A stretch of DNA of 64,000 nt from contig NZ_JBBCAT010000004.1 in the NCBI RefSeq assembly GCF_037203705.1, positions 1 through 64,000 of the forward strand, given 5' to 3'. The first letter of the stretch is position 1. Each line of letters begins with the position of its first letter. The stretch is from Prosthecomicrobium sp. N25. Its GTDB lineage: Bacteria > Pseudomonadota > Alphaproteobacteria > Rhizobiales > Ancalomicrobiaceae. The notes below the pieces were generated by a model that saw only the letters and a list, made by a program, of their open reading frames with translations, was not told where the DNA came from and did not search any database. This document shows, one piece after another, positions 1 through 64,000 of this stretch. Made by a program: the position numbers and the translations under genes.

Positions 1-119
1 GCGGAGTTGACCTTCTTGCCGGTGGCGAGCCGGCCCTGCGTCAGCGCCACGTTGGCGGCGGTGTTCTGCAGCTGGAGGAGGTTCGAGCGGATGCCCTTCG
101 AAACGACGATATCAGCCAT
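1..119 (-). CDS. Flagellin, N-terminal part (cut by window start)
   Basis: This is the first 39 codons of a flagellin, the filament subunit exported through the flagellar type III system. The start MADIVVSKGIRSNLLQLQNT continues into AANVALTQGRLATGKKVNS, the conserved D0/D1 helix of alphaproteobacterial flagellins in which NLLQLQ-type heptads pack the filament core. The ATG reads leftward from position 119 and the gene runs off the window edge, so its length and C-terminus are unknown. It lies beside other flagellar genes. No clear sigma-54 or CtrA element was recognised just upstream. Confidence 0.9.
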   Translation of the reverse strand, partial: MADIVVSKGIRSNLLQLQNTAANVALTQGRLATGKKVNS

Positions 120-444
120 GGTACGCTCCCATCCTGGGGTATAGACGCGCATCCCTTTCTGAGATGCCAGTGGATAGAAGCATCCGAATCTTTCTATGAA
201 CTTAAATCATTGCGCTGAAGTCCCGTGTCGGCTGCCATGGTTACCGAAGACTGTCGCGGCGCTCGACCGGGCAGGAGCCTGCCGCCGTTCGCCTTGAGGG
301 CGGGGGGCGAGCAAGTGCGCTCGCGGGCGCGAACCGCAGGCGAAGCGTCGCGGCGGCGGCTCCTCGATGGCATGGAGGGGATCGACGACGAAAACCCCCG
401 CCCCAGGTTCGGAGCGGAGGCGAGAGGCCTGGCCGGCCCTGCTG
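120..444. other. Non-coding leader region of the flagellin gene
   Basis: About 325 bases lie between the flagellin start and the end of the FlaG-like gene. An AT-richer stretch near 165-215 is the likeliest place for the flagellin promoter and leader, but no consensus -24/-12 or CtrA box is visible. A perfect 14-base palindrome GGCAGGAGCCTGCC sits at 270-283. It differs from the N5-spaced palindromes of the other flagellar promoters and may be a weak hairpin. Open frames here look like GC-driven shadows. Confidence 0.4.
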
Positions 445-828
445 TCAGGCGCTGCGGGCGACCTCGTGCTCGCGGCCGTCCTCGCCGTCGAGGACCGACT
501 GGAGGGCGACCTTCATGCGCAGGTAGGACTCGGCGGGGATCTGGTCGAGCACCGTCCCGGAGCCTTCCTCGATGACCTTCATCACGGTCATACCGGTCGC
601 CGCGTCGTTCTCGATCTCGCGGCGGCGCACGCTCGCGAGGTCGATCGTGTTCGACCGGCGGGCACGGGCCTCGGCGCGGCCGTCGTTGTCGGCGGCGGCC
701 GAAGCGCCCCCGGACTGCTGCACGACAGCCTGTACGGGCAACTCGGTGTGGACGGTAGGGGCGGTCTCAACCGCCCGCGCAGGGGCGATCGGCGCAGCTG
801 CGATCGGCCTCAGGGTTCCGGTTTCCAT
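445..828 (-). CDS. FlaG-like flagellar protein
   Basis: A 127-residue protein with a disordered Ala/Pro-rich first half and a C-terminal half that resembles FlaG proteins. A segment of the form TGMTVMKVIEEGSGTVLDQI is followed by PAESYLRM, matching the FlaG pattern of two short beta strands ending in an (R/D)QIP-E motif. FlaG proteins affect filament length in other bacteria, and that role is inferred here. The ATG at 828 is chosen because GGGAG lies six bases upstream. A GTG at 864 would add twelve residues but has no properly spaced ribosome site. The gene lies between flagellin and the flgN-flgJ-flgI unit, which supports a flagellar role. Confidence 0.5.
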   Translation of the reverse strand: METGTLRPIAAAPIAPARAVETAPTVHTELPVQAVVQQSGGASAAADNDGRAEARARRSNTIDLASVRRREIENDAATGMTVMKVIEEGSGTVLDQIPAESYLRMKVALQSVLDGEDGREHEVARSA

Positions 829-1096
829 GACACACTCCCGGGCCCGTCCTGGGCCCCATACCACTCCTGGGAGCGATCCTAGCGAGAGCCGTTGAATCGT
901 CCGTTAAGGCGTACAGGACAATTCGACGGGTCGACTCGGAATTTTGAGACCTCGTAACAAATCGATATGGCCGACCCAACGTCGACGGCCGGACATTATT
1001 GGTCCATGATGGTGTCCGCTGAATGTGTGAACGGAAGCATTTCCGGCGTTAACGCTCGGGACTCGGGCAGCCAAAACGAAGACTCGCGAGGATTCG

Positions 1097-1585
1097 TCAG
1101 AGATTCCGGTCGAGCGCCAGTCCACGGGCGCCGGTCTCCGCCGATGGCCTGACCGTCGACCCCGGGCCGTAGGTGCGCGGGCCGGCCTGGCGGCCGACCG
1201 CGTCGGAGACGTTGCGCACGATATCCTCGGCGACGTCGCGGGCGGTGGCCAGCACCGCGAGGTTGACCTTCAGCAGTTCGGCGAACAGTGCATGCTTGGC
1301 GCGCATCGCCTCGACGGCCGCGGGCGCATGGCGAGCGAGGGCGACCGAGTTGGCCTTCACGCGGCTGCGGATGCGCACGTAGGCGGCGGCGAGGCGCGAT
1401 TTGTCGATCGCCATGTCGCCGGCCTGGAGGAGCGCGCCGGCGCGGACCAGCCTAGTCTCTTCCTCGATGACGCCGATCAGCCCGTCCATGGTGGCGTCGA
1501 GCTCGGCGAGGATCGACTCCGCGCCGGCCGGGGTCATCACAAGGATCTCGGCATTGTCCTCCGAGGGCACGAACTCCGGGTTCAT
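1097..1585 (-). CDS. flgN: FlgN-like flagellar export chaperone
   Basis: A 162-residue, almost entirely helical protein. FlgN chaperones bind the hook-filament junction proteins FlgK and FlgL and deliver them to the export gate. The long heptad-rich helices (LAELDATMDGLIGVIEEETRLV and the run through residue 120) and a low-complexity tail fit the family's size and architecture. Sequence identity to FlgN is low by eye, so the call leans on context: its ATG overlaps the stop of the FlgJ-like gene as ATGA, and that gene in turn overlaps flgI. The three form one translationally coupled unit. Confidence 0.6.
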   Translation of the reverse strand: MNPEFVPSEDNAEILVMTPAGAESILAELDATMDGLIGVIEEETRLVRAGALLQAGDMAIDKSRLAAAYVRIRSRVKANSVALARHAPAAVEAMRAKHALFAELLKVNLAVLATARDVAEDIVRNVSDAVGRQAGPRTYGPGSTVRPSAETGARGLALDRNL

Positions 1586-1896
1586 GACGCGGCTCCTTCC
1601 TGAATGCGCAGCATTTCGCGATAGACGGTGTCGGCGACGCCGATGCCGCCGCGGCGGACCATCTCCTTGCCGTACTGGTCGATGAGCATGCCGCGCCAGG
1701 TTTCCTCGGCCTGGCCGCCGTGGAAGGGACCGGAGGTCTCGAGCCCGGCGAACATCTGCTTCATCATGGCGGAGAGAAAGACGGCCTCGTATTCCTCCGC
1801 GGAGGCGCGAGCGCGCGCCTTGGCGTCGCCGCGCTTGGCGGCCGTGGGGACGATGGAGGGCAGGGGCTCGGCGATCTGCAGGGGCGTCATGGTCAC
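1582..1896 (-). CDS. flgJ: Rod-binding protein, FlgJ N-terminal domain (CheL-type)
   Basis: A 104-residue protein matching the N-terminal rod-binding domain of FlgJ. Residues 30-60 contain the family hallmark AEEYEAVFLSAMMKQMFAGL, followed by a GM-x-x-DQY-type segment (GMLIDQYGKEMVRRGGIGVAD). The peptidoglycan-hydrolase domain of enterobacterial FlgJ is absent. This is usual in alphaproteobacteria, where the short protein caps rod assembly in the periplasm and a separate enzyme opens the wall. The start overlaps the flgI stop by four bases and the stop overlaps the flgN-like start by four bases. Confidence 0.85.
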   Translation of the reverse strand: MTMTPLQIAEPLPSIVPTAAKRGDAKARARASAEEYEAVFLSAMMKQMFAGLETSGPFHGGQAEETWRGMLIDQYGKEMVRRGGIGVADTVYREMLRIQEGAAS

Positions 1897-3017
1897 ATCA
1901 CCTCGATCTCGGCCTGGAGGGCGCCGGCTGCCTTGATGGCCTGGAGGATGGAGATCAGGTCGCGCGGGCCGATCCCGAGCGCGTTCAGCCCGTCCACGAG
2001 TTCGCGCAGGGAGACGGACTCGCGCACGATGGCGAGGCGGCGCTTGTCGTCGGTGTTGACGGTCACCTCGCTGCGCGGCGTCACCACGGTCTGGCCGCGC
2101 GAGAAGGCCTCGGGCTGGCTCACCTGGGCGTCCTCGCTGACGGTCACGGTCAGGTTGCCCTGGGCGATCGCCACGGTGGAGACGCGGACGTCCTGGCCCA
2201 TGACGATGATGCCGGTCGACTCGTCGACCACCACCTTGGCGGGCAGGTCGGGCTGGACGGTGAGCTGCTCGATGTCGGTGATCAGGTCGACGATGTTGCC
2301 GTTGAACTTCGGCGGTAGGGTCAGGCGGACGTTCGAGGGATCGGTCGGCTCAGCGACGGGCATCCCGATCAGGTCGTTCACCGCCTGGGCGATACGGCGG
2401 GCGGTGGTGAAGTCCGGGTTGCGCAGGGCGAGGCGCACGCTCGACAGGGTGGCGAGCTTGAACTCGATCTCGCGCTCGACGATGGCGCCGTTGGCGATGC
2501 GGGCGGAGGTCGGCACGCCGCGGGTCACCGTGGTGGCGTCGCCCTTGGCCATGAAGCCACCGACCGCGAGCGGCCCCTGCGCGATGGCATAGACCTCGCC
2601 ATCGGCGCCCATGAGGGGCGTGACCAGGAGGGTGCCGCCCTGGAGGCTCTTGGCGTCGCCGAGGGCGGAGACGTTCACGTCGATGCGGCTGCCCTGGGTG
2701 GCGAAGGGCTGCAGGTTGGCGGTGACCATGACGGCCGCCACGTTGGCGGTGCGCAGGTTGGCGCCGCGGGTGTTCATGCCGAGCCGCTCCAGCATCGCCT
2801 GCAGGCTCTGGCGGGTGAAGGGCGCGTTGTTGAGGCTGTCGCCCGTGCCGTTCAGGCCGACGACGAGGCCGTAGCCCACGAGCTGGTTCTCGCGAACGCC
2901 CTCGAAGGACGCCAGGTCTTTGATTCGCGAGGCCGCGGCCGCCGGGTATGCCCCGAGGCCGGCCAGCGAGGCCATGAGCAGGATCGCGGCGATCCCGCGG
3001 GTCCGATTACGCTTCAT
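1893..3017 (-). CDS. flgI: Flagellar P-ring protein FlgI
   Basis: A 374-residue P-ring subunit, which assembles around the rod in the peptidoglycan layer. A Sec signal peptide covers about residues 1-29 (hydrophobic core, then AAAAS). The mature start SRIKDLASFEGVRENQLVGYG and the motif GLNGTGD are diagnostic of FlgI. The end, with the IGPRDLISILQAIKAAGAL segment, is complete. The ATG at 3017 is preferred over the adjacent TTG because GGGGAG lies nine bases ahead. It is the first gene of a leftward unit with the FlgJ-like and FlgN-like genes, driven by the sigma-54 promoter described at 3052-3067. Confidence 0.96.
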   Translation of the reverse strand: MKRNRTRGIAAILLMASLAGLGAYPAAAASRIKDLASFEGVRENQLVGYGLVVGLNGTGDSLNNAPFTRQSLQAMLERLGMNTRGANLRTANVAAVMVTANLQPFATQGSRIDVNVSALGDAKSLQGGTLLVTPLMGADGEVYAIAQGPLAVGGFMAKGDATTVTRGVPTSARIANGAIVEREIEFKLATLSSVRLALRNPDFTTARRIAQAVNDLIGMPVAEPTDPSNVRLTLPPKFNGNIVDLITDIEQLTVQPDLPAKVVVDESTGIIVMGQDVRVSTVAIAQGNLTVTVSEDAQVSQPEAFSRGQTVVTPRSEVTVNTDDKRRLAIVRESVSLRELVDGLNALGIGPRDLISILQAIKAAGALQAEIEVM

Positions 3018-3051
3018 CAACGAGATCTCCCCAAATCTCGAAGAGCCCTGA

Positions 3052-3067
3052 TGCGAGGGTCGTGCCA
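3052..3067 (-). promoter_or_regulatory. Sigma-54 promoter of flgI
   Basis: On the minus strand this reads TGGCACGACCCTCGCA. It matches the sigma-54 consensus TGGCACG-N4-TTGCW at all but one position, with GG and GC at the required spacing. It lies about 35 bases upstream of the flgI start. The same element precedes flgF at 12153-12168. Sigma-54 flagellar promoters in this class of bacteria need an enhancer-binding activator, FlbD. The palindrome at 3177-3193 is at a suitable upstream distance. Confidence 0.8.
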
Positions 3068-3176
3068 GTCGGCCCGGTCATCCAGGATCCGGCAGGATTG
3101 CTCGGATTCGGTCTGCCGGGAGCGGGGCGGGAGGTCGGGGCCGGCGCCCATTCCTGCCGGGCGTGCCCGGGTCCGG

Positions 3177-3193
3177 CCGGCAAAGTCTGCCGG
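3177..3193. promoter_or_regulatory. FlbD (ftr)-like palindrome between flgI and fliX
   Basis: Perfect inverted repeat CCGGCA-N5-TGCCGG. The same GGCA-N5-TGCC arrangement recurs in the other two divergent flagellar intergenic regions (12221-12239 and 21697-21713). The form recalls the ftr elements bound by the flagellar activator/repressor FlbD in Caulobacter, a match made from memory. The site sits about 120 bases upstream of the flgI sigma-54 promoter and immediately before the fliX-side CtrA box, so it could activate one direction and modulate the other. Confidence 0.6.
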
Positions 3194-3197
3194 GCGA

Positions 3198-3216
3198 TTA
3201 ACAGGGCGTTAACCAT
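3198..3216 (+). promoter_or_regulatory. CtrA box upstream of fliX
   Basis: The sequence is TTAA-CAGGGCG-TTAACCAT, a perfect TTAA-N7-TTAA site for the cell-cycle regulator CtrA including the favoured CCAT extension. It lies 50 bases before the fliX ATG and points toward it. It is one of three such boxes facing plus-strand flagellar operons. Confidence 0.8.
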
Positions 3217-3265
3217 ACCGGCCGATCCTCCGGTCGGGCTCGGCTGCGGAACGGGAGGGTCGACG

Positions 3266-3682
3266 ATGCGGATCGACGGACCGGGGCGTCCGAACGGGAT
3301 CGGCGGGCCGGCGGGGGCGCGGCGCGGCGGGGGCCAGTCGTCCTTCGCGCTGCCGGAGGAGAGCCGCACCGCGCGGGCTTCGACCACTCCCGGCGCGGGC
3401 GGCGTCTACGACGTGGCCGCGCTCATCGCCCTGCAGGCGGTTGAGGATCCCCTGCAACGCCGGCGCCGGGCCGTGCGCCGGGGATTCGACCTTCTCGACG
3501 TGCTCGATTCGATCCGGTTGGACCTGCTCGCCGGCTCGGTCTCGCCGGAGCGGCTGGAGCGGCTGGTCGGGTTGCTCGGCAAGCCGGAGGGCGCGGGGGA
3601 TCCAAAGGTGGACGCGCTCATCGAGGAGATCGAACTGCGCGCCCGGGTGGAACTGGCCAAGCGGGGCACCTATCCGGACTGA
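3266..3682 (+). CDS. fliX: Flagellar assembly regulator FliX
   Basis: A 138-residue FliX homologue. In Caulobacter FliX couples completion of the early basal body to FlbD activity, and hence to sigma-54 transcription of later flagellar genes. The N-terminal third is basic and disordered. The conserved part starts near residue 48 (VYDVAALIALQAVEDPLQRR) and continues through helices with LDVLDSIRLDLLAG to the YPD end. The ATG at 3266 has GGGAGGG seven bases upstream. The fliX/flgI divergent pair is a known alphaproteobacterial arrangement, and both promoters are visible between them. Confidence 0.88.
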   Translation: MRIDGPGRPNGIGGPAGARRGGGQSSFALPEESRTARASTTPGAGGVYDVAALIALQAVEDPLQRRRRAVRRGFDLLDVLDSIRLDLLAGSVSPERLERLVGLLGKPEGAGDPKVDALIEEIELRARVELAKRGTYPD

Positions 3683-3830
3683 AGGCCTGGAGCTAAGCCT
3701 CCGTGTTCGCGTCAGTTTTCGGTCACAGTCAGGTTCACGAGAACGTCGTCATTGCGACATTGTATCCTGCCGCGCGCCTGTCTATATTCCGCGCGCCTCG
3801 CGAGGGGGATACCAGGGAGTAGGAAGGGAC

Positions 3831-4250
3831 ATGATCACGGCCGAGATCGAAGAAGATTATCGCCCGTCGGAAGACGAACCCTTCATGAACGATCGTCAGC
3901 GTGAGTATTTTCGGAAGAAGCTGAATGCTTGGAGGGACGAGATCCTGAAGGAGTCGAAGGAGACTCTCCAGCATCTCGCCGACGAGAGCCAGAACCATCC
4001 GGATCTCGCCGACCGTGCCTCTTCGGAGACCGACCGGGCCATCGAACTCCGCGCCCGCGATCGTCAGCGAAAGCTGATCGCCAAGATCGATGCCGCCCTG
4101 AAGCGGCTCGACGACGGAACCTACGGATATTGCGAAGAGACGGGGGAGCCGATCTCGCTGAAGCGCCTCGACGCCCGGCCGATCGCGACCCTTTCGATCG
4201 AGGCCCAGGAGCGGCACGAGCGCCGCGAGCGGGTGTACCGGGACGACTGA
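3831..4250 (+). CDS. dksA: RNA polymerase-binding regulator DksA (cysteine-poor type)
   Basis: A 139-residue DksA, which enters the RNA polymerase secondary channel and, with ppGpp, adjusts transcription of ribosomal and biosynthetic genes. Residues 21-75 form the coiled coil that ends in the acidic tip, and the C-terminal part is the zinc-finger fold (YGYCEETGEPISLKRLDARP). Only one cysteine remains where classical DksA has four, so zinc binding is unlikely. This degenerate finger is a recognised alphaproteobacterial form. The ATG has AGGAAGGGA immediately upstream. The gene is monocistronic between fliX and the ABC transporter. Confidence 0.92.
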   Translation: MITAEIEEDYRPSEDEPFMNDRQREYFRKKLNAWRDEILKESKETLQHLADESQNHPDLADRASSETDRAIELRARDRQRKLIAKIDAALKRLDDGTYGYCEETGEPISLKRLDARPIATLSIEAQERHERRERVYRDD

Positions 4251-4396
4251 CCCGGACCTCAGTGACGCCGGAGCGGGGCCGCCGGTCCCGCCCGGTCCCT
4301 TGCGACCTTGTCAGGTTTCGTCCGAACCCCTACCGTCCGCACGAGGACGAGCCAAGCCGCGGGACGCGGCCATCGGCAGACGGGGAGACGACGAGA

Positions 4397-5419
4397 ATGA
4401 GGCGTATCACGCGACGGGCGGCCGGGGCCGCCCTGGCCGGGGCGGTCGTGCTGGCATCCTTGCCGGCGCTCGCGGCCGACAAGGTTTCGGTCGGCGTGCT
4501 GCGCTTCGTCTCCTCGGGCGGGCTCTTCCTCGCGGTCGAGCGCGGCTATTTCAAGGACCAGGGCATCGACGTCGACCTCAAGTTCTTCGAGGCGGCGCAG
4601 CCGATCGCGGTGGCGATCGCGTCGGGAGACATCCAGTTCGGCGTCACGGCGCTGACGGCGGGCACCTTCAACCTCGCCGGCAAGGGCGCCCTGAAGGTGA
4701 TCGCCTCGCAGGGCATGGAAAAGAAGGGTGTCAAGGGCAACGCCCTGATCGCCTCCAACGAGTCCTACGCGAAAGGCTTCACCAGTTTCGAGAAGCTGCC
4801 CGGCACCTCGATCGCGATCACGCAGGTCGGCTCCTCCTTCCACTACCAGATGGGACAGATCGCGGCCGCCAAGGGCTTCGACTTGGCCAAGATCGGGCTG
4901 AAGCCCCTGCAGTCGCTCCCCAACATGGTCGCGGCGGTGAAGTCCGGGCAGGTCGACGGGGCGCTGATCGCGCCGCACATCGCGCGGGCGATGATCGACA
5001 AGGGCGAGGCGAAGCTGGTCGGCTGGTTCTCCGACGTGGCCGAGTACCAGTTCGGCGCGCTGTTCGTCGCCTCCAAGGTGGCGACCGAGAACCGGGACCT
5101 GACGCAGCGCTTCGTGACCGCCTACCAGAAGGGCATGGCCGACTATGCCGCCGCCTTCCTGCGCGTCGACGGCAAGGGCGAGCGGGTGGTCGACGAAACG
5201 GCGAAGAGCGCGGCGGCGCTGGTCGGCAAGCACGTCTACCCGGCGGACAGCGCCGATGTCGCGGCGCCGAAGGTGATCGAATCGGCCGTCGCGGTCGACG
5301 AGAAGGCGCGGATCGACTTCGCCGACATCGAGCGGCAGATCGCCTGGAACAAGGCGGAGAAGCTGGTCACCCCCGAGGTGGACGCGAAGGCCTTCGTGGA
5401 CACGAGCTTCGCCAAGTAG
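4397..5419 (+). CDS. ABC transporter substrate-binding protein, NMT1/NitT-TauT type
   Basis: A 340-residue periplasmic binding protein. A twin-Arg-rich n-region and hydrophobic stretch end in LPALAAD, giving signal cleavage near residue 26. The mature part opens with VSVGVLRFVSSGGLFLAVERG and then YFKDQGIDVDL, the signature of the NMT1/SsuA/TauA family that feeds nitrate, sulfonate, taurine, pyrimidine-precursor or riboflavin importers. The exact substrate cannot be told from sequence. The ATG follows GGGGAG. It is the first gene of a compact operon with the ATPase (21-base gap) and the permease. Confidence 0.88.
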   Translation: MRRITRRAAGAALAGAVVLASLPALAADKVSVGVLRFVSSGGLFLAVERGYFKDQGIDVDLKFFEAAQPIAVAIASGDIQFGVTALTAGTFNLAGKGALKVIASQGMEKKGVKGNALIASNESYAKGFTSFEKLPGTSIAITQVGSSFHYQMGQIAAAKGFDLAKIGLKPLQSLPNMVAAVKSGQVDGALIAPHIARAMIDKGEAKLVGWFSDVAEYQFGALFVASKVATENRDLTQRFVTAYQKGMADYAAAFLRVDGKGERVVDETAKSAAALVGKHVYPADSADVAAPKVIESAVAVDEKARIDFADIERQIAWNKAEKLVTPEVDAKAFVDTSFAK

Positions 5420-5440
5420 CCGGCCCGAGGGACGCCGCGC

Positions 5441-6208
5441 ATGGACCTGATCGCCCGCGGCATCCGGCACGGCTACGAGGGACTGACAGTGCTCGACGAC
5501 GTCACGCTCGAGGTGGCGAGCGGCGAGATCGTCGCGGTCATTGGCCCGTCCGGCTGCGGGAAGTCGACGCTGCTGCGCATTCTCGGCGGGCTGGAGCGGC
5601 CGGACGGCGGCGCGGTGCTGACACGCGGGGCGGTGCCGAAGGGAACCCTGAACCCGCTCACCTACGTGTTCCAGGACTTCGCCCTGGTGCCCTGGCGCAG
5701 CGTCGCCGGCAACGTCGCCCTGCCGCTGGAGCATCACCGGCTGGCACCGGGCGAGCGCGAGCGGCGGGTGGCGGACGCGCTGGCGCGGGTCGGGCTCTCC
5801 GACTTCGCGGGCGCCCTGCCGCGGCAGCTCTCTGGCGGGATGCGGCAGCGCACGGCCATCGCCCGGGCCCTGGCGGTCGATCCGGCCGTGCTGCTCATGG
5901 ACGAGCCGCTCTCCGCCCTCGACGCGCAGACGCGCGAACTGCTGATGGACGACCTCCTCCGGCTCAGCGCGGCGAGTGGTTTCACGGCGGTCTACGTCAC
6001 CCACAATATCGCCGAGGCCGTCCGGCTCGGGCACAGGGTCGTGGTCCTCTCGCGCCGGCCCGGCCGCATCCGGGAGGTGGTCGAGATCGGGGTGCCGCTC
6101 GGCGAGCGGCGCGACGACCATCCGGCGGTCGCGGCCGCCCGCGACAGGCTCTGGGCGCTCATCCGCGACGAGGCGGCCGCGGCGGACCGGGAGGTGGTCC
6201 ATGGCTGA
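5441..6208 (+). CDS. ABC transporter ATPase, SsuB/TauB type
   Basis: A 255-residue nucleotide-binding subunit that energises uptake of the ligand bound by the upstream protein. It has Walker A GPSGCGKST at residues 35-43, a Q-loop VFQDFALVPW, signature LSGGMRQR, Walker B AVLLMDEPLSALD and a switch histidine in YVTHNIAEA. FALVPW after the Q-loop is typical of the nitrate/taurine/sulfonate subfamily. Its stop overlaps the permease start by eight bases, indicating translational coupling. Confidence 0.93.
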   Translation: MDLIARGIRHGYEGLTVLDDVTLEVASGEIVAVIGPSGCGKSTLLRILGGLERPDGGAVLTRGAVPKGTLNPLTYVFQDFALVPWRSVAGNVALPLEHHRLAPGERERRVADALARVGLSDFAGALPRQLSGGMRQRTAIARALAVDPAVLLMDEPLSALDAQTRELLMDDLLRLSAASGFTAVYVTHNIAEAVRLGHRVVVLSRRPGRIREVVEIGVPLGERRDDHPAVAAARDRLWALIRDEAAAADREVVHG

Positions 6209-7001
6209 GGCGGGCGACACCCGTCCCGTGCCGTTCAGGGGCGGCGGCTTCCGGCCCGGAACGCTGCCCTTCGCCGGCCCCCTGACCTTCCTGGCGGTGC
6301 TTGGCCTGTGGTGGGTGGCAAGCCATGCGGGCTGGGTCGCCCGGTTCGCGCTGCCGACGCCCGAGGAGGTCTTCCTCGCGCTCGGCGACCTCGTCGCGTC
6401 CGGCCAACTCGCCCGGCATCTCACCGCCTCGCTCGGCCGGCTGCTGGCGGGCTGGGCGCTCGGCGCCTCGGCCGGGGTTGCGGTGGGGCTCGCGATCGGG
6501 CTCTTCTCGCTCGCCCGCTCGACGGCGCTGCCGCTCGTCTCGGCCCTCTTTCCGATTCCGAAGATCGCGCTCCTGCCGCTCTTCATCCTCTGGTTCGGGA
6601 TCGGCGAGGCGTCGAAGGTCGCCACCATTGCGTTCGGGGTCTTCTCGCCCATGGCGATCGCGGCCTTCGGGGGCGTCGACGCCGTCGACCGGACGCTGAT
6701 CCGCATGGCGCAGAGCTTCGGGCTCCCGGCCCGCGACATCGTCCGCAAGATCGTCTTGCCGGGCGCGCTGCCGGCGCTCCTGTCAGGCGCGCGCATCTCG
6801 GCCTCGATCGGGATCATCCTCCTCACCGCGGCGGAGATGATCGGGGCCGAGCACGGGGTCGGGGCGCTCGTGCTGGCGGCCGGCAACCTCATGCAGACCG
6901 ACCAGCTCGTCGCCGGCGTGCTCGTGCTCTCCGGCCTGGGGCTGATCATCGCCAAGGGGATCGGCCTCCTGGAGCGGCGCCTCCTGACCTGGCGGGGCTG
7001 A
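6201..7001 (+). CDS. ABC transporter permease, SsuC/TauC type
   Basis: A 266-residue inner-membrane permease with about six transmembrane helices. The EAA loop that contacts the ATPase is visible as AQSFGLPARDIVRKIVLPGALPAL, around residues 174-197. The segment FPIPKIALLPLFILWFGIGE is characteristic of the BPD family serving nitrate/taurine/sulfonate importers. The start ATGGCTGA overlaps the ATPase stop. The gene ends 33 bases before the convergent LysR gene. Confidence 0.92.
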   Translation: MAEAGDTRPVPFRGGGFRPGTLPFAGPLTFLAVLGLWWVASHAGWVARFALPTPEEVFLALGDLVASGQLARHLTASLGRLLAGWALGASAGVAVGLAIGLFSLARSTALPLVSALFPIPKIALLPLFILWFGIGEASKVATIAFGVFSPMAIAAFGGVDAVDRTLIRMAQSFGLPARDIVRKIVLPGALPALLSGARISASIGIILLTAAEMIGAEHGVGALVLAAGNLMQTDQLVAGVLVLSGLGLIIAKGIGLLERRLLTWRG

Positions 7002-7034
7002 TCTGGGGCGGGGCTGATCCGGGCGGGGCGTGCC

Positions 7035-7937
7035 TCAGGGCGCGCGGCCGGCCGTCTCGACCAGGAAGTCGACGAGGGCGCGGACCCGGGGCAGCGCCTG
7101 CCGGCCGGGCGGCATCAGGGCCGTGATCGGGACCTCCTCGGAGACATGGTGGTCGACGAGGAGGGGGACGAGCCGGCCTGCCGCGATGGCGTCCTCCAGG
7201 ATGAAGCCGGCGAGGCGCGAGATGCCGAGGCCCGCGAGCGTCATGTCGAGGATCGCGTCGGCGCTGTCCGAGGTGACGGCGCCCGAGACCTTGACGGGCA
7301 CGACCGTCCCGCCGACCCGGAGCGGCCATTCGGCCAGGCGGGAGTAGCCGGTCAGGCGCAGGCAGGTGTGGCGCGCGAGGTCGGCCGGGGTCCGCGGGAC
7401 GCCGTGACGGGCGAGGTAGGCCGGGGAGGCGGTGATCACCCGAGTGGCGCTGCCGAGCCGGCGGGCGACGAGGGTGGAGTCGTCGAGGGGGCCGGTGCGG
7501 ATCGCCACGTCGATCTGCTCGCCGATGATGTCGACACGGCGGTCGGCCACCGACAGCTCGATCGACACGTCGGGATAGCGCTCGTGGAACGCGGGCAGGA
7601 TCGGGGCGAGCCGGTGCCGGGCGAAGGCCGTGCCGGTGTTCACGCGGACGAGACCGCGGGGGTGTCCGCGTGCGGCCATCACCTCGGCCTCCGCGGCCTC
7701 AACGGCGGCCAGGATCTCGCGGCCGCGCGCCAGCATCGTCTCGCCCTCCGGCGTCAGCGCGAGGCGGCGCGTGGTGCGCTGGAGCAGGCGGACGCCGAGC
7801 CGGTCCTCCAGGCGCGAGACGGTCCTGGAGACGCCCGAGGCGGTCAGCCCGCGCTCGGCCGCGGCGGCGGCGAAGCTGCCGAGCTCCACGACGCGAACGA
7901 AGGTGGCGATGGCGTCGGTCGGGGTGGGTCTATTCAT
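7035..7937 (-). CDS. LysR-family transcriptional regulator
   Basis: A 300-residue LysR regulator. The winged helix-turn-helix occupies residues 1-65 (FVRVVELGSFAAAAAERGLT, then SGVSRTVSRLEDRLGVRLLQ). A periplasmic-binding-like effector domain follows from about residue 90. The ATG is poorly preceded by a ribosome site. It is divergent from the small-protein/tautomerase operon, with a 7-12-7 inverted repeat in the shared 104-base gap, so that operon and itself are the likeliest targets. Control of the convergent ABC operon is possible but not suggested by layout. Confidence 0.93.
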   Translation of the reverse strand: MNRPTPTDAIATFVRVVELGSFAAAAAERGLTASGVSRTVSRLEDRLGVRLLQRTTRRLALTPEGETMLARGREILAAVEAAEAEVMAARGHPRGLVRVNTGTAFARHRLAPILPAFHERYPDVSIELSVADRRVDIIGEQIDVAIRTGPLDDSTLVARRLGSATRVITASPAYLARHGVPRTPADLARHTCLRLTGYSRLAEWPLRVGGTVVPVKVSGAVTSDSADAILDMTLAGLGISRLAGFILEDAIAAGRLVPLLVDHHVSEEVPITALMPPGRQALPRVRALVDFLVETAGRAP

Positions 7938-7960
7938 GACTTTTCATCAGGAGTGTGCGC

Positions 7961-7986
7961 TTCGATCCGCTGATTATGCGATCGAA
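7961..7986. promoter_or_regulatory. Probable LysR operator
   Basis: Perfect inverted repeat TTCGATC-N12-GATCGAA in the gap between the LysR gene and its divergent operon. The dyad with a T-to-A core and this width fits the usual LysR recognition site. A second partial repeat, TTCGAAT, lies just downstream toward the operon and could be the activation half. Confidence 0.55.
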
Positions 7987-8041
7987 TGTTTCGAATACCG
8001 TTCTCCCATGGACCGCATCGGTCCGCCAGAGGAGATCGGCC

Positions 8042-8269
8042 ATGGTTGATCCGGCTTTCGCGACCCGTCCCGCGCCCGCCTGGCGCGCCGAGGACGGCTC
8101 CATCGACTACGAGGGCATCCGCCGCGCCGCCGCGGACGCACGGTCTGCCGCCATGGCGGGGCTGGTCCGCCGCGTGCTGGCCGCCGGATCGGCCCTGCTG
8201 CTGCCGGCCCCGCCGCGCCACCGGCGTGCCCGGCCGGTCCGTCTCCACCGTCCCGAGGAGGTCCTGTGA
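8042..8269 (+). CDS. Small hypothetical protein (75 aa)
   Basis: A 75-residue basic protein. It has an acidic/aromatic start, then an amphipathic helix (YEGIRRAAADARSAAMAGLV), a short hydrophobic patch and an Arg/Pro-rich tail. The helix recalls short RSP_7527-like proteins of alphaproteobacteria, but the resemblance is weak. The ATG is 104 bases from the divergent LysR start. The TGA overlaps the tautomerase ATG in an ATGA-type junction, so it is probably translated as a lead gene. Function is unknown. Confidence 0.5.
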   Translation: MVDPAFATRPAPAWRAEDGSIDYEGIRRAAADARSAAMAGLVRRVLAAGSALLLPAPPRHRRARPVRLHRPEEVL

Positions 8270-8667
8270 TGCCGCTCGTGCAGATCGATGTTCCCGCCCT
8301 CCTGGCGCCCGAGCGCGTGCGCGCCCTGGCGGATGCCGTGCATGACGCCCTGGTGGCGACGGTGGGCGTCCCGCCGGCGGACCGGTTCCAGGTCATCCGC
8401 CGGCACCAGTCCGGCGACCTCCTCGTCGACCCGGCCTATCTCGGTATCGCGCGCGGGCCGGAGGCGGTGATCGTCGCGATCGCGTTCCGGCGCGGACGCA
8501 CCGACGAGCAGAAGCGGGCGCTCTACCGCGCCATCGCGGCCGGCGCCGCGCTCGAGGCTGAGCTTCGGCCGGAGGACGTCATGGTGGTCCTGACCGAGAA
8601 CGGTCCGGCCGACTGGTCCTTCGGGCGCGGTGTCGCCCAATATGCGGCGGAGGCGGTTCCGGCGTGA
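8269..8667 (+). CDS. Tautomerase-family protein
   Basis: A 132-residue member of the tautomerase superfamily. Residues MPLVQIDVP place proline directly after the initiator methionine, so after Met removal Pro1 becomes the catalytic base of this family. That fixes the ATG at 8269 rather than the GTG one codon earlier. GAGGAGG lies nine bases ahead. The length is about twice that of 4-oxalocrotonate tautomerase, matching longer members with a second beta-alpha-beta unit. The natural substrate is unknown. It is transcribed with the 75-residue protein and is likely controlled by the divergent LysR regulator. Confidence 0.8.
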   Translation: MPLVQIDVPALLAPERVRALADAVHDALVATVGVPPADRFQVIRRHQSGDLLVDPAYLGIARGPEAVIVAIAFRRGRTDEQKRALYRAIAAGAALEAELRPEDVMVVLTENGPADWSFGRGVAQYAAEAVPA

Positions 8668-8703
8668 CGGCGCCGTCGCCAACCGGACTACCGGACAAGG
8701 GAC

Positions 8704-8734
8704 GGCGCGGGCCCGTGGGGAGCGGGCCCGCGCC
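8704..8734. terminator. GC-rich hairpin after the tautomerase gene
   Basis: A perfect 12-base-pair stem (GGCGCGGGCCCG and its complement) with a seven-base loop sits between the convergent tautomerase and flgH genes. There is no proper U-tract on either side, so it is a terminator-like or transcript-end hairpin rather than a textbook intrinsic terminator. Confidence 0.55.
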
Positions 8735-8829
8735 TTCGTGTGCGCCGGCCGGGTGGGGAGGCCCGGGGGGATCCGGCGCGCTGGGGAGGGATGCCGGGCG
8801 TCGGCTCGCGGCCACGCCCGGGAACGCGG

Positions 8830-9570
8830 TCAGAACGGCAGGATGATGTCGAGCACCTGGTTGCCGTAGCGCGGCTGCTGGACGTCGGTGATCTGGCCGC
8901 GGCCGCCGTAGGCGATGCGGGCCTCGGCGATCTTGGTGGACTCGATCGTGTTGTCGGCCGCGATGTCCTCCGGGCGGATGATGCCGGCGACGATCAGCTC
9001 GCGGATCTCGAAGTTGACCCGGATCTCCTGACGCCCCTCGACCACCAGGTTGCCGTTGGGCAGGACCTGGGTGACTACGGCGGCGACGTTGGTCTCCAGC
9101 TTCTCGGAGCGGTTGACGGAGCCCGAGCCCGCGTTCTCGTTCTTGGCGGTGGTGGCGACGAGGTTCGAGGCGGAGGTCTCGGTTGGGATCACCTTCTGCA
9201 GGTAGTAGCCCGGGACGCCGCCGACGCTGTCGGTCTCGGTCGTCGAGCGCGAGCGCTTGGTCTCGTTGTCGATCTCGGCCTTGTCGCCGATCGTCACCTT
9301 CACGGTCAGGATGTCGCCGACGCGGGCGGCGCGCTGGTCCTTGAAGAAGGCGCGCGCGCCGGAGCGCCAGAGCGAGTTCGGCGCGTAGGCGGCGACCTGC
9401 GGGTCTGGCATCGGCAGGCTGACGGGCTTGTAGCCGGGCTGGGCGGTCGGGTCCTTGATCGCCGTGAGCTTCGGCGTGTCGCCGACATTCGACAGTCGGT
9501 CGAGCGTGTTCGAGCAGGCCCCGAGGGGCGCGGCCGCGAGGGCGAGGAGGAGGATACGCGAGACTGTCAC
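8830..9570 (-). CDS. flgH: Flagellar L-ring lipoprotein FlgH
   Basis: A 246-residue outer-membrane L-ring subunit. A lipoprotein signal peptide ends in the lipobox LGAC with the acylated cysteine at residue 19. The family motif SLWRSGARAFFKDQRAARVGD and the end (ITDVQQPRYGNQVLDIILPF) are clear. The start is a GTG overlapping the flgA TGA, with GGGAGGG eight bases upstream. An upstream reading frame in the same phase runs antiparallel to nothing known and is not part of the gene. It is the last gene of the flgF-G-A-H operon. Confidence 0.95.
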   Translation of the reverse strand: MTVSRILLLALAAAPLGACSNTLDRLSNVGDTPKLTAIKDPTAQPGYKPVSLPMPDPQVAAYAPNSLWRSGARAFFKDQRAARVGDILTVKVTIGDKAEIDNETKRSRSTTETDSVGGVPGYYLQKVIPTETSASNLVATTAKNENAGSGSVNRSEKLETNVAAVVTQVLPNGNLVVEGRQEIRVNFEIRELIVAGIIRPEDIAADNTIESTKIAEARIAYGGRGQITDVQQPRYGNQVLDIILPF

Positions 9571-10556
9571 TGTTGAGCCCTCCCGAGGCTCGCGACCGAG
9601 GTGCCGCCCGGGCCGACCGTGACCCGGCCGGGGCCGGAAACGGTGCCGACGACGGTGCGCTTCGATTGCGGATTGAGAACGGTGATGACGTCGCCGAGCG
9701 AGCCCTGCTCGAGGGCCTGGGCGCGGGCGGAGAGAACGAGACCGGGCGACTGGTAGACCAGGGTGATGGTCTCGCCCCGCTTGACGAGCAGGGGCTGCTG
9801 GACGTCCCCGGCGGTCAGCGGCGTCTCGGCCCTCAGCGCGCGGCGGGCGGCGAGACCGGCGAAGTCCTCCACGGCGGCGGGGCGATTGGCGCCGGCCTGG
9901 CGCTTGGGGACGCGCTGGACCACGAGATCCTCGGCGCGCAGCACCTCGCCGCGGGCGAGCGGACGGGTCAGCACGACGGTGTCGACCACCTCGGTCGCCT
10001 GCCCACGCAGGCGCAGGCGCTCGGGCGCGGCGCCCTTGTCGATGAGGACGAGCGCCTCGAAGCGGCCGTTGCCGGGGACGCTGTTGACGCTGGCGATCCG
10101 GACGGGGGCGGGCGAGCGCTCGTCGGCGAGGCGCGGCTCGAGCGGTTGGTCGAAGGTCACCTGCAGCTCGCGGGCGTCGGCGACGCCCATCTGGCGGGCG
10201 AGGGCGGCGGCGACCAGGGACTGGATCTCCCCGGCCCCGATCTCGCGGGCGCTGCGGGTGACGCTGACCTCGACGAGCAGGCCTTCGGAGGCCTCGCGCA
10301 GGCCGGCGGCCCGCGCCTCGGCGAGCACGCGCCAGGCCGGGACGGTGCCGGTGGTGCCGAGGTCGGGGGCGCGGAAGATCGCACGGTCGGCGAGCGGGCC
10401 GGCGTTGTCGAAGAAGTCGCCGATGGTGACGAGCTCGGCGGCGACCGTCACGGCGGCACGGAGCGTCGGGCGGGCCGGCTCGGCCGCCGGGGCGGGAGCG
10501 GGGCCGAGCCCGCAGGCGAGCAGGGCGGCGAAGGCGAGGAAGCGGCGGACCGTCAT
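9567..10556 (-). CDS. flgA: Flagellar P-ring assembly chaperone FlgA
   Basis: A 329-residue periplasmic chaperone that assists P-ring (FlgI) polymerisation. A signal peptide covers about residues 1-24. The C-terminal SAF/FlgA domain shows LTRPLARGEVLRAEDLVVQR, RRALRAETPLTAGDVQQP and VKRGETITLVYQSPGLVLSA, all standard FlgA features. At 329 residues it is the long alphaproteobacterial form, with an extra N-terminal domain compared with the 219-residue enterobacterial protein. It starts nine bases after the flgG stop and ends overlapping the flgH GTG. Confidence 0.92.
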   Translation of the reverse strand: MTVRRFLAFAALLACGLGPAPAPAAEPARPTLRAAVTVAAELVTIGDFFDNAGPLADRAIFRAPDLGTTGTVPAWRVLAEARAAGLREASEGLLVEVSVTRSAREIGAGEIQSLVAAALARQMGVADARELQVTFDQPLEPRLADERSPAPVRIASVNSVPGNGRFEALVLIDKGAAPERLRLRGQATEVVDTVVLTRPLARGEVLRAEDLVVQRVPKRQAGANRPAAVEDFAGLAARRALRAETPLTAGDVQQPLLVKRGETITLVYQSPGLVLSARAQALEQGSLGDVITVLNPQSKRTVVGTVSGPGRVTVGPGGTSVASLGRAQQ

Positions 10557-10565
10557 GGCTCAACC

Positions 10566-11351
10566 TCAGCGGAACTGGATGGTGGCCGACATCATCTCGT
10601 CGGCGGCACGGATCACGCGGGAGTTCATCTCGTAGGCGCGCTGGGCGGCGATCAGGTCCGAGATCTCGGCGACCGGGTTGACGTTGGCGATCTCGAGATG
10701 GCGCTGCAGGAGCGACCCGTAGCCCTCGTCGCCGGGGTTGGCGACCTGGGCGGGGCCGGAGGAGGCGGTCTCGATGAAGATGTTGTCGCCGATCGCCTCG
10801 AGGCCCGACTTGTTGACGAAGCGGGCGACCTGGATCTGGCCGATGACGGTCGCCGCCGGAGCGTTGCCGATGACGGCGGAGACGGCGCCCTGGGCACTGA
10901 TGGTCAGGCCCGAGGCGTTGACCGGGATGGTGATGGCCGGGTCGAGCGGGTAGCCGTTGACGTTCACCATCGCGCCATTGGCATCGCGCTCGAAGGAGCC
11001 GTCACGGGTGAAGCCGGTCCGGCCGTCGGGGAGCGAGATGCGGAAGAAGCCCTCGCCGCGGAGCGCGAGGTCGAGCTCCTTCTCGGTCGATTCGACGTTG
11101 CCTTGCGACATGATCCGGGGCGTCGCGGCGGTGCGCACGCCCGAGCCGATCTGCACGCCGGTCGGCAACAGGTTTCCGGAGTCGGAGCTCTGCGAGCCGA
11201 CCTGGCGGAGATTCTGGTAGAGCAGGTCCTGGAAGTCCGCACGCTGGCGCTTGAAGCCGGTCGTGCGCATGTTGGCGATGTTGTTCGAGATGACTTCGAC
11301 GTTCAGTTCCTGGGCGAGCATGCCCGAGGCGGCGATGTGCAGGGCCTTCAT
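10566..11351 (-). CDS. flgG: Distal rod protein FlgG
   Basis: A 261-residue distal-rod subunit. The start MKALHIAASGMLAQELNVEV and then ISNNIANMRTTGFKRQRADF is the conserved rod/hook N-terminus. The end NVNPVAEISDLIAAQRAYEM with NSRVIRAADEMM is the matching C-terminal coiled coil. The ATG at 11351 agrees with the family start. A longer in-frame opening upstream would add 25 non-homologous residues. It lies 11 bases after flgF. Confidence 0.97.
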   Translation of the reverse strand: MKALHIAASGMLAQELNVEVISNNIANMRTTGFKRQRADFQDLLYQNLRQVGSQSSDSGNLLPTGVQIGSGVRTAATPRIMSQGNVESTEKELDLALRGEGFFRISLPDGRTGFTRDGSFERDANGAMVNVNGYPLDPAITIPVNASGLTISAQGAVSAVIGNAPAATVIGQIQVARFVNKSGLEAIGDNIFIETASSGPAQVANPGDEGYGSLLQRHLEIANVNPVAEISDLIAAQRAYEMNSRVIRAADEMMSATIQFR

Positions 11352-11362
11352 GGCATCCCTCC

Positions 11363-12097
11363 TCAGCTCACCTGGCCGAGCTTCTCGATCGCCGAGCGAC
11401 GGAGGTCGTCGGCGTTCTGCATCCACTTGGCGACGCTCTCGTAGCTGCGCTGGACCGCGATCATGCGGGAGAGCTCGACCACGCCGCGCACGTTGGACTT
11501 CTCGATCTGTCCCTGGACGACCCGGGGCAGGGTGGCCGGAATGGGGTTCTCGCCCTCGAAGAGCGTCTCCCCGACCTTCTTCAGGCTGCCCTGCCTCTCG
11601 AAGTCGACGACCCTCAGCTTCCCCTTGACCCCCTGGTTTGTTGAGATCGTGCCGTCGGAGGCGATCGACAGGTTGGTCTCGCCAGGCTGCAGCGTCAGCG
11701 GCCCGCCATCGGTCAGGACGGCGTCGTTGTCGCGGGTGACGAGCTGGCCCTGGGCGTTGACCGCGAAGGAGCCGTTGCGCGTGTAGCGTTCGCCCTGCGG
11801 CGTCTGCACGACGAACCAGCCGCGGCCGTCCAGGGCGACGTCGGTCGGGTTGCCGGTCGCGGTCATCTGCCCCGGCTGCATGTCGTAGAGGTTGGCGTCG
11901 TCGACGACGAAGCTGATCGGCTGGTCGGGCCGCAGGAAGGTGTTGGCGGCGGCGCGCGGCTGGCCGATCTCCTCGAAGAGCAGCGACTGCGCCTTGAAGC
12001 CGTTGGTGTTGATGTTGGCCAGGTTGTTGGCGATCAGGTCCATCTGCCTCTGCAGCGTCACCTGTCGCGACAGCCCGACGAGCTGTGCGTTTTCCAT
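11363..12097 (-). CDS. flgF: Proximal rod protein FlgF
   Basis: A 244-residue proximal-rod subunit. Residues 1-40 (QMDLIANNLANINTNGFKAQ) and the C-terminus (RGVVELSRMIAVQRSYESVA, then KWMQNADDLRR) carry the paired rod/hook helices. The DGRGWFVVQTPQGERYTRNG segment is typical of FlgF/FlgG. A GGGGA ribosome site precedes the ATG. It leads the leftward flgF-flgG-flgA-flgH operon from the sigma-54 promoter at 12153-12168. Confidence 0.95.
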   Translation of the reverse strand: MENAQLVGLSRQVTLQRQMDLIANNLANINTNGFKAQSLLFEEIGQPRAAANTFLRPDQPISFVVDDANLYDMQPGQMTATGNPTDVALDGRGWFVVQTPQGERYTRNGSFAVNAQGQLVTRDNDAVLTDGGPLTLQPGETNLSIASDGTISTNQGVKGKLRVVDFERQGSLKKVGETLFEGENPIPATLPRVVQGQIEKSNVRGVVELSRMIAVQRSYESVAKWMQNADDLRRSAIEKLGQVS

Positions 12098-12152
12098 CGA
12101 TCGTCCCCAGCGACCGCCGTCAGCTCCCCAGCCTGGCGGTCCGGGATCCCAA

Positions 12153-12168
12153 TGCGAGACCCGTGCCA
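12153..12168 (-). promoter_or_regulatory. Sigma-54 promoter of flgF
   Basis: The minus strand reads TGGCACGGGTCTCGCA, with -24 GG and -12 GC at the correct spacing, about 56 bases ahead of flgF. It shares TGGCACG and TCGCA with the flgI promoter and differs only in the N4 spacer. Confidence 0.8.
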
Positions 12169-12220
12169 GACGGAAAAATGGCGGATCTCTGGGCTTTTCG
12201 AGCCGGGACCGGCGTCCCCG

Positions 12221-12239
12221 CCCGGCAGGGTTTGCCGGG
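12221..12239. promoter_or_regulatory. FlbD (ftr)-like palindrome between flgF and fliL
   Basis: Perfect seven-base inverted repeat CCCGGCA-N5-TGCCGGG, the longest of the three copies in this window. It lies about 60 bases upstream of the flgF sigma-54 promoter, consistent with an enhancer site, and about 115 bases upstream of the fliL CtrA box. Confidence 0.6.
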
Positions 12240-12353
12240 TCGCCGCAGCGCGGGGGCGGTCGTTGCCGGGCAACGGAATTCAGCGGTCGGCGTAACCCTT
12301 CGTTATTTCACAATACACGGCCCGGACCCCCAAATCCTTCCAAACCGTTAATC

Positions 12354-12372
12354 TTTACAGTTCATTAACCAT
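12354..12372 (+). promoter_or_regulatory. CtrA box upstream of fliL
   Basis: The sequence is TTTA-CAGTTCA-TTAACCAT, one mismatch from TTAA-N7-TTAA and carrying the same CCAT extension as the fliX and flgB boxes. It lies 68 bases before the fliL ATG. Confidence 0.65.
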
Positions 12373-12440
12373 TTTCTCCTTAGCTGTTCCCCGCGCGGAT
12401 ACGCGTGGAGTACGCGCGATTCCGAGGGCCCGGGGGCAGG

Positions 12441-12971
12441 ATGGCGAAGAAGCCGACCAAGAAGGACGAGGCGGAGGCCGCGGCGCCGGAGGGCGCCGAC
12501 GACGCCGCCAAGGCCAAGAAGAAGAAGCTCATCGTCTTCGGCGGTGCCGGCCTCGCCGTGCTCCTGATCGGAGGCGGCGCGGGCGCCTACTTCATCGGGC
12601 TGTTCGGCGGCAAGGCCGCCGACGAGCACGGTGTACACCCCGCGGCGCACGCGGAGGCGCCGAAGCCGGCGATGTTCGTCGAGCTTCCGGAGCTCACCGT
12701 CAACCTGTCGACCATCGACCAGCGGGCCACGTACCTGAAGGTCAAGATCGCGCTGGAGGTCACCGACAGCGCCGCCGTCGCCAAGATCCAGCCGATCCTG
12801 CCGCGCGTGCTCGACGCCTTCCAGGTGTACCTGCGCGAGTTGCGCAGCTCCGACCTCGACGGCTCAGCCGGACTCTATCGGGTCAAGGAGGAGCTGCAGA
12901 AGCGCGTCAACATCGCGATCTACCCGGCGCGGGTCGATGCCGTGCTGTTCAAGGAAATCCTGATCCAGTAG
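12441..12971 (+). CDS. fliL: Flagellar basal-body protein FliL
   Basis: A 176-residue single-pass inner-membrane protein that stabilises the stator-rotor interface. A Lys-rich cytoplasmic start is followed by a transmembrane helix at about residues 34-56 and a periplasmic stomatin-like domain (FVELPELTVNLS...YLKVKIALEV...ALFKEILIQ-type end). The ATG at 12441 is preceded by GGGGGCAGG. It is the first gene of a four-gene plus-strand operon and sits nine bases ahead of fliM. Confidence 0.93.
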   Translation: MAKKPTKKDEAEAAAPEGADDAAKAKKKKLIVFGGAGLAVLLIGGGAGAYFIGLFGGKAADEHGVHPAAHAEAPKPAMFVELPELTVNLSTIDQRATYLKVKIALEVTDSAAVAKIQPILPRVLDAFQVYLRELRSSDLDGSAGLYRVKEELQKRVNIAIYPARVDAVLFKEILIQ

Positions 12972-12980
12972 GCGGGCGCG

Positions 12981-14207
12981 ATGGCGGGACCGGAAGACGA
13001 CCTCGAAGACCTGGACGCCGCCTGGGGTGCGGCGCTGGCGGAGCAGAAGGGCGACGACGGCGGCGACGACCTCGCGGCCGAGTGGGGCGCCGCGCTCGCC
13101 GAGCAGGGGGTGGAAGGGGCCGACGAGATGGCGTCCCAGTGGGGCGCCATGCTGGACGATTCCGACACGGACCTCGACCAGGCGACGCGCGGCGGCGACC
13201 GCATCCTGAATCAGGAGGAGATCGACAATCTTCTCGGCTTCAACCTCGACGACAACATCGCGGCCGACCAGTCCGGCATCCGGGCGCTCATCAACTCGGC
13301 GATGGTCTCGTACGAGCGCCTGCCGATGCTGGAGATCGTGTTCGACCGGCTCGTCCGGCTGACCACGACCAGCTTGCGCAACTTCACCTCCGACAACGTC
13401 GAGGTCTCGCTCGATTCCATCACCTCCGTCCGCTTCGGCGACTACCTGAACTCGATCCCGCTGCCGGCGATCCTGGGGGTCTTCAAGGCGGAGGAGTGGG
13501 ACAACTTCGGGCTGGTGACGGTCGATTCGAGCCTCATCTACTCGATCATCGACGTGCTCCTCGGCGGGGGGCGGGGCACCACCCCGATCCGCATCGAGGG
13601 GCGGCCCTACACGACGATCGAGACGAACCTCGTCCGGCGCATGATCGAGGTCGTGCTGTCGGACGCCGAGCAGGCCTTCGCGCCGCTGTCGCCGGTGCGC
13701 TTCAACCTGGAGCGGCTGGAGACGAACCCGCGCTTCGCGGCCGTGTCGCGGCCGGCCAACGCGGCGATCCTGGCCGAGTTCCGGATCGACATGGAGGACC
13801 GCGGGGGGAAGATCGAGGTCCTCATCCCCTATGCGACGCTGGAGCCGATCCGCGAGCTCCTGCTGCAGATGTTCATGGGCGAGAAGTTCGGCCGCGATCC
13901 CATCTGGGAAGGCCATCTCGCCACCGAGATCTACGGGGCCGACATCGCCGTCGACGCGGTCCTGTTCGAGCGCGAAATGTCGCTCGGCCAGATCCTCAAC
14001 CTCAAGGTCGGCCAGACCCTCGTCTTCGACGCCGGGCCCTCCGACCCGGTGACGATCAAGTGCGGCGGCATTCTGCTGACCGAGGGCCACATGGGCCGGG
14101 TCGGGGACAGCATTTCGGTGAAGGTCGCGCGCAATCTGAAGCGGCCCAAGATGACGCTCGCGGCCTTCGAGAAGGCAGCATCCCAGAAGGACATGCAGGC
14201 ATCATGA
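12981..14207 (+). CDS. fliM: Flagellar switch protein FliM with repeated N-terminal extension
   Basis: A 408-residue C-ring switch protein. The conserved EIDNLL segment, near the very N-terminus of most FliM proteins, appears at residues 80-85. It is preceded by an acidic extension holding three spaced copies of a tryptophan motif: AAWGAALAEQ (13-22), AEWGAALAEQ (33-42) and SQWGAMLDDS (52-61). The middle domain (FDRLVRLTTTSLRNFTSDNV; YSIIDVLLGGGRG) and the C-terminal SpoA/FliN-like domain (MSLGQILNLKVGQTLVFDAG) are intact. Its stop overlaps the next gene's ATG by four bases. Confidence 0.96.
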   Translation: MAGPEDDLEDLDAAWGAALAEQKGDDGGDDLAAEWGAALAEQGVEGADEMASQWGAMLDDSDTDLDQATRGGDRILNQEEIDNLLGFNLDDNIAADQSGIRALINSAMVSYERLPMLEIVFDRLVRLTTTSLRNFTSDNVEVSLDSITSVRFGDYLNSIPLPAILGVFKAEEWDNFGLVTVDSSLIYSIIDVLLGGGRGTTPIRIEGRPYTTIETNLVRRMIEVVLSDAEQAFAPLSPVRFNLERLETNPRFAAVSRPANAAILAEFRIDMEDRGGKIEVLIPYATLEPIRELLLQMFMGEKFGRDPIWEGHLATEIYGADIAVDAVLFEREMSLGQILNLKVGQTLVFDAGPSDPVTIKCGGILLTEGHMGRVGDSISVKVARNLKRPKMTLAAFEKAASQKDMQAS

Positions 14208-14716
14208 CGAGCACGTGGATCGGAATCGGCATCGAGGCAATCGTTGCCGTTCTCCTCGCCATCACAATATCTTATTGTGTTATGCTCAACTCGCGCCTCA
14301 AGCGGCTTCGGGCCGACGAGTCGCAGCTCAAGGCGACCATCCTGGAGCTGGTGCGGGCAACCGAGATCGCCGAGCGGGCGATCCTCGGGCTGAAGCAGGC
14401 CGCGCAGGATTGCGACCAGACCCTCGCCAAGCGAGTGCGCGAGGCGGAGTTCTTCTCGGTGGAGATCGCCCGTGAGATCGGGGAGGGCGAGCAGGTGCTC
14501 GACCGCATCGCCCAGATCACGCGGACGGTCAGGGGGATTTCCGCGCCGGCGGCCGCGGAGCCCGAGGGCGGCGGCGAGGCCGGCGCTCCGGCTGCGGCTC
14601 CGGCTCCGGCCGCGGACGCCAAGGCGCCGCGGATGTCCGAGCTCAAGATGAAGTTCGCGCAGTCGGCCGAGCGCCTGGCGAGCCTGCGCAAGGATCTCGA
14701 AGGCCAGGCCGCATGA
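14204..14716 (+). CDS. DUF6468-type membrane protein, PflI-like
   Basis: A 170-residue bitopic protein. A transmembrane helix spans about residues 7-29, followed by a long cytoplasmic coiled coil (ILELVRATEIAERAILGLKQ and onward to about residue 105), an Ala/Pro linker and a final helix. The position right after fliM and the membrane-helix/coiled-coil/Ala-Pro plan match DUF6468 proteins. In Caulobacter the gene after fliM is pflI, needed for correct flagellum placement. That functional link is inferred from gene order. It overlaps fliM and the MotE-like gene by four bases on each side. Confidence 0.6.
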   Translation: MTSTWIGIGIEAIVAVLLAITISYCVMLNSRLKRLRADESQLKATILELVRATEIAERAILGLKQAAQDCDQTLAKRVREAEFFSVEIAREIGEGEQVLDRIAQITRTVRGISAPAAAEPEGGGEAGAPAAAPAPAADAKAPRMSELKMKFAQSAERLASLRKDLEGQAA

Positions 14717-15465
14717 CGCAGCCCCGGCTCCTGCCCCTCGTCGTGTTCGCGACCGCGGTGCTGCTCGCCCTCAAGGGCGTCCACCTGGCGATCGCGTCCG
14801 GGCCGGAGCCGGTCCGCGTGGTGGCGGCGGCCGACAAGGACCCTTTCGCGGGGGTCGACCCGGATCCGGTGACGACCGCGAGCGGAAGCGGCGGCGGGCA
14901 CGGCGAGGCGGCTCCGGCCGCGGCGCCGCCGGGGCATGGAGTCGAGCCCGCCAAGGTCAAGGTGGAGGTGACCACCGAGAAGCCCGCCGAGGCCAAGCCG
15001 ATCCCCGGGCAGGAGCTCATGTCGGAGATCGCCATTCTGCAGAAGCTCGCGGAGCGTCGGAAGCTCATCGAACAGCGCGAGAAGGAGCTCGAGATGCGCG
15101 AGCAGCTCCTGAAGGCGACCGAGGGCAAGATCGAGAAGCGCATCGACGACCTGAAGTCCATCGAGGGCCAGATCGGCACGGCCACCAAGGCGAAGGAGGA
15201 GGAGAAGTCCAAGGAGATCACGGATCTCGTGAAGATGTACGAGTCCATGAAGGCGAAGGACGCCGCCCGCGTCTTCGACCGGCTCGACACGAGCCTCCTG
15301 TCCGACATCGCCCGCCAGATGAACCCCAAGAAGCTCGCCGACGTGGTCTCGAAGATGAGCCCGGAGGCGGCCGAGAAGCTCACCATCGAGCTCGCCAACC
15401 GACGCAAGGAGCCGGTGGCCCAGCCGGCGCGCGAACTGCCCAAGATCGACGGGAACCGCGGCTGA
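14713..15465 (+). CDS. motE: MotE-family flagellar protein
   Basis: A 250-residue protein with an N-terminal signal/anchor helix (residues 5-27), a Gly/Ala/Pro-rich linker to about residue 90, a charged coiled coil (residues 95-170: RRKLIEQREKELEMREQLLK) and a C-terminal MgtE-N-like domain with MYESMKAKDAARVFDRLDTS and ARQMNPKKLADVVSKMSPEA. This order is that of MotE, the periplasmic chaperone of MotC in Sinorhizobium. No motC is in the window. It is the last gene of the fliL operon. Confidence 0.75.
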   Translation: MTQPRLLPLVVFATAVLLALKGVHLAIASGPEPVRVVAAADKDPFAGVDPDPVTTASGSGGGHGEAAPAAAPPGHGVEPAKVKVEVTTEKPAEAKPIPGQELMSEIAILQKLAERRKLIEQREKELEMREQLLKATEGKIEKRIDDLKSIEGQIGTATKAKEEEKSKEITDLVKMYESMKAKDAARVFDRLDTSLLSDIARQMNPKKLADVVSKMSPEAAEKLTIELANRRKEPVAQPARELPKIDGNRG

Positions 15466-15478
15466 GCGCGGCTTCGAC

Positions 15479-15493
15479 TTAACCGGCCGTTCA
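15479..15493 (+). promoter_or_regulatory. CtrA-like site before the TPR gene
   Basis: The sequence TTAA-CCGGCCG-TTCA differs at one base from TTAA-N7-TTAA. Its N7 spacer CCGGCCG is identical to that of the perfect flgB box. It lies 56 bases upstream of the TTG start, a distance like that of the other flagellar CtrA boxes here. Confidence 0.45.
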
Positions 15494-15548
15494 CGGCGGC
15501 CGTTTACCCTTCGCGGGTCCCGCAGTTCCCGCGTCGAAGGGACTTCGT

Positions 15549-18500
15549 TTGCGTCCGGCCTACGCCATACCGTCGACGATCGCTACCCGCGTCGCCAGGG
15601 CCCTCCGGGTCGCCCTCGTGGCCGCCGCCGCCCTTGTGTGGCCGGCCTCCCAGGCCGCCGCGCAGGGGAACGCGCGCGCCGAGGTGACGGCGACGCAGGA
15701 GAAGGGCTTCGGCCGGATCACGGTCAGCTTCACCGACCGCACACTCCTGCCGCAGTTCACCACGCGGGTCTCCGGGAACGTACTCGTCGTGCAGTTCGCC
15801 GAGCCGGTGACGGTCGACGTCGATCGTCTGCCGACGCTGATGCCCGCCTATGTGCAGATCGCCCGGCGCGATCCGGACGGGCAGGCGCTGCGCTTCGCGC
15901 TGACCCGGCAGGTGAAGGTCAATACGCTCGAGGCGGGGGAGAAGCTCTTCATCGACCTCCTGCCGCCGACCTGGGCGGGGCCGCCGCCCGGGCTGCCGGA
16001 CGCCGTCGTGCAGGAGCTCGCCCGGCGGGCCGAGGCGGCGCTGAAGGCACAACGCGAGGCGGAGAAGCAGAGGTTCGGCCTCAAGGTCCTGCCCAAGCTC
16101 GACTTCCGGGTCGGGCGCCATCCGACCTTCACGCGCTTCTCCTTCGGCTGGAACGTACCCTTCGACACGCAGCTCGCCCGCGAGGACGACCGGGTCGTGC
16201 TGACCTTCAACCGGATGGCCGAGATCGACTTCGCCCCCGTGCTGACCGACCCGCCGCCCGCGCTGAAGGAGATCGCGGGGGAACGGGACGGCGACAAGCT
16301 CAAGATCGTCATGACGATCGCGCCGGAGGCGGACGTCCGCGCGTTCCGGGAGGACCAGAGCTACGTGGTCGACCTGTCCCTGCCGGGCAAGCCCGCTAAC
16401 GCGGCCGAGGCCGCCGTGCGCAAGGCGCTCGCCGAGTCCTCGGGGGTCGGCGAGAGGGCCCGCGAGCTCGTCACCGCGCCGGCGGCCCCCGCCTCGTCCA
16501 AGGGAGCGGCCCCGCACGGCGACGCGGCCCTGACCGGCCTCGCCCTGCCGTCCCCGCAAGCGCCGGCGGCCGCTCCCGCCAAGGGCTCGGCCCCGAAGCC
16601 GGCGCAGCCCGCCTTTCCGAGGGCCGCCGAAGCCGGGGCGCCGGGGTCCAAGGCGGCGGACCCGGCGCCGGCGGCCCATTCGCCCGCCGCGGCACCCGGC
16701 ACGGGGGCGGCGGAGGGCCAAGAGATGGCCAAGGGCCCGGCCGACGACCAGGGCGGCGAAGCGGACCCGACGGCCCAGCACGGCGAGGGCCCGCAGGACA
16801 CCACGGCCGCCCGTTCGACGGACCTGCGCATCGTCCGGGTCGAGGCCAAGCGGATCGGCAACATCGTCCGCATCGCGTTCCCGTTCGCCGGCAAGGTGGC
16901 GAGCGCGGCCTTCAAGCGCGACGACGCGCTCTGGGTGGTGTTCGATTCCGAGATGCAGTTCGACACCCGCGCGATCGGGGCGTCCCTCGGCCCGCTCGCC
17001 CGCTCGGTGACGGTGACGAAGACCGAGCGGGGCCAGGCCATCCGCATCCTGCTCGGCGAGCCGATGCTGACGACCCTCGGTGCGGACGGGAATTCCTGGA
17101 TCCTCACCATCGGCGAGATGGTGCTCGAGCCGGCGCGGCCGCTCTCGATCCAGCGCGTGTTCCGGGGCGGCGGGCAGGGGGCGCTGAAGGTCGAGCTGGC
17201 CGACGCGGGCAGCGTCCACGAGATCCAGGACCCGGTCGTGGGCGACAGGATGGTGGTCGTCACGGCCCTCGGTCCGGCGCGCGGGATCTTGAAGCCCTAC
17301 AGCTACAGCGAGCTCGACACGGTTCCGTCGGCCCACGGCGTGGCGGTGGTGCCCCGCACGGACGACCTGTCGGTCTCGCTCGAGCCCGGGCAGGTGGTCA
17401 TCTCGCGCGAACGCGGGCTCAACCTGTCGACCGGCTCCCTGACCCAGCCGCCCGATTTCAGCATCCCCAACGCGGAGCGCAAGAAGGCCAGGCGGCTGGT
17501 CGACCCCTCGGTCTTCGCTATCCAGGACCCCGCCGACTTCACGGCCCGCATCCGCTCGCTCATCGAAAAGGTGGGCCTCGCGCCGGAGCCCCAGAAGAAC
17601 GCGGCGCGGTTCGACCTCGCGGAATTCTACATTGCCCACCGATTCGGGCCGGAGGCGCTCGGCGTCCTCCGGCTGATCGCCTCCCAGGAGCCGGGCATCG
17701 AGCGCGATCCCGGCTTCATCGTTCTCTTCGCCGCCGCGCAGACCATGACGGGGCGGACCGCCGAGGCGCGCCGGGCGCTCGGCCGCAGCGAGGTCGCCGA
17801 CAACGCGGACGCGGCGCTGTGGCGCACGATCGCGGCGGCGGCGGAGCAGAAGTGGGACGAGGCGCGCGAGAGCGCCAGCAAGGCGGCGGGCGCCGTGGGG
17901 GGTTATCCACCGGACGTGCGCGCGCTGTTCGGCCTGGCGGCGGCCGAGGCCGCCGTCGAGCTCAACGACTTCGCGACGGCCCAGTCGCGGCTGGCCGAGA
18001 TCGAGCCCGACGAGGTCGAGACGGACCTGCGCGCCCGCTACGAGCTCCTGCAGGCGCGGGTCGCGGACGCGGCGGGGCGGCCGGAGGATGCGACCGAGCG
18101 GTACCAGCGGGTGATCGCGACCGGCGACCGGATGGCCGGCGCGGAGGCGGAGTACCGGCGGCTGCGCCAGCTCGTGCGCGACGCGCGGATCCCGCCCGAG
18201 GAGGCGATCGACCGGCTGAAGTCGCTCGCCTTCGACTGGCGCGGCGACGAGATCGAGCTGAAGACCCTCCGGTTCCTGGCCAACCTGCAGTCCCAGCACG
18301 GGCTCTGGCGCGACGCCTTCCAGTCCATGCGCGCCGCCGTAATGGTGGCGCCGGATGCTTCGACCACCCGTCTCCTGCAGGACGAGATGGGCCGCGAGTT
18401 CGTCTCGCTCTATCTCGACAACAAGGCGGACCGCCTGTCGCCCGTTGACGCGCTGACGCTCTACTACGACTTCCGCGACCTGACGCCGATCGGGCGGCTC

Positions 18501-19346
18501 GGCGACGAGATCGTGCGCAAGATCGCCGACCGGCTGGTCGGGGTCGATCTCCTCGACCCAGCGGCGGAACTGCTCACCTACCAGATCGACAACCGCCTGC
18601 GCGGTGCGGCGCGGGCGCAGATCGCGGCGGACCTCGCCGTCGTCCACCTCCTCGACCGCAAGCCCGACAAGGCGCTCGCGGTGCTGAACAAGACCCGGCA
18701 GTCGCAGCTGCCGACCTCGGTGGAACGTCAGCGGCGCATGGTGGAGGCCCGGGCGCTCTCGGAGACCGGGCGCGGGGACGTGGCGCTGGAACTGGTCGGA
18801 TCGCTCGGCGGCACGGACGTGGACAGGCTGCGGGCCGACATCCTGTGGCGGAGCAAGCGCTGGCGCGAGGCGGGCGAACGGCTCGAGACGATGCTCGGCG
18901 GGCGCTGGACGGAAGGCCCGCCCCTCGATCCGCAGGAACGGCAGGACGTGCTGCGGGCGGCGGTCGCCTATTCGCTCGGGAACGACAGCCTCGGGCTCGG
19001 GCGCCTGCGGGGCAAGTTCGCCGAGAAGATGGCGGCCGGCCCGAACGCGGCGGCGTTCGAGGTCGTCACCGCGCCGATCCAGAGCCAGGGCAACGAGTTC
19101 CGCTCCATCGCCAGAGAGATCGCGGCCGTGGACACGATGCGGAACTTCCTCGAGGAATACCGCAGCCAGTACATGAAGCCGGCGGACCAGCCGAAGGAGC
19201 CGGAGAAGAAGGACAAGGCGCCTCCGGGGCCGCAGGCCGCGGACAGGACGCCGGCGGGCACCAGGCTCGCCGCCGCCGAGCCGCCGGCCGACAAGGGCGG
19301 CGAAAAGCCTGCCGAAGCGGCGTCCGGAAAGGCCGCGGGGCACTGA
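15549..19346 (+). CDS. Large secreted tetratricopeptide-repeat protein
   Basis: A 1265-residue protein starting with TTG after a GAAGGGA ribosome site. A signal peptide covers about residues 1-38 (ASQAAAQGN). Residues 40-300 form beta-rich domains (FGRITVSFTDRTLLPQFTTR). Residues 300-420 are an Ala/Pro/Gly-rich linker, and a second beta domain repeats the theme (FPFAGKVASAAFKRDDALWV). From about 660 to 1200 it is helical TPR-like (AEFYIAHRFGPEALGVLRLI; YELLQARVADAAGRPEDATE). It is probably periplasmic. Large TPR proteins in flagellar clusters of Hyphomicrobiales have no assigned role that I can name. Position and a CtrA-like site suggest co-regulation with motility. Confidence 0.8.
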   Translation: MRPAYAIPSTIATRVARALRVALVAAAALVWPASQAAAQGNARAEVTATQEKGFGRITVSFTDRTLLPQFTTRVSGNVLVVQFAEPVTVDVDRLPTLMPAYVQIARRDPDGQALRFALTRQVKVNTLEAGEKLFIDLLPPTWAGPPPGLPDAVVQELARRAEAALKAQREAEKQRFGLKVLPKLDFRVGRHPTFTRFSFGWNVPFDTQLAREDDRVVLTFNRMAEIDFAPVLTDPPPALKEIAGERDGDKLKIVMTIAPEADVRAFREDQSYVVDLSLPGKPANAAEAAVRKALAESSGVGERARELVTAPAAPASSKGAAPHGDAALTGLALPSPQAPAAAPAKGSAPKPAQPAFPRAAEAGAPGSKAADPAPAAHSPAAAPGTGAAEGQEMAKGPADDQGGEADPTAQHGEGPQDTTAARSTDLRIVRVEAKRIGNIVRIAFPFAGKVASAAFKRDDALWVVFDSEMQFDTRAIGASLGPLARSVTVTKTERGQAIRILLGEPMLTTLGADGNSWILTIGEMVLEPARPLSIQRVFRGGGQGALKVELADAGSVHEIQDPVVGDRMVVVTALGPARGILKPYSYSELDTVPSAHGVAVVPRTDDLSVSLEPGQVVISRERGLNLSTGSLTQPPDFSIPNAERKKARRLVDPSVFAIQDPADFTARIRSLIEKVGLAPEPQKNAARFDLAEFYIAHRFGPEALGVLRLIASQEPGIERDPGFIVLFAAAQTMTGRTAEARRALGRSEVADNADAALWRTIAAAAEQKWDEARESASKAAGAVGGYPPDVRALFGLAAAEAAVELNDFATAQSRLAEIEPDEVETDLRARYELLQARVADAAGRPEDATERYQRVIATGDRMAGAEAEYRRLRQLVRDARIPPEEAIDRLKSLAFDWRGDEIELKTLRFLANLQSQHGLWRDAFQSMRAAVMVAPDASTTRLLQDEMGREFVSLYLDNKADRLSPVDALTLYYDFRDLTPIGRLGDEIVRKIADRLVGVDLLDPAAELLTYQIDNRLRGAARAQIAADLAVVHLLDRKPDKALAVLNKTRQSQLPTSVERQRRMVEARALSETGRGDVALELVGSLGGTDVDRLRADILWRSKRWREAGERLETMLGGRWTEGPPLDPQERQDVLRAAVAYSLGNDSLGLGRLRGKFAEKMAAGPNAAAFEVVTAPIQSQGNEFRSIAREIAAVDTMRNFLEEYRSQYMKPADQPKEPEKKDKAPPGPQAADRTPAGTRLAAAEPPADKGGEKPAEAASGKAAGH

Positions 19347-19370
19347 GCCCGGCGCGCGCGCCGCGCCCCC

Positions 19371-20216
19371 TCAGCCGAAGCTCTTCACCAGGCTGCCAGC
19401 GACCAGGTTCCAGCCGTCGACCAGCACGAAGAAGATCAGCTTGAACGGCAGCGAGATCGTGACCGGCGGCAGCATCATCATGCCCATGGACATGAGAACG
19501 GAGGCGACCACCAGGTCGATGATCAGGAAGGGGAGGTAGAGCAGGAAGCCGATCTCGAAGGCGCGGCGGAGCTCCGAGATCATGAAGGCCGGGATCAGGA
19601 TGCGGTAGCTGACGTCCTCCGGGCTGGCGGGCCGGGCCTCGCCGGAGAGGTTCACGAAGAGCTCGAGGTCCTTCTCGCGGACCTGGTTGCGCATGAAGAC
19701 GTGGAAGGGCTGGGCGGCGCGCTCGATCGCCTGGTCGAGCTCGATGGTGTTCTCGGTCAGAGGCCGGATGCCCTCGTCGTAGGCCTGGGTGAAGACCGGG
19801 CTCATCACGAAGGCGGTCAGGAAGAGCGCGAGGCTGATCATCACCGAGTTGGGCGGCGCGGTCTGCAGGCCGATGGCCGTGCGCAGCAGCGAGAGCACCA
19901 CGACGATGCGGGTGAAGCTCGTCACCATCACGACGATCGAGGGGGCGATCGACAGGACGGTGATGACCGCGATGAGCTGGACGGCCCGCTCGGTGACCGT
20001 GTTGCCCTGGCCGAAGTTGATCGAGATGTCCTGCGCCGAGGCGGGGAGCGCGCCGGCGAGGAGCAGGCCGGCCGCGAGGGCGGCGATCGCCAGCAGGGCG
20101 CCGCATGCCCAGAGCGCGGCCGGAAGCTGCCGGGCCGCGTCGCGCGACAGGACGGCGCGACGGCCCTCAGCGCCGGACCGACCCGGCGACGCCGGGCCGT
20201 GCGCCGCGGTGGTCAT
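19371..20216 (-). CDS. fliP: Flagellar export gate protein FliP
   Basis: A 281-residue export-gate subunit. A signal-like N-terminal region ends near ASAQDISINFGQG. The family motifs follow: PSIVVMVTSFTRIVVVLSLLR, PPNSVMISLALFLTAFVMSP, FMISELRRAFEIGFLLYLPF and LIIDLVVASVLMSMGMMMLPP, with four membrane helices forming the FliPQR gate. The ATGA junction overlaps the fliO stop by four bases. The roughly 60-residue N-terminal extension before the cleavage site is longer than in enterobacterial FliP, so a later start is possible. Confidence 0.95.
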   Translation of the reverse strand: MTTAAHGPASPGRSGAEGRRAVLSRDAARQLPAALWACGALLAIAALAAGLLLAGALPASAQDISINFGQGNTVTERAVQLIAVITVLSIAPSIVVMVTSFTRIVVVLSLLRTAIGLQTAPPNSVMISLALFLTAFVMSPVFTQAYDEGIRPLTENTIELDQAIERAAQPFHVFMRNQVREKDLELFVNLSGEARPASPEDVSYRILIPAFMISELRRAFEIGFLLYLPFLIIDLVVASVLMSMGMMMLPPVTISLPFKLIFFVLVDGWNLVAGSLVKSFG

Positions 20217-21628
20217 CTGTTGGCGGGTCCGGACAGCTCGGAGAGGAGCTTGGCCATCTCGGCCTCGAGTTCCTCCGCGGGGTTGCGCGGCTTCGACGGC
20301 TCGGCGGGGGCCGGCTCGGGCGGGCGGGCGGCAGCCGGTCCGGGCACGAAGGCGGCGGCCGTCTCGGGGCCGCGCCCCGGGGCCGGCGGCGGGGCGGCCG
20401 TCGCGGCCGGTGCAGGCGCAGGCGGTGCCGCCGGGCGCGGCGGCTGGGTGGGGGGCGCGGGCGTCTCCGGGGCCTTCGGCCGCTCCATCACCGCCACGCC
20501 GCCCGCGGCGGCGGGACGTTCCGGCGGAAGGGGTGGCGCTGCCGGCCGGACGGGGCGCTGGTCGCCGGGGCGGGGGGTGATGACCGACGCCAGGTCGGCG
20601 AGGGCCCGCTCGATCTCGCCGGCCACGATGTCGCGCGTCGCCTCCGGGGCGACCGGACGGGACCGGGCCGCGGCGGGCTCGGGGACGGGCGGCGGCGGGG
20701 GCGGCGCGGTCGGCGCCTCGCGGCGTTCGGCCACGTGCGCCGGCGGAGCGGCCGGTGCCGGCGGCGGCGCGGGACGGGGCACGGGTGCCTGCGGGGCGGG
20801 CGCAGTGGCGGCCGGCGGCGCGGCGGGCGGGGTCATGCGGGCGGGGTTGCGAAGGCCGACCGCCATGGTCGGCTCCTCGCGCAGGCGCTCCTCATCCTCC
20901 GCCGGGATCGCCGGGCCGCCGACCTTCACGGGCGCGGGCCGCGGCGGCGCCTCCGGGGTCGGTTCGGGGCGGACCGGAGAGGCAGCCTCGGTGCGCGCGG
21001 GCTCGGGGCGCGCGGGCTCGGGGCGCGGGGGTGCCTCGGCGCGGGCCGGCTCCGGCCGGGCGGGCGCTTCGGCGCGGGCCGGCGGGGCGGGCTCGCGCGG
21101 CGGCTCGGGTGCGCGCGGCGGCGGCGCGGGCGGGGGCGCCTCGGCGCGCCGGCGCTCGTTGAGGGCGGCCTTGAGGTCGGCCGCAACGCTGTTGGTGCGC
21201 GGCGGGGCCCCCGGGCCGGCGGCGAGCTCGGCACGCGCGACCGGCGGGGTCACGGCGGGAGCGGCGGGCGGCGGAGGCGGCACGCCGGCGGCCGCCGGCA
21301 CGGAGGGCGCGTTGACCATCGGGTGGGCGCGCAGGATGCGGCTCTCGACGAGGACGTCGTTCGGGCCGCCGATCATGACGAGGTGCTCGACGTCGTCGCG
21401 GCGGAGCAGCACCAGCCGGCGCCGGCCGTCGACATTGGCCGCGTCGACCACGGCGAGCCGGCTGCGGCCGCGGGGATCCTGGCCCGCCGCGCCGATGCGC
21501 CCGCCGGACACCTTGCGGATGATCCAGGCGATCAGCACGATCAGCAGCACCACGAAGGCCAGCGCCAGGGCCATCTGGGCGGCGCGTCCGCCGTCGGCGC
21601 CGAGCATCGAATTCAGCCAGTCCCGCAT
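20213..21628 (-). CDS. fliO: FliO-like protein with very long Pro/Ala-rich tail
   Basis: A 471-residue protein. Residues 1-105 are a normal FliO: a membrane helix at about 16-38 (MALALAFVVLLIVLIAWIIR), then the compact cytoplasmic domain (RSRLAVVDAANVDGRRRLVL; HLVMIGGPNDVLVESR). FliO scaffolds FliP during gate assembly. Residues from about 106 to 445 are extreme Pro/Ala/Arg/Glu low complexity with imperfect repeats such as ARPEPARAEAP. A short conserved-looking amphipathic helix (AEELEAEMAKLLSELSG) ends it. FliO is usually 100-150 residues. The frame stays open throughout and overlaps fliP, so the tail seems to be translated. Confidence 0.8.
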   Translation of the reverse strand: MRDWLNSMLGADGGRAAQMALALAFVVLLIVLIAWIIRKVSGGRIGAAGQDPRGRSRLAVVDAANVDGRRRLVLLRRDDVEHLVMIGGPNDVLVESRILRAHPMVNAPSVPAAAGVPPPPPAAPAVTPPVARAELAAGPGAPPRTNSVAADLKAALNERRRAEAPPPAPPPRAPEPPREPAPPARAEAPARPEPARAEAPPRPEPARPEPARTEAASPVRPEPTPEAPPRPAPVKVGGPAIPAEDEERLREEPTMAVGLRNPARMTPPAAPPAATAPAPQAPVPRPAPPPAPAAPPAHVAERREAPTAPPPPPPVPEPAAARSRPVAPEATRDIVAGEIERALADLASVITPRPGDQRPVRPAAPPLPPERPAAAGGVAVMERPKAPETPAPPTQPPRPAAPPAPAPAATAAPPPAPGRGPETAAAFVPGPAAARPPEPAPAEPSKPRNPAEELEAEMAKLLSELSGPANR

Positions 21629-21696
21629 CCCGGGTCACTCCTTCGCGCCGGAGGATCCTCGCGAATCTCCCCCGTGCGCCACGATATTAACGGACG

Positions 21697-21713
21697 GCGG
21701 CAGTTTCTGCCGC
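21697..21713. promoter_or_regulatory. FlbD (ftr)-like palindrome between fliO and flgB
   Basis: Perfect inverted repeat GCGGCA-N5-TGCCGC, the third copy of the GGCA-N5-TGCC element. No matching sigma-54 promoter was found toward fliO, so this copy may act on the flgB side or on an unseen promoter. Confidence 0.5.
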
Positions 21714-21728
21714 GCCGGTCCCGCTCTC

Positions 21729-21743
21729 TTAACCGACCCTTCA
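21729..21743 (+). promoter_or_regulatory. Second CtrA-like site upstream of flgB
   Basis: The sequence TTAA-CCGACCC-TTCA is one mismatch from the CtrA consensus and sits 60 bases upstream of the perfect flgB box, in the same orientation. Confidence 0.4.
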
Positions 21744-21803
21744 CCAAAAAGGGCGCGGAATTCGGGCGGACCGACCGCCTCCGTTCCTATACGGCGCCAA
21801 CCG

Positions 21804-21822
21804 TTAACCGGCCGTTAACCAT
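21804..21822 (+). promoter_or_regulatory. CtrA box upstream of flgB
   Basis: The sequence TTAA-CCGGCCG-TTAACCAT is a perfect TTAA-N7-TTAA site with CCAT extension, 63 bases before the flgB ATG. It is the best candidate for cell-cycle control of the rod/export operon. Confidence 0.8.
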
Positions 21823-21885
21823 GCGGCCGGAAGATTTTGCCGAGGCCGATCTCCCATTCGGGTGGGATCGGCCACGGAGCCTTGC

Positions 21886-22296
21886 ATGTCAATCGGCGAT
21901 CTGCCGCTCGTCGGCGCCCTGAAGACCAAGATGCGCTGGAACCAGGCGCGCCAGCGGCTCCTCGCCGAGAACGTCGCCAATGCCGACACCCCCCAGTACC
22001 GCGGCCGGGACCTGAAGGCCCCCCGGGTGCAGAGCTCGGGCCTGAGGCCGCCGAACCCGCCTTCGATCGCGGTCGCCACCACGGCAGCCGGGCATATCCA
22101 GGGGCGGCCGATCGGCGGGGCGGGCTTCCGCGACGCAGCCCAGACCGGCTTCGAGACCACGCCCAACGGCAACGCCGTCAACCTCGAAGAGGAAATGATG
22201 AAGGCGGCCGAGAACCAGATCGAGTACCAGGCCGTGACCTCGCTCTACCAGCGCAGCCTCGGCGTCATCCGCACCGCCATCGGCAAGAAGGGCTGA
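21886..22296 (+). CDS. flgB: Proximal rod protein FlgB
   Basis: A 136-residue rod subunit. The conserved helix RLLAENVANADTPQYRGRDL and the C-terminal segment EEMMKAAENQIEYQAVTSLY are FlgB hallmarks. The ATG at 21886 has CGGAG seven bases ahead and matches the usual FlgB start. An upstream in-frame ATG would add eight unrelated residues. It is the first gene of the flgB-flgC-fliE-fliQ-fliR-flhB operon, six bases before flgC. Confidence 0.95.
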   Translation: MSIGDLPLVGALKTKMRWNQARQRLLAENVANADTPQYRGRDLKAPRVQSSGLRPPNPPSIAVATTAAGHIQGRPIGGAGFRDAAQTGFETTPNGNAVNLEEEMMKAAENQIEYQAVTSLYQRSLGVIRTAIGKKG

Positions 22297-22302
22297 CGTG
22301 TC

Positions 22303-22716
22303 ATGGCCGACTTCTCGCAATCCCTGAAGATCGCCGCCTCCGGCCTCAAGGCCCAGTCCGGGCGGATGCGCGTGATCGCGGAGAACATCGCCAACGCGGA
22401 ATCGACCGGCCGGTCCGCCGGCGAGGAGCCGTACCGCCGCAAGGTGCCGACCTTCGTGTCCAAGTTCGACCGCGAACTGGAGGCGCAGACCGTGCGGGTC
22501 GGCAAGGTCGAGCGCGACCGCTCCGACTTCAAGTCGCGCTACGAGCCGGGCCACCCGGCGGCGGACACCAACGGCTACGTCAAGTATCCCAATGTCGACA
22601 GCCTCGTGGAGGCGGTCGACATGCGGGAGGCGCAGCGGTCCTACGAGGCCAACCTCAACGTCGTGACCGCGACGCGCCGGATGATCATGCGCACGCTCGA
22701 ACTGCTCAGGGCCTGA
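22303..22716 (+). CDS. flgC: Proximal rod protein FlgC
   Basis: A 137-residue rod subunit with the N-terminal rod helix (ASGLKAQSGRMRVIAENIAN), a short beta insert, the proline-rich stretch KYPNVDSLVEAVDMREAQRS and the C-terminal helix YEANLNVVTATRRMIMRTLE, all standard for FlgC. It lies 12 bases upstream of fliE. Confidence 0.96.
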   Translation: MADFSQSLKIAASGLKAQSGRMRVIAENIANAESTGRSAGEEPYRRKVPTFVSKFDRELEAQTVRVGKVERDRSDFKSRYEPGHPAADTNGYVKYPNVDSLVEAVDMREAQRSYEANLNVVTATRRMIMRTLELLRA

Positions 22717-22728
22717 GGAGACTGACCG

Positions 22729-23046
22729 ATGACGACGACGCCCTCCCTGGCGGCCAACGCGTACCGGATCGCGCAGGGCCTCGCGAATCGGCCGGACCAG
22801 AAGCAGAATGCGCTCGGGGACGCGACGCGGCCGGACTTCGCCAGCCTGGTGAAGGACGCCATGGGGGACGTCGTGCAGCAGGGACGGGCCGCGGAGGCCC
22901 GGCAGGCCTCCTACGCGGCCGGCAAGGCGGACGTGCTCGACGTGGTCACGGCCGTCGCCGAGACCGAGGTGGCGCTGGAGACCATGGTCTCTCTGCGCGA
23001 TCGGGTGATCGCGGCCTACGAGGAAATCATGCGCATGCCGGTCTGA
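22729..23046 (+). CDS. fliE: MS-ring/rod junction protein FliE
   Basis: A 105-residue FliE, the first axial component linking the MS ring to the rod. The first 40 residues are variable. The conserved C-terminal part has ADVLDVVTAVAETEVALETM and then VSLRDRVIAAYEEIMRMPV, the invariant FliE end. A GAGGAGA ribosome site precedes the ATG. Confidence 0.94.
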   Translation: MTTTPSLAANAYRIAQGLANRPDQKQNALGDATRPDFASLVKDAMGDVVQQGRAAEARQASYAAGKADVLDVVTAVAETEVALETMVSLRDRVIAAYEEIMRMPV

Positions 23047-23075
23047 GGCGGCGCGGAGGGGGCAGGGCGGGGTCG

Positions 23076-23339
23076 ATGACGGGTCCGGAAGTGATCGATC
23101 TCGCGCGCGACGGGATCTGGACGATCGTGCTCGTCGCCGGGCCGGTGATGCTCGTCGGGCTGATTGTCGGCGTGGTGATCGGCCTCCTGCAGGCGCTGAC
23201 CCAGATCCAGGAGGCGACGCTCGTCTACGTGCCGAAGATCATCGCGATCTTCGTGGCGCTGATCGTCGCCTTCCCGTTCATGGGCTCCGTGCTCAACGGC
23301 TACATGGTGCGGATCATGGACCGGGTGGTCGGCATATGA
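23076..23339 (+). CDS. fliQ: Flagellar export gate protein FliQ
   Basis: An 87-residue two-helix membrane protein of the export gate. Helix 1 spans about residues 15-38 and helix 2 about 53-75. The loop LLQALTQIQEATLVYVPKII is the FliQ/SctS signature. The ATG follows GGAGGGGGCAGGGCGGGG. The stop at 23339 precedes the fliR GTG by 25 bases. Confidence 0.95.
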   Translation: MTGPEVIDLARDGIWTIVLVAGPVMLVGLIVGVVIGLLQALTQIQEATLVYVPKIIAIFVALIVAFPFMGSVLNGYMVRIMDRVVGI

Positions 23340-23364
23340 GCCGGGTCGCCGGCGGGGCGGCGCC

Positions 23365-24156
23365 GTGAACGTCTCGGTCCTGCCCGACATCGCCGTCTTC
23401 TTCATGCTGATGTTCGGCCGCATGGGGTCGATGATGATGCTCCTGCCGGCGATCGGGGAGAGCGGCATCCCGGCGCGCATCCGCCTCGCCTTCGCGGTCC
23501 TCGTCGTGCTCGTCGCCTATCCGGTGGCCAGCCCCCTCTATCCGGCCGGGCTCGCCGGCAATCCGCCCCGCCTGATCCTGCTGCTCGCCTCGGAGATCGC
23601 CGTCGGGCTCTTCGTCGGGCTCGCGGCGCGCATCGTGATGGCGGCCGCGCAGGTCGCCGGCACGACGATCGCCAACCAGCTCGGCCTCGGCTTCGCGATG
23701 GCGGTCGACCCGACCCAGGGTCAGCAGGGCGTGGTGGTCGGCAACTTCGTGGCGCTCCTCGCCACCACGCTGGTCTTCGCCTTCGACCTCCACCACCTGG
23801 CGATCGCCGGGCTGACCGGGAGCTACCGGCTCTTCCCGCCCGGGCAGCTGATGCCCGTCGGCGACTTCGCCGAGGCGGCCGTCACCATGGTGGGGCAGTC
23901 CTTCAAGATCGGGGTGCAGATCTCAGCGCCCTTCCTGGCCTTCGGGCTCGTCTTCCAACTCGGGCTCGGCGTGCTCTCCAAGCTGATGCCGGCCTTCCAG
24001 ATCTTCTTCGTCGCCATGCCGCTCAACATCGGCATGGGTTTCGCGCTCCTCGCCCTCGTCCTCGGAACCATCATGCTCTGGTACATGGAGCATGTCCGGG
24101 ACGGCCTCGCACGCTTCTCGACCGCGGCCCTGACGGCCGCGGGCCTCCCGGTCTGA
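23365..24156 (+). CDS. fliR: Flagellar export gate protein FliR
   Basis: A 263-residue gate protein with about six membrane helices. FliR motifs include FFMLMFGRMGSMMMLLPAIG near the start, GLAARIVMAAAQVAGTTIAN in the middle and LGVLSKLMPAFQIFFVAMPL in the last third. Translation starts at GTG. The next gene, flhB, begins ten bases after the stop. Confidence 0.95.
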   Translation: MNVSVLPDIAVFFMLMFGRMGSMMMLLPAIGESGIPARIRLAFAVLVVLVAYPVASPLYPAGLAGNPPRLILLLASEIAVGLFVGLAARIVMAAAQVAGTTIANQLGLGFAMAVDPTQGQQGVVVGNFVALLATTLVFAFDLHHLAIAGLTGSYRLFPPGQLMPVGDFAEAAVTMVGQSFKIGVQISAPFLAFGLVFQLGLGVLSKLMPAFQIFFVAMPLNIGMGFALLALVLGTIMLWYMEHVRDGLARFSTAALTAAGLPV

Positions 24157-24166
24157 GGAGGGCGCC

Positions 24167-25252
24167 GTGGCGGAGGACAGCGAGGACGACAGCGAAAGAA
24201 CAGAAGAACCATCGCAAAAGAAGCTCGACGACGCGATCGAGCGGGGCGACGTCGTCAAGAGCATGGAGGTGTCGAGCTTCTTCCTGCTCGGCAGCTGCAT
24301 GATCATGATCGCCTTCCTGGCGACCGGCATGGGGCGCGACCTCGCCCGGCCGCTCGCCGGCATGCTGGAGCACATGCACGAGATCCCCGTCGACCGGCGC
24401 GGGCTGACGGGCGTCTACCTGGAGGCCGGCAAGGTCATGGCGACCGTGCTCGGCCTGCCGGTGCTCATGTTTATCGTCGCCGGGGTGGCCGGCAACATGA
24501 TCCAGCACCGGACGGTGTGGACAGCCGAGCCGCTCATGCCGAAGCTCAACCGGGTCTCGCCCGCGGCGGGGTTCAAGCGGCTCTTCTCGGCCGACAGCCT
24601 GGCGGTCTTCGTCAAGGGCCTGATCAAGATCGTGGTCGTGTCGGCCGGCATCTGGTTCGCGGTCCGTCCGGAACTCTTCCGCCTCGAGGACATCGTGGCG
24701 ACCGACATCCTCGGCCTCCTCGCCATCACCCAGCGGCTCGCAATCCGGCTGATGGCGGCGGTCCTGGTGGTCATGGCCTTCGTGGCGGTGCTCGACTACC
24801 TCTTCCAGCGGCAGCGCTGGATCAAGCGCCTGCGCATGACACGGCAGGAACTCAAGGAGGAGTACAAGCAGCAGGAAGGCAATCCGGAGATCAAGGCGAA
24901 GATCCGGCAGCTTCGGCAGCAGCGGTCGCAGAAGCGGATGATGGCCCAGGTGCCGAAGGCGACGGTGGTGGTCACCAACCCGACCCACTACGCGGTGGCG
25001 CTGCGCTACGAGCCCGGGATGAGCGCGCCGGTCTGCGTGGCCAAGGGCGTCGACGCGATCGCGCTCAGGATCCGCGAGACGGCCGAGAAGGCGGAGGTGC
25101 CGGTCGTCGAGAACCCGCCGCTCGCCCGCGCGCTGCACGCCACCGTCGACCTCGACGGGGAGGTGCCGGAGGAGCACTACCGGGCGGTCGCCGAGGTCAT
25201 CGGCTTCGTCATGCGCATGCGGGAGAGAGCCCGGGGCTGGCGGCCAGACTGA
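24167..25252 (+). CDS. flhB: Flagellar export switch protein FlhB
   Basis: A 361-residue FlhB that controls the switch from rod/hook to filament export. It has an acidic N-terminus (EDDSERTEEPSQKKLDDAIE), four membrane helices within residues 30-220 and the cytoplasmic autocleavage motif NPTH at residues 271-274 followed by YAVALRYEPG. It starts with GTG after GAGGAGGGC. It is the last flagellar gene of the operon, and cckA follows after 88 bases. Confidence 0.97.
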   Translation: MAEDSEDDSERTEEPSQKKLDDAIERGDVVKSMEVSSFFLLGSCMIMIAFLATGMGRDLARPLAGMLEHMHEIPVDRRGLTGVYLEAGKVMATVLGLPVLMFIVAGVAGNMIQHRTVWTAEPLMPKLNRVSPAAGFKRLFSADSLAVFVKGLIKIVVVSAGIWFAVRPELFRLEDIVATDILGLLAITQRLAIRLMAAVLVVMAFVAVLDYLFQRQRWIKRLRMTRQELKEEYKQQEGNPEIKAKIRQLRQQRSQKRMMAQVPKATVVVTNPTHYAVALRYEPGMSAPVCVAKGVDAIALRIRETAEKAEVPVVENPPLARALHATVDLDGEVPEEHYRAVAEVIGFVMRMRERARGWRPD

Positions 25253-25340
25253 CGGGGCGTCGCGGCCGGGGGCGGGCGAAATCCTCCGCACATGCGGGGG
25301 CGAAAACGGATATCCTGCGCGAACTTCAGGGAATCGGGTG

Positions 25341-27914
25341 ATGGCGGACGTGGACGCGGGGCAGTCGGGGCAGGACCCGGTGATCGACAGGGCCGAGAAG
25401 GCGGGGAGCATCGGGCTCCTCGTCGCGCTGGCGCTCGGCCTCGTCGGCGCGGCCGTGGCGCTGGCGCTGATGCGGCGCGAGGAGTCCGCCATCTACGTGC
25501 AGATGCTGCTCGGCATCCTGGCCGTCGTCGGGGTCTTCGCGCTCTTCGCCGGCGCCGTCGGCCTGATGCGCTTCGGCGCGCGTCGCCCGCATCACCCGCT
25601 CGCCAAGGCCTACCTCGACACCACCTCCGAGGGCGTCCTCATCACCGACAAGGAGGGGAGGATCGCCTATGCGAACCGCGCCTACGCGGACCTGATCCGG
25701 GCCGAGGCGGCGAAGGACGTGCGCACAGTGGAGCGCGTCTTCGCGGGCGACCCGGAGGCCGCCGAGGCGATGTTCCGCCTGACCCAGGCGCTGCGCGAGA
25801 AGCGCCCGGCGCGGGAGGAGATCCGCACCGTCAGCCCGCTCGGCCGGACGGAGGGCGGGGCACGCTGGTACCGGGTGCGGGTCCGGCCGCTCGAGATCAA
25901 GTGGGAGGGCATCGGCGGCGGCAAGGCCCAGCTCGCCATCTGGCAGGTCGCCGACATCACGCGCGACCGCGACGAGCAGGAGACCAGCTTCCAGGAGCTG
26001 CAGCAGGTCGTCACCTTCCTGGACCACGCGCCCGCGGGCTTCTTCTCCGCCGATCCGCGCGGGCGCATCACCTATCTCAACGCCACGCTCGCCGACTGGC
26101 TCGGCTACGACCTGGCCAAGTTCGAGCCGGGCGGCATCCAGCTCAAGGACATCGTGCAGGGGCAGGGGGTCGCCCTCATCGCCGACGCCGGGGCCGGCGA
26201 GGGCGGGACCAAGACGCGGATCATCGACCTCGACCTCGTCAAGCGCAACGGGCAGAGCCTGCCGGTGCGCCTGCTGCACCGGGTGCCGGTCTCGACCGCC
26301 GGCGTGTCGGGCGACAGCCGGACGCTCGTCCTGAACCGTTCGCCGGGGGAGGACGTCTCGGAGGCGCTCCGGGCGGCCGAGGTCCGCTTCGCGCGCTTCT
26401 TCAACTCCACGCCGATCGCCATCGCGTCGATCGACCGGGAGGGGCGCATCCTGCGGACGAACGCACCGTTCCTGAAGCTCTTCGGCGAATTGGCCCGGCC
26501 GAGCGAGGCGACCGGCCGGCGGCGGCTCGCCGACGGGGTGGCGGACGGCAAGCGCAGCGAGCTCATCGCCGCACTCGAGGCGGCCGCGCAGGGCCGTGGC
26601 GACATCACGCCCGTGGAGGCGGAACTCGCCGCCGGCGACCCGAACCGCAAGCGCTCCGTGCGCTTCTACATCTCGGCGGTCGAGGAGGGCGAGGGCGAGG
26701 GCGAGGCGGCGATCGTCTACGCGCTCGAAACCACCCAGCAGCGCGAGTTGGAGCAGCAGTTCGCGCAGTCCATGAAGATGCAGGCGATCGGCCAGCTCGC
26801 GGGCGGCATCGCTCACGACTTCAACAACGTGCTGACCGCCATCATCGGCTTCTCGGACCTGCTCCTCGCCTCGCACCGGCCGACCGACCCGTCCTTCCAG
26901 GACATCATGAACATCAAGCAGAACGCGAACCGGGCGGCCGCCCTCGTGCGGCAGCTCCTCGCCTTCTCGCGACGCCAGACGCTCCGCCCGGAGATCATCC
27001 GCCTCGGCGACACGCTCGCCGACCTGCACATGCTGCTGGCGCGCCTGCTCGGCGAGAAGGTCGAGCTGAAGGTGGTGCACGGGCGCGACCTGTGGCCGGT
27101 CAAGGCCGACACGAGCCAGCTCGAGCAGGTGATCGTCAACCTGGCGGTCAACGCCCGCGACGCCATGCCGAACGGCGGGCGGCTCACCATCTCGACGCGC
27201 AACGTCCAGGCCGGCGAGGCGATGGCCTTCCCGACGCCCGGCATGCCGCCCTCGGACTACGTCGCCATCGAGGTCTCCGACACCGGCACCGGCATCCCGC
27301 CGGAGATCATCGAGAAGATCTTCGAGCCCTTCTTCACCACGAAGGCGGTCGGGCAGGGCACGGGCCTCGGTCTGTCGACCGTCTACGGCATCGTCAAGCA
27401 GACCGGCGGCTTCGTCTATTGCTCCAGCGAGGTCGGGCAGGGGACCACGTTCCACATCCTGCTGCCGCGCCATGTCGAGACCGCGCGCGAGAAGCAGGAC
27501 GCCAAGGCGGAGGCGGAGACGCACCAGCCGAGCGGCGACCTGACGGGGTCGGCGAGCATCCTGCTGGTCGAGGACGAAGAGGCGGTGCGCGCCTTCGCGT
27601 CGCGGGCATTGCGCTCGCGCGGCTACACGGTCCACGAGGCGTCGACGGGCACCGAAGCGCTGGCGGTCATGGAGGAGGCCGGCGGCAAGATCGACCTGGT
27701 GGTCTCCGACGTGGTCATGCCCGAGATGGACGGGCCGAGCCTGCTCAGGGAGCTTCGGCGCACGCGCCCGGAGCTCAAGATCATCTTCGTCTCCGGCTAC
27801 GCGGAGGACGCCTTCGCCAAGAATCTGCCGGAAGGCGAGGCCTTCCTCTTCCTGCCCAAGCCCTTCTCGCTGAAGCAGCTCGCCACGGCGGTCAAGGACG
27901 CCCTGGGCAAGTAG
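25341..27914 (+). CDS. cckA: Cell-cycle hybrid histidine kinase CckA
   Basis: An 857-residue membrane hybrid kinase. Two membrane helices lie at about residues 22-41 and 54-73. PAS domains begin near 85 ([20 protein letters not shown]), near 230 ([20 protein letters not shown]) and probably near 350 ([20 protein letters not shown]). The DHp domain carries the phospho-acceptor His492 in [14 protein letters not shown]. The ATPase has [10 protein letters not shown] and a G-rich lid, and the receiver domain has Asp790 in [14 protein letters not shown]. CckA phosphorylates CtrA through ChpT. CtrA boxes precede several operons in this same window. ATG at 25341 is preferred to the preceding GTG. Confidence 0.9.
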
Positions 27915-28207
27915 GCGGAGGGCGGAGGCCGTCGCGGCGGATCAGCAAAGTCGGCGCTTCACCAGCAAATGTCGCCCGCCGGGCCACTTCGGCCGCAAGG
28001 GCGGCGCCGGCAGGCGCTCCGGGTGCTGGTTCGACAAAGCTGGGGGAGCCGGACGATTCTTCCGCGGGCAACCCTGGCGGATGCGTCTTGAGGGGCGAGT
28101 CAGCCGATCGTCCGACCCGTCCGGAAAGAATTGCCCCGGGTCGTCCTGTCGGACGGCCCGGGGTGTGACGGGGTGGCCGGCGCACGCGCCCCGACCACCC
28201 CGTGCGC
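27915..28207. other. Intergenic region between convergent cckA and MFS genes
   Basis: This gap of 293 bases has no credible gene. Its only clear element is the hairpin at 28168-28203 next to the end of the transporter gene. Open frames crossing it are GC-driven. Confidence 0.4.
28168..28203 (-). terminator. Hairpin terminator-like element of the MFS gene
   Basis: A nine-base-pair stem ACGGGGTGG/CCACCCCGT encloses a nested GGCGC/GCGCC stem, starting within five bases of the transporter stop on the minus strand. There is no clear U-tract, so termination is inferred from position. Confidence 0.5.
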
Positions 28208-29932
28208 TCAGCGCCGATCCTCGGCGAAGATGTCGCGATCCTTGTTCTCGGGCACGAAGATGAGGCCGATGACGGCCGTGCCGAGGGCGATCACGATCGG
28301 GTACCACAGGCCGTAGTAGACGTCTCCGGTCTGGGCGATCATCGCGAAGGCGGTCGCGGGCATGAGGCCGCCGAACCAGCCGTTGCCGATATGGTAGGGC
28401 AGCGACATGCCGGTGTAGCGGATCCGGGTCGGGAAGAGCTCGACGAGCGCCGCCGCGATCGGGCCGTAGACCATCGTGACGAGCAGGACGAGGTAGGTCA
28501 GGACCAGGATCAGCTTCAGCTGCTGGGCGCCGAAGATGTCGAAGAAGCCTTCGATCTTGACGATCTCGGCATTCGGCTTGCCGGCCACGGGGTAGCCGGC
28601 GGCGCCGAGCGCCTCGTTCACCTGCTTGGTGAAGGCGGCCGGGGTCGCCTTGGCGGCATCGCCCGTCAGCTTGGCGGCGTCGTAGGAGGCGATCTCCGTG
28701 CCGCCGACCTTGACCTTGGCGACCGCGGCGCCGGGCACGTACTCGACCGAGTAGTTGACCGAGCCGCGGGCGAGCAGGGCCTTGGCGACGTCGCAGGAGT
28801 TGGTGAACTTCGAGGTGCCGGTCGGGTTGAACTGGAACGAGCAGTCGTTCGGATCGGCGACGACGACGACCTTGGTGGCCTGGTGCGCCCGGTGCAGCAT
28901 CGGGTTCGCGGTTTCGGTGATGAAGCCGAAGACCGGGAAGTAGGTGAGCGCGGCCAGCACGCAGCCGGTCAGGATGATGGGCTTGCGCCCGATCCGGTCG
29001 GAGAGCGAGCCGAACAGGATGAAGCCGCCGGTGCCGAGCACGAGCGCCCAGGCGATGAGCACGTTGGCGGTGAACATGTCGACGCGCAGGATGTTCTGCA
29101 GGAAGAACAGCGCGTAGAACTGGCCCGTGTACCAGACGACCGCCTGGCCGGCGACGAGGCCGAGCAGCGCGATGACAGCGAACTTGGCGTTCTTCCACTG
29201 ACCGAAGGCTTCAGAGAGCGGCGCCTTGGACTGCGTACCCTCTTCCTTCATCTTCTTGAAGGCGGGGCTCTCCTCCATCTGGAGGCGGATATAGAGCGAG
29301 ATGCCGAGCAGGAAGATCGACAGCAGGAAGGGAATGCGCCAGCCCCAGGCCGCGAAGGCCTGTTCGCCGACCCACATCCGGACCGTCAGGATCACGACCA
29401 GCGACAGGAGGAGCCCCAGCGTCGCGGTGGTCTGGATCCAGCTCGTGAAGTAGCCGCGGCGGCCGTGCGGGGCGTGCTCTGCAACATAAACGACCGCGCC
29501 GCCATACTCGCCGCCGAGCGCCAAGCCCTGCAGCATGCGCAGGAGGATCAGGGTGACGGGCGCGAGCCAGCCGATGGTCTCGTAGCCGGGCAGCAGGCCG
29601 ACCACGAAGGTGGAGATGCCCATGATCAGGATGGTCATCAGGAACGTGTACTTGCGGCCGACCAGGTCGCCGAGCCGGCCGAACACGAGCGCGCCGAAGG
29701 GGCGGACCAGGAAGCCCGCCGCGAAGGCGAGGAGCGCGAAGACGTTGCGCGTCGCCTCCGGGAAGGAGGAGAAGAATTGCGCGCCGATGATCGCGGCGAG
29801 CGAGCCGTAGAGGTAGAAATCGTACCACTCGAAGATGGTGCCCGCCGAGGAGGCGAGGATCACCTTCTTCTCTTCCCGCGTCATCGGTCGGTTTCTGGCC
29901 GCGGCCGACGAACCCATGGTCGTCACAGACAT
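28208..29932 (-). CDS. MFS transporter of the metabolite:H+ symporter (MHS) family with long insert
   Basis: A 574-residue proton-coupled carrier of the MHS family (relatives move citrate, proline/betaine, ketoglutarate or shikimate). The start REEKKVILASSAGTIFEWYD leads into FYLYGSLAAIIGAQFF, and the loop GALVFGRLGDLVGRKYTFLM is the MFS motif. Twelve helices are expected. Between helices of the C-terminal half, at about residues 350-467, lies a soluble insert with two cysteines (NDCSFQFN and TNSCDVAK). The ATG at 29932 has GGGAG seven bases ahead. The upstream in-frame stretch runs through a palindromic operator and is excluded. The substrate is unknown. Confidence 0.85.
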   Translation of the reverse strand: MSVTTMGSSAAARNRPMTREEKKVILASSAGTIFEWYDFYLYGSLAAIIGAQFFSSFPEATRNVFALLAFAAGFLVRPFGALVFGRLGDLVGRKYTFLMTILIMGISTFVVGLLPGYETIGWLAPVTLILLRMLQGLALGGEYGGAVVYVAEHAPHGRRGYFTSWIQTTATLGLLLSLVVILTVRMWVGEQAFAAWGWRIPFLLSIFLLGISLYIRLQMEESPAFKKMKEEGTQSKAPLSEAFGQWKNAKFAVIALLGLVAGQAVVWYTGQFYALFFLQNILRVDMFTANVLIAWALVLGTGGFILFGSLSDRIGRKPIILTGCVLAALTYFPVFGFITETANPMLHRAHQATKVVVVADPNDCSFQFNPTGTSKFTNSCDVAKALLARGSVNYSVEYVPGAAVAKVKVGGTEIASYDAAKLTGDAAKATPAAFTKQVNEALGAAGYPVAGKPNAEIVKIEGFFDIFGAQQLKLILVLTYLVLLVTMVYGPIAAALVELFPTRIRYTGMSLPYHIGNGWFGGLMPATAFAMIAQTGDVYYGLWYPIVIALGTAVIGLIFVPENKDRDIFAEDRR

Positions 29933-30296
29933 GAGAAAGCTCCCTATCCCTTGTCCTTGTTTCAGGACTCTGCGGGCCGGAGCTCGAGGCACTCGGGAAC
30001 TCTCCGGTCCGTCCGCGGGGAAGTGGGGCGCCGGGTTGGGTTGTCTACGTGATAACACGTAGCACATGGTCTAATTGCGTCGGTAGCAATCTGACATTAA
30101 CCTGACCGGCTGGCCTTGGACAAGGTCCTCTGCTTCCATGCCGGCCGCTTGCCCGACGGGTCCCGGGAATCGTTTCGCAGGCGATTTCCGCCCGCACGGG
30201 CCGCCCGCCGTGCGGACCTCGCCACCTGCGTCGGACGGCTCTTTCGCGCGCCGCCGTCCTGGTCATAAGGTCGATCGCGCCGACGAGGAGGCCACG
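29933..30296. other. Divergent regulatory gap between the MFS and P450 genes
   Basis: A 364-base gap separates two divergently transcribed genes. It contains a perfect 18-base dyad at 30045-30062 and an AT-richer stretch (30047-30105) that should hold promoters. I could not assign -35/-10 boxes with confidence. Confidence 0.4.
30045..30062. promoter_or_regulatory. Palindromic operator CTACGTG-N4-CACGTAG
   Basis: A perfect seven-base inverted repeat with ATAA in the centre lies 113 bases upstream of the MFS start. The size and AT core suit a dimeric GntR- or TetR-type regulator, but no such regulator gene is adjacent. Confidence 0.5.
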
Positions 30297-31526
30297 ATGG
30301 AGACCGGGCCGGGAAACCTGCCGCGCTTCGCCCAAGACCCGAAGGAGTCCGCTTTCGTGCAGGACCCCTATCCGGCCTACCGGAGACTGCGCGCGCTCGG
30401 CGACCTGGTGGTCTGGGAGGCCTACGGCTTTCCCGTGTCGGCACGCCATGGGGTGGTGTCCGCAGCGCTCAAGGAGCGGCGCTTCGGCCGCGAGATCCTG
30501 CAGGTGGCCTCGCGCGAGGAACTCGGCTGGCCCGAGCCGGCCGCGCATCTCGCCCCCTTTCTCGCCTTCGAGGCGGGATCCATGCTGGAGCGCGAGCCGC
30601 CGGTCCACACGCGGCTGCGCGGCCTCGTCAACCGCGCCTTCACGGGTCGGGCGGTGGAGCGGCTCGCGCCCGAGATCGCGCGGCTCGCCGGCCGCCTCCT
30701 CGACGCCGTCGCGGACCGGTGGGAGGCGGATCTCCTCCCAGCCTTCGCGGAGCCGATCCCGGTGGCGGTGATCTGCGGGCTTCTCGGCCTGCCGGTCGCG
30801 GACGGGCCTCAACTCGTGGCCTGGTCTCACGCGATGGTGGCCGTCTACCAGTTCGGGGCCACGCGCGCTGTCGAGGAGGCTGCGGTCGCCGCGACGCTCG
30901 CCTTCTCGGATTATGTCCGCGCCGCGATCCGGGACCGGCGCGCGCGTCCCGGCGAGGATCTCCTCAGCGCGCTCGTGGCCGCCCGCGACGGCGCGGACCG
31001 GCTGAGCGAAGAGGAACTGGTCGCGACCGCGATCCTGCTGATGAACGCCGGCCATGAGGGCACGGTCCATGCGCTCGGCAACGCCGTCGCGGCGCTGCTC
31101 GCGCCCGGGGTCGACCGCCGGGCCATCTTCGCGGACGGCGAGGCGACGCGCCGGACCGTCGAGGAGTGCCTGCGCCACGACCCGCCGCTCCACCTTTTCA
31201 CCCGCTACGCGCTGGAAGACTTCGACTTCGCCGGGCATCCGTTCCGCAAGGGCGATCGGATCGGGCTTCTCCTGGCCGCGGCGAACCGGGATCCGGTGGC
31301 ATTCGACGACCCGGAGGCCTTCCAGCCGGCCCGCATCCCCGGCCCGCACCTCGCCTTCGGGGCCGGCATCCATTTCTGCGTGGGCGCCCCGCTGGCGCGG
31401 CTCGAACTGGCGATCGCGCTGCCCATCCTCTTCGAACGCCTGCCCGGGCTGCGGGCCGCCGCTCCGCCGCGCTGGCGCGACAGCTATCATTTCCGCGGGC
31501 TCGAACGGCTCGACTGCCTCTGGTGA
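30297..31526 (+). CDS. Cytochrome P450
   Basis: A 409-residue soluble bacterial P450. The I-helix segment [20 protein letters not shown], the ExxR motif (EECLR), and the haem loop [20 protein letters not shown] with the ligating Cys361 are all present. I-helix position AGHEGT has the acid-threonine variant (E-G-T) used for oxygen activation. The ATG follows GAGGAGGCC. No ferredoxin or ferredoxin reductase lies nearby, so redox partners must come from elsewhere. The substrate is unknown. Confidence 0.93.
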
Positions 31527-31624
31527 AAGGGTGGCGTCCCGGGACTCCCGGGGCGCGTCACCGGCTTGGGTCCCGTGGCTCGGGCTGGTGCCGCTCCGAC
31601 GCGTCCGTGCCCCGGGCGGCCGGA

Positions 31625-32539
31625 TCAGGTCCGGGACAGGGCTACCGCGATCTCCGCCGCGAGCCCGGCATTGGCCAGGACGAGGGCGCGGTTGGTGGCG
31701 AGGCTGCGACCTTCGGTCAATTCCAGGATGCGGCCGAGAAGGTAAGGCGTCACGGCCTTGGCGCGAATGCCGGCGGACTCCGCGTCCGCCAGCGCGCAGG
31801 CGATGTGGCGCTCCATCTCGGCGCGCGCGATCTCGTGTGCCGCCGGAACGGGATTGGCGAGCAGGATCCCGCCGCCGATGCCGAGGGCGCGCCGGCTCGC
31901 GGCGAAGCGGGCGAAGTCCTCGGCCGTATCGATCCGGAGGGGGCAGGGCAGGCCCGAGGTGCGCGACCAGAAGGCCGGAAAGTCGTCGGTGCGCCAGCCT
32001 ACGACCGGCACGCCGCGGGTTTCCAGGACCTCCAGGGTCTTGGGGAGGTCGAGGATGGCCTTGGCGCCGGCGGAGACCACCACGACCTCGGTCCGCGCCA
32101 GTTCCTCCAGGTCGGCCGATACGTCGAAGCTCGTCTCGGCGCCCCTGTGCACCCCCCCGATGCCGCCGGTCGCGAAGACCCGGATTCCGGCGCGCTGGGC
32201 TGCGATCATCGTGGCCGCGACCGTCGTGGCGCCGATCCGCCCCGTCGCGATCGCGAAGGCGAGGTCGGCGCGCGACAGCTTCAGGACGTCGCGGCTGCGC
32301 GCCAGTTGTTCCAGGGAGGCCGGGTCGAGCCCGACCCGCAGGCGGCCGCCCATGACCGCCACCGTCGCCGGCACCGCGCCGCCGGCCCGGACCGTCGCCT
32401 CGAGCTCGCGCGCGGCCTCGAGGTTCGCGGGCCAGGGGAGGCCATGGGCGATGATGGTCGATTCGAGGGCGACCACCGGACGGCCTTCGGCCAGCGCGGC
32501 GGCGACCTCCTCGGTCGGTTCGATCAGGTCGGCGTGCAA
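31625..32539 (-). CDS. psuG: Pseudouridine-5'-phosphate glycosidase
   Basis: A 304-residue PsuG, which splits pseudouridine 5'-phosphate to uracil and ribose 5-phosphate. Family motifs include [40 protein letters not shown] followed by [40 protein letters not shown] and the end NPVPAAHEI. The start is taken as TTG at 32539, just after CGAGGATCC, which gives the usual length of about 305 residues. No ATG is available in frame nearby. The frame stays open further upstream but without homology. No adjacent PsuK kinase was seen, although such enzymes often pair. Confidence 0.88.
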
Positions 32540-32682
32540 GGATCCTCGCGGGCAGGGAAGGCACGGATTTCCCCCAAGTATGATCGACGCGAGCGGGGCT
32601 GGCGAGGGCCTCCGCCGGGCCGCCGACAGGACCTCGACGATTCCTCCCGCGGCGACCCGGTCCGAGGGCTGGAGGACCGCCG

Positions 32683-32697
32683 GAACATAGCGCGTAC
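32683..32697. promoter_or_regulatory. SOS box-like element 1 upstream of recA
   Basis: GAAC-N7-GTAC differs at one base from the alphaproteobacterial LexA site GTTC-N7-GTTC (its complement is GAAC-N7-GAAC). It is 119 bases before the recA start. Confidence 0.45.
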
Positions 32698-32750
32698 GGA
32701 ATTTGAATCGACGAGACAAGACAGCGACTTGACGAGGAGGACGGTATATG

Positions 32751-32765
32751 GAACAAAACCGGTAC
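32751..32765. promoter_or_regulatory. SOS box-like element 2 upstream of recA
   Basis: This is a second GAAC-N7-GTAC with the same mismatch and shared flanking G and G, 68 bases after the first and adjoining a TATATG sequence that could be a -10 region. Two copies with the same variant support a genuine LexA operator pair. Confidence 0.5.
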
Positions 32766-32815
32766 GCAAGCGGGATTTGTACGGCCGGCGAGCGCGTGAC
32801 ATAAGGAGCGGTCAG

Positions 32816-33895
32816 ATGGCACAGGCGCAACTTCGCCTCGTGGACGGGGACGGCATGGACAAGAGCAAGGCTTTGGACGCGGCGCTGGCACAGATCGAGC
32901 GCAACTTCGGCAAGGGCTCGATCATGCGCCTCGGCCAGGGCAAGGTCGTGGAGATCGAGGTGGTCTCGACCGGCTCGATCGGGCTCGACATCGCGCTCGG
33001 CATCGGCGGGCTGCCGCGCGGGCGAATCATCGAGGTCTACGGGCCGGAATCGTCGGGCAAGACGACGCTCGCGCTGCATGTGGTCGCCGAGGCGCAGAAG
33101 AAGGGTGGGATCTGCGCCTTCGTGGACGCCGAGCACGCGCTCGACCCGATCTACGCCCGCAAGCTCGGCGTCAATCTCGACGATCTCCTGATCTCGCAGC
33201 CCGACGCGGGCGAGCAGGCGCTGGAGATCGCCGACACGCTGGTGCGGTCCGGAGCGGTCGACGTGCTGGTGATCGATTCGGTCGCCGCGCTGACGCCGAA
33301 GGCGGAGCTCGAGGGCGAGATGGGCGACAGCCTGCCCGGGCTCCAGGCACGGCTGATGAGCCAGGCCCTGCGCAAGCTCACCGGGTCGATCTCCAAGTCG
33401 CGCACCATGGTTATCTTCATCAACCAGATCCGCCAGAAGATCGGCGTGATGTTCGGCAACCCGGAGACGACGACGGGCGGCAACGCGCTGAAGTTCTACG
33501 CTTCGGTGCGCCTCGACATCCGCCGGATCGGCGCGATCAAGGACCGTGACGAGGTGGTCGGCAACCAGACCCGCGTGAAGGTGGTGAAGAACAAGATGGC
33601 TCCGCCCTTCAAGGAGGTCGAGTTCGACATCATGTACGGGGAGGGCATCTCCAAGGTCGGCGAGCTCGTGGACCTCGGCGTGAAGGCCGGGATCGTCGAC
33701 AAGTCCGGATCCTGGTTCTCCTTCGAGAGCCAGCGCATCGGCCAGGGTCGCGAGAACGCCAAGACCTTCCTGAAGGAGAACAAGGACGTGTCGGCTCGCA
33801 TCGAGACCGCGATCCGGCAGAACGCGGGCCTGATCGCCGACAAGATCCTGCCGACGGGCACCGCCGAGGACGAGGACGGCCCGGTCACGGACTGA
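32816..33895 (+). CDS. recA: Recombinase RecA
   Basis: A 359-residue RecA, which forms filaments on single-stranded DNA for recombinational repair and stimulates LexA self-cleavage. Walker [10 protein letters not shown] is at residues 76-84. Other markers are [19 protein letters not shown]-type N-terminal helix, [20 protein letters not shown] (Walker B and L1) and [20 protein letters not shown] (L2). The C-terminus is acidic ([10 protein letters not shown]). The ATG follows AAGGAGCGG. Two SOS-like boxes lie upstream. Confidence 0.98.
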
Positions 33896-34077
33896 TCGAG
33901 GCGGGTCGTGGCGCGAGGGCCGGTGAGGGCCGCGGGCCCCCGGCGGTACCTGGGCCCTTCCCGGGAGAGAGGGCCGAGCCGCGACGCCGCGGCCGCCTCG
34001 CTTCTCGTGTGGACAGGCCGGGGAGCGGCGGCTAAAAGCTCGGACCCGTGTCAAGCATTCGAAAGGTCTGCGGTTCC

Positions 34078-36750
<2,673 letters not shown>

Positions 36751-36766
36751 GACGAAGGGGTCGGCG

Positions 36767-38005
36767 ATGGCGCTCCAGCGATCCGTCGTGGCCGGCCCGA
36801 AGCGCAGGGTCTACGAGATCCTGGAGGCGAACGCGGGGGGCGACCGGGTCGCCCATCTGGTTTCGGTCGGCATCATCGGCCTGATCGTCATTAACGTGGC
36901 GGCGGTGGTGCTGGAAACCGTCCCGCAACTCAGAGGCTCGTACGAGCGCCTCTTCGTCGCCATCGAACTCGTCACTGTGGCCCTCTTCGCGGTGGAATAC
37001 ATTCTCAGGGTCTGGGTGGCGGACCTGCACGGGCCGCTCATCAAGTACGGACCGATCGGGGCGCGGCTGCGCTACATGGCGCATCCGGGGGCGATCATCG
37101 ACTTCCTGGCGATCGCGCCGACGCTGGTCGGCTTCATCTTCGACGTCTTCGACGTCAACGTCCTGGTCATCTTCCGCCTGTTGCGCTTCCTGAAGCTCAC
37201 CCGCTACTCACCCGGTATGCGGTCGCTCGCCAACGCGGTCGTTTCCGAGCGGCGCGCCCTGGTGGCGAGCGCCGTCGTGATGGCGGGGCTCATCGTAACC
37301 GCAGCGTCGCTGATGCACTGGATCGAAGGGCAGATCCAGCCGAACGTGTTCGGATCGATCCCGGCGTCGATGTACTGGGCGGTGACGACCCTGACGACGG
37401 TCGGCTATGGCGACGTGGTGCCGGTCACGGCGCCCGGCAAGGTGCTGGCCGGCATCGTCATGCTGTTCGGCTTCTGCATGTTCGCCCTGCCGGTCGGCAT
37501 CATCGCGACGGCCTTCGCGCGGGAGATCCACCAGCGGGACTTCGTGGTGACCTGGGGCATGGTGGCCCGCGTGCCGCTCTTCGCCGAACTCAATGCCGGC
37601 GAGATCGCCGAGGTCACGCGCCTGCTCAGCGCGCAATCGGTCGAGCCGGGGACCGTGATCACCTATGCGGGGGATCCGGCCCACTGCATGTACTTCATCG
37701 CCTCCGGCACGGTCGAGGTGGACCTGCAGGATGCGAAAGTTCGGCTCTCGGACGGGGACTTCTTCGGCGAGATCGCGGTGCTCCGGAAGGCGACCCGCTC
37801 GGCGGACATCGTCGCGCTTTCGCACTGTCGGCTGCTGCTCCTGGATGCGGAGGACCTGCATCACCTCATGAACCGCAAGCCCGGCATCGCGGCCCATATC
37901 CGGCAGGTGGCGCGGTCGCGCATCGAGCGGGAGGCACTGACGCCGCGCGGGGACATCACGCAGGACGAGTTGCACGAGCGCGAGGCGGAGGACGCGCCGC
38001 CGTGA
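36767..38005 (+). CDS. Cyclic-nucleotide-gated K+ channel (MlotiK1-like)
   Basis: A 412-residue potassium channel. Six membrane helices are expected: S1-S4 in residues 25-160, with an S4 of few arginines (VIFRLLRFLKLTRY), and a pore loop with the selectivity filter TVGYGD at 211-216. Residues 270-390 form a cyclic-nucleotide-binding domain (LFAELNAGEIAEVTRLLSAQ; phosphate cassette DGDFFGEIAVLRKATRSADI). The plan equals MlotiK1 of Mesorhizobium, gated by cAMP without a long C-linker. It starts 16 bases after alaS and may be co-transcribed. Confidence 0.9.
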   Translation: MALQRSVVAGPKRRVYEILEANAGGDRVAHLVSVGIIGLIVINVAAVVLETVPQLRGSYERLFVAIELVTVALFAVEYILRVWVADLHGPLIKYGPIGARLRYMAHPGAIIDFLAIAPTLVGFIFDVFDVNVLVIFRLLRFLKLTRYSPGMRSLANAVVSERRALVASAVVMAGLIVTAASLMHWIEGQIQPNVFGSIPASMYWAVTTLTTVGYGDVVPVTAPGKVLAGIVMLFGFCMFALPVGIIATAFAREIHQRDFVVTWGMVARVPLFAELNAGEIAEVTRLLSAQSVEPGTVITYAGDPAHCMYFIASGTVEVDLQDAKVRLSDGDFFGEIAVLRKATRSADIVALSHCRLLLLDAEDLHHLMNRKPGIAAHIRQVARSRIEREALTPRGDITQDELHEREAEDAPP

Positions 38006-38210
38006 GCCCGTGCGGGGGCCGGGTCCCGCGGCCGGGCGACCGTGCCTTCACGCCCGGGAGGCGGCCCCGCCGCCGAGGCGGGCCGGGAACGGAGGTCCGC
38101 CGGGCGAGTGCGGTCGGTTTGCCGGACGCGGGACCGGGGCGGGGCGGAGCGACGTCGCGGCCATCGGCGGCCCGGCCGCGGGCGACGCGGGTCGGGCCAT
38201 GGAGGCGAGG

Positions 38211-39698
38211 ATGAGCTTGTGCGATCTCGACGCGGTGACGGTCCGGGGGCTCCTCGGCCGGAAGGCGGTCTCGGCGACGGAGGTGGTACAGGCGGCCATA
38301 GAGCGGATCGAGGCGATCGACGGCGCCGTCAACGCCTTGCCGACTCGCGATTTCGAGCGGGCGCTCGCGGCCGCCCGGGCCGCAGACGGCCGGATCCGCC
38401 GGGGCGAGGCGCTCGGGGCGCTTGAGGGGTTGCCGATCGCCGTCAAGGACCTCGAGGAGACGGCCGGGCTGCGCACCACCTTCGGCAGCCTCCTCTTCCG
38501 CGACCACGTGCCGGCGCGCGACCACTCCATGGTGGCGGCGATCCGTGCGGCCGGCGGGATCGTGCTGGCGAAGTCCAACACTCCGGAGTTCGGCGCGGGG
38601 GCGAACACGCGCAATCTGGTCTTCGGCGCGACCGGCAACCCTTTCGACACGACCAGGACGGCGGCCGGTTCCTCGGGCGGATCGGCGGTCGCGCTGGCGA
38701 CCGGCATGGTCGCGCTGGCGACCGGGTCGGACATGGGCGGCAGCCTCAGGAACCCGGCCGCCTATTGCGGCATCGTCGGGTTCCGGCCGACGCCGGGCCT
38801 GGTGCCGAACGAGAAGAAGCTGCTCGGCTGGGCGGGGCTGGGGGTGCTCGGGCCGATGGCGCGCACCGTGGCGGATCTCCGGCTGCTCCTCGGCGTGATC
38901 GCCGGCGACGATGCGGCGGATCCGCTGGCGACGACCGTCCCGGGCCGGCGGATCCGGCATCCGGGGGCGTTCGCGGCGGAGGCGGCCGACCTCGCGAGCC
39001 TGCGGGCCGCGGTGACGCCCGACTTCGGCTTCGCCCCGACGGACCGGCATGTCCGGGCCGTCTTCGCCGAGCGCTGCGCGCGGATGGCGCCGGCCTTCAG
39101 CGCGTTCGAGGAAGCGACGCCCGACTGCGGCGGCTCGGACGACTGCTTCGCGGTGCTGCGGGGACTGAGCTTCCTGGCGGGTTTCAAGGACATGGTCGCG
39201 CGCACGCCGGAGCTCGTGGGGCCGAACGTGCGGGCGAACGTGGCCGAAGCGCTGCGGCTCGACGCGGCGGCGGTGGCGGACGCGATGAAGCACCAGACGG
39301 TGCTCTACCGGCGCTGGCTGGCCTTCTTCGAGCGCCACGATGTGCTGATCAGCCCGATGATGACGATCGCGCCGCGGCCCTGGGCGGAGCTCTATCCCGC
39401 CGAGATCGACGGTGTGCCGACCCGGAGCTACTACCACTGGCTTGCGCTCGCCTATGCGGTGACGTTGGTCGGCCACCCGGCGGTGACGATCCCCTGCGGG
39501 GTCGATCGGGACGGCATGCCGTTCGGCATCCAGCTCGTCGGCCCGCGCGGCGCCGATGCGCGCCTGCTCGCGATCGCCGAGGCGCTCGAGAGGCACCTCG
39601 CGGCCGAGGCCGACACGGCGCGGCCGCTCCCCGATCTCGCGCGGCTCGCCTCGGCGCCGCCGATCGCGGCCTCCCCGGGCTTTCTCGAAATGGGCTGA
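38211..39698 (+). CDS. Amidase-signature family hydrolase
   Basis: A 495-residue amidase. The catalytic Ser-cisSer-Lys triad is visible as Lys79 (IAVKDLEET), the cis-Ser at 154/155 in AAGSSGGSAVAL, and the nucleophile Ser178 in GSDMGGSLRNPAAYCG. The substrate is not predictable. The C-terminal segment HPAVTIPCGVDRDGMPFGIQ is shared with GatA-like amidases, but no gatB or gatC lies nearby, so this is not the tRNA amidotransferase. The ATG at 38211 has GGAGGCGAGG directly ahead. An ATG 12 bases earlier is an alternative. Confidence 0.9.
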   Translation: MSLCDLDAVTVRGLLGRKAVSATEVVQAAIERIEAIDGAVNALPTRDFERALAAARAADGRIRRGEALGALEGLPIAVKDLEETAGLRTTFGSLLFRDHVPARDHSMVAAIRAAGGIVLAKSNTPEFGAGANTRNLVFGATGNPFDTTRTAAGSSGGSAVALATGMVALATGSDMGGSLRNPAAYCGIVGFRPTPGLVPNEKKLLGWAGLGVLGPMARTVADLRLLLGVIAGDDAADPLATTVPGRRIRHPGAFAAEAADLASLRAAVTPDFGFAPTDRHVRAVFAERCARMAPAFSAFEEATPDCGGSDDCFAVLRGLSFLAGFKDMVARTPELVGPNVRANVAEALRLDAAAVADAMKHQTVLYRRWLAFFERHDVLISPMMTIAPRPWAELYPAEIDGVPTRSYYHWLALAYAVTLVGHPAVTIPCGVDRDGMPFGIQLVGPRGADARLLAIAEALERHLAAEADTARPLPDLARLASAPPIAASPGFLEMG

Positions 39699-39729
39699 CC
39701 GGGCGGGCGCCATCGGCGGGCCCTCGCCT

Positions 39730-41061
39730 TCACCGCAGTCCGGCCTTCGGGGCGGACAGGCCGGGGGTGCGTTCCTCGAGGCGGGTCCAGATCATCAGCT
39801 CGAGGCAGTTGCGCGCGACGCGCTCGCGATCTCCCTGGCGTCCCTGGTTCACGGCGAAGAGGGCGCGGAGGTAGGTCAACAGCGGGTCCTCGCCGCTCCC
39901 GCCGAACATGCGGGCGGCGTCCTCGCGGGCGTCGCGCCGGCCGGCCTCGGCGAGGCGGAGGCGCTCCGGGGCGTCCGGCCCGCCCGGGTCCGGCCCGAGA
40001 TAGCCGGGCACGCTGCCGAACACGGTCGCCTCGTAGGACAGTACGTACTCGGACAGGAGGCCGATCTTCTCGGCATTCTCGACGCGCCGGCCGTAGTCCC
40101 AGATCCCGAGCGCGATGAAGCCGATGTAGAAGACCGCGACCGCGCCGGCGCCCGACAGCGCGCCGGAGCCGATCCGCTGGACGAGGGCCGGGGAGGGGCC
40201 GGCCTGGAAGGTCACGGTGACGCTCGCCGAATAGGCGATCGGGATCGTCTCGCCGGAGATCGGGTCGGGCAGGTCGAGGGTGCCCTCGCCGGTTCCCGTC
40301 AGCTTGAGGACGAAGGGCGTCGTGGAGGCGTTGAGGCCCGCCTCGACATAGAAGCTGGCGTTGCCGATGGTGGAAAGCCTGGCCTTGACGGTCGCCTCCA
40401 TGTTCTCGCGCAGCAGGCGGACGAAGCCCTTGTCGCCCTTGGCGAGGTCCTCCCACTTCAGCTTGGTGCCGGCCTGGATGGAGATGTCGTCGGTCAGCTT
40501 GCGGGCGATCGCCGCCCCCACCTGGGTGTTGCCGATGGCGAACTTGCCCTCTGCGTCGGACTTCAGGCCCGCCCACTTGAACTTTCCCGCGAGGCTCACC
40601 TTCCAGACGACCGCGTTGTTGGCGCCGCGCACGTCGGGCGACTTGAACTCGATCTCGTCGGACCACTTCAGCGCGCTCCGGCCCGCGGAGGTCTCCGGAG
40701 GGCGGCCGACCACGATGGTCTCGCCGAGGTCGATCGGGGCGCCGCGGCCGGTCGGCACGTAGATCGTGGCGCCGTCCTTGAAGCGATAGTTGCCGCCGGG
40801 GGTGAGCTCGTCCGAGCCCATGCGGGTGCGCAGGTAGTAGTTGACCAGCTTCTGCCACTTGCCGGCCAGGCGCGGGCTGCGGATGTCGATGCCGAAGTTG
40901 AGGTCGATCAGGCGGGCGAAATCCACCTTCTCGCGGCTGCAGACGTCCAGGAAGCTCTCGCTGCGCTTGACCGGGACGCCGCGCTTGTCGGGCGCCGCGG
41001 GGGGCCAGGGGGCCTCGGCGAGGCCGAGGGCGGCGGGGGCGAGTTCGAGGGCCTGGGCCAT
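39730..41061 (-). CDS. Orphan protein with LysM-like segment and one membrane helix
   Basis: A 443-residue protein that I do not recognise as a named family. Residues 35-105 (FLDVCSREKVDFARLIDLNF; NYRFKDGATIYVPTGRGA) resemble the LysM-like N-termini of proteins linked to phage-tail-like particles and cell-wall binding. Residues 115-290 are beta-rich with alternating polar and hydrophobic residues (AAIARKLTDDISIQAGTKLK). One membrane helix lies at about 303-326 (GAGAVAVFYIGFIALGIWDY), and the last 115 residues are helical and charged. No Sec signal is visible. The ATG at 41061 lacks a strong ribosome site. It is flanked by the amidase (convergent) and icd (same strand, separate terminator). 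Confidence 0.7.
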   Translation of the reverse strand: MAQALELAPAALGLAEAPWPPAAPDKRGVPVKRSESFLDVCSREKVDFARLIDLNFGIDIRSPRLAGKWQKLVNYYLRTRMGSDELTPGGNYRFKDGATIYVPTGRGAPIDLGETIVVGRPPETSAGRSALKWSDEIEFKSPDVRGANNAVVWKVSLAGKFKWAGLKSDAEGKFAIGNTQVGAAIARKLTDDISIQAGTKLKWEDLAKGDKGFVRLLRENMEATVKARLSTIGNASFYVEAGLNASTTPFVLKLTGTGEGTLDLPDPISGETIPIAYSASVTVTFQAGPSPALVQRIGSGALSGAGAVAVFYIGFIALGIWDYGRRVENAEKIGLLSEYVLSYEATVFGSVPGYLGPDPGGPDAPERLRLAEAGRRDAREDAARMFGGSGEDPLLTYLRALFAVNQGRQGDRERVARNCLELMIWTRLEERTPGLSAPKAGLR

Positions 41062-41191
41062 GGCTAGCGCTCCTGTCCGTTGCAGGGCAGGGGCGGCTCA
41101 GCCCGCTGCCGATGCATCCGGTCTTAAGGGGCGCGCGGGCGCGGCGCTGTTTCGGCGGTAACAGTCCGGAAACATGGGGACACGCCAAACG

Positions 41192-41216
41192 AAAACGGCG
41201 GGCCGAAGCCCGCCGT
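41192..41216 (-). terminator. Rho-independent terminator of icd
   Basis: A nine-base-pair stem ACGGCGGGC/GCCCGCCGT with a tetraloop is followed on the minus strand by TTTTC. It lies about 30 bases past the icd stop. Confidence 0.85.
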
Positions 41217-41246
41217 CCGCTCGGGTCCGTCAAAGGCTGCCGCAGC

Positions 41247-42464
41247 TCACCACTTGGCCATCTCGGTCTCGAGGTTGGCGGCGATCTTGTCGAGGAAGCC
41301 GGTGGTCGAGAGCCACTTCTGGTCGGCGCCGACCAGGAGGGCCAGGTCCTTGGTCATGTAGCCGGCCTCGACGGTGTCGACGCAGACCTTCTCGAGGGTG
41401 GCGGCGAAGCGGGCGAGATCGGCGTTGTCGTCGAGCTTGGCGCGATGGGCGAGGCCGCGGGTCCAGGCGAAGATCGAGGCGATGGAGTTGGTCGAGGTCT
41501 CCTTGCCCTTCTGGTGCTCGCGGTAGTGGCGGGTGACCGTGCCGTGGGCGGCCTCCGCCTCGACGGTGCGGCCGTCGGGGGTGAGCAGCACGGAGGTCAT
41601 CAGACCGAGGGAGCCGAAGCCCTGGGCGACGGTGTCGGACTGGACGTCGCCGTCGTAGTTCTTGCAGGCCCAGATGTAGCCGCCGGACCACTTCAGCGCC
41701 GAGGCGACCATGTCGTCGATCAGCCGGTGCTCGTAGACGAGGCCCCGCTTCTTGAACTCGGCCGCGAACTCGGCGTCGAAGATCGCCTGGAAGATGTCCT
41801 TGAAGCGGCCGTCGTAGTACTTGAGGATCGTGTTCTTGGTCGAGAGATAGACCGGGTAGTTGCGGATCAGCCCGTAGTTGAAGGACGAGCGGGCGAACTC
41901 CTTGATCGACTCGTCGAGGTTGTACATCGCCATCGCGACGCCGCCGCCGGGGAAGTCGAACACCTCATGCTCGATCGTCTGGCCGTCCTCGCCGACGAAC
42001 TTGATGGTCAGCTTGCCCTTGCCGGGAACGACGAAGTCGGTGGCGCGGTACTGGTCGCCGAAGGCGTGGCGGCCGACGATGATCGGCTGCGTCCAGCCCG
42101 GCACGAGGCGCGGCACGTTCTTGCAGATGATCGGCTCGCGGAAGATGACGCCGCCGAGGATGTTGCGGATCGTACCGTTGGGCGACTTCCACATCTTCTT
42201 GAGGTTGAATTCCTGCACGCGGCCCTCGTCGGGGGTGATGGTCGCGCACTTGATGCCGACGCCGTGCTTCTTGATGGCGTGGGCGGCGTCGATGGTGACC
42301 TGATCGGCGGTGGCGTCGCGGTTCTCGACGGAGAGGTCGTAATACTCGATCTGGAGGTCGAGGTAGGGGAAGATCAGCTTGTCCTTGATGAACTGCCAGA
42401 TGATCCGGGTCATCTCGTCGCCGTCGAGGTCCACGACCGGATTCGCCACCTTGATCTTCGCCAT
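41247..42464 (-). CDS. icd: NADP-dependent isocitrate dehydrogenase
   Basis: A 405-residue homodimeric, eukaryote-type enzyme that converts isocitrate and NADP+ to 2-oxoglutarate, CO2 and NADPH in the TCA cycle. Features include [80 protein letters not shown] and [20 protein letters not shown]. The length and motifs match the alphaproteobacterial/mitochondrial group rather than the E. coli Icd. The ATG follows GGGGGAAGGCCCG. Confidence 0.97.
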
Positions 42465-42691
42465 CGGGCCTTCCCCCAGGGTTGTGCAGCGCGACCGGGC
42501 CGTCCCGGCAGGCGGGCTCGACGATCCGGCATTTCGCGGCTGCGAAAGGATGCCGGGTCTATAGCGCGGCCAATTGTCTCCGTCGAGCTATCCCTTTTGC
42601 GGGAGCGGCGCTTTCCGCGTGCGATTTGGCTTCCCGTCGCCTCCGGGCTAGAAGGGCGTCCGTCATCACCCTTGCAGGGACCGAAGCCGCC

Positions 42692-43522
42692 TTGTCCGCC
42701 GAACCCGCATCCTTCGCCTCGTCCCCCGTCGTCATCCTGGTCGAGACCCAGATGGCCGAGAATGTCGGCGCGGCCATGCGGGCGATGGCGAATTTCGGGC
42801 TGCGGCGGCTCAAGCTGGTCAATCCGCGCGAGCCCTGGCCGAACGAGAAGGCCGCGGCGATGAGCTCGGGGGCTTTCCGGCTCCTGGAGATCGAGACCGT
42901 GGCGAGCCTGGAGGAGGCGGTCCGGGACCTGAACCTGGTCCTGGCGACGACCGCGCGGGCGCACGACATCGCCAAGCCGGTCTGTTCGCCCGCGACCGCG
43001 GCGGGGCTGCTGGCGGCCTCGATCGATCGGGGGGAGCGCGTCGGCGTCGTGTTCGGACGCGAGCGCTGGGGGTTGACGACCGACGAGGTCGGGCTCGCCG
43101 ACCAGATCCTGACGATACCGGTCGACCCGGCCTTCGCGTCGCTGAACCTCGCGCAGGCGGTCGTGACCGTCGCGTACGAGTGGCGCAAGGTGGTCGTCGG
43201 CGATGCCGCCTGGACGCCGTTCCCCGAGAAGGAGCGCTCGCCGCTCGCCGGCAAGGACGACGTCCTGCGGATGTTCGAGCACCTGGAGGGGGCGCTCGAC
43301 GCCGTGGAGTTCTTCCGGCCGCCGGAGAAGCGGGCCAGCATGGTGCGCAACCTGCGCAGCATCTTCCAGAAGGCGCGGCTCACCGAGCAGGAGATCCGGA
43401 CGCTGCGCGGCGTGATCGCGGCCCTGGAGGGGCGGTCCACCCGACCGACGGCGCGACCCTACGGAAAGGCCCTGGAGACGGGGCCGGGGAAGGACCCGGC
43501 GGGCGAGGGTACAAATTCATGA
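42692..43522 (+). CDS. trmJ: tRNA/rRNA 2'-O-methyltransferase of the TrmJ type
   Basis: A 276-residue SPOUT-class RNA methyltransferase. TrmJ methylates the 2'-OH of residue 32 in the tRNA anticodon loop. The N-terminal segment VILVETQMAENVGAAMRAMA and the knot segment VGVVFGRERWGLTTDEVGLA then ILTIPVDPAFASLNLAQAVV are diagnostic. A C-terminal helical extension (EHLEGALDAVEFFRPPEKRA) supports TrmJ over TrmL. The start is inferred to be TTG at 42692. The frame is open further upstream, overlapping the icd promoter, but without homology. Confidence 0.88.
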   Translation: MSAEPASFASSPVVILVETQMAENVGAAMRAMANFGLRRLKLVNPREPWPNEKAAAMSSGAFRLLEIETVASLEEAVRDLNLVLATTARAHDIAKPVCSPATAAGLLAASIDRGERVGVVFGRERWGLTTDEVGLADQILTIPVDPAFASLNLAQAVVTVAYEWRKVVVGDAAWTPFPEKERSPLAGKDDVLRMFEHLEGALDAVEFFRPPEKRASMVRNLRSIFQKARLTEQEIRTLRGVIAALEGRSTRPTARPYGKALETGPGKDPAGEGTNS

Positions 43523-43660
43523 ATTGGAAAGTTTTCGGAAACCCGGCCTTAACCACGTCGGTGCCATGGTGTCTTCGGGCCGGGCGATAGAAGGTTCTGC
43601 GTCGCGCCCGCGCCCTCGACCCCCCGGAGGATTGCCCGGGGTGGTGGCCGGGAGGGTCGG

Positions 43661-44518
43661 ATGGGGCGTATCGAGTTCTTCGCCTCCGCCGGTCCGATCC
43701 CGCTCATGACCGAAGCCGCACCGAGACACGTCGCCGAGCCGCGCCTCCTGGTCTTCGATTCCGGGATCGGCGGGTTGTCGGTGCTCGCGGAAATCGTGGC
43801 CGCGCGGCCGGATGCGCGGATCACCTACGTGGCGGACGACGCCGGGTTTCCGTACGGGGCCTGGGAGGAGGGGGCGCTGGTCGCGCGCATCCTCGCGCTG
43901 ATGGAGCGCCTCGTCGCGGCGCACCGGCCGGACCTCGTCGTGATCGCCTGCAACACCGCCTCGACCCTCGTGCTCGGGCCCCTGCGCGCGCGCTTCGACG
44001 TGCCCTTCGTGGGCACGGTGCCGGCCATCAAGCCGGCGGCGGAGCGGACGCGGACGGGGCTCGTCAGCGTGCTGGCGACGCCCGGCACGGTCAGGCGCGA
44101 CTACACCCGGGCGCTCATCGACGCCTTCGCGCGCGAAGTGGCCGTCACCCTCGTCGGCTCGCAGCACCTCGCGGCCCTTGCGGAGGCGCACATGCGCGGC
44201 GAGGCGATCGACGAGAGCCGGGTGGCGGCCGAGATCGGGCCCTGCTTCGTGGAGGCGGGGGGACGACGGACCGACACGGTCGTGCTCGCCTGCACGCACT
44301 ACCCCTTCCTGCTCGACGTTTTCCGGCGGATCGAGCCGTGGCCGGTCACCTGGATCGATCCGGCCCCCGCGATCGCGCGGCGCGTGGTCCATCTGGTCGG
44401 CCGGGCTCCCGACGGGCACCCGCCGCTCGCGGGTGGGCGGGCGATCTTCACCTCAGGGCGGGCGCAGCCGGCGGGCCTGGTCGCGCTCGCGGCCCGCTAT
44501 GGGCTGACGGTCGACTGA
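43661..44518 (+). CDS. murI: Glutamate racemase
   Basis: A 285-residue enzyme producing D-glutamate for peptidoglycan. [14 protein letters not shown], the first catalytic cysteine in VIACNTAST, and the second in [12 protein letters not shown] are present. The start at 43661 has GGGAGGG. An ATG 15 codons later would match shorter family members and is a reasonable alternative. Confidence 0.93.
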
Positions 44519-44535
44519 GGACGGGCCGACGGTGC

Positions 44536-44564
44536 TTGACTTCATGGCCGCATCCGACTAATCA
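44536..44564 (+). promoter_or_regulatory. Possible promoter of rpsD
   Basis: TTGACT is followed after 17 bases by TAATCA, about 175 bases before rpsD. The -35 is good but the -10 is poor, so this is tentative. Confidence 0.3.
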
Positions 44565-44576
44565 CCCGGCAGCCAG

Positions 44577-44597
44577 CGCGGACCTCGACGGTCCGCG
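44577..44597 (+). promoter_or_regulatory. Leader hairpin upstream of rpsD
   Basis: A perfect eight-base-pair stem CGCGGACC/GGTCCGCG with a five-base loop lies between murI and rpsD. It is not followed by a U-tract, so it is either a rho-assisted end of the murI transcript or part of a structured rpsD leader. S4 is known to repress its own operon in enterobacteria, which makes a leader structure plausible. Confidence 0.35.
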
Positions 44598-44738
44598 TTG
44601 CCGTTTGTCGTGCATCCGCGGGCCGGTTCCAACGCTCGGATCCCGGCCCTGTCGGCCCCGCGAGGGGCAGAGGAGGACGCGCTCACCTTAATATCGTCCG
44701 TGGCTTGTGGGCTGCGGTTCAACCAACGTGAGAACGCG

Positions 44739-45356
44739 ATGTCGAAGCGTCACAGTGCGAAGTACAAGATCGACCGCCGGATGGGCGAGAACCTGTGGGG
44801 TCGTGGCAAGTCGCCCGTCAACAAGCGGGAATACGGCCCCGGCCAGCACGGCCAGCGGCGCAAGGGCAAGGTGTCGGACTTCGGCGCCCAGCTCAAGGCG
44901 AAGCAGAAGCTGAAGGGCTACTACGCCAACATCTCCGAGAAGCAGTTCAAGAAGGTCTACACCGAGGCCATGCGCCTGAAGGGCGACTCCTCGGAGAACC
45001 TGATCGGCCTGCTCGAGCGCCGTCTCGACGCGATCGTGTATCGCGCCAAGTTCGTGCCGACCCCCTTCGCGGCCCGCCAGTTCATCAGCCACGGCCACAT
45101 CCGGGTGAACGGCCGCCGCGTGAACGTCGCCAGCTACCGCGTGCGGATCGGCGACGTGATCGAGGTCAAGGAGGCGTCCAAGCAGCTCGCGCTCGTCCTC
45201 GAGGCGACGCAGTCGGGCGAGCGCGACGTGCCGGACTACATCGAGGTGGACCATAACAAGATGGTCGCCAAGTTCGCGCGCATCCCGGCCCTGACCGACG
45301 TGCCCTATCCGGTCCACATGGAGCCGAACCTGGTCGTCGAGTTCTACTCGCGCTGA
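44739..45356 (+). CDS. rpsD: 30S ribosomal protein S4
   Basis: A 205-residue primary 16S rRNA-binding protein. [20 protein letters not shown] opens it, and [20 protein letters not shown] is the standard motif. The S4 RNA-binding domain spans about residues 93-155 ([40 protein letters not shown]). It is monocistronic with its own terminator, as in other Hyphomicrobiales. Confidence 0.98.
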
Positions 45357-45383
45357 TCCGGGTTTCCGTGGCCGACGACGAAA

Positions 45384-45407
45384 AAAGGCCGCCTCCGGGC
45401 GGCCTTT
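45384..45407. terminator. Bidirectional rho-independent terminator after rpsD
   Basis: A ten-base-pair stem AAAGGCCGCC/GGCGGCCTTT with a TCCG loop is flanked by A6 on the left and TTT on the right. It can end rpsD transcription rightward and that of the convergent small gene leftward. Confidence 0.88.
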
Positions 45408-45443
45408 CGCGTTCGCGGCGTCGGATGCGCCGCGCCCCCTCCT

Positions 45444-45710
45444 TCAGCGGCAGGCGATGCAGCCGTCGACCGGCCCGGGAGCCGGAACGAAGGGCAGCGG
45501 ACCGCGCCCATCCTTCAGGTTCTCGGCGGTCGCGCGCATGAAGGCCCCGACGGCGCGGGGGTCGAGACGGTCCCGACGCATGACGAGGCGTACGACGGGA
45601 TCGGACAGGATGTCGTCGAGCTCCGGCTCGACGTTCGGGTCCAGGTAGTCCCTGGCCTCGAACAGCCGGTCGGGGCGGCTCGGGCCATGGCGCTGGGTCG
45701 CGTCTTGCAT
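45444..45710 (-). CDS. Small hypothetical protein (88 aa)
   Basis: An 88-residue protein. The conserved-looking core EPELDDILSDPVVRLVMRRD then RLDPRAVGAFMRATAENL is helical and resembles short proteins found widely in Hyphomicrobiales without known function. The end has a CxxC (GCIACR) that could bind metal. The ATG at 45710 has GGAGGG six bases upstream. A longer in-frame opening to 45857 is unsupported. Confidence 0.65.
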   Translation of the reverse strand: MQDATQRHGPSRPDRLFEARDYLDPNVEPELDDILSDPVVRLVMRRDRLDPRAVGAFMRATAENLKDGRGPLPFVPAPGPVDGCIACR

Positions 45711-45925
45711 GGTTCCCTCCTCTCCTTCTCGCATCCAGGGTCGCGAAAGGGCTCCAGGCCCTTCAGGGCTCCTGATATGGGGTCGGTGTGTCCATGTCGT
45801 GACTGTGCCGGGGCGCGGTTTCGGCAAGATTTCGTGATCGAATCCAATTCGAACCAACCGGCGGTTTGGAGCGATTCGGACGGGTGCCGCGGGCTTCTGC
45901 GGCCGGCAAAGCGAAGGAGGGCGTG

Positions 45926-46486
45926 ATGAGGAAGGCAGGATTGGCTCTCGGGCTCTCGGTCCTGATGGCCGGCGCGGCGGTGGCGGCCCCCGCCCAGGAC
46001 CCGCTGAAGCAGTTCGTCGGCAAGACGGCCAGCATGTCGATCCAGCCCGACGCGGAGGGCGAGCTCGATCCGCTCCTGTCCGGCGCGGGGTTCGGCGCGA
46101 TCCATCCGCCGCGCGACCTGCCGGCGGACGGCTTCGCCCTGCATCGCATCGACGTGTTGTCCGGCGGTCCAGATCCGTCCGGCGACACGACCGTGGTGGT
46201 GTGGCGGCTCGACGGGCCGACGGATCGCCTGAAGGGCGACTGGCGCATCATCGGGGCGTTCCGGACGAAGGTGAGTTCCGAGAGCAACTTCTCGATCGAG
46301 TGCGCGGGCAACGCCAAGGACAAGGCACCGATGGTCTTCGTCTTCCACGAGGGCGGCGCGGTCGGCCAGCCGGTGAAGCGGGTGCTGGCGGCGTTCCGGC
46401 TCGACCGGCAGGGCGGCAAGATCGAGCGGCTCACGGGAAAGCTGCCCGCCTGCAAGGCGACCGAGGAGCCGTTCTCCGAGGAGTAG
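45926..46486 (+). CDS. Hypothetical secreted protein (186 aa)
   Basis: A 186-residue protein with a Sec signal peptide (residues 1-20, AGAAVAAPAQ). The mature part is beta-rich (GDTTVVVWRLDGPTDRLKGD; APMVFVFHEGGAVGQPVKRV) with two cysteines (IECAGN, PACKAT) that could form a disulfide. The ATG at 45926 follows AAGGAGGGCGTG. The family was not recognised. Confidence 0.7.
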   Translation: MRKAGLALGLSVLMAGAAVAAPAQDPLKQFVGKTASMSIQPDAEGELDPLLSGAGFGAIHPPRDLPADGFALHRIDVLSGGPDPSGDTTVVVWRLDGPTDRLKGDWRIIGAFRTKVSSESNFSIECAGNAKDKAPMVFVFHEGGAVGQPVKRVLAAFRLDRQGGKIERLTGKLPACKATEEPFSEE

Positions 46487-46562
46487 CGGCCTCGCGGCCT
46501 TTCCCTGCTGACGGCCGGGCGCGGATCCCTTAAGGTCCGGGCCGGGCGACACACCGGAGAAC

Positions 46563-47012
46563 ATGATGGCGCGACCGCGTTCCGGCACCGACGAGGCGGT
46601 CTATGCCGTCCTCTGCGGGTCCGACAAGCCGATGACGGCCTACCAGCTGCTCGATGCGCTGAGGCCGCAGGGCGTGCAGTCTCCGCCCGTGGTCTACCGC
46701 GCCCTGGAGCGGCTCGAACGCGACGGTCGGGTGCACCGGCTCGAACAGCTCAACGCCTATTTCGCCTGCCACGGCCAGCACGAACATGCCGGCGCCGTCT
46801 TCGCCGTCTGCCGCGACTGCGGGCGCGTGGAGGAGTGGCCGGGGACGGAGGTGGATCGCGCTCTCGGGGCCGTGTCGGGCCGCGCCGGCTTTCGCCTGGA
46901 AGGCCGGACGATCGAGGTCCGCGGCCTCTGCGAGGCCTGCGCGGGTCGTGACGACGGGGCGGAGCCGGGCCCGGCGGGCCGCGTCCACGGGTGCGGGCAC
47001 GACCACTCTTGA
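46563..47012 (+). CDS. zur: Fur-family regulator, probably Zur
   Basis: A 149-residue Fur-family repressor. The winged helix (AYQLLDALRPQGVQSPPVVY, RALERLERDGRVHRLEQLNA) precedes a metal site rich in His/Cys (ACHGQHEHAGAVFAVCRDCG) and a second CxxC (CEACAG). The pattern resembles zinc-sensing Zur more than Fur. The His-rich end (GCGHDHS) adds ligands. Two adjacent ATG codons are possible starts after GGAGAA. Its stop overlaps the next transporter gene. No znuABC lies in the window. Confidence 0.82.
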   Translation: MMARPRSGTDEAVYAVLCGSDKPMTAYQLLDALRPQGVQSPPVVYRALERLERDGRVHRLEQLNAYFACHGQHEHAGAVFAVCRDCGRVEEWPGTEVDRALGAVSGRAGFRLEGRTIEVRGLCEACAGRDDGAEPGPAGRVHGCGHDHS

Positions 47013-47938
47013 GCGCCGAGGCGAGCGGGACCCGGGGCCCGGCGGCCGGCCGCGCGCTGCCATTGACGGCGGGCGTCTGGCTGGTCGTCCTGATGGCGAG
47101 CTGGGGCTTCCAGCTCGTGACCGTCAAGCTCGCCCTGCCCGAGATGTCCGCGGCGGCGCAGAGCCTCGTTCGCGCGATCCTGGCGACCGCGCTCCTCTCC
47201 GGCTGGATGCGGCTCCGCGGCGAGCCGATGCTCGTCCGCGACGCCGCGCTCGCGCCCGGGCTCTGGGTCGGCTCGGTCTTCGCGGTGGAGTTCCTGCTGA
47301 TCTTCGGCGGGCTCGCCTTCACGACCGCGTCGCGCGGGGTGATCTTCCTCTATTCCATGCCGCTGTTCACGGCGGGCCTGGCGCGCCTCTTCCTTCCCGC
47401 CGAGCGGCTCGACCTCTGGCAGACGGCCGGGCTCGGGGCGGCCTTCCTGGGGCTCGTCGTCGCCTTCGCGGACGGGCTCGGGGCGCCGACGGCGCCGAAT
47501 GCCTGGATCGGCGACCTCATGATGCTGAGCGCCGCCTTCCTGTGGGCGAGTTCGAACATCGTGATCAAGGCTACGGCGCTGCGCGCGGCTCCGGCGACCC
47601 GCGTGCTCTGGTATCAGCTCGCGCTGTCGATCCCGGTCTCGGCGATCGCGGTCGCGCTCGAGCCGCGGGCGCTTCCGGCCAGCCTTTCGCCGGGGGTCCT
47701 CCTGGTGATCCTCTACCAGTCGGTCTGGGTGGCGTTCCTGACCTACCTCGTCTGGTTCCGCCTGATGGCCCGCCACCCGGTGCCGATCCTGGCGGCCTTC
47801 TCGTTCCTGAGCCCGCTCTTCGCCGTCCTGTTCGGCCACCTGCTGCTCGGCGAGCGGCTGGACTGGCGGCTCGGCGCGGCGCTGGCGCTGGTCATCGGGG
47901 GCATGGTGCTGATCAACCGGCCGAAGTCCGGGCGGTAG
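46991..47938 (+). CDS. EamA/DMT-family transporter
   Basis: An inner-membrane carrier of ten helices in two EamA repeats. Repeat 1 has WLVVLMASWGFQLVTVKLAL and repeat 2 has LMMLSAAFLWASSNIVIKAT, and GLVVAFADGLGAP separates them. The substrate is unknown; relatives export amino acids or drugs. The start is uncertain: a GTG at 46991 (315 residues) or a TTG at 47009 overlapping the regulator's TGA (309 residues). Neither has a strong ribosome site, which fits translational coupling to the upstream Fur-family gene. Confidence 0.85.
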   Translation: MRARPLLSAEASGTRGPAAGRALPLTAGVWLVVLMASWGFQLVTVKLALPEMSAAAQSLVRAILATALLSGWMRLRGEPMLVRDAALAPGLWVGSVFAVEFLLIFGGLAFTTASRGVIFLYSMPLFTAGLARLFLPAERLDLWQTAGLGAAFLGLVVAFADGLGAPTAPNAWIGDLMMLSAAFLWASSNIVIKATALRAAPATRVLWYQLALSIPVSAIAVALEPRALPASLSPGVLLVILYQSVWVAFLTYLVWFRLMARHPVPILAAFSFLSPLFAVLFGHLLLGERLDWRLGAALALVIGGMVLINRPKSGR

Positions 47939-48002
47939 GGCCGGGCCACCCGGGCGCGGCACCCGGATCGACGGGAGGTACGAAGGCGCGACGGTCCAGG
48001 CG

Positions 48003-48326
48003 CTAGGTCTTGCGGGCGTCCGAGCGCGCCTCGAGAATGGTCAGGCGCCGCTCGTTGGCGAGGAAGCGCTCTTCGATCCCTTTGAAGGCGAAGGCGCGCG
48101 TCGACATCTCGCCGGCCAGCATGCTGTTCGTGACCTCGAAGTTGCGGTTCATTTCGGCGCGCAACTCCGCCAGCCCGACATGGAGGCCCTGCGTCTCGGA
48201 TTCGAAGTGTCGCTCGATCTCGGCGAATCTTCGATCGACAGCCGCGAAGCTGCTGCGGATCTCGGCGCGGAGCTCCTGGAGAAGGTGGAGGGTGTGGCTG
48301 GCGATCCTGTCGTCTTCGTCGGCCAT
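48003..48326 (-). CDS. Small coiled-coil hypothetical protein (107 aa)
   Basis: A 107-residue soluble protein dominated by a heptad-repeat coiled coil (LLQELRAEIRSSFAAVDRRF, AEIERHFESETQGLHVGLAE). Such short coiled-coil proteins, similar to tropomyosin-like or CCDC90-like fragments, are common and uncharacterised. The ATG at 48326 is the best start in frame. The upstream ribosome site is poor, and an extension to 48434 would add a hydrophobic 36-residue stretch. Confidence 0.55.
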   Translation of the reverse strand: MADEDDRIASHTLHLLQELRAEIRSSFAAVDRRFAEIERHFESETQGLHVGLAELRAEMNRNFEVTNSMLAGEMSTRAFAFKGIEERFLANERRLTILEARSDARKT

Positions 48327-48457
48327 GGGCGTGTCCGGTTTCGCTCTCGACACACTGGCACGGGTCTGCGAACAGGACAAGAACAAAATCAAAACACAAC
48401 TTTTGAATGTAAGCGCCCCGGCCGGCGGCGGCACGCGGCCGGCCGGGGAAGATCGGG

Positions 48458-48793
<336 letters not shown>

Positions 48794-48867
48794 GTCTGCC
48801 TCCTGCCCGGGTCAAGATCGGGCGTTCCGGTCCTGTCGACTTCGATATGCTCCCGAACGGCTCCGGA

Positions 48868-49104
48868 TCAAGCCTCCGGTGCGCTCGTCTGCAATGCGAG
48901 GGCATGGAGCTGGCCGCCCATCTTGCCCTTCAGCGCCTGGTAGACCATCTGGTGCTGCTGAACGCGGCTCTTGCCCTTGAAGCTCGCCGAGACCACTTCG
49001 GCCGCATAGTGGTCGCCGTCGCCGGCCAGGTCGCGGATCGTCACCGTCGCGTCGGGCAGGGCGGCCCGGATCATGGCCTCGATCTCGCGCGAATCCATCG
49101 CCAT
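48868..49104 (-). CDS. bolA: BolA-family protein
   Basis: A 78-residue BolA, the partner of monothiol glutaredoxins in [2Fe-2S] trafficking. IRDLAGDGDHYAAEVVSASF and the helix RVQQHQMVYQALKGKMGGQL with the final HALAL are typical, including a conserved C-terminal histidine. It lies 31 bases after purL, with grxD next. Confidence 0.94.
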   Translation of the reverse strand: MAMDSREIEAMIRAALPDATVTIRDLAGDGDHYAAEVVSASFKGKSRVQQHQMVYQALKGKMGGQLHALALQTSAPEA

Positions 49105-49135
49105 GGAAGTCTCCTCGTCCCCGCGCCGGCCGCCG

Positions 49136-51346
<2,211 letters not shown>

Positions 51347-51567
51347 CGGTCCTGTCGCGTCGGAACGGGGCGCCTCACGCGGTTCAATGAACCTTCCGCG
51401 CCGGATTCTCAAGGGTCGCGATTGGCATCGGGCGCGAATGGGGCCGATCCGTGACGGTGGCACCCGAACCGGCGAAAGCGCGGATACCTGCGTTTTTATT
51501 CAATTCACTTAACGGAATAGACCGACATTTTTCCTAGTACCGGATCGGCGGCCATGCGAGGACCCCG

Positions 51568-52812
51568 ATGCGCTTCATGCCTTCTATACCGCTGGCCGGT
51601 CGTGGCCGGGCCATCGTCGGCGACCGGGCCGGCAACGTGGCGATGACCTTCGCGCTCCTGTCCATCCCTCTCCTGGGCGCGGTCGGATTCGCGATCGATT
51701 ACGGCAACGCCGCGCGGGTGCGGGCGGAGCTGCAGGACGCGGTCGACGCGGCGGCGCTGGCCGCGGTGCGCGAGTTCGACGGAAAGTCCGACGAGCAGAT
51801 CCGCAAGATGGTGGATGCCACCGTCAGGGCCGAGGCGCCGGCCGGGGGAAAGTCCATCACGGCGCTGACGGTCGGCGTCGACCGGGCGACCCGGCAGGTC
51901 AAGGCGACCGCCACGGCGCGGGTCGGGACCACGCTGGCGGGCGTGTTCGGGCAGGATCACCTGGACGTCTCGGCGAGCACCAGCGTGGTCGGGCCGACGA
52001 ACCAGTACGTCACCATCTACCTGCTGCTCGACAACTCGGCCTCGATGGGCCTTGCGGCCACCTCGGAGGCTGCCGCGGCGATGAGGAAGGGCGTCGGCTG
52101 CCAGTTCGGTTGCCATGAACCGGAGGGTGGCCAGAAGATCTCGAACCTCGAATACGCGCGAAAGAACTCCATCAAGCTCCGGATCGACACGTTGCACGAG
52201 GGCGTGCTCGACATCGTCTCCGTCGCCAAGAAAACGGACCCCTCGGCGACCTATGTGAAGATCGGCGTCAGCTATCTCGACCAGCAGCTCGACAACGCGG
52301 TGAAGCCGACGCTCGACCGGTCGAAGGTGGAGGAGCTGGCCAAGACCTACAGCCTCGGCGACAGCACCTTCTTCTCGCAGCACATGGAAGCCTTCACCAA
52401 CTATGTCGGCAAGAGCGGGTCGGGGGCCAGCGCGTCGGATCCGCGCAAGGTGGTGCTCATGGTGACGGACGGCGTCCAGTCGCACCGCCCCTGGGTGCTG
52501 AAGGCGTCCGAGAACGACAAGGTGGCGGCCTTCGATCCGAAGGAATGCGACAAGCTGAAGAAGAACGGCGTCACGGTCGCGATCCTGGACGCCATGTACC
52601 TGCCGATCACGGGCGACTGGGGCTACAACGCGACTCTCGGACAGCCGAGCAAGACCCTCGCGGGCAAGACCCGGCGCGACGAGATCGAGCCAGCGCTCCG
52701 GGCCTGCGCGTCGACCAGCTACTACCTGTCGGCGGCGGACGATGCGGGCGTGAAGCTCGGGATGACGGATCTCCTGTCCCGCTATCTCAGCAGCGTCCGG
52801 CTGACGAACTGA
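51568..52812 (+). CDS. TadE/G-like pilus protein with von Willebrand A domain
   Basis: A 414-residue protein. Residues 15-45 form an N-terminal membrane helix preceded by GRAIVGDRAGNVAMTFALLS, the TadG/TadE-like start (pfam Flp-assembly type). A vWA domain follows with MIDAS residues DNSAS at 155-159 (YLLLDNSASMGLA) and the later VVLMVTDGVQS. Cysteines near residues 178-182 (GVGCQFGCHE) could pair. TadG proteins belong to the Flp pilus apparatus, but no other tad gene is nearby. It interrupts the pur operon on the opposite strand. Confidence 0.82.
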   Translation: MRFMPSIPLAGRGRAIVGDRAGNVAMTFALLSIPLLGAVGFAIDYGNAARVRAELQDAVDAAALAAVREFDGKSDEQIRKMVDATVRAEAPAGGKSITALTVGVDRATRQVKATATARVGTTLAGVFGQDHLDVSASTSVVGPTNQYVTIYLLLDNSASMGLAATSEAAAAMRKGVGCQFGCHEPEGGQKISNLEYARKNSIKLRIDTLHEGVLDIVSVAKKTDPSATYVKIGVSYLDQQLDNAVKPTLDRSKVEELAKTYSLGDSTFFSQHMEAFTNYVGKSGSGASASDPRKVVLMVTDGVQSHRPWVLKASENDKVAAFDPKECDKLKKNGVTVAILDAMYLPITGDWGYNATLGQPSKTLAGKTRRDEIEPALRACASTSYYLSAADDAGVKLGMTDLLSRYLSSVRLTN

Positions 52813-52924
52813 TCCCGGACCGAGGATGGTCCTGGCTTGCCGGGTATCATCGCCCCGCGTTGGGGGTGCCCGCCGCGCGTGCTACGCCGGCCGCAGAGAG
52901 AGTGAGCTCTCCCGGCGGCGCCGC

Positions 52925-53623
52925 TCAGGCGGCCACCGCGACCGAGCGGACGAGGCTCTCGAAGATGCCGCGGCCGTCAGTCGAGCCCTGGATCGGCTCC
53001 ACGAAGTTTTCCGGATGCGGCATCATGCCCAGCACGTTGCCGCGCGCATTCGTGATGCCCGCGATGTGGTTGACGGAGCCGTTCGGGTCGGCCGCCATCG
53101 TGGATGCGCCGGCCTCATCGCAATAGCGGAAGACGACACGGCCCTCGCCCTCGAGGCGGGCGAGCGTCTCGGGATCGGCGAAATAGTTGCCCTCGCCGTG
53201 CGCGATCGGGGTGCGGATGACGGCTCCGGCCTCGTAGGCCGACGAGAAGGCCGTTTCCGCGTTCTCGACCCTGAGCCGGACGACCTTGCAGGCGAATTTC
53301 AGCGAGGCGTTGCGCATGAGGACGCCGGGCAGGAGGCCCGCCTCGGTCAGGATCTGGAAGCCGTTGCAGACGCCGATCACATGGCGGCCGGCTTCGGCAT
53401 GGCGGCGGACGGCCTCCATGATCGGCGCGCGCGCCGCGATGGCCCCGCAGCGGAGGTAATCGCCATATGAGAATCCGCCCGGAACGGCCACGACGTCGAC
53501 GTCCGGCAACTCGGTCTCGGCGTGCCAGATCATATGGGGCTTGGTGCCGGAGACGAGCTCCAGCGCATGCGCCATGTCGCGCTCGCGGTTGATGCCGGGG
53601 AAGACGACGACGGCGGACTTCAT
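52925..53623 (-). CDS. purQ: Phosphoribosylformylglycinamidine synthase I
   Basis: A 232-residue glutaminase subunit that supplies ammonia to PurL. The class I amidotransferase triad is visible: Cys in [19 protein letters not shown], His and Glu in [20 protein letters not shown]. The start [20 protein letters not shown] is standard. It follows purS by 13 bases. Confidence 0.96.
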
Positions 53624-53636
53624 GGGACGGCTCCGG

Positions 53637-53876
53637 TCAGGCGAGCTCGATGCGGTAGTTCTCGATCACCGTGTTGGCGAGGAGCTTCTGGCACATCGCG
53701 TCGAGGCTCTCGCGCGCGCGGTCCGGGTCCTGTTCGGCCAGTTCGATCTCGATCAGCTTGCCCTGGCGGACGTCCTCGACGCCGTCGAAGCCGAGGCTCC
53801 CGAGCGCGCCCTGGATGGCCTTGCCCTGCGGATCCAGAACGCCGGTCTTGAGCGTGACGGTGATGCGGGCCTTCAT
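53637..53876 (-). CDS. purS: PurS subunit of the FGAM synthase complex
   Basis: A 79-residue PurS, the small scaffold linking PurQ and Pur[21 protein letters not shown] and [20 protein letters not shown] are typical. The ATG at 53876 matches the family start. An open frame upstream is the vapC remnant region. Confidence 0.93.
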
Positions 53877-53901
53877 GGGATCGTCCTCGAGAGGGGCGGG
53901 G

Positions 53902-54164
53902 TCAGGCGAAGAGCGCGACTCCCTCGGCTCCCGCGGCCCGTAGCATGGCGCCGTCCAGCGACGCAAGCATGGCGGCTCGCCGGAGTGCGAGCTCGACAGA
54001 GGCGGCATCGTGGGCGGTCAGGCCGCGGCGGCGGGTGAGGGCGAGGATGGCCTCGCCATCGATCCGGAGCGGGTTCGAAATGCGCCGTTGCGGTCGGCCT
54101 GTCGGTCGTCGGAGAGGCCGGCGGCGATCAACGCCGAAGCATCGAGGATAGGCGCTTCGGATCA
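53902..54164 (-). pseudogene. Remnant of a VapC PIN-domain toxin
   Basis: Two out-of-frame pieces of one PIN-domain ribonuclease toxin can be read. The N-terminal piece, near 54105-54149, gives ILDASALIAAGL, the first acidic residue and Ser motif of PIN domains. The C-terminal piece, 53902-54050, gives LTAHDAASVELALRRAAMLA then SLDGAMLRAAGAEGVALFA. A typical VapC needs about 390 bases; here the middle is missing and no start codon precedes the first piece. A short reading frame ending MQEIPDWSAEGRR at 54164 upstream could be the end of its antitoxin, though that is a guess. Confidence 0.65.
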
Positions 54165-54284
54165 GCGCCGGCCCTCGGCGCTCCAATCCGGAATCTCCTG
54201 CATCAGATCCTTACGCGATGTCGCGACCGGTGATCGATCGCGGAATCGCATTCCGGGGCGGGGCGATCGGCTCCGCCCCCGCAC

Positions 54285-55049
54285 TCACTGTACCAGCGTC
54301 GGCCCGGTGCCCGCGCTGCGCTCGTTGTCGTTCAGGATGCCCAGGCGGCGGGCGACCTCCTGGTAGGCTTCGAGCATGCCGCCGAGGTCGCGGCGGAAGC
54401 GGTCCTTGTCGAGCTTGTCGCCGGTGCCCTGGTCCCAGAGGCGGCAGCTGTCCGGCGAGATCTCGTCGGCGAGCACGATCCGCATCATGTCGCCTTCCCA
54501 CAGGCGGCCGAACTCGATCTTGAAGTCGACGAGACGGATGCCGACGCCGAGGAAGAGGCCGGAGAGGAAATCGTTGACGCGGATGGCGAGCGCCATGATG
54601 TCGTCGATGTCCTGCGGGGTCGCCCAGCCGAAGGCCGTGATGTGCTCCTCGGACACCATCGGGTCGCCGAGCTCGTCGTTCTTGTAGTAGAACTCGATGA
54701 TCGAGCGGGGCAGCGCGGTCCCTTCCGGGATGCCGAGGCGCGTCGACAGCGAGCCGGCCGCGACGTTGCGCACCACGACCTCGAGCGGAACGATCTCGAC
54801 CTCGCGGATCAGCTGCTCGCGCATGTTGAGCCGCTTGATGAAGTGGGTCGGCACGCCCAGCGAATTCAGCTGCGTGAAGATGAACTCCGAGATCCGGTTG
54901 TTCAGCACGCCCTTGCCGTCGATAACGGCATGCTTCTTGTTGTTGAACGCGGTCGCGTCGTCCTTGAAGTGCTGGATCAGGGTACCCGGCTCCGGCCCTT
55001 CATAGAGGATCTTTGCCTTGCCTTCATAAATGCGACGGCGACGATTCAT
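54285..55049 (-). CDS. purC: SAICAR synthase
   Basis: A 254-residue phosphoribosylaminoimidazole-succinocarboxamide synthase. [20 protein letters not shown], then [40 protein letters not shown] and [19 protein letters not shown] are family hallmarks. The ATG at 55049 is the expected start. Purine synthesis continues with purS and purQ on the same strand after the vapC remnant. Confidence 0.95.
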
Positions 55050-55462
55050 GGGGACGTACCGTGATCTCTCGAGAAAATCCATCTGACTTGCGTGTCTCCG
55101 GTCGGTGCGCTCCGGCTCTGCGGTGTCCGAAGTCGTCGCGTGCGGGGCTTGACCCCCCTCGGACCATCCGGCGCCCGCATCCCGCCTTTTCGAGGGCGCA
55201 CCTCTTCGAAGGACGACGCGCGGGCCGATGGAATCGTCCAACGGTCCCGCGCGCGCAAGGTGGCACACTACCCGATCGCCGGACGATCCACAATGCCGCC
55301 GCCCGCGAGCGCCACGGAACCCTACGGCAGGGAGGAGGCGGGCCGGGCCGACGAAAGCGCGGCCTTGCGCCGATTGATCTCAAGGTCGCCTGACGCTATG
55401 CAAGCGCCAACGATGCCCCATATATGGGGAGCGCCCACTGTCATTCCAGGAGCGAGGCCGAC
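55050..55462. other. Divergent gap between purC and the zeta-subunit gene
   Basis: 413 bases without a credible gene separate two divergent genes. A perfect 14-base dyad CCCCATATATGGGG lies at 55416-55429, 34 bases before the zeta gene. Its AT core may be a -10 region or an operator. Overlapping open frames here are Arg-rich shadows. Confidence 0.4.
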
Positions 55463-55783
55463 ATGTCCATGTTCGACAAGCGTGAGGAAGGGTTCGAGAA
55501 GAAGTTCTCGCATGACGAAGAACTCCGCTTCAAGGCGACGGCCCGGCGCAACAAGCTGATCGGCCTGTGGGCGGCCGAGAAGCTCGGCCTGGTCGGCGAG
55601 AAGGCGGAGGAATATGCGCGCGAGGTGGTCCGCGCCGACTTCGACGAGCCGGGCGACGACGACGTGTTCCGCAAGATCCGCGGCGATTTCGATGCCGCCA
55701 ACGTGGCCCAGTCGGATCATCAGATCCGGCGGACCATGGAGGAGCTGATGGCGACCGCCGCGGAGCAGATCCGCAAGGGCTGA
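55463..55783 (+). CDS. F1Fo-ATPase inhibitor zeta subunit (DUF1476)
   Basis: A 106-residue alphaproteobacterial zeta subunit, a natural inhibitor of F1-ATPase hydrolysis first defined in Paracoccus. The start MSMFDKREEGFEKKFSHDEE and then LRFKATARRNKLIGLWAAEK is the conserved inhibitory N-terminus, followed by a four-helix bundle (GEKAEEYAREVVRADFDEPG). The ATG at 55463 has GGAGCGAGG ahead. A strong terminator follows. Confidence 0.93.
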   Translation: MSMFDKREEGFEKKFSHDEELRFKATARRNKLIGLWAAEKLGLVGEKAEEYAREVVRADFDEPGDDDVFRKIRGDFDAANVAQSDHQIRRTMEELMATAAEQIRKG

Positions 55784-55811
55784 ACCCGAGGGCGACCTCA
55801 AGGCCTCGCCG

Positions 55812-55842
55812 AACCCCGCCGTCCTGGACGGCGGGGTTTTTT
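55812..55842 (+). terminator. Rho-independent terminator of the zeta-subunit gene
   Basis: A stem formed by AACCCCGCCGTCC and its complement GGACGGCGGGGTT is followed by a run of six T. It lies 28 bases past the stop. Confidence 0.92.
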
Positions 55843-55964
55843 ATCGGCTTCCGCAGACCAGGGCTTCGCGCCTGCGGCTTCCCAGCGCAGCCCGATCCAC
55901 TAGGATCGGGGCCGACTGGGACGGCCGACGGCAGACGCGGCCGGCAGCGAGGGGTGAGGCGCCA

Positions 55965-56735
55965 ATGAGTTCGTTCGATTTCCGGACCCGCGTGATGCAG
56001 GGTCCGACGGTGTTCATGTCCTGGGTGTCGATGCCGGAGCCGCTCGTCGCGGAGGCGACCGCGCGGGCGGGGTTCGACGCCGTCAACATCGACATGCAGC
56101 ACGGCCTGCACGATCCGGTGTCCGTCATGCGGGCGATCGGGGGCGTGGCGGCGGCCGGCAAGCCGGCGGTCGTGCGGGTCCCGCTCGGCGACTTCGCCAT
56201 GGCGAGCCGGGCGCTCGACATGGGGGCATCCGCGGTGATCGCGCCGATGATCAACACGGTGGCGGACGCGCGCGCCTTCGCGGAGGCGACGAAGTTTCCG
56301 CCGCTCGGCAAGCGGAGCTGGGGTCCGGCGCGCGCGATGACGCTGCGCGGGGAGACCGACGGCACGCGGCACCTCGCTTCGGTCAATGGCGAGACGCTCG
56401 CGCTGGCGATGATCGAGACGCGCGAAGCGCTGGACAACCTCGAGGCCATCCTGGACGTCGACGGGATCGACGGGGCCTTCGTGGGGCCGTCGGATCTGTC
56501 GATCACGCTCTCGGACGGAGCCTACGTGAACGGCGATGCGCCCATCGTCGACGAGCCGGTGCGGCGGATCCTGGCGGCCGCGGAGGCGCGCGGCAAGGTG
56601 GCGGCGATCTACGCCATCTCGGGCGCCCGGGCGCGGCAGATGGCCGTCCTCGGCTACCGGCTGGTCGCGATCGCCCAGGACCAGCTCTACCTGGCGCAGG
56701 GCGCCAAGGCGATGCTGGCGGAGGCACGGGGCTGA
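55965..56735 (+). CDS. HpcH/HpaI-type aldolase
   Basis: A 256-residue class II aldolase/citrate-lyase family protein (relatives cleave 4-hydroxy-2-oxo acids). AGFDAVNIDMQHGLHDPVSV contains the catalytic-site DMQHG, with the general-base His, and GASAVIAPMINTVADARAF and then MIETREALDNLEAILDVDGI with GPSDLSITL give the metal and substrate site. The exact acid is unknown, and no degradation genes adjoin it. Confidence 0.9.
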   Translation: MSSFDFRTRVMQGPTVFMSWVSMPEPLVAEATARAGFDAVNIDMQHGLHDPVSVMRAIGGVAAAGKPAVVRVPLGDFAMASRALDMGASAVIAPMINTVADARAFAEATKFPPLGKRSWGPARAMTLRGETDGTRHLASVNGETLALAMIETREALDNLEAILDVDGIDGAFVGPSDLSITLSDGAYVNGDAPIVDEPVRRILAAAEARGKVAAIYAISGARARQMAVLGYRLVAIAQDQLYLAQGAKAMLAEARG

Positions 56736-56748
56736 CGGCCGGCGGGCG

Positions 56749-57435
56749 TCAGCGCCGGGCCGGGAGGTAGAGAAGGTCCACGGTGCCGTTCCGCCCGCAG
56801 AAGGGCGGTTCGGGCCCGGCCTCGCCGGGCGGCGGTTCCGCCGAGACCTTCAAGGCGGCGCCGGACCGTTCCAGCCGCAGGCGCCAGCCGGACATCTCCT
56901 CGTCCGGGCGGGCCGGCGCGACGAGGGCGGCGCCGTCCGCCCTGGCCAGGCCCTGGAAGTCGCAAACCCAGCGGCCGAGGGCGCCGTCCTGGGTCGCGAG
57001 CGCGATCTCGAAGGTGCCGCCACCGTTCGCCCTCACCTCCAGGCCGCCGGCCGGGACGATCCACAGGCCCTCGAAGCCGGTCCGGGTCCCCGCCTCGATC
57101 GCCTCCAACTCCTTGACGCGCCCGGCGAGGTAGGCGGCTAGATCGAAGCCGTCCGCGCCGTAGGCCTCGTCGCGCAGGGCCAGGAAGCGGCGCTGGTGGT
57201 CGCGCAGCACGGTGCGCGCGTCCGGATCGAGCCGGGTCACGGCGGCCTTGTAGGCGAGGGCGATGTCCCTGTCGCGCTTGGCGAGCGGCTTGGAGCGGCA
57301 GATCGCCTGCTCGACGGCAAGCTCCGCCGTGCGGCAGTCGAAGGACGGCTGCGCCCGGGCTGTCGAGCCGATCGCCAGAAGGGCAAGGAGCGCCAGCGCC
57401 GAAACGGCCAGGAGCGCCGGGAGGCGATACATCAT
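56749..57435 (-). CDS. Secreted LprI-like (DUF1311) protein
   Basis: A 228-residue protein with a signal peptide (residues 1-28, GSTARAQ). Residues 30-110 match the LprI N-terminal domain, FDCRTAELAVEQAICRSKPL then AKRDRDIALAYKAAVTRL, with its two conserved cysteines. The C-terminal half is beta-rich with two further cysteines (RWVCDFQ, PPFCGRNG). Domain relatives inhibit host lysozyme in mycobacteria, but function here is unknown. It lies convergent with the aldolase gene, 13 bases away. Confidence 0.75.
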   Translation of the reverse strand: MMYRLPALLAVSALALLALLAIGSTARAQPSFDCRTAELAVEQAICRSKPLAKRDRDIALAYKAAVTRLDPDARTVLRDHQRRFLALRDEAYGADGFDLAAYLAGRVKELEAIEAGTRTGFEGLWIVPAGGLEVRANGGGTFEIALATQDGALGRWVCDFQGLARADGAALVAPARPDEEMSGWRLRLERSGAALKVSAEPPPGEAGPEPPFCGRNGTVDLLYLPARR

Positions 57436-57952
57436 GAGATTAGAAACTCTCGAAAAAGCGGCGACCCTATCAAGGAAACGCAGAACTCGATCCTAGCCTT
57501 GGCCCGTTTCCGGCCGATTTCGTTGCTGCATCGGCCGGGGAGCTCTTTCGTTGCCGGGGAGCCGCCGGGCCGCCTCGTGCTCGCCTGGCAGATCGCCCCG
57601 GACTGGCGCTTCGACCCGGCGATCGACAAGCCTGTGGAGGTGACCTTCACGGCCGACGGCGATGGAACGGTGGTCCGCCTCGAGCACCGCGGCCTGGAGG
57701 TCTACGGCGGGAAGGCCGCCGGGGTGCGGGCGATCTACGACAGCGAGGGCGGCTGGACCGGCATCCTGGCGCTCTACGGGGCGGCAGCGGAGGGTTGAAC
57801 CGGGCGTGCCGGTTTGCCGGCGCGAGGCCGGACGCACCGGATCGGGCTCGGCTTCTGGCGGGACGGCGAGGCCAAGATCCAGGCCGAATCCGGCGGCTCG
57901 CCGGCGCGGTCCGGCCGAGAACTCATGATTGTCGCCCGGTCCGGGAGCGGCT
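57436..57952. other. Decay region with SRPBCC fragment
   Basis: 517 bases separate the LprI-like gene and the redox protein. Besides the SRPBCC remnant below, the stretch 57799-57952 has no recognisable coding content. The lack of an intact gene, together with a truncated one, suggests past deletion. Confidence 0.4.
57550..57798 (+). pseudogene. 5'-truncated SRPBCC (AHSA1-like) domain gene
   Basis: The 82 codons before the stop read GEPPGRLVLAWQIAPDWRFD and then LEHRGLEVYGGKAAGVRAIY with DSEGGWTGILALYGAAAEG. This is the C-terminal half of an SRPBCC/START-type ligand-binding protein, which normally has about 150 residues. The N-terminal half is absent and no start codon with a ribosome site fits. 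In Hyphomicrobiales such genes often follow an ArsR-type regulator, but none is present here. Confidence 0.6.
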
Positions 57953-58180
57953 CTACAGAAGTTGCCGGATCTCCTCGGGGCTGAGGACCTTGCCGGTCGA
58001 GACCACCTTCTCGTCGATCACCAGACCCGGTGTGGACATCACGCCGTAGCCGGCGATGGCGGCCATGTCGGTCACCTTGACAATGTCCGCCTTGCGGCCT
58101 GCGGCAAGAGCCGCGGCCTTGGCATTCTCGCCGAGGGCGATGCATTTCCGGCAGCCCGAGCCGAGTATCTTGATGATCAT
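57953..58180 (-). CDS. Thioredoxin-like redox protein (TM0996/MTH895 family)
   Basis: A 75-residue thiol redox protein with the active site CRKC at residues 10-13 (GSGCRKC) and the cis-Pro loop VMSTPGLVIDEKV. Family members are often encoded beside permeases of metals, metalloids or gases. Here the permease gene is next on the same strand, 13 bases upstream. The redox protein is therefore likely a partner of that permease. Confidence 0.88.
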   Translation of the reverse strand: MIIKILGSGCRKCIALGENAKAAALAAGRKADIVKVTDMAAIAGYGVMSTPGLVIDEKVVSTGKVLSPEEIRQLL

Positions 58181-58193
58181 CGCGGATCTCCTT

Positions 58194-59195
58194 CTAGACT
58201 GTGTGCTGGCCGTAGAGATTGAACCCGAAGCCGATCAGGAGGATGCCGCCGGTCACGATGAGCGTGAAAGTGACGAGCAGCGGCATCTTGATGACCCGCT
58301 TCAGCATGATGAGAGACGGCAGCGAGAGGGCGGTGACGGCCATCAGCAGGGCGAGGACCGTGCCGAGGCCGGCGCCGTTGGCGAGCAGGGCCTCGGCGAT
58401 CGGGAGCGTGCCGAAGATGTCCGCGTAGATGGGAATGCCGATGAGCGTCGCCAGCGGCACAGACCACCAGTGGGCCTGGCCAAGCAGTCGCGTGATCAGA
58501 TCCGCCGGCACCCAGTTGTGGATCGCCGCACCGATGCCGACGCCGATCAGGACATAGGGCCAGACGCGGCCGGTGATTTCGGTCACCTGCTCCCGTGCGA
58601 AGAGGAAACGTTCGCGGCGCGTGAGTGTCGGGCCGGCATCGTGGACAGGCGCGCGGTAGGCGAAGCTCTCGACCTGGTCCTCCATGTGCATCCGGCCGAT
58701 CAGGAGGCCGCCGAGGATGGCGAGGACGAGGCCGGCTCCCACATAGGCCAGCGCCACGGTCCAGTTCACGACCCCGGCGAGCAGGACGACCGAGGCGAGG
58801 TCGACCAGCGGGGAGGAGATCAGGAACGCGAAGGTGACCGCGAGCGGCAGCCCGGCGGCGGTGAAGCCGATGAAGATCGGGATCGACGAGCAGGAGCAGA
58901 AGGGCGTGACCGTACCGAGCAGCGCGCCGATCGCGACGGCGCCGACCCCCGTGAAGCGGCCCAGGATGCGCCGGCTTCTTTCGGGAGGGAAATAGCTTTG
59001 CACCCAGGAGATCGAGAAGATCAGGACCGAAAGCAGGATGAAGATCTTGATCACGTCGTAGATGAAGAAGTGGACGCTGCCGCCGACACGTCCCGTCGAA
59101 TCGATCCCGACCACGGCGAGCGCCACCCGGACCAGATCGGAAAGCCACTCCATCCGAAGAAGCTGTGCATTGAGCCAGGCGAACAGGTCCGACAT
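58194..59195 (-). CDS. Permease of the DUF318/ArsP-like family
   Basis: A 333-residue membrane protein with about eight to ten helices in two halves. The cysteine motif TPFCSCSSIPIFIGFTAAGL (Cys100 and Cys102) marks the family, whose characterised members such as ArsP expel methylated trivalent arsenicals. Another cluster is FLISSPLVDLASVVLLAGVV. The cargo here is unproven. It is transcribed ahead of the redox protein as a two-gene unit. Confidence 0.87.
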   Translation of the reverse strand: MSDLFAWLNAQLLRMEWLSDLVRVALAVVGIDSTGRVGGSVHFFIYDVIKIFILLSVLIFSISWVQSYFPPERSRRILGRFTGVGAVAIGALLGTVTPFCSCSSIPIFIGFTAAGLPLAVTFAFLISSPLVDLASVVLLAGVVNWTVALAYVGAGLVLAILGGLLIGRMHMEDQVESFAYRAPVHDAGPTLTRRERFLFAREQVTEITGRVWPYVLIGVGIGAAIHNWVPADLITRLLGQAHWWSVPLATLIGIPIYADIFGTLPIAEALLANGAGLGTVLALLMAVTALSLPSLIMLKRVIKMPLLVTFTLIVTGGILLIGFGFNLYGQHTV

Positions 59196-59372
59196 CGATC
59201 CCGACGATCTCCTCCGCCGTCAGCGGCGGTCATGCCAGTGATCTATGCAGCGGTAGGCATGTGATCGCCATGACCGAGATCATTTCGAACCCGGCCGACG
59301 GCCGTCGCGTCCATGAGAGCGATGGCCCTGACCGGGACCTCCGTTTCGTGCCGGGAGGCCACGCGCTCGGGT

Positions 59373-60701
59373 TCAGGCGCGCCCGAACACGCGCCGGAAG
59401 ATCGTGTCGACGTGCTTCAGGTGGTAGCCGAGGTCGAATTTCTCGCGGATCTCGGCTTCGCTCAGGGCCGCGCGGACTTCCGTGTCGGCGAGGAGCTCCT
59501 CGAGGAAGTCGACGGTCGCGGTGCCCTGGCGCTGGTAGCTGTCCCAGACCTTCATGGCGTTGCGCTGGACGAGGCGGTAGGCGTCCTCGCGGGAGACGCC
59601 GGCCTGGGTCAGGGCGAGCAGGATGCGCTGGGAATGCACGAGGCCGCCGAGGCGGTCCATGTTCATGGCCATGCGCTCGGGGTAGACGACCAGCTTGTCG
59701 ACGACGCCGGTCAGGCGATGGAGCGCGAAGTCCAGGGTGACGGTGGCGTCCGGGCCGATCATGCGCTCGACGGAGGAGTGCGAGATGTCGCGCTCGTGCC
59801 AGAGCGCGACGTTCTCCATGGCCGGCATCGCATAGGCCCGGACCATGCGGGCGAGGCCCGTCAGGTTCTCGGTCAGGACCGGGTTACGCTTGTGGGGCAT
59901 GGCCGAGGAGCCCTTCTGGCCCGGCGAGAAGTACTCTTCCGCCTCCAGGACCTCGGTGCGCTGCAGGTGCCGCACCTCGATCGCCAGCCGCTCGATCGAG
60001 GAGGCGACGACGCCGAGCACCGCGAAGAACATGGCGTGGCGGTCGCGCGGGATCACCTGCGTGGAGACCGGCTCGACGGCCAGGCCCATCCTGGCGGCGA
60101 CGTGCTCCTCGACGCGCGGGTCGATGTTGGCGAAGGTGCCGACGGCGCCCGAGATGGCGCAGGTGGCGATCTCCCGGCGGGCGAAGACGAGGCGCTCGCG
60201 GGCCCGGGTGAATTCGGCGTAGGCCTCGGCGAGCTTCAGCCCGAAGGTGACCGGCTCGGCATGGATGCCGTGGCTGCGGCCGATGGTCGGGGTCAGCTTG
60301 TGCTCGAAGGCGCGGCGCTCGAGCGCCTTCAGGAGGGCGTCGACATCGGCGATCAGGATGTCGGCGGCGCGGACGAGCTGGACGTTGAAGCAGGTGTCGA
60401 GGACGTCGGAGGAGGTCATGCCCTGGTGGACGAAGCGCGCCTCCGGGCCGACGATCTCGGCGAGGTGGGTCAGGAAGGCGATCACGTCGTGCTTGGTGAC
60501 CCGCTCGATCTCGTCGATGCGGGCGACGTCGAAGGTCACGTCCCGCGCCTTCTCCCAGACCCGGGCGGCCGCCTCCTTCGGCACGACGCCGAGTTCCGCG
60601 AGCGCGTCGGTCGCATGGGCCTCGATCTCGAACCAGATGCGGAAGCGCGTCTGCGGCTCCCAGATCGCGGTCATCTCGGGGCGGGAGTAGCGGGGGATCA
60701 T
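59373..60701 (-). CDS. purB: Adenylosuccinate lyase
   Basis: A 442-residue enzyme that acts twice in purine synthesis, on SAICAR and on adenylosuccinate. The family signature GSSAMPHKRNP (in SPGQKGSSAMPHKRNPVLTE), the VHQGMTSSDVLDTCFNVQLV segment and the catalytic-loop TIGRSHGIHAEPVTFGLKLA are present. It starts with MIPRYSRPEMTAIWEPQTRF, a standard start. It is 13 kb away from purC-purS-purQ-purL's first gene but in the same orientation. Confidence 0.97.
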   Translation of the reverse strand: MIPRYSRPEMTAIWEPQTRFRIWFEIEAHATDALAELGVVPKEAAARVWEKARDVTFDVARIDEIERVTKHDVIAFLTHLAEIVGPEARFVHQGMTSSDVLDTCFNVQLVRAADILIADVDALLKALERRAFEHKLTPTIGRSHGIHAEPVTFGLKLAEAYAEFTRARERLVFARREIATCAISGAVGTFANIDPRVEEHVAARMGLAVEPVSTQVIPRDRHAMFFAVLGVVASSIERLAIEVRHLQRTEVLEAEEYFSPGQKGSSAMPHKRNPVLTENLTGLARMVRAYAMPAMENVALWHERDISHSSVERMIGPDATVTLDFALHRLTGVVDKLVVYPERMAMNMDRLGGLVHSQRILLALTQAGVSREDAYRLVQRNAMKVWDSYQRQGTATVDFLEELLADTEVRAALSEAEIREKFDLGYHLKHVDTIFRRVFGRA

Positions 60702-60745
60702 GGCGGCGTCCTCGGCTCGCGTCAGGGCCGGGACGGATTACGCCA

Positions 60746-61345
60746 TCAGGGGGAAAAGTCCACCCGGTAATCGGGCGCGATGGCGGGCAGGGCGGCCGGC
60801 TCCGGCGCGGGGCGCGGGGCGCGGGCGTCCCGCCGGGCGGCGGCTTGCGCATAGGCGGCGCCGGCCAGGACGGCGGCGAGGGGACCGAAGGGCAGGCACA
60901 GCCGGGTTCCCAGCACCGCGAAGATGCCGAGCACGTTGGCGAGCGTGCCGATCTGCTGCAGGACCCAGATCCGGCTCGGGAAGGGCGCGTGATAGGCGGC
61001 GTGGTAGGAGCGGACCTCCATGGCCGCGAGCGTGGCGGCGCCGGCTAGGGCGAGGCCGCCGGCGAGGACGGTCATGAGGAGGAAGCGCGTCGCGGGCCTT
61101 CTCGGCGCGAAGAGCGCGGCGGCCAGCCACGCGACGAAGCCGCCGAGGGCGGCCCCGCCGCCATAGACGGCGGCGAGGTGGAGGGCGCGGCCCCCGAGGG
61201 CCTCGGAGCGCCAGGCGACGTTGGCGAGGATCGCGGCGGCGACGGCGAGCCCGAAGGCGGGCGCGAAGACGGCCGCAGCGGGTACGGCGTCGACGAGGCG
61301 CCGGCCGGCGGCCATCGGTCCGCGGAGGAGGGATCGCGCGTTCAT
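60746..61345 (-). CDS. Hypothetical membrane protein (199 aa)
   Basis: A 199-residue protein with about four membrane helices (for instance AAAVFAPAFGLAVAAAILAN and LLMTVLAGGLALAGAATLAA) and a Pro/Ala-rich soluble tail. The family was not recognised. It starts with MNARSLLRGPMAAGRRLVDA; a later start at residue 11 is possible. It lies between purB and the DUF2259 gene on the same strand. Confidence 0.6.
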   Translation of the reverse strand: MNARSLLRGPMAAGRRLVDAVPAAAVFAPAFGLAVAAAILANVAWRSEALGGRALHLAAVYGGGAALGGFVAWLAAALFAPRRPATRFLLMTVLAGGLALAGAATLAAMEVRSYHAAYHAPFPSRIWVLQQIGTLANVLGIFAVLGTRLCLPFGPLAAVLAGAAYAQAAARRDARAPRPAPEPAALPAIAPDYRVDFSP

Positions 61346-61403
61346 GGCGAGAGCCTAGCGCCGGCGAGCGAAGATTCCGTTTCCGGGCCGGCGCCCGCCG
61401 TCG

Positions 61404-62300
61404 TCACGGTCGGGGCGCTCCGGGCGGCGGCTTCGGCTTCTGCGTCCGGGCGGCCGGGGTCGGGCCCGGGGCGGGCGGCTCGGCGGCGGGCGAGGCCGCC
61501 GGATCCTGCGGGTTCTTGTCGAAGGCGGTAGCGATGCCGATGTAGCGCCGGTCCAGGCCCTCGAAGCCGAAGCGGTAGACGCTGACGATCACCACCAGGA
61601 CCGGGCCCTTGCCGATGCGGGGGAAGATCTGGACCTCGGAGATGCCGTAGCCCTTCGGGCAGCCGCGGCTCGGCGGAATCTCGCGATCCTCGTGCATGAC
61701 GCGGAGCGGGGCGCCCTGGGCATCCTCGAGCTGGAGCACGAAGCCGCGCAGGTCCTTGCCGAAGGCGCAGCCGGCCCGCTGGAGCTGGTGCTCGGTGATG
61801 CGCAGGCGCACCGTGCCGAGGCCGCGCACCGGGCCCTGGTCGGGCACCGTGAAGGCGACGAAACGGGCGGCCTTCTCAAGCCTGTCGGCGGCTTCGGAGA
61901 CGATCACCTCGCCCTGCTGGCCGATCGCAAGGCGGACCAGGGTGTCGCTGGCGGCGTTGCGCGCCTCGGAACGGGCCTGATCGAGACGGGCCTGGTCGGA
62001 CTGGAGCAGCACGCGGTGGGGCGAGCCGCGGACCCATTCGTCCCGGGCGGTGTCGATGATGTAGACATTGGCGTAGGGGAAGGCGGAGCCGTCCTGGATG
62101 CCGAACTCCTCGAAGGCGAAGTAGGCCCCGTCCGGCGAGAAGCCGATGATGGAGCGCCGCGCCGCGTCGGCGGCCCAGGCGGCAGGTGCCAGGCCGGCGA
62201 GGACGGCCAGGGTCGCGGCAAGGCGGACGAGGGCGGACGGGATCGCCACGCGGCAGGCTCCTCCGAGGCGCCGGCAGGCCGGCGGATCGAGCGTGTTCAT
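61404..62300 (-). CDS. Secreted DUF2259 protein
   Basis: A 298-residue protein. A signal-type hydrophobic stretch ends near residue 44 (PAAWAADAARR). The DUF2259 core follows: IIGFSPDGAYFAFEEFGIQD, YANVYIIDTARDEWVRGSPH, and a C-terminal core with PKGYGISEVQIFPRIGKGPV and VLVVIVSVYRFGFEGLDRRY. The tail is Pro-rich. Members are annotated as predicted secreted proteins without function. A start later than the ATG at 62300 is possible. Confidence 0.7.
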   Translation of the reverse strand: MNTLDPPACRRLGGACRVAIPSALVRLAATLAVLAGLAPAAWAADAARRSIIGFSPDGAYFAFEEFGIQDGSAFPYANVYIIDTARDEWVRGSPHRVLLQSDQARLDQARSEARNAASDTLVRLAIGQQGEVIVSEAADRLEKAARFVAFTVPDQGPVRGLGTVRLRITEHQLQRAGCAFGKDLRGFVLQLEDAQGAPLRVMHEDREIPPSRGCPKGYGISEVQIFPRIGKGPVLVVIVSVYRFGFEGLDRRYIGIATAFDKNPQDPAASPAAEPPAPGPTPAARTQKPKPPPGAPRP

Positions 62301-62398
62301 ACCAGGATGACGGCAGGAGCATGACGCGGCAAGCGGGCCCGGGCTAGTGTCGCACAGGAAGGACGCGGCGCGGCCGCGCTCAGGGAGTCGAACCGGCG

Positions 62399-63646
62399 AT
62401 GAAGGTGGACGTGATCGTGTTGGGGGCGGGCATGGTCGGGGTGTCGGCCGCGCTCGCGTTGCAGAAGCGTGGCCGGTCGGTGCTGCTGGTCGACCGGGGC
62501 GAGCCCGGCGAGGAGACCAGTTTCGGCAATGCCGGCGTCATCGAGCGCGAGGGCTTCGTGCCGGTCGCGTTCCCGCGCAAGCTCAAGGCGCTGCTGCGCT
62601 ACGGCCTCAACCTTTCGACCGAGGCGCACTACCACCCCGCCCACCTGCCCAAGGTCGTGCCCTGGCTCATGGCCCTGCGCCGCAACACGGACCTCCCCGG
62701 CATCGAGGCCTATGCGGCGGCGAACGACCTCCTGTGCCGGCACGCGGTGGCGGAACATCGGGCGCTCGCCGCGGAGGCCGGGGCGGAGCGCTACTTCCGG
62801 CAGGACGGCTGGATCCGGCTCTACCGGTCGGCGGAGAGCTACGCGGAAGCCGGACTCCTGCATCGGCTCGCCGACCAGTACGGCGTCTCCTACCGGGTGC
62901 TCGAGCCCGCGGAACTCGCCGCGCTGGAGCCGCATCTGCGCGGGCGCTTCCACAAGGCGGTGCTCTGGCCGGAGAGCGACACGGTGTCCTGGCCGGGCGG
63001 TGTGGTGAAGGCCTATGCGGAACTGTTCCGCCGCCTCGGCGGCAAGGTCGCCCGGGGCGACGCCCGCTCGCTCGCCCGCGCGGGCGACCACTGGACGGTG
63101 CACATCGCCGGCGGATCGGCGGAGGCGCCGCAGGTCGTCGCCGCGCTCGGGGCATGGACGACGGACCTGACGTCCCGCTTGGGCCTGTCCTTCCCGCTGG
63201 TGCCGAAGCGGGGCTACCACATGCATTTCGGCGCGGAGGGCAATGCCGTCCTGACGCGGCCGGTGGTCGACAACGACTACGGCTACGTGCTGACGCCCAT
63301 GGAGCGGGGCATCCGCCTGACGACGGGCATCGAGTTCGCCGACCGCGACGCGCCGCCGACCCCGCGCCAGCTCGAGCGGCTGCGGCCGATCGCGCGGGGA
63401 ATATTCCCGCTCGCCGAGGACCGCGACGCGGCGCCGTGGCTCGGACGCCGGCCGGCGCTGCCGGACTCGCTGCCGGTGATCGGGGCCGCGCCGGGCGTCC
63501 CCGGCCTGTGGCTCGACTTCGGTCACGGCCACCTGGGCTTCACCCAGGGGCCGATCTCCGGACGCCTGCTCGCCGACCTCGTCACCGGGGAGCCGGCGGT
63601 GGTCGATCCGAAGCCGTTCCGGGCCGAGCGCTTCTTCCGCGCCTGA
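62399..63646 (+). CDS. FAD-dependent D-amino acid dehydrogenase-like oxidoreductase
   Basis: A 415-residue DadA-type flavoprotein. The Rossmann motif VIVLGAGMVGVSAALALQKR is at the start. The segment YGYVLTPMERGIRLTTGIEF is in the middle, and the end LWLDFGHGHLGFTQGPISGR is the FAD/substrate loop shared with DadA and GlyOX-like oxidases. The substrate is likely a D- or N-substituted amino acid, but is unproven. It starts at ATG 62399 and is divergent from the DUF2259 gene. Confidence 0.85.
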   Translation: MKVDVIVLGAGMVGVSAALALQKRGRSVLLVDRGEPGEETSFGNAGVIEREGFVPVAFPRKLKALLRYGLNLSTEAHYHPAHLPKVVPWLMALRRNTDLPGIEAYAAANDLLCRHAVAEHRALAAEAGAERYFRQDGWIRLYRSAESYAEAGLLHRLADQYGVSYRVLEPAELAALEPHLRGRFHKAVLWPESDTVSWPGGVVKAYAELFRRLGGKVARGDARSLARAGDHWTVHIAGGSAEAPQVVAALGAWTTDLTSRLGLSFPLVPKRGYHMHFGAEGNAVLTRPVVDNDYGYVLTPMERGIRLTTGIEFADRDAPPTPRQLERLRPIARGIFPLAEDRDAAPWLGRRPALPDSLPVIGAAPGVPGLWLDFGHGHLGFTQGPISGRLLADLVTGEPAVVDPKPFRAERFFRA

Positions 63647-63660
63647 GCGGCGCGGCCGGA

Positions 63661-64000
63661 CTATTTCGTCCAGCGCTCGATCGGCAGATCGAGGCGCAGG
63701 ATGCGGGCGATGCTGTTGGTCGGCGTCTTCAGGGTGGCGCGCCAGGCGAAGCTCGTCGGGACCCCGTCCTGCCGGTAGGTCGCGAAGGCCTGCTCCTGGT
63801 GGGTGGACCCCGGCGGGGTGCCGGGGACGAGCCGGGTCACCTCGGCCGCCGGGGTCGCCTCCCAGCTGACGGCGACATGGCCGTAGCCCTTGTCGGGCGG
63901 TTCGATCGAGAAGGACCAGGTGTGCGGTCCCGGCAGGAAGGTCGGGCCGGGCTGGTTCTTCACGGTGCGGTCGATGCGGGCGGTGGAGCCGGGGACCGGC
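63661..64000 (-). CDS. Hypothetical protein, C-terminal part (cut by window end)
   Basis: The last 112 codons of a gene that enters from beyond the right edge. It reads VPGSTARIDRTVKNQPGPTF, then LPGPHTWSFSIEPPDKGYGH and ends ILRLDLPIERWTK. A GTG at 63963 could start a short version, but the frame stays open to the edge. The content is beta-rich and may be a secreted protein. No family was recognised. It is convergent with the DadA-like gene. Confidence 0.6.
   Translation of the reverse strand, partial: PVPGSTARIDRTVKNQPGPTFLPGPHTWSFSIEPPDKGYGHVAVSWEATPAAEVTRLVPGTPPGSTHQEQAFATYRQDGVPTSFAWRATLKTPTNSIARILRLDLPIERWTK

Follow-up and report, generated by a model that had tools for sequence, protein, structure and literature searches.

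GGCA-N5-TGCC palindromes at divergent flagellar promoters of Prosthecomicrobium sp. N25 as probable FlbD (ftr) sites

Three divergent flagellar promoter regions of Prosthecomicrobium sp. N25 share one spaced palindrome, GGCA-N5-TGCC, which raises the question of which protein reads it and whether it acts in the same way at every copy. We analyzed the 64-kb stretch of DNA carrying these regions as a whole (hereafter, the window), the rest of the genome, and related genomes. The computations covered the location, conservation, and geometry of the sites, the adjacent sigma-54 and CtrA elements, the FlbD gene, and its co-occurrence with the motif.

Palindromes between divergent flagellar operons

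A first-pass annotation had described three perfect palindromes, each flanked by one flagellar operon on the minus strand and another on the plus strand. Each was found as a single occurrence, and flgI|fliX, flgF|fliL, and fliO|flgB all proved to be such minus-strand/plus-strand pairs. The genes and putative sites are as follows:

1893..3020, minus strand, flgI (NF003676, 457 bits)
3177..3193, no strand, putative ftr site 1 in the flgI|fliX gap, CCGGCAAAGTCTGCCGG
3266..3682, plus strand, fliX, start placed by eye (NF050808, 115 bits versus a curated cut-off of 175, E 2.7e-33, scanned as 3062-3682)
11363..12097, minus strand, flgF (TIGR02490, 196 bits, above the cut-off of 178.5)
12221..12239, no strand, putative ftr site 2 in the flgF|fliL gap, CCCGGCAGGGTTTGCCGGG
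12255..12267, no strand, degenerate second ftr copy 31 bp from site 2, one mismatch, GGCGGTCGTTGCC
12405..12971, plus strand, fliL (NF009420, 194.8 bits, slightly below the cut-off of 197)
20213..21628, minus strand, fliO, then fliP (weak match, 29.3 bits versus a cut-off of 55.25)
21697..21713, no strand, putative ftr site 3 in the fliO|flgB gap, GCGGCAGTTTCTGCCGC
21862..22296, plus strand, flgB, heading the run flgB-flgC-fliE-...-fliR-flhB-cckA

FliX, FliL, and FliO scored below the curated NCBIfam cut-offs, yet each was the best match for its gene. The FliX that was earlier placed beside the first copy is the best match at flgI|fliX, at a score short of the family cut-off. The coding start of flgB may be the ATG at 21886. 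In the genome at large, the names FliK, FlgE, FlgH, and MinCDE were also put to the test.

Within the window, the core occurred seven times against 1.35 expected, a number reached by none of 100 shuffles. The four copies outside the three gaps lie in coding sequence (7090, 23843, and 26251) or 28 bp past fliM (14236). Conservation was scored only at loci with both genes divergent within 900 bp (27, 36, and 18 of 38 for the three pairs), where the exact motif was present in 18/27 flgI|fliX, 28/36 flgF|fliL, and 13/18 fliO|flgB regions and absent from 9, 8, and 5 of them, respectively. A one-mismatch copy occupied 18 of the 22 regions lacking an exact one, with about 2 expected, and loci L034 and L071 carry two exact copies 31 bp apart, the spacing seen at site 2. 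Furthermore, an unbiased scan of spaced palindromes ranked GGCA-N5-TGCC at the top alongside the CtrA box. In relatives, the motif density was 2.8-4.0 per kb across these three regions, compared with 0.048 per kb in the remainder of the loci.

Genome-wide, the bare motif showed no enrichment over reversed controls in any of its three forms (GGCA-N5-TGCC, 144 versus 262 places; CCGGCA-N5-TGCCGG, 7 versus 10; the looser GGCARNNNYTGCC, 52 versus 126). Three of the seven CCGGCA-N5-TGCCGG places are flagellar promoters, two in the window and one before fliK, and none of our 33 flagellar and min query proteins from this genome matched within 1.5 kb of the other four. The genome search proposed earlier is uninformative alone, and the motif as first written does not by itself define a flagellar checkpoint regulon. 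Among the 50 of 52 GGCARNNNYTGCC places that were classified, six are at flagellar promoters and one is before minC; 34 were flagged coding-like and 16 were not, with two of the flags (C4:3179 and C4:113208) due to open reading frames extending upstream of the likely start. A core occurring 144 times, even if more rarely than its reversed control, is what chance palindromes in 70% GC DNA might look like. Against this, seven copies in the window exceed the expectation, and conservation at the same promoters in related genomes, where the motif is 58-83 times as frequent as in the rest of the loci, rules out an origin by chance, whose probability we regard as negligible.

Perfect GC-rich inverted repeats with a five-base loop could also form an RNA hairpin or terminator. 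The copies are located between divergent genes, the three stretches fold unremarkably (z -1.58, -0.01, and -1.43), and 11900-12500, the sole stretch scanned for terminators, contained nothing terminator-like. This explanation was rejected as very improbable.

Sigma-54 promoters and CtrA boxes beside the palindromes

Sigma-54 promoters follow the consensus GG-N10-GC, with a distance of 12 between the starts of GG and GC, and candidates were scored on a hand-made 8-point scale. CtrA boxes follow the consensus TTAA-N7-TTAA. Sigma-54 promoters were predicted beside two of the three palindromes:

3052..3067, minus strand, predicted sigma-54 promoter (-24/-12) of flgI, TGGCACGACCCTCGCA, score 7/8, ftr centre 118 bp upstream
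12153..12168, minus strand, predicted sigma-54 promoter of flgF, TGGCACGGGTCTCGCA, score 7/8, ftr centre 62 bp upstream

The measured distances agree with the 60-125 bases noted previously for two copies, and the placement resembles that of Caulobacter enhancers. Minus-strand matches were found in 27/28 flgI and 37/37 flgF regions (the latter at a score of at least 6), and further exact ftr sites lie beside sigma-54 matches at flgE and fliK of this genome. The Caulobacter RpoN motif is printed as GGCNC-N4-CTTGC (PMC4287350). GGCA...TGC does look like TGGCAC...TTGC, so that the palindrome might itself be a misread -24/-12 element. This reading is hardly credible: distinct sigma-54 matches accompany sites 1 and 2, and as a promoter the palindrome would read GG-N8-GC, with a start distance of 10 instead of 12.

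The fliO|flgB regions presented a different picture, with a sigma-54 promoter match in 0/19 genomes scanned. Here and in the other gaps, the following CtrA elements were found:

3198..3212, plus strand, CtrA box of fliX, exact TTAA-N7-TTAA, TTAACCAT toward fliX, the ftr core beginning 19 bp ahead of the box
12354..12368, plus strand, CtrA-like box of fliL, one mismatch
21729..21743, minus strand, CtrA-like box toward fliO, TGAA-N7-TTAA, one mismatch, start 32 bp from the core of ftr site 3
21804..21818, plus strand, CtrA box of flgB, exact, TTAACCGGCCGTTAACCAT
21829..21841, no strand, degenerate ftr copy at flgB, one mismatch, offset from the start of the CtrA box by exactly +25 bp, GGAAGATTTTGCC

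By-eye reading placed CtrA boxes like that of fliO at 31-33 bp in loci L038, L040, and L042. Across 56 distinct CtrA boxes, GGCA started at +25 from the box start in 28 exact and 8 one-mismatch cases; part of these loci (L114-L143) had been fetched by the composite pattern, which selects for an ftr near a CtrA box but not for +25 among the allowed spacings. At loci collected independently of the motif, 32 CtrA boxes gave 9 exact and 7 one-mismatch copies at +25, versus 4 exact copies at all other offsets from 19 to 50. In this genome, flhA has an exact ftr at +25 of its CtrA box, and fliF, which has no exact copy, has a one-mismatch ftr, GGAAATTCTTGCC, at +25 from a one-mismatch box. This fixed CtrA-ftr geometry across relatives is a new detail, and an ftr at +25 should overlie the -10 region of the CtrA promoter. 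Because site 3 lacks an adjacent sigma-54 promoter and the CtrA-ftr geometry of many copies in relatives should cover the -10 region, site 3 is more likely an operator repressing early genes than an enhancer. The earlier proposal of an FlbD enhancer fits copies 1 and 2 but not copy 3.

FlbD as the probable reader of the palindrome

The absence of an FlbD gene had been named as an observation that would count against the idea. The genome encodes a full-length FlbD (G000:C3:469635-471023; NF050807, 808.5 bits, above the cut-off of 750) with its GAFTGA motif, downstream of fliF-fliG-fliH-fliN. Plasmid-borne FlbD records were also seen, 12 from Azospirillum and 1 from Methylobacterium.

The composite of ftr and CtrA box was present in 47/64 FlbD-positive versus 3/37 FlbD-negative genomes, with G041 and G047 scored FlbD-positive from fragments and with related genomes, which are not independent of one another, counted singly; the reversed control matched once in 101 genomes. 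The exact composite was absent from 17 of the 64. No fliP match above the cut-off was found in 25 of the 37 FlbD-negative genomes, which may be without flagella, and limiting that side alone to fliP-positive genomes left 47/64 versus 2/12. G113, an FlbD-negative genome with flagellar composites, has a completeness of 86%, and FlbD is present in its congener G066. Composite matches were inspected at 30 fetched loci and in the N25 genome; 28 of the 30 (one being the flhA locus above) are at flagellar genes or flbD, and the other two, L133 and L141, show no match to the 33 query proteins and come from the FlbD-negative genomes G087 and G056.

The binding protein cannot be named from dyad geometry alone, and the genome encodes five other strong sigma-54 activator domains, so that another dimeric regulator of flagellar genes, either NtrC-type or CtrA-linked, could bind the palindrome. 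We consider this improbable, since the composites track FlbD and the copies in this genome (flgI, flgF, flgE, fliK, flhA, and the degenerate one at fliF) are at the target types of Caulobacter FlbD. Given that FlbD is encoded, that a putative FliX lies beside copy 1, that the motif is conserved at the same promoters of relatives, and that motif and FlbD co-occur, the palindromes are very probably FlbD ftr sites, predicted from their sequence setting to serve as enhancers at flgF and flgI and as operators at CtrA-driven early promoters.

A proposed switch and its counterparts in other bacteria

From these elements, we infer how binding, activation, and repression by FlbD would proceed. Once the early basal structure is complete, active FlbD, an NtrC-type protein with FliX as partner, would bind the palindromes as dimers. 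At flgF and flgI, it would contact sigma-54 polymerase as an enhancer 60-120 bp upstream and turn on the genes for the rod and P-ring as well as related ones. Early promoters driven by CtrA, namely those of fliO and flgB in the window and of fliF and flhA elsewhere in the genome, have their ftr across the start region or in the +25 register of the CtrA box, and FlbD bound there would block polymerase and shut the early genes off. FliX-controlled timing of FlbD is assumed by analogy with Caulobacter.

NtrC-type enhancers are generally dyad sites 60-120 bp upstream of a sigma-54 promoter; compared with these, the half-site and target set here are flagellar and track FlbD. FlbD/ftr is a known kind of control, of which this is a well-supported example, not a new kind. 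In Caulobacter, FlbD activates via ftr and represses fliF via ftr4 (PMC3930126), and the features shared with Caulobacter (PMC3930126, PMC3096577) are an encoded FlbD, ftr sites upstream of sigma-54 flagellar promoters, and CtrA boxes at early genes, to which the putative FliX and the candidate operator-like site at fliF may be added. The likeness to the Caulobacter ftr is drawn here from gene context and placement. Operator-like sites here are additionally found at flhA and flgB. The Caulobacter flgB promoter is reported to be CtrA-repressed, and most rod genes to depend on RpoN and FlbD (PMC6180460). In contrast, flgB here has a CtrA box toward the gene, no sigma-54 match, and ftr-like sites on both sides, which suggests a promoter class different from that of most Caulobacter rod genes. 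The same study describes the fla2 system of Rhodobacter sphaeroides, which likewise has divergent flagellar operons with CtrA boxes and CtrA-dependent promoters, with 23-24 nt from box end to transcription start; unlike here, the study reports no FlbD in the Rhodobacteraceae that it shows and no role for RpoN in fla2 (PMC6180460).

One candidate site lies outside the flagellar set. A perfect CtrA box precedes minCDE, and 40 bp upstream of this box begins an exact ftr, CCCCGGCAAAATCTGCCG (C4:113208). That the FlbD switch extends beyond flagella, with the assembly checkpoint also controlling how abundant the division inhibitor MinC is, is a speculative and rather unlikely proposal. MinC is present in 5/38 relatives, including P. 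hirschii, and GGCA-N5-TGCC is absent from the minC loci of four of them; the fifth, L104, has one copy about 410 bp upstream, within other open frames. The congeners P. hirschii and G040 keep the CtrA-type box before minC but lack the ftr. If the proposal were true, the minC site would provide a direct path by which FliX/FlbD could be linked to cytokinesis, as reported in Caulobacter.

Taken together, these results would widen the reach of the Caulobacter flagellar checkpoint to include the Prosthecomicrobium group and further genomes from its order. They suggest a rule by which enhancer or operator function may be read from the position of the ftr site, and with the fixed +25 register relative to the CtrA box, the shut-off of early genes by FlbD can be put to a direct test in many species.

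Copies of the probable ftr palindrome

The three perfect inverted repeats reported by the first-pass annotation are indeed present at 3177-3193, 12221-12239 and 21697-21713, and gene calls place them between flgI|fliX, flgF|fliL and fliO|flgB, respectively. FliX, FliL and FliO are the best matches of their genes, with scores below the curated NCBIfam cut-offs. The shared core, GGCA-N5-TGCC (ftr, read as a site for the NtrC-type activator FlbD), occurs 7 times in the window versus 1.35 expected, a number attained in 0 of 100 shuffles. Genome-wide enrichment was not borne out, either for the bare core (144 places versus 262 for the reversed control pattern) or for the CCGGCA-N5-TGCCGG search suggested by the first-pass annotation (7 versus 10). 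The looser GGCARNNNYTGCC was likewise not enriched across the genome (52 places versus 126), and flagellar promoters accounted for 6 of the 50 places classified.

Places of GGCARNNNYTGCC at flagellar promoters and before minC
Window, flgI|fliX
Window, flgF|fliL
Window, fliO|flgB
C3:478441, fliK-flgD operon
C3:490813, flhA
C5:281969, flgE
C4:113208, before minC

In this genome, Pfam confirms FliK, FlgE, MinC, MinE and a MinD/ParA-type ATPase, and NCBIfam confirms FlhA and FlgD.

Conservation was evaluated in 38 loci from a FliL search (Ancalomicrobiaceae, Pelagibacterium, Cohaesibacter and others), counting only those with both genes found divergent and at most 900 bp apart; the genus label of the window is common to two genomes, one being Prosthecomicrobium hirschii (G039). 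The exact motif was found in 18/27 flgI|fliX, 28/36 flgF|fliL and 13/18 fliO|flgB regions of relatives (3.03, 2.81 and 4.00 sites per kb), versus 0.048 per kb outside these regions in the same loci (30 sites in 625,378 bp). In a ranking of every 4+4 palindrome with a gap of 0-12, GGCA-N5 came first in flgF|fliL and second to TTAA-N7 in the other two; the commonest palindrome in 20 shuffles reached at most 6 (flgI|fliX), 5 (flgF|fliL) and 4 (fliO|flgB) loci. A one-mismatch copy was present in 18 of the 22 regions lacking the exact motif (about 2.1 expected from base shuffling), and the consensus of 82 sites in relatives approximates YSGGCARAWTYTGCCSR.

Several local arrangements were also observed. 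Tandem copies occur at a fixed 31 bp spacing (L034:7812/7843 and L071:7415/7446, with a degenerate version in the window) and, upstream of fliL, at a fixed 14 bp spacing (L047, L062 and L068). All five Cohaesibacter loci (L045, L046, L054, L059 and L064) carry TGCA-N5-TGCC near fliX and GGAA-N5-TGCC near fliL, variants that represent parallel drift. Within the window, an ftr-like palindrome lies 28 bp past the end of fliM (14236-14248). The stretch from 3929 to 8667, between fliX and flgH and so within the flagellar cluster, encodes an ABC transporter of the SsuA/TauA type, a regulator of the LysR type and a tautomerase-like product.

Sigma-54 promoters and CtrA boxes

Sigma-54 promoters (score of at least 6 of 8, minus strand, window included) were called in 37/37 flgF and 27/28 flgI regions, where about 0.2-0.3 would be expected from base shuffles. 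As previously proposed, the window ftr centres lie close to these promoters (62 bp at flgF, 118 bp at flgI). None of the 19 fliO|flgB regions scored above 5 on either strand. The enhancer reading fits flgI and flgF; at fliO and flgB the sites would be operators.

Copies were also positioned relative to CtrA boxes (scanned as TTAA-N7-TTAACCA). Of the 56 distinct boxes, 28 have an exact copy whose GGCA starts at +25, and 8 have a one-mismatch copy there; in loci not selected by motif, the corresponding numbers are 9 and 7 of 32 boxes. Other offsets cluster between -19 and -23, near -71, and between -102 and -106. Since the CtrA box of R. sphaeroides ends 23-24 nt ahead of the transcription start, with which C. 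crescentus is said to agree (passages of PMC6180460), an ftr at +25 would be expected to overlie the -10 region and extend as far as the start.

CtrA-associated copies in this genome
21829-21841 (window), flgB, +25, one mismatch
flgB box (window), exact copy at -105
fliX box (window), exact copy at -19
flhA, +25, exact
fliF (C3, ends of loci L072/L073), TTAACCGGCCGTTTA upstream, then GGAAATTCTTGCC at +25, one mismatch

The fliF upstream arrangement is ftr4-like. On the fliO side, a weak CtrA-like box is directed toward fliO, at 32 bp from the palindrome at 21697-21713. By eye, L038, L040 and L042 have similar boxes 31-33 bp away, and a TATGCTA-like sequence immediately precedes the fliO-side ftr in several Pelagibacterium loci; a scan requiring a perfect second half of the box recovered that of the window alone.

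FlbD and the composite site across genomes

The FlbD gene, on which the first-pass reading depended, lies at C3:469635-471023, after fliF-fliG-fliH-fliN, and its product carries GAFTGA, the motif that contacts sigma-54. FlbD was detected in 38/38 relatives: 32 above the cut-off, three full length but slightly under it (725-739 bits), and three fragments that appear truncated by contig ends. A composite of ftr and CtrA box, GGCARNNNYTGCC-N(2-32)-TTAA-N7-TTAA, gave 84 matches in 50/101 genomes versus a single match for the reversed control, and was present in 47/64 FlbD-positive versus 3/37 FlbD-negative genomes (counts uncorrected for kinship). Only two of the 12 FlbD-negative genomes with fliP above the cut-off carried it: G087, where none of the query genes was found at that place (L133), and G113, which is 86% complete and has an FlbD-positive congener.

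Upstream of minC (C4:113208-113262, corresponding to L090:9209-9263), the core of an exact ftr starts 40 bp ahead of a perfect CtrA box. This ftr is missing in both congeners; four of five MinC loci, P. hirschii included, have no copy, and the fifth has one about 410 bp upstream, within other open frames. In Caulobacter, FliX/FlbD is reportedly connected with cytokinesis, as a paper title has it. CtrA represses minCD in S. meliloti (part of PMC4433202). The ftr at minCDE is a lead, not a result.

Proposed FlbD logic at the flagellar promoters

The gene cckA (25338-27914; NF046020, 1279 bits), which by name encodes a kinase of the CtrA pathway, lies immediately after flhB, and may therefore share the flgB-flhB operon, which has an ftr-like site as well as a CtrA box.

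In Caulobacter, ftr is the binding site of FlbD, which switches on middle and late genes, represses fliF via ftr4 and is controlled by FliX (portions of PMC3930126, PMC3096577 and PMC7064773); a data set of FlbD binding sites in that organism is cited in PMC12421884. Among openly licensed literature, no title or abstract start dealt with ftr sites in this group. For Caulobacter, repression of the flgB promoter by CtrA is reported, as is dependence of most rod genes on RpoN and FlbD (parts of PMC6180460); unlike in Caulobacter, a CtrA box is directed at flgB here, with no sigma-54 match. The Caulobacter FlbD logic fits the window promoters too, with ftr acting as a putative enhancer at flgI and flgF and as a putative operator at fliO and flgB. 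At fliX, an ftr adjoins the CtrA box, and FlbD may therefore exert feedback on the gene of its own partner, FliX.
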